The position numbers and the translations under genes are program-made. The notes under the pieces were generated by a model, which searched no databases, was not told the DNA's origin, and saw only the letters and a list, made by a program, of their open reading frames with translations. Below, in pieces: positions 1 to 36,682 of a stretch of DNA of 36,682 bases. Each line of letters begins with the position of its first letter. Position 1 is the stretch's first letter. Origin of the DNA: an uncultured Bacteroidia bacterium (GTDB taxonomy: Bacteria > Bacteroidota > Bacteroidia > Bacteroidales > Prolixibacteraceae); NCBI GenBank assembly GCA_903918045.1, contig CAIXCY010000077.1, positions 1 through 36,682 on the forward strand. The letters run 5' to 3'.

Positions 1-2078
1 AGGGTGTAACGGATGTCAACATTGATGCAGCGCTGAAGCGAAGGCTCGAAGATAATGTCACTACTCATTGATTCCCAGTTGCCGTCGAAGGCGGTCCCAA
101 TGAGCTCCCCTTTGCGGTTCATAACAGGACTGCCGGAATTACCACCGGTAATATCGTTATTGGTGAGAAAAGCTACTGGCATCCGGCCATCTTTCAACGC
201 ATATTGTCCAAAATCTTTGGCTGTATAGAGTTCTTTAAGTTTAGCAGGAACTACAAATTCCCAGTTTTTCGGGTCTTCTTTCTGCATAACCCCGTCCAGA
301 GTCGTCACATAATCGAAAGTCACACCATCTTTTGGAGAATAACTCATGACTTTTCCGAAGGTCATCCGCATTGTGGAGTTGGCGTCCGGATAAATGGCTT
401 GTCCGGCCTTCATCTCCAGAATTCCTGCAATATAAAGTTTTTGACCCTGCGCATAGAGGGAGCGGTATTGTTCAAGTTCCTTGCTGTATTTAGTCATGGC
501 AGAAGAGATGTTTTTTGCTGCTTTGAAGGCAGGATCGTTCTCCAGCTCTTTTTTATCCCCGGCGAGTGCTGCCTTGAGTTTTTCTTCGGAAACAAAGGCC
601 GATTTGGCAAACATCCCCTCTACGTAAGCATCGATATTTCCGCCAAAATCAGTATCAATAACTTTATAGAAATCAGGCAGATCGGTGGCTGCAACTTTCT
701 CCTTGAAAAGTGCGATTAAGGCTTTTGCAACCTTCTTATCAGTGGCAGGGCTATAATCCTTATAAAAATCGGCGGGGGTGATCGTAACCATTGGCCTTGC
801 GCTTTTAGGATCTTTGGAATTTGGTTCAGGTTTTGGACCAAAACGGGTTGCTGCGGAGGTCAGTTCGATGGAACTTAAAGCTTCCATATAATATTTGAGG
901 ATAACCTGAAGTTTGGCTCTCCCATCAATAGCTGATTTAATATCATTCAGTGCGCTCCCATATTTTTGGGTACGTGTCGGATCAGCTTTCATCCATTCGG
1001 CGAAGCTCTTCTCTTCAGCGGCTCTTCTGTCGTTTACTTTAAGCTTTTCGAAGGTCTCATTCATTCCGATCGCCTTTTTCCAGAAATTGGACGATCCTGC
1101 ATATTTATTGGAATACTGTAACCTGATTTTAGGATCCGACACCATATCGGTCATCAAAATATTTTGCCGGACGCCTCTTACAAGAATTGTAATTGCATTA
1201 GTGATTTCACTGGTCTCCTTCACTTCAAAGGAGGTCATAAAACGGTTGGTTCTGCCTGGATAGCCGATTACCATTGCAGGATCGTTCTGATTTACCCCTT
1301 TAAGAGAGATGGTCAGGAATTTTTTTGGTTTATAAGGAACATTCTCTTTCGAAAATTCGGCCGGATTGTTGTCTTTATCGGCATAAATACGGAACATGCT
1401 GAAATCTCCGGTGTGACGGGGCCACATCCAGTTATCGGTATCTGCACCAAACTTTCCGATAGAGGAGGGTGGAGCACCAACAAAGCGGATGTCACTGTAG
1501 GTTTTGGTGATTACCATATAGTATTGATTGTCACCAAAAAATGAGACTACCCTTCCCTTTAGATATTTGCTTGCCCCTACCGCTTTGGTTGTAAGTTGAT
1601 CTGAAACCGTTTTTAATGCTTCCTCGCGTGCTTTAGGGTCAGTCACTGTAGCTGTGGCATCAATGACCTCTTTGGAAACATCTTCAAAGTGATCCAGGAA
1701 TGTCACAGTCAATCCTTTGGATGGAAGTTCTTCATCGCGATTCATTGCCCAGTAACCGTTTTGAAGGTAGTCATGCTCAACTGTGCTCAGTTTCTGAATA
1801 GATCCGTAACCACAGTGGTGATTTGTCAGTACCAGCCCGTCTTTTGAAATTATTTCGGCAGTACATCCGCCTCCAAAATGGAGCACTGCATCTTTTAGAC
1901 TTGAGTTATTGATGTCGTAAATATCTTTTGCAGACAGCTTAAATCCATATTCTGACATTTTTTTGATGTTCAACTTTTGAATAAGTGGTAGCATCCACAT
2001 TCCTTCATCGGCACGTAAGGATCCAATGGATAAAATGATAACTGAAAGGAATAAAATTCCGGCTCTTTTAAAATTCAT
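1..2078 (-). CDS. S46 family dipeptidyl-peptidase, DPP7-like (3' end outside window)
   Basis: Serine exopeptidase that removes dipeptides from the N-terminus of oligopeptides in the periplasm. I translated it from the ATG at 2078-2076; 692 codons are in the window, so only about 20 C-terminal residues should be missing compared with the usual 700-720. Residues 1-24 form a signal peptide ending in LRA, followed by DEGMWMLP, the typical mature N-terminus of the family. The catalytic regions are TNHHCGYG (His87/88), WPRHTGDFSMFR (Asp225) and TGGNSGSP (Ser648). Gly666, 18 residues after the catalytic Ser, is the position that is Gly in DPP7 (hydrophobic P1 preference) and Arg in DPP11 (Asp/Glu preference), so DPP7-like specificity is inferred. 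It is divergent from the small gene at 2400. It could feed peptides to the hydroxyproline/proline genes further right, but is not in the same transcript. Confidence 0.95.
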   Translation of the reverse strand, partial: MNFKRAGILFLSVIILSIGSLRADEGMWMLPLIQKLNIKKMSEYGFKLSAKDIYDINNSSLKDAVLHFGGGCTAEIISKDGLVLTNHHCGYGSIQKLSTVEHDYLQNGYWAMNRDEELPSKGLTVTFLDHFEDVSKEVIDATATVTDPKAREEALKTVSDQLTTKAVGASKYLKGRVVSFFGDNQYYMVITKTYSDIRFVGAPPSSIGKFGADTDNWMWPRHTGDFSMFRIYADKDNNPAEFSKENVPYKPKKFLTISLKGVNQNDPAMVIGYPGRTNRFMTSFEVKETSEITNAITILVRGVRQNILMTDMVSDPKIRLQYSNKYAGSSNFWKKAIGMNETFEKLKVNDRRAAEEKSFAEWMKADPTRTQKYGSALNDIKSAIDGRAKLQVILKYYMEALSSIELTSAATRFGPKPEPNSKDPKSARPMVTITPADFYKDYSPATDKKVAKALIALFKEKVAATDLPDFYKVIDTDFGGNIDAYVEGMFAKSAFVSEEKLKAALAGDKKELENDPAFKAAKNISSAMTKYSKELEQYRSLYAQGQKLYIAGILEMKAGQAIYPDANSTMRMTFGKVMSYSPKDGVTFDYVTTLDGVMQKEDPKNWEFVVPAKLKELYTAKDFGQYALKDGRMPVAFLTNNDITGGNSGSPVMNRKGELIGTAFDGNWESMSSDIIFEPSLQRCINVDIRYT

Positions 2079-2157
2079 GATTACGATTGTTTTGGGTATT
2101 GAAACAGCTGATTTGTGCGGCAATAGTAACAATAAAGTTCAAAGAAAAAAATGAGAT

Positions 2158-2218
2158 ATATCCTCTAAATGGGATTGTTTATTCCTGAAAAGCAATGAAA
2201 GCCCCATTTAGGAGATAT
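2158..2218. repeat. Nested imperfect inverted repeat (16-bp outer arms, 7-bp inner arms)
   Basis: The outer arms 2158-2173 and 2203-2218 pair over 16 positions: 14 Watson-Crick, one G:T and one mismatch. Their core is CTAAATGGG / CCCATTTAG. Inside, 2174-2180 pairs with 2190-2196 (ATTGTTT / AAGCAAT context, one G:T). The result is one long stem-loop with a short bulge at 2197-2202. There is no T-tract after it, so it does not look like an ordinary terminator. It could be a structured leader of the S46 gene, an operator, or a remnant of a small inverted-repeat element. Confidence 0.55.
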
Positions 2219-2363
2219 TGGAGAGGTGAAATTTGTAAGGAAGTCTTTTTTGACTCTGTAAAATTGCACCAGGAGAAACAGCCTGATTATATAAAATAGC
2301 TTATCAATTGTTAATTAAAGTTTTATCAGACAGATCTTCACGAAACCTTCATGATCGCCGGAA

Positions 2364-2371
2364 TACATTTG
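2364..2371 (+). promoter_or_regulatory. Bacteroidota-type -7 box for the 64-residue peptide gene
   Basis: TACATTTG matches the TAnnTTTG consensus exactly and lies 29 nt before the ATG at 2400, leaving a short 5' leader. A good -33 TTG/TTTG box at the expected distance is not seen, so the call rests on the -7 box and its position. Confidence 0.4.
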
Positions 2372-2399
2372 ACCTATAAACAATTTAAAAAACGTTATC

Positions 2400-2594
2400 A
2401 TGAAAAAGTTAGTTCTCTTATTAAGTTTTGTATTTGCATTAGGTCTATTTACCGTAAATGCTCAAAATACCCCAAAGAAGGTCACTAAAAAAGGACCTGC
2501 AAAAACCGAAGCCGCAGCCAAACCACATGTGAAAAAAACTGCACACAAGTCGGGTAAAAAAACCTCCAAAAAAGTTGTGACTCCGGCAAAATAA
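2400..2594 (+). CDS. Small secreted Lys-rich peptide (64 aa)
   Basis: It starts with a clear signal peptide (MKKLVLLLSF..., hydrophobic to about residue 20, ending VNAQ). The mature part is about 42 residues and almost entirely Lys, Thr, Ala, Pro and Ser, with repeated KK pairs. There are no cysteines and no recognisable domain. Such a mature peptide would be strongly basic and disordered. It is a single-gene transcript: a promoter-like box sits 29 nt upstream and a hairpin terminator follows at 2620-2652. The function is unknown; binding to anionic surface polymer or nucleic acid outside the membrane is a guess from charge alone. Small Lys/Ala/Pro-rich secreted proteins are known in Bacteroidota, but I do not recognise a named family. 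Confidence 0.75.
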   Translation: MKKLVLLLSFVFALGLFTVNAQNTPKKVTKKGPAKTEAAAKPHVKKTAHKSGKKTSKKVVTPAK

Positions 2595-2619
2595 GCTCAC
2601 CATCATAGCTTTAATAAAG

Positions 2620-2652
2620 AAAGGTGTTCCAATTGGGATCCCTTTTTTTTTT
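2620..2652 (+). terminator. Rho-independent terminator between convergent genes
   Basis: The arms 2620-2630 (AAAGGTGTTCC) and 2635-2645 (GGGATCCCTTT) pair with two G:T wobbles and one mismatch around the loop AATT, and a run of ten T follows from 2643. It ends the 64-residue peptide transcript. Read on the minus strand, a T-rich stretch also follows the hairpin, so it may serve the LruC gene ending at 2688 as well. Confidence 0.75.
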
Positions 2653-2687
2653 GTTTTAATCGGGTTATCCCTTTGGAAGAATCTTCT

Positions 2688-4901
2688 TTATTGATAAATA
2701 TTTGATGTTGTCCGGTATCCTGAAGTATTTGTATACCAGTCAGTAAACTGCGATCCTGAAGATTGTGCCCATGCAGGGAAATGGAGATAAGTTTGAATGA
2801 TCGGAATTTTTTCAGCCGGGTAATCGAATTTTACAGGGATATCCAAAGCCCAGGGGAGGTTTGCCGTGGTTTTATAATATCGGCCTGCTGCCTGATTAGA
2901 GTTATCATGACCGGTTCCAAACATACTAATATCAGCCAGTGAACTGGGAAGGTGATCTGCCAGGTGAATCTCTACTCCCCGTTTCATATTCTGAATCAGG
3001 AAAGGATTGTAGGGGGGCGATCCGACTATCGATAAGGGAAGGGGTGTTGTAAGGTGGATATTTACTTTGAGTGTATCTCCGTACCCCTTAGGATTTGATG
3101 GAGTTGTATTGTAAAAACCTGCACTTCCTGCTGGAAAATGAATCACCTGATTGAAATCATCGAATGGTATGATTACTGCCTTATTCTGGTTATTCTCCAC
3201 ACCATTGGAGGCAACAGAGATGATCGTGTTCCTTGATGAACAGCCTGTAACTGATTTTACCTGCCCGGGGAGTAATCCATCGAGCTGCAACCCAAAGCCA
3301 TTACTATATCCGGCACCTGCAGCCCTGACATAAAATTGTGGATTAATATCTACAACGTAGTTCTGGGCATTGGTAATCAGGTTAAACCGGTAATCAACAA
3401 CAAGGTCATTCATGTCGTAATCTCCTTCATACGGCCAGAGATCTTCAAAAGCAAAAGAGCCGAATACGTTTTTTGAAGGGTAGAAATTATCAAACGCTCG
3501 TGTAGGATCATTCGGATAATTGTCAAGTGCATCCGGGACACCATCTGCATCACTGTCGTTAGGAGGAGCGGTTCCTCCTATTCCTTCAAGGTTGCAATTC
3601 GAAACCGCCAGTACGTTCTTTGCCCCGGCAATTGTTGTTAAGGTTGCTCCGTTAGTGAAATTGGTTTTGCTCCCTGTTGTTAACGTTCCGGTTGTAGTGA
3701 CCAATTCTATAGACCCATTCACCAGATTTTGGCTGCTGATGGACCCGGAATTCGTTATTTTGATATCACTTCTTCCTCCTGTACCCTGAATTGTTGTGTT
3801 CTGTACATAATCAAATGTTGAAATCATCGAATTGTTCTTGATCGTTACCGTCGCCCCGCTATTGATCTGAAGTAACTGTATCTCCCTGAAATAAGCTCCA
3901 TTGAGTTCCATAGTTCCGCTGCTCAAGACCGTATTCTGATGTACCACCACTTTGCAGTTATTGTAAATAATTCCACCATTTAGATTGAAATGACCTAAAA
4001 TATCCATCCCTCCATTGTTCCAATAAGTGGTACTCAAATTAAAATCACCACCGATACTTAGTGGTCCTGCATTTACAAACATCGTGGACACAATACCAAG
4101 ATTCAGATCGCCGCCGATTGTCATTGCACCGTAATTCTCATACGATCCGCTCGGTGTAAATGTTGAGTTAATTACAAAATCGGTACTAAAACTTTGGATT
4201 CTTGAACTGCTCATTGTGATTCCACCAAAGAAGATATGTGAATCGGCATTTGCGTAAATAGTTGCGCCGCTTCCCATTGCCAGAATAGGTGCATAATTTA
4301 TTGTTCCTCCGGATCCCACAACAAAAGTGCAGGCCGAACCCATATTGGTGATGCTGACAGGATGCATATTCCCGCAAACAGTAATCGTACCGCCGCTACC
4401 GCTGAAATTAATGGTCCCCGAAAAATCTCCTGTTACATAATAATTTCCACCATTTTTAATGCTATAGGTCAGATTACCTGTTAAGATATTTGCAGAAGTT
4501 GCCGGAGTGCAATCCGCGGTGACAGCCACCAACTTCATGCTTTTTAAAAGCGGCTGGTTAAAACTGTAATTAATCGCACTGCTGACAGCTACGCTATCAA
4601 TCTTTACAGATCCTGTCCCATCTTCAGCCTGCAGATAGATTTTTTTTAAAGCAGAGGGAATTCTTAGTGATGATTCAAAAGGGGAATTATATCCTGCAGC
4701 GCCACGAATAATCAATTTCCCGCTTTTGGAAGGATCAGCATCATAAACCGATATGCGGCTTAGTGTTCCAATGTTCTCAGTCAAAAGGTTTATACCAATG
4801 GAAAGATCGACAAGCCTGCTTGATTCCCATTTAAAATCTGAAGAAACGCTCAGTTCAGCCATTGTTTGTGGCGCACCACTGGTTTTAGGGATGGACTGCA
4901 T
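2688..4901 (-). CDS. LruC domain (DUF4842) surface protein, signal peptide apparently lost
   Basis: The N-terminal region (residues about 18-110) has the LruC-type opening DFKWESSRLVDLSI. Residues about 130-440 are a long Gly/Asn/Ser/Thr-rich beta stretch. A Ca-binding-like acidic segment DSDADGVPDALDNYP lies near residue 448, followed by the DUF4842 domain with AFEDLWPYEGDYDMNDLVVD (about 470-737). Proteins of this type are exported, usually as lipoproteins, yet this frame starts at MQSIPKTS with no hydrophobic leader. Reading upstream in the same frame gives a Cys just before Met1 and then only FPNKSRICETFHQG before a stop at 4949-4947. No other frame nearby supplies a signal peptide. The gene may therefore be N-terminally damaged or non-functional for export. 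Product function is unknown; an adhesin or outer-surface role is inferred from the family. Confidence 0.85.
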   Translation of the reverse strand: MQSIPKTSGAPQTMAELSVSSDFKWESSRLVDLSIGINLLTENIGTLSRISVYDADPSKSGKLIIRGAAGYNSPFESSLRIPSALKKIYLQAEDGTGSVKIDSVAVSSAINYSFNQPLLKSMKLVAVTADCTPATSANILTGNLTYSIKNGGNYYVTGDFSGTINFSGSGGTITVCGNMHPVSITNMGSACTFVVGSGGTINYAPILAMGSGATIYANADSHIFFGGITMSSSRIQSFSTDFVINSTFTPSGSYENYGAMTIGGDLNLGIVSTMFVNAGPLSIGGDFNLSTTYWNNGGMDILGHFNLNGGIIYNNCKVVVHQNTVLSSGTMELNGAYFREIQLLQINSGATVTIKNNSMISTFDYVQNTTIQGTGGRSDIKITNSGSISSQNLVNGSIELVTTTGTLTTGSKTNFTNGATLTTIAGAKNVLAVSNCNLEGIGGTAPPNDSDADGVPDALDNYPNDPTRAFDNFYPSKNVFGSFAFEDLWPYEGDYDMNDLVVDYRFNLITNAQNYVVDINPQFYVRAAGAGYSNGFGLQLDGLLPGQVKSVTGCSSRNTIISVASNGVENNQNKAVIIPFDDFNQVIHFPAGSAGFYNTTPSNPKGYGDTLKVNIHLTTPLPLSIVGSPPYNPFLIQNMKRGVEIHLADHLPSSLADISMFGTGHDNSNQAAGRYYKTTANLPWALDIPVKFDYPAEKIPIIQTYLHFPAWAQSSGSQFTDWYTNTSGYRTTSNIYQ

Positions 4902-5002
4902 ACATCCCTGGTGGAATGTTTCGCAGATTCTTGATTTGTTTGGGAATCATTTTTAACCCAATGATGGTTATCTACTTTTAATGCTGAAGGGCAACATGAG
5001 AA

Positions 5003-5018
5003 ATAGGCTTTGTCCTAT
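5003..5018 (-). other. Short stem-loop between activase and LruC genes
   Basis: ATAGG / CCTAT pair around a 6-nt loop, 79 nt past the activase stop on the minus strand. Only a weak pyrimidine run follows. It could be a poor terminator for the hypD-activase transcript; it is listed because no better candidate is seen before the LruC gene. Confidence 0.25.
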
Positions 5019-5096
5019 ATAGTTATTTATTCATTGATTATTAAAACTTTAGCTTTCTGGTAAAATGACTTAAGCCGACAGAATGGATTACATCGA

Positions 5097-6005
5097 TCAT
5101 CCGCCAATTTCTGCCTGAATACCATAGGCTGCGAATATCGCAACCGCTCTGAAAAGGGTTTCGTTGTCTGGCTCCTGCAATGGTTCAAAATTATCTGATT
5201 TACCCAGTTTACTGTATTTGTGTTGGGCAATACTGTGATAAGGAAGGAGATGGACCTCCTTTTTATCGCCAGCCAGACCTGCAATAAAAGCGGCAGTTTG
5301 TTCGATATTCTGATCAGTATCATTTACTCCTCCAATAAGTGGAATACGAATAATAATTTGAGCGCTGTTTTCGGACAGAGCTTTAAGGTTGGCAAGAATC
5401 TTTGTATTACCTGCCTTAGTCCACTCCATGTGTGATCCTAAATCCATCATCTTTATGTCAAAAAGGAAGAGGTCGGTACGCCTGGCCACTTCGAGGATAA
5501 TTTCGGTACTTACATTTCCGGCTGTATCGACAGCCCGATGAATTCCTCTTTTCCCGCATTCATCAAGTAGCTCAATCAATATTTTTGTATGCACAAGTGG
5601 TTCGCCCCCTGAAAATGTAACACCTCCTCCCGATTGGTCGAAAAAGATCCGCTCTTTTTCAATGACCTCCATTATTTCGGAAACCGTCATTTGTTTACCT
5701 GACATCTCGATTGCCTTGGTCGGGCACACCTCAGCGCATTTACCGCACACCGTGCACAAATCACCATTGGTTATAATGCCTTCGGGGGTTAAGGTGATCG
5801 CTTTTTCAGGGCATGCCTCAATGCAGGTGCCGCATCTGATGCATTTGGCAGGTGTGAACATTTTTTCAACCTTACCTGAAATGCCTTCAGGGTTGTGGCA
5901 CCAGGCACACTGAAGGTTACACCCCTTAAAAAAGATTACCACGCGGATACCAGGACCATCGTTTATGGCATACCGTTTTACATCAAAAATTAAATCTTCT
6001 GACAC
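5097..6005 (-). CDS. Glycyl-radical enzyme activase (radical SAM), partner of HypD
   Basis: It generates the glycyl radical on the neighbouring dehydratase by reductive cleavage of S-adenosylmethionine. The 302 residues carry the radical-SAM motif CNLQCAWC (Cys29, Cys33, Cys36), two ferredoxin-like 4Fe-4S motifs (Cys55/58/61/65 and Cys84/87/90/94), and GGEP at 133-136. The extra two clusters place it with activases of dehydratase- and decarboxylase-type glycyl radical enzymes rather than with plain PflA. It starts with GTG at 6005, 9 nt after the hypD stop, so translation is probably coupled. Family proteins are usually about 300 residues, so it looks complete. Its partner is inferred from adjacency. 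Confidence 0.93.
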   Translation of the reverse strand: MSEDLIFDVKRYAINDGPGIRVVIFFKGCNLQCAWCHNPEGISGKVEKMFTPAKCIRCGTCIEACPEKAITLTPEGIITNGDLCTVCGKCAEVCPTKAIEMSGKQMTVSEIMEVIEKERIFFDQSGGGVTFSGGEPLVHTKILIELLDECGKRGIHRAVDTAGNVSTEIILEVARRTDLFLFDIKMMDLGSHMEWTKAGNTKILANLKALSENSAQIIIRIPLIGGVNDTDQNIEQTAAFIAGLAGDKKEVHLLPYHSIAQHKYSKLGKSDNFEPLQEPDNETLFRAVAIFAAYGIQAEIGG

Positions 6006-6014
6006 TGCAGTAAA

Positions 6015-8477
6015 CTAAAATGAGTCATTTTCAGTCCGCTCGATCACCTCCTGCTGTAAATCAGCGTTCATATCGTTGAAATAATCGCTGTAACCCGCCA
6101 TCCGAACCAGCAGATCCTTGTAGTCTTCGGGGCATGCCTGGGCGGCAAGCAGGGTCGCTGTATCAACGATATTAAACTGGATATGATGTCCACCAAGGGT
6201 AAAATAACTCCTGATTAGTTGTCCAAGTTTCATGATATCAGCTTCTTTGCGTACCAATCCCGGAAGGAACCGCTGATTCAGCAGTGTCCCCCCTGTTTTG
6301 ACATGATCTATTTTGGTCAGGGATTTTACAACGGCTGAAGGACCGTGGGTATCGGCGCCATGCGAGGGTGATGTGCCGTCGGATATTGATTTTCCGGCTA
6401 GCCGACCATTGGGTGTGGCCCCCATCACTTTCCCAAAATAGACATGGCAGGTGGTTGAAAGCATGTTCAGATGGTATTTCCCTCCCGGTTTGATATTCGG
6501 TTTCCCGTCAATCGTCTCTACAAGGTCATCGAAGACGCGTACGGCTATCGAATCGGCATAATCATCGTCGTTGCCAAAAAAGGGTGTCCTGTTGATGATT
6601 GTCTGACGGAGCATCTCCTCCCCTTCGAAATTTTTGAGTACAGCAGTCAGGACCCGGTCAATACTGAAAGTTTTATCTTCGAATACATGTTTTTTCAGTG
6701 CAGTAAGGCTATCGGTAACAGTTCCAAGTCCGCAACACTGGATATAACTCGTATTATAACGGGGACCTCCATCGTAATAATCCTTGCCCCGGCTGATGCA
6801 GTCATCGATAACCACTGAAAGGAAAGGAGCCGGGGCATATTTGGCAAACATCCGGTCGATATAGTTGCTCACGCGCATCTTCTGATCGACAACGAATTGC
6901 AGTTGTTGCAGAAAAGCGGAATAAAGGGCTTCAAAGGATTTAAAATTTTGCGGATCACCCGTTTGAATACCGACCATTTTCCCGGAGACCGGATTAATTC
7001 CATTGTTGAGGGTGACTTCTAGGATTTTTGGCACATTCAGATAACCGGTCAGAAGGTAGGCTTCTTTCCCAAAGGCGCCCACTTCGATGCAGCCGCTACA
7101 GCCCCCTTCGCGTGCATCGAAGAGTGATTTTCCCTGGCGCAGCAACTCAAGGATATAAATATCGGGATTAAAAACCGAAGGGTAGCCATGTCCCTGACGG
7201 ATTACGCGTGAGGCTGCATTCAGAAATTTATCGGGCGTTTTGGCGCTAATGTGTACTGAACTACCAGGCTGCAGAATATGTAGTTCCTCAATCACCTCAA
7301 GCATGATATACGAAACATCACTGGTTCCGTCAGTTCCATCTCCTTTAACACCTCCAATATTGATGTTAGTAAAATCGTTATAGGTGCCACTCTCTCTCGC
7401 CGTTATTCCAACTTTTGGCGGTGCAGGATGATTGTTTACTTTGATCCAGAAACACGAAATCAGCTCTTTTGCCTGGTCCCTGGTAAGGGTTCCCGCTGCA
7501 ATCTCATTCGTATAAAACGGGTTCAGGTGTTGGTCGAAATGGCCAGGATTCATCGCGTCCCACCCGTTTAACTCTGTAATTGTACCCAAATGGACGAACC
7601 AGTACATCTGTATCGCTTCCCACAGATTTCTTGGAGCATGTGCCGGCACCCACCGGCAAACTTCGGCAATCTTTAATAGCTCGGCAGCTCTTTGTGCATC
7701 AGTCTCTTGAGTGGCAAGAGATTCTGCCAGTTCAGCATGCCGTTCTGCAAAGCATATCGCCGCGTCGCATGAAATGTCCATAGCCTTCCATTGTTCCGCC
7801 TTATCTGTGGCTTCTGGATCGTTGATATAATCGAGATTTTCAAGGTTATCTGCAATCTCATTTTTAAAATCGACCATCCCCTTGCGGTAGATCTTTCCGT
7901 CGAGGGCGGTATGTCCGGGGGCGCGCTGCTCCATAAACTCGGTAAAAAGTCCCGCTTCATAAGCTGCCCGCCACGCATCAGGGACGTGGCTGAAAATCCT
8001 TTCCCGCTGGGTCTTCCCTTTCCAATAGGGGATGACCTCTTTTTCGTAGAGGTCAATATCGCGCTGACTGATTTTATAAGGCTGCATATCACGCGTGTTC
8101 AACACATGAAAGTCTTCGACACTGTGACAGGTGAGCTCGGGAAACGTGGGAATACACTTTGGCTTTGGTCCGCGTTCGCCCACAATCAATTCTCCTTCAC
8201 CAATATACAGCGCTTTCTTTTGGGAATGGTCGAGAAAATTCATTGCCCGTAAAACGGGGATTGAGAACTTCCCGTAGTTTTCCTTGTAGAAGGCGGTTTC
8301 GTGAAGTGCGCGTTCAATTGAAAGGGTCGGAGTGGTTTCAACACTCAGATTTCTGAGTTTCCGGATTCGGTCGTTCATTCCAGGGCTGGATGCTCTTCCT
8401 TTGGATTCATAGAAATTACCCTCTGTTGTGGCTGGTCTTTCAGGAATGGTTGTATGGGGATTTATCTTTTCAAACAT
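6015..8477 (-). CDS. hypD: trans-4-hydroxy-L-proline dehydratase (glycyl radical enzyme)
   Basis: It removes water from trans-4-hydroxy-L-proline to give 1-pyrroline-5-carboxylate, which can be reduced to proline; it is an oxygen-sensitive cytoplasmic enzyme. The 820 residues have the radical Gly795 in VRMAGYSDYF and the thiyl Cys463 in GCSGCIEV, with Glu465 as the base. From memory of the Clostridioides difficile enzyme, further active-site contexts match: EFMEQRAPGH (its Phe152 and His160), WDAMNPGHFDQHLN (Asp278), ESGTYNDF (Ser334 and Phe340), LTGY (Tyr450) and KTGGTLLNQRF (Thr645). Long stretches such as NHPAPPKVGIT also agree, which separates it from glycerol and propanediol dehydratases. 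It has about 30 extra N-terminal residues. The activase gene follows directly. No pyrroline-5-carboxylate reductase gene is in the window. Confidence 0.92.
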   Translation of the reverse strand: MFEKINPHTTIPERPATTEGNFYESKGRASSPGMNDRIRKLRNLSVETTPTLSIERALHETAFYKENYGKFSIPVLRAMNFLDHSQKKALYIGEGELIVGERGPKPKCIPTFPELTCHSVEDFHVLNTRDMQPYKISQRDIDLYEKEVIPYWKGKTQRERIFSHVPDAWRAAYEAGLFTEFMEQRAPGHTALDGKIYRKGMVDFKNEIADNLENLDYINDPEATDKAEQWKAMDISCDAAICFAERHAELAESLATQETDAQRAAELLKIAEVCRWVPAHAPRNLWEAIQMYWFVHLGTITELNGWDAMNPGHFDQHLNPFYTNEIAAGTLTRDQAKELISCFWIKVNNHPAPPKVGITARESGTYNDFTNINIGGVKGDGTDGTSDVSYIMLEVIEELHILQPGSSVHISAKTPDKFLNAASRVIRQGHGYPSVFNPDIYILELLRQGKSLFDAREGGCSGCIEVGAFGKEAYLLTGYLNVPKILEVTLNNGINPVSGKMVGIQTGDPQNFKSFEALYSAFLQQLQFVVDQKMRVSNYIDRMFAKYAPAPFLSVVIDDCISRGKDYYDGGPRYNTSYIQCCGLGTVTDSLTALKKHVFEDKTFSIDRVLTAVLKNFEGEEMLRQTIINRTPFFGNDDDYADSIAVRVFDDLVETIDGKPNIKPGGKYHLNMLSTTCHVYFGKVMGATPNGRLAGKSISDGTSPSHGADTHGPSAVVKSLTKIDHVKTGGTLLNQRFLPGLVRKEADIMKLGQLIRSYFTLGGHHIQFNIVDTATLLAAQACPEDYKDLLVRMAGYSDYFNDMNADLQQEVIERTENDSF

Positions 8478-8838
8478 GATTACTTTTTTAAATGTTCTTT
8501 AATGAAAACGGGACTAAAGGTAGCGCGGATTTATCGCCGGTATAACACAGCGAACCACAACCAGAAGTAAGAGGGGCAGAAGGGAGAATATTCAATTGTA
8601 GAACATCAGGCACTCGAACAAGCGTCTGTAACTTTTAATCAGGGTCGGAATATATATTGGTATTTCCATAATTCCCAAAGCATTTTAGAAAAAACCTTCA
8701 AACGGTTAGCACAGAAAGAAGGAGGAACAAAATTACAAAATATTGAAAATAAATATTTAATATTTCAGTTGTTTAGAGCGAATAAAAACAAAAGTACCAG
8801 GCAGGTTTTTCCTGGGCTCCGGAGATTACTCATAAAAA
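8478..8838. other. Intergenic region between pepP and hypD
   Basis: This 361-nt spacer separates two minus-strand genes. It holds a promoter-like box for hypD (8515-8522). On the plus strand, one frame is open from 8571 to 8882 (103 codons) but has no ATG and runs into the end of pepP; it resembles nothing I know and is not called as a gene. No clear terminator for pepP is visible. Confidence 0.5.
8515..8522 (-). promoter_or_regulatory. Possible -7 box upstream of hypD
   Basis: Read on the minus strand the sequence is TACCTTTA, one base off TAnnTTTG, 37 nt before the hypD ATG. The preceding gene pepP has TACCTTTG in a comparable place. No -33 box was recognised. Confidence 0.3.
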
Positions 8839-10227
8839 TTATCCTTTTGCCCACTCAGCCTCAACCTCTGCAATGCTCTTAGGTTTTGGTTTTCCAAGTA
8901 GCTCATATCCCGATTCAGTTACCAGAAAATCTTCTTCATTGCGGAGTCCTCCAAACGCTTTATACGTTTCTACGCTTTCATAATTGATGTAGTCGCCGTT
9001 GTGGTTTGTTTTTTTCCACTGCTCGATCAGTTCGGGGATAAAATAGATCCCCGGTTCGATTGTGAAAACAAATCCGGGCTCAAGCTTCCTCGCCAATCTC
9101 AGTGACTTCAATCCGAACTGTGTACTTTTCGCCTCGCCTGAATAACCCACGTGTACCTCGCCAAGATCTTCCATGTCATGCACATCCAGCCCCATCATAT
9201 GACCCAGTCCGCAAGGGAAAAACAGCGCATGAGCACCATTTACCAGGGCATCTTCCACATTCCCTTTCATCAATCCAAGATCTTTCAGTCCACGAATGAT
9301 CACCCTCGCCGTTTCAAAATAGACCTCTTTAAAAGGGATGCCTGGTTTGAGCAACGAAATAGCTCGGTTATGGCTATCCAGGCAGATCGAATAGATATCT
9401 TTTTGGCGCGATGTGAAGGTACCATTCACCGGGACGGTGCTTGACAGGTCACCCGCGTACCCCATTTCAGTTTCTGCCCCGGCATCGAGCAGAAACAAAT
9501 CACCATCCTTTAAGACATTACCATGATAATGATTATGAAGTGTTTGTCCGTTTATGGTTGCGATTATGGGAAATGAAATCTGCCCGCCGGAAGCAATGGC
9601 GACCTGTTGTACGGCCCCAGTAATCTGTGCTTCAGTAACACCCGGTTTTGCCATCCGTATAGCGAGCGCATGCATATCGACACTAATGTCGCACGCCCGG
9701 CGGATTTCCAGGATTTCATCCGCCGATTTGTAATTACGTTGGTTAATGACCCCCATGATCAGCTTAAATGATGCCATCCCCTTCGCTTTATCGGGGGCTA
9801 TTTTGAGCCATTCGAAAAGCTTGATCCTGTTCTCTGCCCGGTAGGGTGGTAAGAAATGAACAACCCTCCCTTTGGTAGAAGCGTCTCCCAATAAAACTAT
9901 CAAATCAGAAATATCCCCTGTTTTGGTAACACCCACCTCAAGCGATTGATTGGCAATTGTAGGCTGAGGTCCCATCCATACAAAATCTTCAACAGTAAGA
10001 TCATTCCCGAAAAGTACATCTTCACCTGTTTCGCAATCGAGCATTCCGGCCAGGAATGGGTGGTTCAAACCAAAGAAATAAAGAAAAGTACTATCCTGCC
10101 TGAAATGGTATCCATTATCACCATAATTCATAGGACTTTCATCGTTGCCTAAGAGTAAGATCAATCCTTTACCAACTGATTTACGCAGCTTTTCGCGGCG
10201 CTCAAGGTAAATCATTTTTGAAAACAT
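8839..10227 (-). CDS. pepP: Xaa-Pro aminopeptidase (aminopeptidase P, M24B)
   Basis: Dinuclear metallopeptidase that removes the N-terminal residue when proline, or likely hydroxyproline, is second. The AMP_N domain spans about residues 1-140 and the pita-bread catalytic domain about 175-440. Metal ligands are visible: Asp248 and Asp260 in DAGAETEMGYAGD, His in CGLGHMMGLDVHD, Glu in TIEPGIYF and Glu in RNEEDFLV. I chose the ATG at 10227; an in-frame TTG lies just before it. There is no signal peptide, so it is cytoplasmic. It lies 361 nt upstream of hypD on the same strand. Its substrate class fits a role in freeing Pro/Hyp from imported peptides, but pepP is also a common housekeeping gene. 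Confidence 0.93.
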   Translation of the reverse strand: MFSKMIYLERREKLRKSVGKGLILLLGNDESPMNYGDNGYHFRQDSTFLYFFGLNHPFLAGMLDCETGEDVLFGNDLTVEDFVWMGPQPTIANQSLEVGVTKTGDISDLIVLLGDASTKGRVVHFLPPYRAENRIKLFEWLKIAPDKAKGMASFKLIMGVINQRNYKSADEILEIRRACDISVDMHALAIRMAKPGVTEAQITGAVQQVAIASGGQISFPIIATINGQTLHNHYHGNVLKDGDLFLLDAGAETEMGYAGDLSSTVPVNGTFTSRQKDIYSICLDSHNRAISLLKPGIPFKEVYFETARVIIRGLKDLGLMKGNVEDALVNGAHALFFPCGLGHMMGLDVHDMEDLGEVHVGYSGEAKSTQFGLKSLRLARKLEPGFVFTIEPGIYFIPELIEQWKKTNHNGDYINYESVETYKAFGGLRNEEDFLVTESGYELLGKPKPKSIAEVEAEWAKG

Positions 10228-10307
10228 CAATTTCGTTTTTTTAATGTTCAGGGAAGAATCTGCCCGAAAGGAATTTATAAATGGCGTTCCTTTACCGGTC
10301 GCAGAAT

Positions 10308-10315
10308 CAAAGGTA
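10308..10315 (-). promoter_or_regulatory. Likely -7 box of pepP
   Basis: Read on the minus strand the sequence is TACCTTTG, an exact TAnnTTTG match, about 80 nt before the pepP ATG. The inverted repeat 10328-10348 lies immediately upstream, where a regulator could act. No strong -33 box was seen. Confidence 0.4.
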
Positions 10316-10327
10316 GATTAAATTTAT

Positions 10328-10348
10328 ATAAACCGATCACTGGTTTAT
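10328..10348. repeat. 7-bp inverted repeat upstream of pepP promoter
   Basis: ATAAACC and GGTTTAT pair perfectly across the 7-nt spacer GATCACT. Position just upstream of the pepP -7 box suggests an operator; this is inference from location. Confidence 0.35.
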
Positions 10349-10742
10349 TTTTCACCAACTAAACACGTACAATTGACGAATTAATTACTCCATATTTGAC
10401 AAAGTTGGAGGCAGGAATGTTCCGGAAATTTATGGATCAGAGGTATACCCATTTTTTTAAGTGAGTAAGTTCAAATGGCAGAATTTAGATTCCGGAATGC
10501 CAATCACCGAACTATTTATGCTCCATCTGCTATTAATTTGCCCATTAATGCAAGAATATTAAACATCTGTGATTGTTTTTAGGGGTGAAAGTGATGTTAT
10601 TTGCGCGGGGGTTTGAAAATATACTACCTAGAGGAGAATTGACAGGCTTTGAATGACCAACTGTAAATTCAAACGATCAAAACCCATACAAATTGGATTT
10701 ATTAATTTATATCCATTTTAAATTATGAAAAAGTCAACAGGA

Positions 10743-10768
10743 CAATTGGAATAGGGCTGAGCCAATTG
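10743..10768. repeat. 7-bp perfect inverted repeat (CAATTGG / CCAATTG)
   Basis: The arms 10743-10749 and 10762-10768 are separated by 12 nt. Each arm contains the palindrome CAATTG. It is about 280 nt before the HTCS start and 515 nt from pepP. It could be a binding site or part of decayed sequence. Confidence 0.3.
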
Positions 10769-10990
10769 AAAATGAACTGTTACGACGGACAAATTAGGAT
10801 GATGAGAAGAATCTGGAAATTAGTGTAGTCTGTTTCCCTTATTATAAGCTGTGCAAATACAGGATTTGGGATGTGCTTAATTATAAAACTGTACTCCCTG
10901 ACAGCAAACTTATCGGGCAAAAGCAATATATTTCAGTATTTTTGCCAAGTCTGCCTAAGCTTCGTTGTCAAACCTAATTTATTGACTATT

Positions 10991-11006
10991 ATTATTTTAA
11001 AATAAT
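10991..11006. promoter_or_regulatory. Perfect 16-bp palindrome upstream of the HTCS gene
   Basis: ATTATTTTAAAATAAT ends 40 nt before the chosen HTCS start. It is pure A+T, so chance is a real possibility. Its place near the start makes an autoregulatory site possible. Confidence 0.25.
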
Positions 11007-11046
11007 TCAGATAAGCTTATACCATTTGAATAATTTGGGTAAAAGG

Positions 11047-14000
11047 ATGAAAAAACAACAAGATATTAAATTATCAGCTATTATAAAGCTGGTTGGATAT
11101 TGCCTTTTGATTCTTTTTATCTGGAGTTATGTTACTTCACTAAAGTTATTGGCTCAGGATGAGGCCCCTGCTTTTTATCATTATACCAATGAAACAGGTT
11201 TACCTTCATCCTATGTAAAGGGGATTGCCCAGGATCGTTATGGATTTATCTGGTTGGCTACCCGGGTTTCTGTCTGCCGGTTCGATGGGAGTCACTACAA
11301 GGAGTTTCCCGCATTTGACGAAAAGGGGGGGGCGGCGGAACTGCTTTGTAACCGGATCTTTACCTGTCCCGACTCAATGTTAATCTGCAGAACCAAGGAG
11401 GAGAAATATTTTTATTTTGATTTTAATCAGGAGTGTTTTAAATCCTACACACTACTCAACAATATCGGTCCCACCCAGAATATTGAGCCAACAAATGGGG
11501 GATACTGGATTTGTAAGGATAACATTATTTATTTTTTGGATTCAAAAACTGCATTGTTAACTGACATTCGAAAAATGAATCTTTTTAACAAAATCCCGGG
11601 CGATGAATCTTTTCAAATGTTATTTGTCAGGGGCGATCAGTTGATTGCCATAACCGGAAGCCATCAGATTTATTGCCTCGATTTGAAGAATGGCACGCTT
11701 AAATGTCATAAGATCCCCTCAGTATTGGGAAATCAGCCGTTAACTGCACTATATATCGATCATTTGAATTATTTGTGGCTGGATCAGGAGCTTAATGGGT
11801 TATGTCGCATGGATTTGGCTTCGGGGCAGTTTATCCATTTTTCTAAGGACCACTTTGGAAGTACCTTCATCCCTCATAATATGGTCCATTGTTTTTGTGA
11901 GGATAAACAAAACCGATTATGGATTGGAACTGAAGCGGGCTTATTTTTATGGTCAAATGATACCGGAACGTTTTCTTTCCATAAATTCGAACGTAAAAAC
12001 CCCAAAGGGTTAAATGCCGATCCGATCTACAGCTCTCTATGTGATAAAAACGGGAACATTTGGATGGGGACCTATTTTGGGGGGATCAATTTCTGGAGTT
12101 CACAAAAGAGTTTTTTTAAAACCTGGGATTTGGGTACCAATAACTGGCAACTGGGTGGAAATTTAGTGAGTTGTCTTAAAGAAGACAATGAAGGGAATTT
12201 ATGGATTGCCTTTGAAGACATGGGGCTGAACAAACTCAATATCAAAACGGGTGATGTGACCCGATATACCCATAAGGAGGATATGACAGGCCTTTCATAC
12301 AATAATCTTCACGATTTGTTGTTCGTTTCCGACAATGAACTTTGGATCGCGTCTTACACTGGTGGCATCAATATCCTGAATCCCAAAACCGGCAAATTCA
12401 GTTTTATCAACCAGAAAAACAACTCAGAACTTCCCTCTGACAATATCTATGCCTTTTCCCGCTCGGGCAATTCCATCTTTATATCAACCTCTCTGGGAAT
12501 TGCCATTTTCGATATTAATACCCGGAAGTTGTCGAAATTCAAACCCAATCAGATCGGGGATATTCAGTTTGAATCAATTTGCAATTCGGGCAATAAAACC
12601 TGGTTCTCATCCCATAAAAATATTTATTCTTATGATGCGTTTACCGATTCATTAATCCGCTTTGACAAGATACCCCAGATGACCCAGATCAACTTTGTGA
12701 AAACAGACTCCAAAGGGAGGATCTGGATTGGTGACTGTTATAACGGACTATGCTATTTGAATCAAAAGAGCAATGAAATTGTCCCTTTCAACAAGGGTAA
12801 TAATTTTCCTGCATCGTGGATTTTTAGTCTGGAAGAGGATAAAAACGGGTTGATTTGGGTAAGTACCGAAAACGGGTTGATCAAAATTGACCCTGAATTA
12901 AATGAATTCATGTTGTTTGATGGCAACTCCGGGACCTCTTTTGGGCAGTTTAATTTCAGGGCCTCCTATGTTGACAGGCGCGGGAATCTCTATTTTGGGG
13001 CAAATAATGGGATGGTTTCATTTAATGAGAATGATAATCCGAATGTTTCGACGGATAAACCAATCATCTTTACGGGTATGCAGTTGTTTAACAAGCCCGT
13101 ACAGCCAGGCAAGAATACTCCGCTGAATAAATCGATAAATGATGTAGATAAGGTTATTCTGGATTACGATCAAAACGTTTTCACACTTGAATTTACCTCT
13201 TTTAATTTCTCAACCCATGGTTATGGCAATTATGCCTACTATTTGGAAAACTTTGAGAAAAACTGGAATTTCGTCGGCAACCGAACCTTTGCCACCTATA
13301 CCAATATGAGTCCCGGAACCTATTTCTTTCATGTGAAGGGTTCATCAAACAACCTGATGAGTAATTCAGAGGAGAGGGTGTTGAAAATTGTAGTAAGGCC
13401 TCCATTTTATCTTTCGGTTTGGGCCTTTCTGATCTATTTTATAGTTGTCTGTTTAATCGCCATTATTTTGTATATGATTGGAAAACGGCTCGAGAAGTCG
13501 AAGGCCCTGGTTACTTTTGAGCGGCTTGAAAAAGAGCATGCGGAGGAGATAAATCAGGTAAAGCTCGATTTTTTTACCAATATTTCGCATGAACTGAGAA
13601 CACCTCTTACCTTAATTCTGGGCCCTTTGAGCAAAATGATGGAAGAGGAAAAGCTAAGCCCTTTTTTCAGAAAGCGGTTGATGGGAATAGAGAACAACGC
13701 CAGGCGACTCTTTAACCTGATTAATCAGTTGCTCGAATTCCGAAAAATCGAAAGTGGGAAAGAGTGCCTTCAAGTTTCGCAATACGATATCCGGCTTTTG
13801 GCAGAGGAGATCAGAGCATCATTTGAGTCAATTTCCGAGTCCCGGGATGTCAACTTCAGGCTCAATTTTCCGCCCGGAGAAACTCTTGTTTGGTTCGATA
13901 CAAACCGAATTGAAAAGATAATATTCAACCTGCTTTCGAATGCATTTAAGTTTACGGATGATGGCGGATCTGTTGAACTTACCCTTGCCGTTGTCAGACG

Positions 14001-15132
14001 AGACCTCCGGCTGATCAAAAAGAATCAGGATCTGCAGATAACCGTTTCGGATACCGGCATCGGGATTAAGCCCCAAATGGTCGACAAAGTCTTTGACCGG
14101 TTTTTTCAGATCGAAGATGGTAAAATGAAACACACCGGATCAGGGATTGGACTTGCCTATGTTAAGAGTCTGGTGCAATTGCATCGTGGACAAATTACGG
14201 TAGAAAGCGAATTGGGAAAAGGGACCAAATTCACGGTTCTCATTCCCGCATCAAAAACCGATTTTACAGCTTTAGAGATTGCTAAAAATGCACAACAACT
14301 GATTGAACACGAACAGTTAACTCTACCTGATAATGATTATGATCCGGCGGTGAAAATGTCTGATGCCAATGGGATTGGTCATGACCCGATCGTACTCATT
14401 GTTGAAGACAATCTGGAACTACTCGATTTTATGCATGAAACATTGGAACATAAATATCAGATTTATACTGCTAAAAATGGAAATGAGGCGCTTGAAAAAC
14501 TCAAATACTTCTCTCCGGAGCTAATAATCACTGATGTAATGATGCCGGGTATCGACGGGTTCGAGCTGACACGAATCATTAAATCGGAGCTCAAGACCTC
14601 CCATATTCCGGTAATTCTGCTCACCGCCAAAAGTGGATTGGATAATAAGCTCTTAGGGTTAAAAACGGGAGCCGATTATTTCATTGAAAAACCGTTTTAC
14701 CCCAATATCCTTGAGCAGAATATCGAAAACATCCTGAAAACGCGCCGAAGGCTTATTGAACGGTATAAAAATGATGCTTTTATCGCCATCAGTGATATCG
14801 CATTTTCAGAATCGGATAAAGTATTTATTGAAAAACTCACTACCGCTGTAAAGTCAAACATCAGCGATCCCATGATGGACGTTACCTTTCTTCTGAGAGC
14901 GATGAATATAAGTCGTTCGTTGCTCCATTTAAAGCTCCGGGGACTGGTCGATTGTTCCGCAACAGAGTTTATTCGCTCCATCCGGTTAAAGGAGGCCGTG
15001 AAGCTGATTTCATCCGGTACCTGTAATATTTCAGAAGCTGCATACGAAACGGGTTTCTCAAGTCCTGCTTACTTTACCCGCCGGTTTAAGGAACACTACG
15101 GCAAATCACCACGCGAGTATTTCAATTCATAA
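11047..15132 (+). CDS. Hybrid two-component system (HTCS) sensor/regulator of the PUL
   Basis: One-protein sensor and transcription activator typical of Bacteroidota glycan loci; the periplasmic half binds a released oligosaccharide. I start at ATG 11047 (MKKQQDIKL, preceded by AAAAGG), giving 1361 residues, rather than the upstream TTG. The order is an N-terminal membrane segment (about 10-35), two seven-bladed Reg_prop-type propellers with repeated xGLIWVST/NLWIA motifs (about 45-690), a Y_Y_Y domain (about 700-785), a transmembrane helix (788-812), HisKA with His848 in NISHELRTP, HATPase with NLLSNAFKF, DTGIGI and GSGIGLAYV, a receiver with Asp1163 in ITDVMMPGIDG, and a C-terminal AraC-type HTH (about 1265-1361). 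All key residues are present. It lies 393 nt upstream of susC on the same strand and presumably controls it. Confidence 0.96.
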   Translation: MKKQQDIKLSAIIKLVGYCLLILFIWSYVTSLKLLAQDEAPAFYHYTNETGLPSSYVKGIAQDRYGFIWLATRVSVCRFDGSHYKEFPAFDEKGGAAELLCNRIFTCPDSMLICRTKEEKYFYFDFNQECFKSYTLLNNIGPTQNIEPTNGGYWICKDNIIYFLDSKTALLTDIRKMNLFNKIPGDESFQMLFVRGDQLIAITGSHQIYCLDLKNGTLKCHKIPSVLGNQPLTALYIDHLNYLWLDQELNGLCRMDLASGQFIHFSKDHFGSTFIPHNMVHCFCEDKQNRLWIGTEAGLFLWSNDTGTFSFHKFERKNPKGLNADPIYSSLCDKNGNIWMGTYFGGINFWSSQKSFFKTWDLGTNNWQLGGNLVSCLKEDNEGNLWIAFEDMGLNKLNIKTGDVTRYTHKEDMTGLSYNNLHDLLFVSDNELWIASYTGGINILNPKTGKFSFINQKNNSELPSDNIYAFSRSGNSIFISTSLGIAIFDINTRKLSKFKPNQIGDIQFESICNSGNKTWFSSHKNIYSYDAFTDSLIRFDKIPQMTQINFVKTDSKGRIWIGDCYNGLCYLNQKSNEIVPFNKGNNFPASWIFSLEEDKNGLIWVSTENGLIKIDPELNEFMLFDGNSGTSFGQFNFRASYVDRRGNLYFGANNGMVSFNENDNPNVSTDKPIIFTGMQLFNKPVQPGKNTPLNKSINDVDKVILDYDQNVFTLEFTSFNFSTHGYGNYAYYLENFEKNWNFVGNRTFATYTNMSPGTYFFHVKGSSNNLMSNSEERVLKIVVRPPFYLSVWAFLIYFIVVCLIAIILYMIGKRLEKSKALVTFERLEKEHAEEINQVKLDFFTNISHELRTPLTLILGPLSKMMEEEKLSPFFRKRLMGIENNARRLFNLINQLLEFRKIESGKECLQVSQYDIRLLAEEIRASFESISESRDVNFRLNFPPGETLVWFDTNRIEKIIFNLLSNAFKFTDDGGSVELTLAVVRRDLRLIKKNQDLQITVSDTGIGIKPQMVDKVFDRFFQIEDGKMKHTGSGIGLAYVKSLVQLHRGQITVESELGKGTKFTVLIPASKTDFTALEIAKNAQQLIEHEQLTLPDNDYDPAVKMSDANGIGHDPIVLIVEDNLELLDFMHETLEHKYQIYTAKNGNEALEKLKYFSPELIITDVMMPGIDGFELTRIIKSELKTSHIPVILLTAKSGLDNKLLGLKTGADYFIEKPFYPNILEQNIENILKTRRRLIERYKNDAFIAISDIAFSESDKVFIEKLTTAVKSNISDPMMDVTFLLRAMNISRSLLHLKLRGLVDCSATEFIRSIRLKEAVKLISSGTCNISEAAYETGFSSPAYFTRRFKEHYGKSPREYFNS

Positions 15133-15525
15133 CGTACTTATCCCTCCCGCTTTCAACACCCTGGTGGATCAGTTAACCCCGATCCCTATTTCTGCCTGTA
15201 CAAAAATTTTCACAAACTTGATGTCCTAACATAGTGACATTTCTATTCGAAATTATTTAAGTAATTGATATACAGCGATAATAATTATTGTAGTTTATAC
15301 ATTTATGCAAGTTTTTTAGACATACTGACTAATCCCTGGCAGTCGATTTTAATGTTATTTACTCCACTTAATAAATTCATTCTCAAACGACATTCGAAGT
15401 ACTAACTAAAAATTATTATTATGAAAAGAGACTAAACCAGGCTTAGTTAATTTGATTTGAATCTGCATTATTATGATAATTCAGATTGAATATATTAATG
15501 AATTCTTACTAAACTTTAATTAATT
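15133..15525. other. Leader/promoter region of the susC operon
   Basis: This 393-nt, A+T-rich spacer separates the HTCS gene and susC. It carries a small inverted repeat ACTAA / TTAGT (15431-15447) and a long stem-loop (15460-15487). The best -7 box is TTAATTTG at 15447-15454, one base off TAnnTTTG and without a recognisable -33. A 4-codon frame begins at ATG 15421. No terminator with a T-tract follows the HTCS gene. Confidence 0.5.
15460..15487 (+). promoter_or_regulatory. Stem-loop in the susC 5' leader
   Basis: The 12-nt arms AATCTGcATTAT and ATAATtCAGATT pair with a single mismatch around the tetraloop TATG, ending 38 nt before the susC ATG. There is no following T-run. It may be an mRNA structure that controls susC translation or stability, or a dyad bound by the HTCS regulator. 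Confidence 0.5.
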
Positions 15526-18500
15526 ATGAATGAAATCAACAAAAAGTTAATTCTCAAAAAGATGAGACAACAAAAGTTTTACTTGAAGCAAATATCCTTG
15601 TGTTTGATGTTGACTTTCATTTTTGGACTTCTGCAAGTGCAGGCTCAAAATTCGAAAGTTACAGGAAAAGTAGTGGATGAAAACGGTAAGGGAATGCCTG
15701 GTGCAACAGTGGTGGTTGAAGGCAGTTCTGTTGGTACTGCCACTGACAACGATGGACTTTTTAGCCTGGTTGTGAATTCAGACGCCGTACTTTTGATCAA
15801 GTATATAAGTTATACCGCACAAAAAGTGAAAGTTGCCGGGAAAAGAGTAATAAATGTTCAGATGGTTCCCAGTGTTGACCTTCTTCAGGAAACCGTAGTT
15901 ATTGGGTATCAGACGGTATCGAAGCGTAACGTTTCTGCGTCAGTAGCAAGTATTTCGGGTAAAGATCTGGCAAACATACCCGCTGCCAGTCTTGATGTAA
16001 TGCTTCAGGGACGTTTGAGTGGTGTAAATATTCAGAATATAAGTGGAGAGCCAGGATCAAGACAAAGTTTTACTGTCCGTGGTAATACCGCAATTTCAAG
16101 AGGGGATGAATTTTATTCCACCAGCGACCCGCTATATGTAATTGACGGGGTTGTTAGTGATTATAAAACAGCAACTAATTTTTCAACGAGTAATACCAGT
16201 TTTATTGCCGGTCTGAGCCCTTCGGACATTGCATCAATTGACGTACTGAAAGATGCTTCGGCTGCAGCAATATATGGTTCAAGGGCAGCCAATGGCGTCG
16301 TAATTATTACAACAAAAAGAGGGCAGTCAGGGAAAACTCAGGTATCATATAATTCATATTACGGTTTCACTCAAAGTCCCTCATTACCGGCAATATTTAC
16401 AGGTGCTGCAGAACGGAGAGGTAGAATGAACCAAATTTATTCGGCGGGAAACTATTTTCAGGTTCGTAACAACCCGCTTTTACTAACAGACAGTTTAAAC
16501 CCTGCCTTCAATAACAATACGAATTGGATGGGAATGTTTTACCGGAATGGAATTGTGCAAAATCACGATGTATCGATGACCGGAGGGACAGATAAAAGTA
16601 ATTACCGTGTTAGTGCAGGTTACTATGATGAGAAAGGGACCGTGGTAGGAAATGGTTTTAAGCGTTATACGATTAATTCAAGGTTATTTAACACAATTGG
16701 TTCCTGGATGGAGGTGAATACAAATTTCTATTATTCCAATGTAAAAACGAACCCTGTTACAGGAGGAGGCAGTAGAAATATTACGACGTTGAATCCCAGT
16801 AATATCCCATCGTCGCTGCTCTATCTTTCAGATGCAGATAAAGCTACCTATATGGGCTTGAATACCTCAATGCGTGATGATAATAACCAAAACTCGCTCA
16901 CATTGTCGAATAATATTTTGATTAAATTCAATAAAAAATTCAATTTTCGGTCTAATATAAGTTATAATTTGAATAATTCAAGGAGGGATCAGTTTGTACC
17001 TTCAACAACGAATACTTCTCAAATAGCCAACGCAAGTAGTAATTCTGTAAATTACAATAAAATTACCGCGGAGAATTTGTTCAATTATAGTGATACCTAC
17101 GGTAAGAATCATAAATTACTTGTAATGCTTGGGCAGTCAGTTGAAACTGAAAACGGATCGAATACTTATCTGGGCGGGAATTATATCCCTACCGACCAAA
17201 TAACTACTGTAAATGGAGTGACGGCGACAAATATGAGTGGTAATTCCTCAAGAAGCGCAGCTGCCATGCTTTCCTATTTTACACAAGTTACCTACATGTT
17301 TAAAGATCGTTACAACCTTTCTCTGTCAGAACGAATGGATGGTTCTTCACGTTTTGGACCCGAAAGACGTTGGGGATCATTCCCATCTGCCTCTGTGAAC
17401 TGGATTATCAGTGATGAGCCATTTGCCATGAGAATGAAAAATGTTGTGGATCTAATGAAATTAAGAGCATCCTACGGTGTAAACGGAAGCCAACCAAGTG
17501 ATTTTTATGGTTATTATAATAAGTATGCCGTTAAAGGTTCGTTCCCGGGTTCAAGTGGAGTAACTAATTCTTATAATGGAGTTACAGCGATTGGTCCCGA
17601 CTGGAATGGAATAGCACAGGACAAGCTGACCTGGGAAGAATCACGTCAATGGAATTTTGGAATGGATGTTGAGCTTATGAAAAATCGTTTTAACATGAGT
17701 TTTGATATTTATAACCGCGAAACGCATGGAATTCGATTTGATTTTCCAATGCCTTTAACTTCAGGATATGGTACCTATTATACCAATGCAGCATCAATAC
17801 GTAATGCAGGAGCTGAATTCAGCATTTTTGCCCGTCTGCTAAAACCTGAAAGTAAATTCCGTTGGAACATTAATTTCAACGTATCGCATAATAAAAATAC
17901 GATTATAGAACTTCCCAATGGCAATCAGCCCATACAGGTTGGTGACTGGGTTCTTGTTACAGGACAGCCATTGAATCAATACTATATGTATAATTATCAG
18001 GGTGTCTATCACACTGCCAGCGAGATACCGACTAATCCACTTACCGGTAATCCTTATGGTAATTTATGGGGCAATGCATTTCACGTCGGGGATTCCAAAT
18101 ACGAAGATATTGTTGGTGATTATTCATTTGACCCTTGGAGTTCGAAGGATCGTAAATCAATGGGGGATCCGAATCCAAAATTCACAGGGGGTTTTGTGAA
18201 TGATTTTTTCTATAAAAACTGGACTTTGTCTGTTCAGTGCAGTTATGTACTTGGACGAGATATTTACAATGCAAGTCTTGCTTCATCTCTTTCGAATGAT
18301 CCATCCGGAGCTGATGAAGATGGAAATGGATTCAGTAGTAATTATACAACTTCCGGAACTTTCCTTTCGCAATATACGAGTGGACATTTCTATGGACCCG
18401 AAGATTTTATAGCACGTCGTGCACTATTGTCTACCGGAAATGTGAATATCTGGAGTAAAAATAATCCGAATAATGCGACTACGACTTTTCCTAATAATAG

Positions 18501-18792
18501 TCCCTATGCGATGCAATACAATTATCCGAACTTCAGTTCACTTTTCGTTGAAAATGGTTCCTATCTAAAAATCAACAGAATTACGTTAGGGTATAATTTT
18601 ACCAGTCCTCGCTTAGCCAAAATCGGAATCGAACGACTAAGGCTCTCTTCTTCATTAGAAAACGTTCATATTTTTAAGGCCAAAAACTGTCTTGTTGCTG
18701 ACCCGGAATTAGTTGACGCCAAAGGTTTTTATTCAGGAACCGGGTATGCATTGGCACGTAAGTGCACATTTTCACTTGAAGTTACGTTTTAA
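15526..18792 (+). CDS. SusC/RagA family TonB-dependent outer-membrane transporter
   Basis: Outer-membrane barrel that imports oligosaccharides together with its SusD lid. Of 1088 residues, the signal peptide ends at LLQVQAQ, whichever Met is used (15526 or 15562; the second gives a more usual leader). A carboxypeptidase-regulatory-like domain spans about 45-125, a TonB-box-like ETVVIGYQ follows, the plug has DPLYVIDGV and ASIDVLKDASAAAIYGSRAANG, and the beta-barrel runs to the C-terminal aromatic FSLEVTF. No STN domain is present, so it is not an anti-sigma-linked transducer, in agreement with HTCS control. susD follows after 11 nt. Length is normal for the family. Confidence 0.97.
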   Translation: MNEINKKLILKKMRQQKFYLKQISLCLMLTFIFGLLQVQAQNSKVTGKVVDENGKGMPGATVVVEGSSVGTATDNDGLFSLVVNSDAVLLIKYISYTAQKVKVAGKRVINVQMVPSVDLLQETVVIGYQTVSKRNVSASVASISGKDLANIPAASLDVMLQGRLSGVNIQNISGEPGSRQSFTVRGNTAISRGDEFYSTSDPLYVIDGVVSDYKTATNFSTSNTSFIAGLSPSDIASIDVLKDASAAAIYGSRAANGVVIITTKRGQSGKTQVSYNSYYGFTQSPSLPAIFTGAAERRGRMNQIYSAGNYFQVRNNPLLLTDSLNPAFNNNTNWMGMFYRNGIVQNHDVSMTGGTDKSNYRVSAGYYDEKGTVVGNGFKRYTINSRLFNTIGSWMEVNTNFYYSNVKTNPVTGGGSRNITTLNPSNIPSSLLYLSDADKATYMGLNTSMRDDNNQNSLTLSNNILIKFNKKFNFRSNISYNLNNSRRDQFVPSTTNTSQIANASSNSVNYNKITAENLFNYSDTYGKNHKLLVMLGQSVETENGSNTYLGGNYIPTDQITTVNGVTATNMSGNSSRSAAAMLSYFTQVTYMFKDRYNLSLSERMDGSSRFGPERRWGSFPSASVNWIISDEPFAMRMKNVVDLMKLRASYGVNGSQPSDFYGYYNKYAVKGSFPGSSGVTNSYNGVTAIGPDWNGIAQDKLTWEESRQWNFGMDVELMKNRFNMSFDIYNRETHGIRFDFPMPLTSGYGTYYTNAASIRNAGAEFSIFARLLKPESKFRWNINFNVSHNKNTIIELPNGNQPIQVGDWVLVTGQPLNQYYMYNYQGVYHTASEIPTNPLTGNPYGNLWGNAFHVGDSKYEDIVGDYSFDPWSSKDRKSMGDPNPKFTGGFVNDFFYKNWTLSVQCSYVLGRDIYNASLASSLSNDPSGADEDGNGFSSNYTTSGTFLSQYTSGHFYGPEDFIARRALLSTGNVNIWSKNNPNNATTTFPNNSPYAMQYNYPNFSSLFVENGSYLKINRITLGYNFTSPRLAKIGIERLRLSSSLENVHIFKAKNCLVADPELVDAKGFYSGTGYALARKCTFSLEVTF

Positions 18793-18803
18793 TAAAGAAA
18801 AAT

Positions 18804-20300
18804 ATGAAAACTATAAAATATCTCTATAAAACACTGATAATCACTTTAGCTCTATTGGCTTTGCAGGGGTGCTCAAAATTGCTGGATCAAAAACCCTATG
18901 ATTATCCTACAATAAATACGTTCTGGCAAACCGGAAAAGATGCACAGACAGGTCTGGCTGGTTGTTACGTTGAGTTACGCGCACAGTTGCTAAACGGCGA
19001 TGGAGGATTGGCGTATTTTACTTATGGTGATTTTCCAACTCAGGTATTTGGCTCAGGAGAATGGGGGCAGTTCCCATTCCAGGGTCATTTTGAATATTAC
19101 ACCGGCGATGTGCTCTCCGATTATTCGGGATGGTATAAGACGATCAATGCAGCCAATACGCTGATTGAGAAAGTTCCAGGGATACCACTGAACAAATTTA
19201 ATGCGGATATCAAACTTGCAACCAATGAACAAAATAAAATTATGGGCGAGGCATACTTTATTCGCGCATATACCTATTTCTACATGGCAAGAATATGGGG
19301 AACATTTCCGTTGATGTTAAAAAGTATATCATCTGCCAGCGAAGCTGTCAATGATGTTCCTTATTCTACGAATGCTCAAATTCTTGATCAGTGTTTGTCG
19401 GATCTCACTGAAGCCGCTAAAAGATTACAATGGGGTTACATTTCAAGCACCGAACAGGCTGTAAGAGCAAACAAAGGATCGGTTTATGCCTTGATAGCGC
19501 ATATTAATATGTGGAGAGCACGCCCAAATCAACCCGCCTCCGGTGCACCGGCTTTTATCGCAAAAGCTGAAGCAGCCTGTGATTCCGTAATTAATAAAGG
19601 GGGATATCAATTGGTCGATTCAACTGCCTATGCTTCTATTTTTAAAGGGAAATCATCCGAAGGTATATTTGAAATTGAATTCAGTACTGCAAACAATGAA
19701 TATTTTGGGATCGGTGGGTTTACGACACTCTTTCTTGCAAAGCCTATCATCGCAAATGGCAGAGATTATCCGATCTTTAATTTCAGTTCAGATTTCTTAG
19801 GCCTTTTCAACGATCCGAAAGATGTCAGAAACAGTGCATTTTTCTATAATCTGGGAGGAAATAATACGATGTGTTCCAAATATAGCTCTATAACTTATCC
19901 GACAGCCGATAAACTTACCTGGCGAACTGATGACAACCTAATCATCTTTCGGTTAGCCGACATTATGTTGCTCCGCGCAGAGGCGCTTACACGTTTGAAT
20001 CGTTATACAGATGCACGGATCTGGTTGAATGAAGTAAGGAACAGGGCAGGAATTGGCGATTATTCCGGAACTGATGCAAACCTTGCCAATGAAGTGTATA
20101 TTCAGATGCAGAAGGAACTTTTCCTTGAAGGTCATAATCTTTACGACATGGTACGTACAGGGAAATATGCTACTAATCCGTATTATAGTGCTCAGCGTTA
20201 TAATGATGAAGGTTACTACTGGCCCGTGAATGTGAATTTATTCCTGCGGAATAAGTACACGCAACAGACTCCTTATTGGTCTTCCCGGATCCAAAATTAA
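18804..20300 (+). CDS. SusD/RagB family glycan-binding lipoprotein
   Basis: Surface lipoprotein that forms a lid over SusC and binds the target glycan. The lipobox is LALQGC, with Cys23 as lipid site. The family pattern is clear: an N-terminal helical region with AYFIRAYTYFYMARIWGTFP (TPR-like), and the C-terminal NLIIFRLADIMLLRAEALTR and LFLEGHNLYDMVRTGKY motifs. The 498 residues are a normal length. It is translated 11 nt after susC, as expected for the paired transporter. The ligand cannot be read from the sequence. Confidence 0.96.
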   Translation: MKTIKYLYKTLIITLALLALQGCSKLLDQKPYDYPTINTFWQTGKDAQTGLAGCYVELRAQLLNGDGGLAYFTYGDFPTQVFGSGEWGQFPFQGHFEYYTGDVLSDYSGWYKTINAANTLIEKVPGIPLNKFNADIKLATNEQNKIMGEAYFIRAYTYFYMARIWGTFPLMLKSISSASEAVNDVPYSTNAQILDQCLSDLTEAAKRLQWGYISSTEQAVRANKGSVYALIAHINMWRARPNQPASGAPAFIAKAEAACDSVINKGGYQLVDSTAYASIFKGKSSEGIFEIEFSTANNEYFGIGGFTTLFLAKPIIANGRDYPIFNFSSDFLGLFNDPKDVRNSAFFYNLGGNNTMCSKYSSITYPTADKLTWRTDDNLIIFRLADIMLLRAEALTRLNRYTDARIWLNEVRNRAGIGDYSGTDANLANEVYIQMQKELFLEGHNLYDMVRTGKYATNPYYSAQRYNDEGYYWPVNVNLFLRNKYTQQTPYWSSRIQN

Positions 20301-20334
20301 TTATTGGTTTATAAACAACGTTAAAAATTTCAAC

Positions 20335-21015
20335 ATGAAAAATTTAATATTATTTCTTCTGCTTGCAATTGTTGTGATCAGCTTTTCATGCACTAAAAAT
20401 AGTGTAATTGACGGTGGTCTGAGCAAGGCAGAGGTGAACATGTCAACATTGGATTATCTGAAAACAACGCCACACCACCAGTTCGACACACTGCTTATCC
20501 TTCTGCATGCTGCCGGGATTGATCAGGAGGTAAATAAGGCTAACCAAACATTTGTTGCGCCTACCGATTATGCATTCAGGAATTTCATTATCGAAAAACA
20601 GGCCGCCCTCCGTATCATCTATAATGATGAAAATTATGTTTATAATTATGACAGTTTGAAAAACGAAATTGTGAATTATAAAGACACCTTGCGGATGTAT
20701 TTGATCCCGGGTGACATAAATCGGGCTGACCTGATATCACCGCGCCTTACAAAAAGCACTTCAAATGTTAATGTTGCTTTGCAGCTTATTAAAAGCAAAC
20801 TCTATACTGAGTGGGTTCCTAATTCGATACCGGAGTTTCTATGGTTCTCCAAAGTTGTCAACGGGTTCGATAAACCTAATGATATTACTATTCCGCTTGA
20901 GGATCAGGACCCGATAAGCCGTTGCCAAACCAGTGGAATTATCACTACTACGGGAATATTGCATGTGTTGGATGATGACCATATTTTTGGATTCAGACAT
21001 CATATAGCACAATAA
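20335..21015 (+). CDS. Fasciclin (FAS1) domain lipoprotein in the SusE position
   Basis: The 226 residues begin with a lipoprotein signal (lipobox VISFSC, Cys19). One FAS1 domain spans about residues 38-215: STLDYLKT, FDTLLILLHAAGIDQEVN, then TFVAPTDYAFRNFI, and near the end TSGIITTTGILHVLDDD, which correspond to the conserved H1 and H2 regions. It sits 34 nt after susD, where surface glycan-binding proteins are usually encoded, so it is probably an exposed binding or adhesion protein. FAS1 proteins mediate adhesion in other systems; the ligand here is unknown. Identification rests on motif pattern, not on a search. Confidence 0.8.
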   Translation: MKNLILFLLLAIVVISFSCTKNSVIDGGLSKAEVNMSTLDYLKTTPHHQFDTLLILLHAAGIDQEVNKANQTFVAPTDYAFRNFIIEKQAALRIIYNDENYVYNYDSLKNEIVNYKDTLRMYLIPGDINRADLISPRLTKSTSNVNVALQLIKSKLYTEWVPNSIPEFLWFSKVVNGFDKPNDITIPLEDQDPISRCQTSGIITTTGILHVLDDDHIFGFRHHIAQ

Positions 21016-21036
21016 CTTATTTAATCCGAAAAAGAT

Positions 21037-22035
21037 ATGAAAAAGATAAACTTAATATGGATAGCCTTGGTATTATTCATTGCTCTCTGTCCGGTTGGAT
21101 GTTCAAAAGTCCAGAATGGATATATCAGCGATAAACTTATATATCGCCGCAATCCCCAGATAGTCTCTGCAGGCGTACTTACTACTTCTATTATGCCTGA
21201 ATTAAACGGAACATCTCAGCCAATACATTTTTTTATTGCTGCAGCTTATGATTCGCTTGGCAAGCCCACCGATTTGCTCACAAAAGATGTGGATCTGTCG
21301 GTTTGGGATAAACCTTACAACCTGGCAACTGATACAACGATTGCCCTGGTAAATGCCAAGCGTAAAACTATCAAGATGCCTATAACGCAACTCAACGAAA
21401 GAAGTGGTCAATTTACCTTTACTCCGGCTTCTAATTTAGCGCCTAAAGGGAAGTATTCTTTTGATGTCCGCATGGAAAATGTGGCAGGTTCTCAGGTATT
21501 TAAAGATGCTATGGTGATTGATATACAGCAAGTATTGTACAGTACGGGTCGTTGTGATATCAATATAATGGACATTACAAATTTTGGAGGTGGTTATATA
21601 ACTGCTCCAACAGCGACAGTTAAAAGGATCGAAAGAAAACCTACAGACCAAAGTCCAAACACGATCAGTTTTAAAATTGTTGACAAATTTGGCAAACCCT
21701 GGAATCCAAAGGCCGGAGAAATTGTACCACGTGGTGACCGACCAAGTTTTCCAAATTTTGATCGTTTTTCAAAACAGGTAAAAACAGACTCAACAATGGT
21801 CTGGGCTTATCCTTTTGCTCCATTCCCATTAGGAACAGATGCATCAACCTATAATGCATACGATGTGTTTTACAGGGTTTTAATGGCTCATGTTGCTATT
21901 GATGGTACCGTACCTGCAAATGGAACTCCATGTCTTCCGGGTAAATGGAATATGAATGTAACTTTTGGATTCCGGTTTTTGTACGACGGGGATTGGGAGG
22001 TAACTATCCATATTGGTAACGCAAGACGAATATAA
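21037..22035 (+). CDS. DUF5007-like surface lipoprotein (putative glycan-binding protein)
   Basis: A 332-residue lipoprotein with lipobox LCPVGC (Cys22) followed by SKVQNGYISDKLIYRRNP, which resembles the start of DUF5007 proteins encoded next to SusCD pairs. The rest appears beta-rich, with an Ig-like section (about 40-165) and a C-terminal domain ending GDWEVTIHIGNARRI. It has no catalytic motif that I recognise. It starts 21 nt after the fasciclin gene and is the last gene before a 161-nt gap with a stem-loop, so susC to this gene may form the high-level part of the transcript. Role as a surface glycan-binding protein is inferred from position. Confidence 0.65.
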   Translation: MKKINLIWIALVLFIALCPVGCSKVQNGYISDKLIYRRNPQIVSAGVLTTSIMPELNGTSQPIHFFIAAAYDSLGKPTDLLTKDVDLSVWDKPYNLATDTTIALVNAKRKTIKMPITQLNERSGQFTFTPASNLAPKGKYSFDVRMENVAGSQVFKDAMVIDIQQVLYSTGRCDINIMDITNFGGGYITAPTATVKRIERKPTDQSPNTISFKIVDKFGKPWNPKAGEIVPRGDRPSFPNFDRFSKQVKTDSTMVWAYPFAPFPLGTDASTYNAYDVFYRVLMAHVAIDGTVPANGTPCLPGKWNMNVTFGFRFLYDGDWEVTIHIGNARRI

Positions 22036-22063
22036 TGCTTTTATTATTCTAAAATGTTGAGGG

Positions 22064-22103
22064 CTTTGCAGTTTGTTGCCACCTCAGGTAATAAACTGCA
22101 AAG
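22064..22103 (+). promoter_or_regulatory. Strong intercistronic stem-loop
   Basis: CTTTGCAGTTT (22064-22074) and AAACTGCAAAG (22093-22103) form a perfect 11-bp inverted repeat with an 18-nt loop. Outside it, TTGAGG and CCTTCAA extend the pairing imperfectly. Only a weak T-rich stretch follows. It lies 28 nt after the DUF5007-like gene, between binding/transport genes and enzyme genes. It could attenuate read-through into the enzymes or protect the 3' end of the upstream mRNA. Confidence 0.55.
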
Positions 22104-22196
22104 TTACCTTCAATCTTGTGATCAATACAAAATCTGATTTAAAATGCCATTTACAGTATACCATCCGCTGAAATTCTGTTGATTATAAATATATAT

Positions 22197-24560
22197 ATGA
22201 AATTTAGATTTACCCGATTATTCATTTTGGCAATTTTTCTATCTACGATTATCTTTTCATGCATTTCACAGGATGAACATCGCATCAAACGTGATAACAT
22301 TGAAGTTATCGATTATAAAGTCTTACCATTCAAAATTGAAGAGGTTAAGCTCCTTGACGGCCCCTTTAAAAAAGCTACCGAATTAAATATTAAATCGCTT
22401 CTCAGCTTTGAGCCTGACCGTTTTTTAGCCAGATTCAGAAGCGAAGCCGGCCTAAAACCAAAGGCCGAAAGCTATCACGGATGGGAGGACAATACCATTG
22501 CCGGTCATAGCCTGGGTCATTATCTCACTGCTCTTGTTTTGATGTATCAGACCACCGGGGATAAGGAATTTTTAGGCAGGGTGAATTATATTGTCGATCA
22601 ATTATATGAGTGTCAGCAAGCTGATGGCGAAGGGTATATCGGGGCTTTCCCTGATGGTAAGCGGATTCTCGAAAATGAGGTCGCCAAAGGGGATATCCGT
22701 TCGCAGGGTTTTAACCTCAATGGAATCTGGGTCCCATTTTATACTGAACACAAAGTGCTGGATGGTTTATTCCATGCCTACAAATATTGCGGAAACCAAA
22801 AAGCACTGGAAATCAGTATCCGGTTTGCCGACTGGCTGGCCACTATCGTAAAAAACCTGAACGAGCAACAGGTTCAGAAAATGCTCAATTGCGAACATGG
22901 AGGGATCAATGAATCGCTGGCAGAGCTGTATGCTTCAACCGGTAACGTAAAATATTTAAATCTCTCGAAAGTGTTCCATCACAAGGTCATTCTGGATTCA
23001 CTCTCACATGGTGTTGATATTCTTTCGGGAAAACATGCAAACACCCAGATCCCCAAACTTGTTGGATTGGCCAGGAGATATGAGCTGACAGGAAGCGAAT
23101 CGGATCGCAAAGCGGCAACATTTTTCTGGGACCGCGTTGTCAACCACCACTCCTACGTAACGGGGGGAAACGGCAACTATGAGTATTTCGGACCTGCCGA
23201 TTCATTAAGCAACCAGCTAAGTGATGATACCTCGGAGAGTTGCAACGTTTACAATATGCTTAAACTTTCGGAACACCTTTTCGAATGGAATGCTGATCCG
23301 GAGGTAGCGGATTACTACGAGCGGGCACTTTTCAACCATATACTTTCATCACAACATCCTGAAAACGGCCATGTCATCTACAACCTGTCACTGGATATGG
23401 GTGGGAAGAAAGTATTTCAGGACCCACAGTGGTTTACCTGTTGCGTCGGAACAGGGATGGAGAATCATTCGAAATACGGGAAAAATATTTTTTTCCATAA
23501 CAATGAAGCATTGTATGTTAGCCAGTTTATCGCCTCCGAACTTATGTGGAAGGAGAAGGGGATTAAAGTGCGACAGATCACCCAATTCCCTGTTGAACAA
23601 GGGACAACCATTGAATTTGAAAGCACTGGGAAATTTAATCTGATCCTAAAGATCCGCTACCCCAAATGGGCTCAGAAGGGTATTCAAATTTTAGTCAACG
23701 GGAAACCTTTAACCATTAATGCAGAGCCGGGAAGCTTTGTTGAAGTCGGAAGAAGTTGGAAAAACGGAGACAAGATTGCAGTTAAATTTCCGTTTAGTTT
23801 AAGGCTTGAGACGATGCCGGACAATCAGAACCGTGTGGCAATATTTAATGGCCCGGTGGTTTTGGCCGGAATTCTGGGACCAGATCCCGACTCGCTTTCA
23901 ACCGACCCAATGTATGTACCGGTACTTATGACCAAAGAAAAGAACCCTGAAAAATGGTTAACCACGATCGAAGGTGAGGCCAACAGGTTCAAAACGCATA
24001 ATGTTGGAAAACCCCGTGATGTGGCGTTGAAGCCATTTTATGAAACTCTCGATTGTCACTATACCATTTTCTGGGATACTTACAATAACGATGAGTGGAC
24101 GATTCATGAAGCTGAATACCAGACTGCACAGAAAATGAAAAAGGAACTCGAATTGCAAACCATCGATCTTTTCCGCATCGGTGAAATGCAACCCGAACGG
24201 GAGCATAACTTTAAGGATGAAAAATCTTGGACCGGCGAATATAAATCACGTAAATCGCGTGAAGCCGACCGTAATGGATGGTTTTCATTCGAGATGAAAA
24301 TTGCCAAAGATCTGCCGACAGCACTGGTAGTTGAATATTGGGGTGGATATTCAGGCTCAAAAACATTTGATATCCTGGTTAGTGACAAGGTTATTGCCAC
24401 ACAGAATATATCCAACTTAGCTCCCGGAAAATTCATTGATATTGCTTACAAAATTCCGCTAATCCTGACAAAAGGTAAAGATAAGGTTTTGGTTAAATTT
24501 GTCCCTCATGACGGCCATCGGGCAGGGCCTGTTTTCCTGATTAGGACAATAAAACAGTGA
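22197..24560 (+). CDS. DUF1680 glycoside hydrolase, GH146-like (putative beta-L-arabinofuranosidase)
   Basis: I start at ATG 22197 (MKFRFTRLF; 787 residues) rather than an upstream TTG. Residues 1-21 are a lipoprotein signal (IIFSC). The (alpha/alpha)6 barrel opens with EEVKLLDGPFKKA and has YHGWEDNTIAGHSLGHYLTA, typical of the GH146/BT0349-type branch. The zinc-thiolate site of the family is visible: Glu347 and Cys349 in ESC, and Cys415-Cys416 in WFTCCVGTG, one Cys being the expected nucleophile. Beta-sandwich domains follow, with HYTIFWDTY and a C-terminal module (about 660-787). Known relatives remove beta-L-arabinofuranose; other sugars cannot be excluded. It heads the enzyme block after the stem-loop. 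Confidence 0.88.
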   Translation: MKFRFTRLFILAIFLSTIIFSCISQDEHRIKRDNIEVIDYKVLPFKIEEVKLLDGPFKKATELNIKSLLSFEPDRFLARFRSEAGLKPKAESYHGWEDNTIAGHSLGHYLTALVLMYQTTGDKEFLGRVNYIVDQLYECQQADGEGYIGAFPDGKRILENEVAKGDIRSQGFNLNGIWVPFYTEHKVLDGLFHAYKYCGNQKALEISIRFADWLATIVKNLNEQQVQKMLNCEHGGINESLAELYASTGNVKYLNLSKVFHHKVILDSLSHGVDILSGKHANTQIPKLVGLARRYELTGSESDRKAATFFWDRVVNHHSYVTGGNGNYEYFGPADSLSNQLSDDTSESCNVYNMLKLSEHLFEWNADPEVADYYERALFNHILSSQHPENGHVIYNLSLDMGGKKVFQDPQWFTCCVGTGMENHSKYGKNIFFHNNEALYVSQFIASELMWKEKGIKVRQITQFPVEQGTTIEFESTGKFNLILKIRYPKWAQKGIQILVNGKPLTINAEPGSFVEVGRSWKNGDKIAVKFPFSLRLETMPDNQNRVAIFNGPVVLAGILGPDPDSLSTDPMYVPVLMTKEKNPEKWLTTIEGEANRFKTHNVGKPRDVALKPFYETLDCHYTIFWDTYNNDEWTIHEAEYQTAQKMKKELELQTIDLFRIGEMQPEREHNFKDEKSWTGEYKSRKSREADRNGWFSFEMKIAKDLPTALVVEYWGGYSGSKTFDILVSDKVIATQNISNLAPGKFIDIAYKIPLILTKGKDKVLVKFVPHDGHRAGPVFLIRTIKQ

Positions 24561-24643
24561 CCTGAGCGCTTAGCTGCCAGATTTATTATCTATAAAAACT
24601 GTTTGGGTCCACAGATAAGTAATGATCAATTAAAAATGTTCAA

Positions 24644-24673
24644 TTTGAAATACCTTACATAATTGAATATTTG
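24644..24673 (+). promoter_or_regulatory. Possible internal promoter before the second GH146-like gene
   Basis: TTTG (24644-24647), an 18-nt spacer and AATATTTG (24666-24673) resemble the Bacteroidota -33/-7 arrangement with one mismatch in the -7 box. It lies in the 246-nt gap 24561-24806, which is otherwise A+T-rich and empty. It may give the downstream enzymes their own transcript. Confidence 0.3.
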
Positions 24674-24806
24674 TAATATATAAAATACTATTACGACATT
24701 AAATTATTCCGGTTACTTAATAACAAGACTTTCAACAGTAAATTTCAAACCCGGTAATTTTATCCCGGGGATAACCTGTGTATGAAAATAATACCTATTC
24801 CTCCAT

Positions 24807-27140
24807 ATGAAAAAATATAGCCTCATTCTGCAAATAGTCCTGCTTACCATTTTGTCGGGGCCGGTTTTTGGCCAGTATATGGGCCAGAACAGAGAGAAAG
24901 TCAAAGTTAAGACCCAAATTTCAGCTAAAGCCTTATCTTTTGATTTAATAGATGTTAAGCTATTAGACGGCCCTTTTAAAAAGGCGATGGAATTGGATCA
25001 GACATGGCTTAAAAGTTTGGAAAATAGTCGCTTATTACACAATTTCAGGGTAAATGCAGGATTGAAAACCGGCGCAACACCATACGGAGGATGGGAAACC
25101 CTTGACTGTGAGTTACGCGGGCACTCAATGGGACATATTTTATCCGCCCTTGCAATGATGTATTCCTCAACAGGCGATACCGTCTATAAAAATAAAGGGA
25201 CAGCACTGGTAAAGGGATTAGCTGAGTGCCAGAAGGTTTTAAAAAAAGAGGGGTACTTAAGCGCCTTCCCGGAATATCTTATCGATCGCGTAATTTCAGA
25301 TACCCCGGTCTGGGCACCCTGGTATACGCTTCATAAATTATATGCAGGACTGATTGATATGTACCTGCAATGCAATGATAATCTTGCTCTTGACGTAGTT
25401 ACTAAAATGGGAGATTGGGCCTGTAATAAACTCGAACCGCTCACAGATCCTCAAATGCAGGTTATGCTCAGGGCTGAACATGGCGGGATGAACGAGGCGA
25501 TGTACAATCTTTATGCGATTACCGGTAATCCGCGTTATTTAAAACTGGCTGAAAGATTCTATCACAATGCAATTCTCGATCCTCTGGCGCAGAAAACAGA
25601 CCATTTGGAAGGGCTTCATGCAAACACGCAGATCCCCAAAATTGTTGGTGAGGCCTGCGGATATGAACTGACAGGCAACACGGTGAAGAAAACGGCAGCT
25701 GAGTTCTTTTATGAAACAGTCCTGAAAAATCACACCTATGTAACGGGGGGAAACAGCGATGGCGAATATTTTGGCCCGGCAGGTAAGCTCTCTGACCGCC
25801 TGAGTGATAATACAACAGAGACATGCAATACGTACAATATGCTAAAATTAGCACGTCATCTTTTTACCTGGTCAGCAAATGCCCAAATAGCCGATTACTA
25901 CGAAAAAGCGCTTTACAATCATATCCTGGCATCTCAAAACCCTGAGGATGGGATGGTTACTTATTACCTAACGCTGAGGCCAGGGAATCAAAAAAGTTAC
26001 AGCACCCCGTTTAAATCATTCTGGTGTTGCGTTGGAACAGGTTTTGAAAATCATTCGAAATATAACGAAGCTATTTATTATAAGGCTCAGGATGGTGGGT
26101 TATACCTTAATCTGTTCATCCCTTCCGTGCTCACCTGGAAGGAAAAAGGGATAACGGTACAACAGGAAACCCGGTTCCCGGAGGAGGAAGCCACTCATTT
26201 AACCATCAGCTGCGACAAGGGTGTCACTATGCCATTATATGTCAGGTATCCGGGATGGGCAAAAACCGGCATTTCAATTCTCGTGAATGGCAAAAAAATC
26301 GCAGTAAAAGCGATCCCCGGGAGCTTTATTTCTGTGAACCGCAAATGGGGAAACGGGGATAAAGTCGATATTCTTATGCCGATGAGCTTAAATACAGAGG
26401 CAATGCCCGACAATAAGAATAAGGCAGCTCTCCTTTATGGTCCGATTGTCCTTGCGGGTGACCTTGGAAATGCAGAACCCGATCCTGCTTTTGGTGTCCC
26501 CGTGCTGGTCACGAATGGCAAACCAATAACTGAGTGGGTGAAAAAAGTGGTTGGCAAACCATTAACATTTAAAACAGAAGGGGTGGGTCGTCCCGATGAG
26601 GTTACCCTCAAGCCGCTTTATAAGATTTCAGGTGATCACTACACCGTTTACTGGGACTTCTTTACCCAGGCAGATTGGGGGTCACGTCAGGCTGAATTCG
26701 AAGCCCGGAAAAAAGCTGATGTTGAAATTTCCAGACGTACAATTGATGTGATCGGTATCGGCGAATCACAGTCAGAGCGCGATCACCATTTTGAAGGGGA
26801 GAATACCTTTTCTGCCGGATACGGCGGACGTAAATGGAGAGACGCCCGTGATGGAGGTTGGTTTCAGTATGAATTGAAAGTTGATCCGAAAAGTCAGTTA
26901 GAATTATTGCTGACCTTTTGGGGAAATGACAATGGAGGCCAATTTAACCTGCTGGCCAATGGGGTTAAAATTGCTTCCCCAACTCCAGGCTATCAGGCCA
27001 ATAAATTCTTTAACCTGACATTTCCAATTCCACAATCACTGGCTGGAGATAAAGATAAGCTGATTATAAAAATACAAGCCCTCCCTGGTGAATCATTAAG
27101 CGGCATATTTGGATGCCGCATCCTGAAAAAGGAAAAGTAA
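24807..27140 (+). CDS. DUF1680 glycoside hydrolase, GH146-like, paralogue of the preceding enzyme
   Basis: The 777 residues begin with a signal peptide (MKKYSLILQIVLLTILSG, ending VFGQ), so it is secreted to the periplasm rather than lipidated. The domain order matches the preceding gene: IDVKLLDGPFKKAMELD, YGGWETLDCELRGHSMGHIL, Glu338 and Cys340 in ETC, and Cys407-Cys408 in FWCCVGTG, then beta domains with HYTVYWDFF and a C-terminal module with SQSERDHHFEGEN. The two enzymes are clearly paralogous but differ in cellular address and in the active-site surround (ETC against ESC). Predicted reaction: hydrolysis of terminal beta-L-arabinofuranosides. It is followed after 28 nt by the next gene. 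Confidence 0.9.
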   Translation: MKKYSLILQIVLLTILSGPVFGQYMGQNREKVKVKTQISAKALSFDLIDVKLLDGPFKKAMELDQTWLKSLENSRLLHNFRVNAGLKTGATPYGGWETLDCELRGHSMGHILSALAMMYSSTGDTVYKNKGTALVKGLAECQKVLKKEGYLSAFPEYLIDRVISDTPVWAPWYTLHKLYAGLIDMYLQCNDNLALDVVTKMGDWACNKLEPLTDPQMQVMLRAEHGGMNEAMYNLYAITGNPRYLKLAERFYHNAILDPLAQKTDHLEGLHANTQIPKIVGEACGYELTGNTVKKTAAEFFYETVLKNHTYVTGGNSDGEYFGPAGKLSDRLSDNTTETCNTYNMLKLARHLFTWSANAQIADYYEKALYNHILASQNPEDGMVTYYLTLRPGNQKSYSTPFKSFWCCVGTGFENHSKYNEAIYYKAQDGGLYLNLFIPSVLTWKEKGITVQQETRFPEEEATHLTISCDKGVTMPLYVRYPGWAKTGISILVNGKKIAVKAIPGSFISVNRKWGNGDKVDILMPMSLNTEAMPDNKNKAALLYGPIVLAGDLGNAEPDPAFGVPVLVTNGKPITEWVKKVVGKPLTFKTEGVGRPDEVTLKPLYKISGDHYTVYWDFFTQADWGSRQAEFEARKKADVEISRRTIDVIGIGESQSERDHHFEGENTFSAGYGGRKWRDARDGGWFQYELKVDPKSQLELLLTFWGNDNGGQFNLLANGVKIASPTPGYQANKFFNLTFPIPQSLAGDKDKLIIKIQALPGESLSGIFGCRILKKEK

Positions 27141-27168
27141 AAATGGCGTGCAAATAAAGCAGTAAAAA

Positions 27169-30057
27169 ATGAAGAAACTATTTTATGCCTTTTTAATTCT
27201 GGTTAGTTCAAATTCATTGGTAATTGGTGCTAATTATTTGAAAAATGATAAAATCGCTGCCAGTTTTGATGGAAAAGGGATGGTCTCAATCTTTGATAAA
27301 AGCATCGGATCATCCATTTACCTGGAAAGTGACGACACCCAGCTTTCAATTGATAATAAGAATATTGATTTTGTAAATATTATCCCGATAAGAATTAAAA
27401 AAGAGGAGCAATCGATCTCCTATATCTATTCCCAAAATGGATATGATATTGAAATCAAATATGAACTACAGGCCGGATGGCGCTTTATCTCAAAGCAGAT
27501 TTTAATTAACTCTTTAACGCAGCGCGAGTTTATTGTAAATAGCATCCAGCCGCTCTCCACGCAAATCAAAAATGAGATCAGGGATCATCTGTCCTTATCA
27601 AACAGCAAGTACGGAATTTCGCTTCGGTTCAGTGGTTATGAGAAAAATAAAAATGGGTTTGGCTGCTTCGTGACCGTTCAAAATCCCTTCACAAAATATA
27701 TTCTTACCCAAAATAAAGTTTCGGTAGTCTATAATCCTGAAATAAAGTGGAATAAAAAAGACGGTCAATTCTTATCAGATAGATTGTGCCTGGGATTTAC
27801 CGAACTTACCGGGATTACCGTGCGGACTTCAATGCTGCCTGAATGGAATTACATCGAAGACCCCGATAGTTTCATTAGAGAGGGTGAACAGATTGACCGG
27901 GGAGAAATTGATGCTTTGGCGAAGTGCATACACGCTTTTTTGCTCGTTGATCCTCAGAAGAGTGTACGCGTCCACGTCGGCTGGTGCGAGAACGATTACC
28001 AGATAGATATTTCCTCAAAAGAGGGTAATAAAGAGTATAAAAGGATCATTGATCAGGCTGCAGCGCTAGGTTGTGAGCATGTGCTGTTTACCCCTGCCAA
28101 TGATCTGGTTGCATCCGTAAGTGAGAACAGGGATGCCTGGAGTTGGGAAAATGTCCTCTGGTTTAACCTTGGGCAGAAGATCAGAAAAGGGGAGTGGAAG
28201 CCGGGCGATCAATTACCGGAAACTGTAAAGGATATTGTTGATTACGCCAGATCTAAGAAAATAGGGTTACTGGGTTATGTGTACCCATCGATGCCTTTCA
28301 TGCAAAACCCCGAATGGACAGCCTGGAGAACTTCAAACAATAAAGAGGTCGGAGGATATCTTACCGTAGATACCGGTCTGAGAAGTTACCAGGACTGGCT
28401 GGTAGATCAGCTAATTGCATTTTCTAAAGAGACAGGTTGTTCAGGATTTTCCTTCGATCATTGGTGGATCGCCTACAACAATGAAGCTGACGATAAAAAC
28501 GTTATGGTCTCAAGTCACTATCAGCAATGGTACGGCTGCCGAAGAATCCTGGAACTGCTTCGGGAGCGCGCCCCAGGGTTGGTTATTGACGGAAGACAGC
28601 AATATCATCAGTTTGGGACCTGGACCTGGCTGGCAGGGACCTACCCCCATCCAACAATGTCAGACGAACAACCTGGTAGTTTCAACGCCATCACCGATTT
28701 AAGTACCGATCGGGTGAGCGCTGCAAGACAACGATCAGTCGCTTACAGGCTGATGATCAACGATTTTATTCCCATTGAGATCATGCCAGGCTTTATGACT
28801 CACCAAACTCAGCGTATTGATGCGGCAGAGGTTATGCATCGTGATCATTTCCGGGTCCGGGACTGGGACTATTTCGGATGGAAATTCAGCCTTCTTTCGT
28901 CCATCTCCACTGCCCCCTTTAACCACGTTGTCAACTATATCCCGGCCAGGGATCAGAATGAATACAATGCCTTTTCAGCAGAGGATAAAGCCTTCTTTAA
29001 TTACTGGCTCGATTTTACAGATAACAACATCGATTATTTACGAAATATTAAACCCATTCTTGGTCAACCCATGGTTGGAAAGTGTGATGGGACAAGCGCA
29101 ATCATTAAAGACAAGGGTTATATTTTCGTTTTTAATCCCAATTACCGTGAACTCAAAACGAGTATCCGACTCGACCAGTCAATCGGACTTACATCCGGTA
29201 AATCATTTATTTTAAAGGAGATATATCCGGAAAAAGAGGAGATTCAGCAGGGTATACTTTTATTTGGCAGGAAAATAGAATTAAATATGCCCGGCATCGG
29301 GGTTAGAATTTTCAAAATTGAACCCACTGAATCGGGCAATAAACCAATCCTTATTAATTGTTCGGGTCACCTGGTTGCAGAAGCTGATAAAATCAGTGTA
29401 ACCGATATTACAGGAATAGCAGGCTCGGAAAAAACGATATCGGTTATTCTTCCCCGGAAAACGAAGATAAAAGAGTTTACCGTGAATGATAAAAAAGTCG
29501 ATTTTTCCCAGTCAGAGAATAAGGTTACCACTACCATTCAGTTTAAAGGTGATTATTTTCCGAAAGCATTCAGCTTAATGAAATATGATAAACTGTTTAA
29601 AGGCGACAGCATCACAACTTCATTAGTTATTCCGGACAGGATAATTAATCAGTTAAACAGAAGAAGGATTTCGTGGCCCGTGACTTACACCGATGATGAT
29701 AAAATTGCCCCCTGGCTGGACCCGTCCCGCTTACTGCTATATATTCAAATTGCGCAACCATATAGGAAGGTTGAGGAACTGAATGGGACGGAGAAAGTTT
29801 CGCGTCAGATGCCAATTCGCAAAGGAGAATATTCATTAACTATTGATGGAAAACCGGTCGAACTCAACGAGGCTTATAATGGCGTTTATCCCAATGTAGA
29901 AAGGACAAACCTGGGCGTTTTTGCAGATATCACCTTGCTAAAACCTGGTGTTTCTCATCAACTTACCATTAAATTGCCTGCAGGGCTTAAACCCGGTCAG
30001 TTCCAGGGTATTTTTATTGATCATATTGAAGATGAAATTACAACAGAGATAAACTAA
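27169..30057 (+). CDS. Putative secreted TIM-barrel glycoside hydrolase, family not recognised
   Basis: The 962 residues start with a signal peptide (ends about residue 20, VIGAN). An N-terminal beta-sandwich (about 22-235) precedes a barrel-like region (about 255-640) with HVGWCENDYQ, CEHVLFTPAND, GFSFDHWWI (Asp430), LVIDGRQQYHQFG (Asp474) and HPTMSDEQPG (Asp499, Glu500). This layout, with Asp at barrel-strand ends, recalls clan GH-D (GH27/GH36-like), with Asp430 as possible nucleophile. Beta-rich C-terminal domains (about 655-960) follow. I cannot assign a GH family. It is in an operon with DUF1680 enzymes on both sides, so it presumably cleaves another linkage of the same glycan. Confidence 0.6.
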   Translation: MKKLFYAFLILVSSNSLVIGANYLKNDKIAASFDGKGMVSIFDKSIGSSIYLESDDTQLSIDNKNIDFVNIIPIRIKKEEQSISYIYSQNGYDIEIKYELQAGWRFISKQILINSLTQREFIVNSIQPLSTQIKNEIRDHLSLSNSKYGISLRFSGYEKNKNGFGCFVTVQNPFTKYILTQNKVSVVYNPEIKWNKKDGQFLSDRLCLGFTELTGITVRTSMLPEWNYIEDPDSFIREGEQIDRGEIDALAKCIHAFLLVDPQKSVRVHVGWCENDYQIDISSKEGNKEYKRIIDQAAALGCEHVLFTPANDLVASVSENRDAWSWENVLWFNLGQKIRKGEWKPGDQLPETVKDIVDYARSKKIGLLGYVYPSMPFMQNPEWTAWRTSNNKEVGGYLTVDTGLRSYQDWLVDQLIAFSKETGCSGFSFDHWWIAYNNEADDKNVMVSSHYQQWYGCRRILELLRERAPGLVIDGRQQYHQFGTWTWLAGTYPHPTMSDEQPGSFNAITDLSTDRVSAARQRSVAYRLMINDFIPIEIMPGFMTHQTQRIDAAEVMHRDHFRVRDWDYFGWKFSLLSSISTAPFNHVVNYIPARDQNEYNAFSAEDKAFFNYWLDFTDNNIDYLRNIKPILGQPMVGKCDGTSAIIKDKGYIFVFNPNYRELKTSIRLDQSIGLTSGKSFILKEIYPEKEEIQQGILLFGRKIELNMPGIGVRIFKIEPTESGNKPILINCSGHLVAEADKISVTDITGIAGSEKTISVILPRKTKIKEFTVNDKKVDFSQSENKVTTTIQFKGDYFPKAFSLMKYDKLFKGDSITTSLVIPDRIINQLNRRRISWPVTYTDDDKIAPWLDPSRLLLYIQIAQPYRKVEELNGTEKVSRQMPIRKGEYSLTIDGKPVELNEAYNGVYPNVERTNLGVFADITLLKPGVSHQLTIKLPAGLKPGQFQGIFIDHIEDEITTEIN

Positions 30058-30074
30058 ATTTGAATTATTACACC

Positions 30075-33000
30075 ATGCTAGCACTGAAAATACGGCAGAT
30101 TCTCCTGCTCCTCCTTTTTAATGCGCTTCCGGCATTGCTTTCCGTAGCTACTGCAAATAGTTATCATGAAAGAGATTCAAATCTTGCCCGAAGTGCGACC
30201 ATAACCACCTCTTATGTTTCGGGTTGGGAGAACCTGAATTCGGTAAATGATGGTTTTTCACCTGCAGGCTCACATGACAGGTCACACGGCATTTACGGAA
30301 ATTACAGTACTAACAATACATTTCAATGGATACAGTATGAATGGCCCAAAAGATATAAGCTCAATTCGACGGAGATTTATTGGTTTACCGATGATGGAGG
30401 GTTATTAATCCCTGATTCGGCATCCATTGAATATTGGGATGGAAATAGTTGGTTAAAAGCCGGAGCCCTGGGGGTAGAAAAGGATAAATTCAATTTCCTT
30501 CCGCTTAACGGGATAGTCACCAGTAAGGTTAGGGTTCTTATGAAAAATAGTTCCCAATCCACAGCTGTAATTGAATGGAAGGTGGCAGGGGAAAGCAACC
30601 TTCCTGCGGCAATCTGGTCAAATAGCTCTTTTGCGATGAATGGACTTACACAGTTTCTTCAGGTCCCGTCCGGCATACTTCGGGGAGCAAAAGATTTTGC
30701 CATCTCTTTTTGGGTAAAGATCAATACTTCAGAAGGGGGAAAAACGATAATTGACTTTGGAGCAAACAAAACCAATCGCTTATTTATCAGTGGGAAAAGC
30801 GACGCAAATAGTCTGAGGTACACTATTTCAACGTCAGGTCCGGCCGGTACGCAATATGTTGAAGGCCCTGTCGGTAAACCTCTCAAAACAGGAACCTGGC
30901 AGCATATATTAGTCAGTCAGACCGGGAATATTTGCATCCTGTATTTGAATGGGACCGAAATAGGGAGGAACTCAAAAATGATCTTGAATCCTTCAAAACT
31001 TGGTACACTGGTAACTAATTTCATCGGAAAATCACAAAACGGAGATTCATTTCTGGATGGACAGATAAAAGAGTTTAAACTGTTTGCAACTCCCCCATCG
31101 GAAGAACAGATACCGGAACTACTGCTGACAAAAAATGCCTCACAACCCTCTCCTGCTGACAAATGGCATATCATTGAGTCGGGTGTGAAGCCACGATTAA
31201 GCTGGACTCCGGCTACTTTTTTTACCGGTTACAATATCTATTTAAGCAACTCGTTTGATGAGGCAGCCAAAGGTTCAGTTCCGACACTCCAGGGAATCGA
31301 TGAAGGGACCAATTCTGTCGAAATACCTATTCAACTGGTTGTTGGAAACACCTATTACTGGAGGGTTGATGTTATTAATGGTTCCGAGACAAGGAGAGGC
31401 GAAGTCTGGAAATTCCGCTTTGTGCCACCCAAAATGAAAGTCTTTCTTTTAGGAGGACAGTCAAATATGGTGGGATGTTCCCCGTTAAAGGGGGTTCCTG
31501 ATAGTCTGAATCATGACTATGAAAATGTAATGATTTATGCTTCAGGCGAAATAGCTCCGTGCCATTTGGAATCATGGGGCAATCTAAAAAGCGGAATGGG
31601 GACTAATGCAAATTACTTTGGCCCGGAGCTAACCTTTGGTCCGGCTATGGCTGGTTATTTTCCACAAGAGAATATTGTTTTGATCAAATGTGCCTGGGGG
31701 GGAACAAATCTTTGGTCGCAGTGGCGTCCTCCGGGCTCGGGGGGTAAAGTGGGGGATTTATATACCAGCTTTGTAAAGCGTATCCGCAAAGGACTAGACT
31801 CCTTGCCAGCGGAAGCAAAACCCGAAATTGCCGGGATGATCTGGATGCAGGGTGAGTCTGATGCCTTTGCTCCCCATTCCGATGAATATGAGTTTAATTT
31901 GTCGAATCTGATAAAGGATATCCGCTCAGAATTCAATCTCCCTGGTATGCCATTCGTGATCGGACAAATAAACAATGCCCCAGCCTGGCCCGACAGTGCA
32001 AAGGTGAAAAAAGCACAATTGAATGTAAGTCTCAAAGTTCCAAATACAGGATTGGTTACAACCACTGACTATCTTTTGTGTGATCCCTACCATTATGACG
32101 CAGCAGGACAATTATCTCTGGGCAAACGTTTTGCTTTAAAAATGGTTGAATTGCTCAGAGGAGATAATGAGCAGGGAGCATTATCCAAGGAATACTTAGT
32201 GCCTGATACATTAAGATTTAGCCCATTTATTTGGAAATCAACGCTGCCCGCCAAATCCCCTTTTAAACAATCAAAACAATTCACCAGTCTGGCATTCCTG
32301 GGTTATAAAAGCGGATTTCACTATGGTGACACATGGTATCCTTCGTGGGCAGAAGATGACAAAATGTATTCACCATGGACCGATGGCAACACCTGGCGGT
32401 TGGATGGGAATTGGGAAGAGGCCTCTTCCGGAACTGATGAACGGGCAGCCACAGGGAATGGCGTGATCGAAGGGGATGACCCAATGACACTAAAGGCCTA
32501 TAGCATTGGAATCGAAAAAGCCTCTGCTCTACCCTATCATGGAAGATATCCCGCAGGAACCCTTGTTTTTAATAAAGTGTGGTATTACGGAACTTATTGC
32601 CTCGATCCTTCAGGGTGGGCTAAATATGGAAATAGCAGGATCAACTGGCCCTGGATGGGCCCATTTGTCGGATTCAGATATTCCACAGATTACGGTAAAA
32701 GCTGGACAGCCTGCCCCCTTACACCCGAAAAGCCGCTGTTTAGGGAGACTGGGATAAATGGATATCCTGTCAAAATCGGTGCACCCCATTTTGTAGATTT
32801 CGGAAAGAATATGGAGCATTCCCCTGATGGTAAAGCTTACCTTATCGCTCACGGAGCCGATATTAACGACCTTACACCCCGATTCTGGAATGACAGTTGG
32901 ATAAACGGCGATCAAATCTACCTGCTTAGAGTGACACCCTCCATTGAAAATATGAACGACCTGTCGAAATACGAGTTCTTTGCAGGGAATGACAAAGCAG

Positions 33001-33395
33001 GGAATCCACAATGGACCAACGATTTTAGTCATATTAAACCACTTATCGAATGGGATAACAACATGGGTTGTGTTACCGTTACCTATAATGCCCCTTTGAA
33101 GAAATTTCTAATGTGCATTACCGATGGTGGAAACACATGTTCCAAAATGAACACCTATATCCTTGAATCGGATAAATTAACAGGGGAGTGGAAAGTTATT
33201 ACTTATATGAAAGATTTTGGGGAGCAGGCCTATTTTGTGAATATCCCCTCAAAATTTATCAGTAAGGACGGTTTAAAATTCTGGCTGGCCTATTCCGGCA
33301 ATTTTGCAACAGACTGGAATGGAATGAAAATCATAGCAAATCCTCCCGGAAGTCACTATGGACTTGTATTACAAAAAGTTGAATTACTTAAATAA
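30075..33395 (+). CDS. Mosaic protein: discoidin-like and LamG modules, SGNH acetylesterase, C-terminal propeller-like domain
   Basis: I use ATG 30075 (MLALKIRQILLLLL), 17 nt after the previous stop, giving 1106 residues with a signal peptide. Module order: discoidin-like domain (about 38-180, ending IEWKVAGE); LamG/concanavalin-like domain (about 185-345); Fn3-like linker (about 360-450, YYWRVDVINGSE); a sialate-O-acetylesterase/CE6-type SGNH domain (about 455-700) with GGQSN (Ser463), IWMQGESDA and DPYH (Asp670, His673); and a C-terminal domain (about 725-1106) with YGDTWYPSWAEDDKMYSPW and FNKVWYYGTYCL, which looks like a beta-propeller hydrolase of DUF4185/GH43-like type. The esterase presumably removes acetyl groups so that the glycosidase domain or neighbours can act. 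The C-terminal assignment is uncertain. Confidence 0.75.
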   Translation: MLALKIRQILLLLLFNALPALLSVATANSYHERDSNLARSATITTSYVSGWENLNSVNDGFSPAGSHDRSHGIYGNYSTNNTFQWIQYEWPKRYKLNSTEIYWFTDDGGLLIPDSASIEYWDGNSWLKAGALGVEKDKFNFLPLNGIVTSKVRVLMKNSSQSTAVIEWKVAGESNLPAAIWSNSSFAMNGLTQFLQVPSGILRGAKDFAISFWVKINTSEGGKTIIDFGANKTNRLFISGKSDANSLRYTISTSGPAGTQYVEGPVGKPLKTGTWQHILVSQTGNICILYLNGTEIGRNSKMILNPSKLGTLVTNFIGKSQNGDSFLDGQIKEFKLFATPPSEEQIPELLLTKNASQPSPADKWHIIESGVKPRLSWTPATFFTGYNIYLSNSFDEAAKGSVPTLQGIDEGTNSVEIPIQLVVGNTYYWRVDVINGSETRRGEVWKFRFVPPKMKVFLLGGQSNMVGCSPLKGVPDSLNHDYENVMIYASGEIAPCHLESWGNLKSGMGTNANYFGPELTFGPAMAGYFPQENIVLIKCAWGGTNLWSQWRPPGSGGKVGDLYTSFVKRIRKGLDSLPAEAKPEIAGMIWMQGESDAFAPHSDEYEFNLSNLIKDIRSEFNLPGMPFVIGQINNAPAWPDSAKVKKAQLNVSLKVPNTGLVTTTDYLLCDPYHYDAAGQLSLGKRFALKMVELLRGDNEQGALSKEYLVPDTLRFSPFIWKSTLPAKSPFKQSKQFTSLAFLGYKSGFHYGDTWYPSWAEDDKMYSPWTDGNTWRLDGNWEEASSGTDERAATGNGVIEGDDPMTLKAYSIGIEKASALPYHGRYPAGTLVFNKVWYYGTYCLDPSGWAKYGNSRINWPWMGPFVGFRYSTDYGKSWTACPLTPEKPLFRETGINGYPVKIGAPHFVDFGKNMEHSPDGKAYLIAHGADINDLTPRFWNDSWINGDQIYLLRVTPSIENMNDLSKYEFFAGNDKAGNPQWTNDFSHIKPLIEWDNNMGCVTVTYNAPLKKFLMCITDGGNTCSKMNTYILESDKLTGEWKVITYMKDFGEQAYFVNIPSKFISKDGLKFWLAYSGNFATDWNGMKIIANPPGSHYGLVLQKVELLK

Positions 33396-33405
33396 CTATT
33401 TTAAG

Positions 33406-35844
33406 ATGAATATCAGAAATATGGTCATTCGAAAAGGTATGTTTATTGGAACTCTAACCGGGTTAGTACTGACCGTTTTAATCGGTTCTAAATGCGTTGC
33501 CCAAACCAAAAAGGGGGTTTACCCGATCCTTCCGGTTCCATTTACTTCGGTGCAGGTAAACGACTCCTTCTGGGGGCAGCGGCTGAAGGCCAGCCGCGAG
33601 GTAACTATTCCACTGGCATTCAGAAAATGTGAGGAGACGGGTCGATACCAGAACTTTGTGAAAGCGGCTCACCCCAGCGAATCCTATAAAGTTGAAGGAT
33701 TTTCATTCGACGACACCGATGTGTATAAAACGATTGAGGGTGCAAGTTACTCGATGCAAACTTTTCCGAATAAAAAACTGGATAAATATATTGATAGTGT
33801 GTTGGTTATTGTTGCAGCTGCACAAGAACCTGACGGTTATCTTTATACTTCCCGTACCATGAATCCCAAACATCCGCACGAATGGTCCGGTACTAAACGG
33901 TGGGAAAAAGAGGAGGATCTAAGCCACGAATTATATAATCTTGGGCACATGGTCGAAGGGGCTATTGCCCATTATCAGGCGACCGGAAAAAGAAATTTCC
34001 TTGATATTGCCATCAAATATGCCGACTGCGCCGTTCGTGAAATCGGGAGTAATCCGGGACAGGTGGTTGTGGTTCCGGGGCATCAGATTGCTGAAATGGC
34101 CCTTTCCAAACTTTATGTTGTAACAGGGGATAAGAAATATCTCGATCTGGCAAAATTTCTCCTCGATAAACGGGGGTATACCCAGCATAAGGATGAATAT
34201 AGTCAGGCACATAAACCTGTTTTGGAGCAGGATGAAGCGGTGGGGCATGCTGTCCGGGCCGCCTATATGTACTCCGGAATGGCCGATGTTGCGGCGCTGA
34301 CCGGTGATCAGGGATACATTGATGCCATCGACCGCATTTGGGGAAATATTGTAGGTAAGAAACTCTATCTCACCGGGGGCATCGGGGCTACCGGAAGTGG
34401 CGAGGCATTTGGCGCTAATTATGAATTGCCCAATATGTCAGCCTATTGTGAGACCTGTGCGGCAATTGGAAATGTGTACCTCAATTACCGCCTGTTTCTG
34501 CTTCATGGAGAAGCCAGATATTTTGATGTCCTTGAACGTACTCTTTATAATGGGCTTATCAGCGGCGTGTCACTCGATGGAGGTAGCTTCTTTTACCCCA
34601 ATCCATTGGAATCTATTGGTCAGCATCAGCGTCAGCCCTGGTTCGGCTGCGCCTGTTGTCCATCCAATATCTGCCGGTTTATCCCCTCTGTTCCGGGATA
34701 TATCTACGCCACTCATAACAATGAGGTGTACGTTAATCTCTTCATGGCAAACAACGCCGAAGTAAAAGTAAACGGTAAGCCTGTTACCCTGAAACAGACC
34801 ACCACTTACCCCTGGAGTGGAGATGTAAGCCTTGAAATTGCATCTAAAGGGAAACAGAATATTAACCTTAAAATCCGGATTCCAGGATGGGTCAAGGGAG
34901 AAGTTGTCCCGGGTAACCTGTATAGCTATAATGATAAAAAAACCTTGGGGTACAGCATAAAGGTGAATGGTCAAAAAGTCGAAAGTTCACTTGAAAAGGG
35001 CTATTTCACGATTAACCGCGCCTGGACAAAAGGGGACAAGGTAGAGATTCACTTCGATATGGAACCTCGTACCGTAAAAGCCAACCAGGCAGTGCAGGCC
35101 GACAGGGGAAAGATTGCAGTAGAACGGGGGCCGCTGGTTTATTGTGCCGAATGGCCGGATAATGATTTCAGCGTTTTAAGCCTGATCCTGAACAAAAAAC
35201 CGCAGTTCACAATCGAACACCGTCCGGAATTACTCTATGGAATTGACATACTAGCTACAGATGCTCAACTGCTTAGCTATGATGTTCATGGCCGTCTTGT
35301 GGCAAAAGATGTGAAACTGAAGATGATTCCTTATTATGCCTGGGCGCACAGGGGGAGCGGTGAGATGGCTGTCTGGCTATCCAATGAGTTAAGTTCGACC
35401 CGGCCGGTTATGCCTCCAACCATCGCTTCTGAAAGTAAAATTGATGCTTCACACAAAGCGAAGTCTATCTCCGCCATTCATGATGGACTCGTTCCAAAAG
35501 ACGAAAATGACCGCTCCATTCCCTATTACCATTGGTGGCCCAAAGAAGGGACCACAGAATGGATTTCGTATGATTTCGGTTCTGAAAAATCGGTCAGCCG
35601 CTCAACTGTTTATTGGTTCGACGACGGTCCATGGGGTGGATGCCGCGTACCTCAATCATGGAAAATATTCTACAAGGATAACAGCGGAGCATGGTTTCCC
35701 GTTGAAAATACGACCTCCTTTGGCGTCGAAAAAGGGATAGGAAATGAAGTGATTTTTAAACCGGTTACAACCAAGACGGTAAAAATTGAAGTAAAACTTC
35801 CCGAAAAATATGCAACAGGGATCTTTGAATGGGAGGTGGAGTAA
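33406..35844 (+). CDS. DUF1680 glycoside hydrolase, GH127-type, with C-terminal discoidin-like module
   Basis: I start at ATG 33406, 10 nt after the previous stop; an earlier in-frame ATG at 33358 would overlap that gene by 38 nt and push the signal peptide inward. The 812 residues have a signal peptide ending CVAQ. The catalytic barrel shows the GH127 signatures DTDVYKTIEGASYSM, SHELYNLGHMVEGAIAHYQ and the active-site set Glu333 (GEAF, acid/base position), Glu349 and Cys351 in ETC, and Cys417-Cys418 in GCACCPSN. The 16-residue spacing between the two Glu equals that of Glu322 and Glu338 in HypBA1. A C-terminal module (about 685-812) with RSTVYWFDD resembles the N-terminal module of the preceding protein. 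Likely activity: beta-L-arabinofuranosidase. Confidence 0.92.
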   Translation: MNIRNMVIRKGMFIGTLTGLVLTVLIGSKCVAQTKKGVYPILPVPFTSVQVNDSFWGQRLKASREVTIPLAFRKCEETGRYQNFVKAAHPSESYKVEGFSFDDTDVYKTIEGASYSMQTFPNKKLDKYIDSVLVIVAAAQEPDGYLYTSRTMNPKHPHEWSGTKRWEKEEDLSHELYNLGHMVEGAIAHYQATGKRNFLDIAIKYADCAVREIGSNPGQVVVVPGHQIAEMALSKLYVVTGDKKYLDLAKFLLDKRGYTQHKDEYSQAHKPVLEQDEAVGHAVRAAYMYSGMADVAALTGDQGYIDAIDRIWGNIVGKKLYLTGGIGATGSGEAFGANYELPNMSAYCETCAAIGNVYLNYRLFLLHGEARYFDVLERTLYNGLISGVSLDGGSFFYPNPLESIGQHQRQPWFGCACCPSNICRFIPSVPGYIYATHNNEVYVNLFMANNAEVKVNGKPVTLKQTTTYPWSGDVSLEIASKGKQNINLKIRIPGWVKGEVVPGNLYSYNDKKTLGYSIKVNGQKVESSLEKGYFTINRAWTKGDKVEIHFDMEPRTVKANQAVQADRGKIAVERGPLVYCAEWPDNDFSVLSLILNKKPQFTIEHRPELLYGIDILATDAQLLSYDVHGRLVAKDVKLKMIPYYAWAHRGSGEMAVWLSNELSSTRPVMPPTIASESKIDASHKAKSISAIHDGLVPKDENDRSIPYYHWWPKEGTTEWISYDFGSEKSVSRSTVYWFDDGPWGGCRVPQSWKIFYKDNSGAWFPVENTTSFGVEKGIGNEVIFKPVTTKTVKIEVKLPEKYATGIFEWEVE

Positions 35845-35923
35845 TCCGGGATGTAAAAACTTGAATTATAACAGATTATTTTATTTTTCAGTCTAAATAA
35901 TGATATTTCCAGCAATTTTATAA

Positions 35924-36682
35924 ATGAGAAAAACTGTTCTATTAGTTTTGACTACGCTTTTCCTAACGGGTGGGGTTGTTTCTGCACAGTCGGGGGACTA
36001 TAAAATTACACCCGTTCCCTTTAGCAAGGTTCACTTGGATGATAAATTCTGGACCAAGAGGATACAAACCAATAAAGAGGTTACCATCCCAATCGCCTTT
36101 GGATATTGTGAATCCACTGGACGAGTCAACAATTTCAAAATTGCCGGCGGTCTGATGAAGGGCAAATTCCAATCAGGTGCCCCTTTTGATGATTCCGACG
36201 TTTCAAAAATTATTGAAGGGGCTGCCTATTCCTTAAGCTCAGCTCCCGATCCCAAACTTGAAGCTTATGTTGATTCGCTGATCTATTTTATCGGAAAGGC
36301 CCAGGAGCCAGATGGTTACCTCTATACCTACCGCACAATAATGGGCAATGATTCGCATCCCTGGATTGGCAGTAAAAGGTGGGAAAAAACCCATATCCTG
36401 AGTCACGAACTCTACAATCTGGGACACATGTATGAGGCGGCTGTAGCCTATTATGAGGCGACGGGCAAACGTAACCTGCTCGATATTTCTCTCAAAAGTG
36501 CAGATCTGGTGGCCAAAGATTTTGGCTGGGATGCACTCAGAAGCTATCCCGGACATCAGGAGATCGAGATCGGTTTAGCGAAGCTGTACCGCGTGACGGG
36601 AAATAAAAAATATCTTGATTTAGCCAAATTCTTCCTCGACGCCCGTGGGAAATGTGGTTTTGAGGGGACCACCTACAACCAG
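35924..36682 (+). CDS. DUF1680 glycoside hydrolase, GH127-type (3' part outside window)
   Basis: I translated it from ATG 35924; 253 codons are in the window with no stop. The signal peptide is MRKTVLLVLTTLFLTGG ending VSAQ. The mature start ITPVPFSKVHLDDKFWTKR, then DDSDVSKIIEGAAYSL, AQEPDGYLYT, LSHELYNLGHMYEAAVAYYEATGK and YPGHQEIEIGLAKLYRVTG are the N-terminal half of the GH127 barrel. The catalytic Glu/Cys residues lie beyond the window, so activity cannot be judged. It is paralogous to the gene 79 nt upstream and closer than that gene to the common GH127 pattern (PGHQEIEIGL). Same predicted role. Confidence 0.9.
   Translation, partial: MRKTVLLVLTTLFLTGGVVSAQSGDYKITPVPFSKVHLDDKFWTKRIQTNKEVTIPIAFGYCESTGRVNNFKIAGGLMKGKFQSGAPFDDSDVSKIIEGAAYSLSSAPDPKLEAYVDSLIYFIGKAQEPDGYLYTYRTIMGNDSHPWIGSKRWEKTHILSHELYNLGHMYEAAVAYYEATGKRNLLDISLKSADLVAKDFGWDALRSYPGHQEIEIGLAKLYRVTGNKKYLDLAKFFLDARGKCGFEGTTYNQ

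What the first reader, a model, noticed from the sequence alone, without database searches (positions are those of the whole stretch)
6015..36682. Candidate system for whole use of hydroxyproline-rich glycoproteins: beta-L-arabinofuranosidase PUL next to a hydroxyproline dehydratase
Four DUF1680 enzymes (two GH146-like, two GH127-type) with SusCD and HTCS lie beside hypD, its activase and an Xaa-Pro aminopeptidase. The GH127 prototype HypBA1 acts on Hyp-linked beta-L-arabinooligosaccharides of extensin. HypD would then ferment the Hyp of the backbone. A locus joining glycan removal and Hyp catabolism is not one I know to be described. Caveat: the two halves are divergent, 0.8 kb apart, and may be neighbours by chance.
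Basis: partly seen in the sequence, partly recalled or inferred. Interest (0 to 1): 0.85.

Follow-up and report, generated by a model that had tools for sequence, protein, structure and literature searches.

The report
Plant-glycoprotein utilisation locus with hydroxyproline fermentation
An uncultured bacterium carries, side by side, genes that look able to strip arabinose from hydroxyproline-rich cell-wall glycoproteins of plants or algae, to cut their proline-rich backbone and to use the hydroxyproline itself; similar combinations in other gene orders in relatives suggest a real pathway rather than chance neighbours.

Summary
In detail: HypD (over NCBIfam's cut-off, catalytic residues kept), activase and Xaa-Pro aminopeptidase lie 0.8 kb from a divergent HTCS/SusCD PUL with four DUF1680 genes, the fourth cut by the contig end. 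Adjacency alone proves little: 2 of 133 hypD loci, the window included, had a DUF1680 gene in the stretch read. The missing piece lies outside the window. In a sibling (G011) the PUL runs on into GH146, GH43, GH27 alpha-galactosidase, an S9/DPP-IV-type peptidase and a HExxH peptidase; the first four are on contig C98 of the window's genome. In 393 order genomes this S9 peptidase lies within 11 kb of hypD in 6 of 24 having both (0.17 expected); 3 of those 6 also carry GH127/GH146. Beta-arabinofuranosidase + S9 + hypD occurs in five arrangements with two hypD clades; in G591 the pair sits beside 4-hydroxyproline epimerase instead. Best reading: whole use of extensin-type hydroxyproline-rich glycoproteins. 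Substrate and regulation are untested. No title or abstract listed in ten searches joins hypD to a PUL; the glycan half is known from Bifidobacterium and Xanthomonas.

The parts
5097..6005 (-). HypD-activating radical SAM enzyme (activase)
   Evidence: NF043069 T4HPD_activ_SAM best match, 346 bits, below its cut-off of 425; within 6 kb of hypD in 93 of 102 clade-i and 29 of 31 clade-ii hypD loci; its 3' end is the left border of synteny with G011
6015..8477 (-). HypD, trans-4-hydroxy-L-proline dehydratase (glycyl radical enzyme)
   Evidence: NF043068 1172 bits over cut-off 1100; best PDB 6vxc HypD, 975 bits; equivalents of H160, D278, S334, D339, F340, C434, E436, Y450, T645, G765 all kept, read by eye from the alignment with residues named in PMC7077986 (passages)
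8839..10230 (-). PepP-type Xaa-Pro aminopeptidase (AMP_N + M24)
   Evidence: same-strand gene within 6 kb of hypD in 10 of 102 clade-i and 3 of 31 clade-ii distinct loci, window included
11026..15132 (+). Hybrid two-component system regulator (HTCS)
   Evidence: Reg_prop, Y_Y_Y, HisKA, HATPase_c, Response_reg, HTH_18; 55% identical over residues 22-1368 to the HTCS beside hypD in G054
15526..18792 (+). SusC-like TonB-dependent transporter
   Evidence: Plug + CarbopepD_reg_2; 93% in G011, 57% in G036, other listed matches 38% or less
18804..20300 (+). SusD-like lipoprotein
   Evidence: SusD-like_3 + SusD_RagB
20335..21015 (+). FAS1-domain protein
   Evidence: PF02469; same place in related PULs
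21037..22035 (+). DUF5007 protein
   Evidence: PF16398; same place in related PULs
22179..24560 (+). GHa: GH146-like beta-L-arabinofuranosidase
   Evidence: PF07944 412 bits + GH127M + DUF6805; best PDB 5opj 526 bits; ExC and CC motifs seen by eye in the sequence
24807..27140 (+). GHb: second GH146-like beta-L-arabinofuranosidase
   Evidence: PF07944 438 bits; 5opj 470 bits; only a remnant in G011
27169..30057 (+). 962-aa protein without family (orphan)
   Evidence: no Pfam match below E 0.1; no PDB match up to E 1; no match at E 1e-20 in the other 139 genomes of the family; model unusable, pLDDT 33
30060..33395 (+). SASA esterase + LamG + DUF4185-like protein
   Evidence: PF03629, PF13385, weak PF13810 below cut-off; absent from G011's PUL
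33358..35844 (+). GHc: GH127 beta-L-arabinofuranosidase with F5/8-type C domain
   Evidence: PF07944 421 bits; 6ex6 1108 bits; E322, E338, C340, C417, C418 of HypBA1 (3wkw) kept (read by eye; these residue numbers and roles recalled, the Zn-Glu-Cys site as such described)
35924..36682 (+). GHd: GH127-type enzyme, cut by the contig end
   Evidence: PF07944 169 bits to profile position 208; full 811-aa form in G011. By synteny the PUL goes on to contig C98 of the same genome: GH146 3' part, GH43, GH27, S9 peptidase

Best explanation
A locus for whole use of extensin-type hydroxyproline-rich glycoproteins (HRGPs) of plants or green algae by an anaerobic Bacteroidales. Steps: (1) HTCS senses a released sugar or glycopeptide and switches on the PUL [inferred]. 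(2) GH43 removes outer alpha-Araf, GH127/GH146 the beta-L-Araf chain down to Hyp, GH27 the alpha-Gal on Ser [families shown, activities inferred]. (3) SusCD imports fragments [inferred]. (4) An S9/DPP-IV-type peptidase, and in G011 a HExxH peptidase, cut the bared Pro/Hyp-rich chain; PepP finishes X-Pro/X-Hyp peptides in the cytosol [families shown, specificity inferred]. (5) HypD, made radical by its activase, dehydrates trans-4-hydroxy-L-proline to pyrroline-5-carboxylate, which a ProC encoded elsewhere reduces to proline [enzyme identity strongly supported; flux inferred].
For: HypD identity and residues. PUL in G011 runs on to GH146, GH43, GH27, S9 peptidase, HExxH peptidase; the same up to the S9 peptidase on G000:C98 at 91-97% protein identity, syntenic with G011. 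The S9 peptidase is within 11 kb of HypD in 6 of 24 order genomes having both; 0.17 expected, P about 1.5e-8 under random placement. Of those 6, three carry DUF1680 near (G121, G519, G244), against 0 of 130 hypD loci without S9 in the stretch, window left out (p 5e-5); like with like, DUF1680 within 10 kb, same-order loci only, 2 of 6 against 0 of 51, p 0.009. Five arrangements of the trio: G000/G011; G054 (one strand: SusC-SusD-GH146-GH43-DUF5695-GH27-S9-HExxH-HTCS-act-HypD-PepP); G519 (GH146-S9 | HExxH-M24 | HypD-act-GH127); G121 (GH127-GH43-S9 | act-HypD); G244 (PepP-HTCS | act-HypD ... SusC ... GH97-S9-GH127-M64, then GH127 and a GH43-like gene). G591 joins the same S9 + a GH127-fold enzyme to 4-hydroxyproline epimerase (589 bits, cut-off 376) with D-amino-acid dehydrogenase-like and aldehyde dehydrogenase genes; G054 also has the epimerase (576 bits) and a DHDPS-family gene. 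Extensin Ser-Hyp4 bears alpha-Gal on Ser and 1-5 Araf on Hyp (abstract of PMC5371791), matching GH27 + GH127/146 + GH43. proC in the genome.
Against: HypD beside DUF1680 is rare on its own: 2 of 133 distinct loci, window included, in 1.95 Mb of flank; by the density I summed by hand for 18 genus genomes (124 hits in about 86 Mb) some 2-3 genes would be expected if all loci had it. PULs of this type without hypD nearby exist: G075 and G303 (no HypD match in the genome), G356 (HypD on another contig). Of 22 S9 places examined (of 38), 15 had no DUF1680 and 16 no intact HypD in the stretch read. Some HypD-S9 loci have no arabinofuranosidase in the stretch (G234, G253, G334), so the peptide half may also serve collagen or other peptides. 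The HExxH peptidase has no match in the window's genome at E 1e-30, though C98 ends inside the S9 gene; of eight order genomes with a match of 53% or more, only G519 and G467 have HypD or activase beside it. GHc's closest solved relative, 6ex6 (BT3674, recalled), is of an enzyme reported on larch arabinogalactan (PMC10850190). No GH121 among Pfam hits. The halves are divergent in the window; co-regulation is untested.
Confidence: 0.65

Rival explanations
1. Chance neighbours: a beta-arabinofuranosidase PUL for pectic arabinan or RG caps landed beside a hypD-pepP cassette that serves free Hyp or collagen peptides.
For: Of six other genus genomes with over-cut-off HypD only G011 shares the layout; raw HypD-DUF1680 adjacency 2 of 133; halves divergent; best PDB match of GHa and GHb is 5opj, the GH146 enzyme BT0349 (match to the locus tag recalled) of an RG-I PUL; G013 keeps a close hypD copy without PUL in its 14.5-kb contig.
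Against: S9-HypD linkage P about 1.5e-8; trio in five arrangements with two hypD clades; peptidases and GH27 inside the PUL; G591 links the same pair to 4-hydroxyproline epimerase.
Confidence: 0.18
2. The target is arabinogalactan protein, also hydroxyproline-rich: Hyp catabolism is coupled to AGP rather than extensin-type glycans.
For: GHc is closest to 6ex6 (BT3674, recalled), a GH127 that helps degrade larch arabinogalactan (passage of PMC10850190); a GH146 of B. longum acts on AGP (same passages).
Against: No AG-II backbone or side-chain enzyme (no GH16, GH30, GH35 or GH2) among the Pfam hits of the window, C98 and the G011 proteins scanned; instead several beta-Araf enzymes, one GH43 and GH27. 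About 3.1 kb between C77 and C98 is unread in G000.
Confidence: 0.15
3. A general proline/hydroxyproline peptide scavenging cassette (S9, M24, HypD), placed next to various PULs because PULs in these genomes often carry peptidases.
For: G234 and G253 have S9-HypD-PepP without any GH found in the stretch; PepP is the second most frequent neighbour family of clade-i hypD, 10 of 102.
Against: DUF1680 at hypD loci tracks the S9 peptidase: 2 of 6 with it within 10 kb, 0 of 51 same-order loci without (p 0.009; with one DUF1680-positive control assumed, for G011, p 0.03); the GH families fit HRGP glycans one by one.
Confidence: 0.2

Closest known systems
Bifidobacterium longum HypBA1/HypBA2/HypAA HRGP beta-arabinooligosaccharide cluster
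   Same: GH127 and GH43 enzymes for Hyp-linked arabinosides; a GH146 of the species acts on Araf-beta1-Hyp (passages of PMC7263609, PMC10850190, PMC6085000)
   Different: ABC import, GH121 arabinobiosidase; the passages read describe sugar use only, no peptidase or Hyp catabolism
Xanthomonas euvesicatoria XeHypAA/BA1/BA2 genes
   Same: GH43 and GH146 for Ara-Hyp of extensin; a putative prolyl oligopeptidase gene next to xehypAA, reported frameshifted (passages of PMC6085000 and PMC10850190)
   Different: No hypD or SusCD in the passages read; GH121 present
Bacteroides thetaiotaomicron PULs with BT0349 (GH146) and BT3674 (GH127)
   Same: SusCD/HTCS logic (recalled) and closest solved enzymes (locus tags recalled)
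   Different: Reported for RG-I/arabinan and arabinogalactan; no Hyp catabolism that I know of (recalled)
HypD + activase of gut anaerobes (C. difficile HypD, 6vxc)
   Same: Same enzyme and catalytic residues
   Different: There described for Hyp itself (abstract and passages of PMC7077986); here beside a glycan locus
Latescibacteria (WS3) genomes from anoxic lake and lagoon
   Same: Predicted use of algal extensin via GH127 by aquatic anaerobes (passages of PMC4454575)
   Different: Genome-wide inventory; no locus and no hypD in the passages read

Membership tests
HypD (trans-4-hydroxy-L-proline dehydratase) | Score over the curated equivalog cut-off | tested here: met
   1172 of 1100 bits
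HypD (trans-4-hydroxy-L-proline dehydratase) | Gly radical, thiyl Cys and Hyp-binding residues | tested here: met
   10 of 10 residues kept, by eye with the residue list of PMC7077986
HypD (trans-4-hydroxy-L-proline dehydratase) | Adjacent activase | tested here: met
   5097-6005, best match T4HPD_activ_SAM, below that model's cut-off
HypD (trans-4-hydroxy-L-proline dehydratase) | Dehydrates Hyp in vitro | not testable with these tools
   needs anaerobic assay
Polysaccharide utilisation locus (PUL) | SusC/SusD pair with CAZymes and local regulator | tested here: met
GH127/GH146 beta-L-arabinofuranosidase | Catalytic domain and Zn-Cys active site | tested here: met
   PF07944 169-438 bits; GHc residues; GHa and GHb motifs seen by eye; GHd cut before them
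GH127/GH146 beta-L-arabinofuranosidase | Activity on Hyp-linked arabinosides rather than aceric acid, arabinan or AG | not testable with these tools
   specificity varies within both families (PMC10850190 passages)
HRGP utilisation system (Bifidobacterium type) | GH121 beta-arabinobiosidase | tested here: inconclusive
   no such hit among the Pfam results; no dedicated GH121 search was made and about 3.1 kb of the PUL is unread in G000
DPP-IV / prolyl S9 peptidase (contig C98) | DPPIV_N + Peptidase_S9, catalytic Ser-Asp-His | tested here: met
   GGSAGG Ser, Asp and His seen by eye
DPP-IV / prolyl S9 peptidase (contig C98) | Double-Glu N-terminal anchor of exo-dipeptidyl peptidases | tested here: inconclusive
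   that stretch falls in a gap of the alignment to 2d5l; motif recalled
M34 (Pro-Pro endopeptidase-like) for the HExxH peptidase | Match to the M34 Pfam model over its cut-off | tested here: not met
   6 of 12 homologues match PF07737 up to E 0.1; best E 3.8e-5, 23.9 of 27.4 bits

The most novel reading that the evidence does not exclude
A kind of utilisation locus that consumes a whole glycoprotein: O-glycan removal, proline-specific endo- and exoproteolysis and catabolism of the modified amino acid that carried the glycan, assembled repeatedly from different parts (two hypD clades, HExxH or M64 peptidase, GH27 or GH97, HypD or the epimerase route) in Bacteroidota that feed on plant or volvocine-algal hydroxyproline-rich walls; the HExxH protein would be a Hyp-Hyp/Pro-Pro endopeptidase.
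Probability: 0.5. Interest if true: 0.85.

Novelty: new variant of a known kind. Interest (0 to 1): 0.72.

Why it matters
HRGPs such as extensins are cross-linked wall proteins of plants and, per PMC5371791, the main wall material of Chlamydomonas. How anaerobes use the protein backbone is little described (my searches found nothing; PMC4454575 notes how little is known of extensin degradation, above all in anaerobes); the HRGP systems I read of recover the arabinose. A locus joining arabinoside removal, prolyl peptidases and Hyp dehydratase would make an HRGP-to-hydroxyproline route directly testable, name a likely source of Hyp for HypD outside animal collagen, and supply candidate Hyp-specific peptidases.

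Tried and rejected
Raw hypD-DUF1680 adjacency as proof: rejected, 2 of 133. PepP as the linking gene: too general (10 of 102, 3 of 31). RNA elements and tRNAs: none at the thresholds used. Structure of the 962-aa orphan: pLDDT 33, not interpreted and not searched. PDB search for the HExxH peptidase: nothing significant (best E 0.24; profile E 0.021). AG-II reading: nothing among the hits supports it beyond GHc. Bll4HypBA1 and XeHypBA1, the best GH146 references for Araf-Hyp, were not compared: I had no sequence of them.

Limits of the counts. The random-placement P uses 24 genomes with both genes and ignores operon clustering and relatedness; one search scored at most two candidates a genome. 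The first Fisher test (p 5e-5) took G244 by a GH 12.7 kb away and used 130 loci with unequal flanks (79 of the 133 are named records, some from other phyla by title); the fairer test gives p 0.009, and 0.03 if one DUF1680-positive control is assumed for G011. Rows dropped: the window was left out of the control row (with it 1 of 131, p 2e-4); G054 and G011 were not in the 393-genome sample; the G011 stretch (L190) among the 133 ends in SusC and counts as negative, that of G054 (L076) as without DUF1680. Loci count as distinct by residues 61-360 of HypD. Neighbourhoods were read for 22 of the 38 S9 places.


Full report
WHAT IS THERE. The window is a whole contig (G000:C77, 36682 bases) of a draft genome of 5.36 Mb in 281 contigs. 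The closest HypD proteins in named records are from MAGs titled Bacteroidia, Bacteroidales or Prolixibacteraceae; that the host is an anaerobic freshwater Prolixibacteraceae-like bacterium is my inference from those titles and from HypD. On the minus strand stand pepP, hypD and the hypD activase; 796 bp away a PUL runs on the plus strand: HTCS, SusC, SusD, FAS1, DUF5007, two GH146-like genes, an orphan, a SASA/LamG/DUF4185-like protein and two GH127-type genes, the last cut by the contig end. HypD passes the curated cut-off, and the ten residues that PMC7077986 tested (passages) are kept in the alignment to 6vxc (read by eye). The complete GH127 keeps the zinc and catalytic residues of HypBA1 (read by eye; residue numbers recalled).

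WHERE THE PUL ENDS. In G011, the nearest sibling found (HypD 95%), the same block is syntenic over 5099-24572 and 33382-36682 of the window at 88-93% nucleotide identity. GHb is only a remnant there, and the orphan and the SASA protein are missing. The left border of synteny is the activase end, so activase, hypD, pepP and PUL form one conserved block. After GHd, G011 continues with GH146, GH43-LamG, GH27, an S9 peptidase with DPPIV_N, and a 295-aa HExxH protein. The window's own genome has the first four of these (GH146 in part, S9 cut by the contig end) on contig C98 at 91-97% protein identity, in the same order; C98 resumes about 3.1 kb after the window ends, in G011 coordinates. The HExxH protein has no match in G000 at E 1e-30.

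IS HYPD REALLY LINKED TO THE PUL? Taken alone, no: in 133 distinct hypD loci (102 window-like, 31 of a second clade near 52% identity) a DUF1680 gene turned up only in the window and in G121, the stretches of G011 and G054 ending before theirs. But the S9 peptidase of the PUL is linked to hypD. In 393 genomes of the order, 37 have a match to it at E 1e-150 or better (38 places) and 128 have HypD over the cut-off (134 at E 1e-200). Of 24 genomes with both, 6 have them within 11 kb: G334 67 bp, G234 304 bp, G253 1.0 kb, G121 1.4 kb, G519 2.3 kb, G244 10.5 kb; G370 has 33 kb, the rest are farther or on other contigs. Random placement predicts 0.17, P about 1.5e-8. G281 has a hypD fragment right after the S9 gene. 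Of the six, G121, G519 and G244 also carry GH127/GH146. Against 0 of 130 hypD loci without S9, window left out, p is 5e-5; with equal reach (10 kb) and same-order controls only it is 2 of 6 against 0 of 51, p 0.009.

FIVE ARRANGEMENTS. (1) G000/G011, clade-i hypD. (2) G054, on one strand: SusC, SusD, GH146, GH43, DUF5695, GH27, S9, HExxH peptidase, HTCS (55% to the window's), activase, clade-ii HypD, PepP; next door a gene with an AraC-like end, a DHDPS-family gene, an aldehyde dehydrogenase, 4-hydroxyproline epimerase (576 bits, cut-off 376) and a D-amino-acid dehydrogenase-like gene. (3) G519: GH146 (62% to GHa), S9 | HExxH peptidase, M24 | HypD, activase, GH127 cut by the contig end. (4) G121: GH127, GH43, S9 | activase, HypD. 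(5) G244: PepP, HTCS | activase, HypD, a lipoprotein-like gene, SusC, a 625-aa gene in SusD position (not scanned), a BT_3987-like gene, GH97, S9, GH127 (72% to GHc), M64 (63% to the scanned M64 of G036), then GH127 and a gene 27% to the GH43. G467 has HExxH peptidase, M24 | activase at a contig end. In G591, outside the order, the S9 gene (53%) lies with a GH127-fold enzyme and with an amino-acid permease, a D-amino-acid dehydrogenase-like gene, 4-hydroxyproline epimerase (589 bits, cut-off 376) and an aldehyde dehydrogenase; the two dehydrogenases reach no equivalog cut-off. So another Hyp pathway takes the place of HypD beside the same pair.

WHAT IT MOST LIKELY DOES. Extensin Ser-Hyp4 repeats carry alpha-Gal on Ser and 1-5 Araf on Hyp, and the Chlamydomonas wall is mainly of extensin type (abstract and opening of PMC5371791). 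GH43, GH127/GH146 and GH27 match these linkages; GH43 for the outer alpha-Araf and GH146 for Araf-beta1-Hyp are reported (passages of PMC6085000 and PMC10850190). The peptidases point to a proline-rich chain: S9 with DPPIV_N, M24 Xaa-Pro aminopeptidase, and M64 or the HExxH protein. M34 and M64 are listed as families with post-proline cleaving members (passages of PMC9147577); the HExxH protein resembles M34 only weakly (6 of 12 homologues; best below the cut-off), so its specificity is a guess. HypD would use the freed Hyp, and ProC lies elsewhere in the genome.

AGAINST. The trio is a minority state. Of 22 S9 places examined (of 38), 7 had DUF1680 and 6 an intact HypD in the stretch read. 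PULs of this type without hypD nearby exist (G075, G303, G356), and HypD-S9 loci without arabinofuranosidase in the stretch exist (G234, G253, G334). Of eight order genomes with the HExxH protein at 53% or more, only G519 and G467 have HypD or activase beside it. In G013 a close hypD copy has pepP in pieces and no PUL in 14.5 kb. No expression or activity data exist here; the two halves of the window are divergent and need not be co-regulated. An arabinogalactan-protein target is not excluded.

KNOWN AND NEW. Glycan-side HRGP systems are known in Bifidobacterium (PMC7263609, PMC10850190) and Xanthomonas (PMC6085000, where a prolyl oligopeptidase gene next to xehypAA is mentioned); of these papers I saw passages. 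GH127 for algal extensin was predicted in Latescibacteria (PMC4454575, passages). In ten searches of the held library no listed title or abstract start joins hypD or Hyp catabolism with a PUL; one search listed 12 of 47 papers, and the library lacks most subscription papers. I file this as a new variant of a known kind: a PUL widened to the protein backbone and its modified amino acid.

Noticed in passing
window 27169-30057: 962-aa orphan with no Pfam match below E 0.1, no PDB match and no match at E 1e-20 in the other 139 family genomes; sits with GHb and SASA in a stretch missing from G011.
   Followed up: partly
window 30060-33395: Fusion of SASA esterase, LamG and a weak DUF4185 match inside a beta-arabinofuranosidase PUL.
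   Followed up: no
L311 (G591) 302-13000: GH127-fold/LamG enzyme and S9 peptidase beside amino-acid permease, 4-hydroxyproline epimerase, D-amino-acid dehydrogenase-like and aldehyde dehydrogenase genes: an epimerase-route counterpart of the window's locus.
   Followed up: partly
L116/L239 (G054): Both hypD and epimerase-route genes for Hyp lie in one neighbourhood.
   Followed up: partly
L037 (G013:C250) 3103-7546: hypD copy (93%) with pepP in pieces and no PUL, while the genome's other copy (C260, 87%) keeps a full-length pepP match.
   Followed up: partly
L293 (G281) 10174-10890: hypD fragment (238 aa, 62%) directly after the S9 peptidase gene in a genome without a HypD match at E 1e-200.
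   Followed up: no
L170, L172-L175, L180, L186, L192, L199: Window-like (clade-i) hypD at 77-79% identity also in MAG records titled Desulfuromonas/Desulfuromusa, Melioribacteraceae, KSB1, Neomarinimicrobiota, Gemmatimonadales and Krumholzibacteriia: transfer, or mis-binned contigs.
   Followed up: no
clade-ii hypD loci such as L087, L302: A gene of cluster c7 (348 aa) lies near clade-ii hypD in 6 of 31 loci; a similar-looking one, L302:5482-6525, is best to trans-3-hydroxyproline dehydratase/proline racemase, below cut-off.
   Followed up: no
window 3-2132 and 2688-4901: Cut S46 dipeptidyl-peptidase (Dpp7-like, below cut-off) and a LruC-domain protein left of the block; outside the synteny with G011.
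   Followed up: no
L112 (G011) 8635-12740: The sibling's HTCS reads as two ORFs, so it may be broken there or an assembly error.
   Followed up: no
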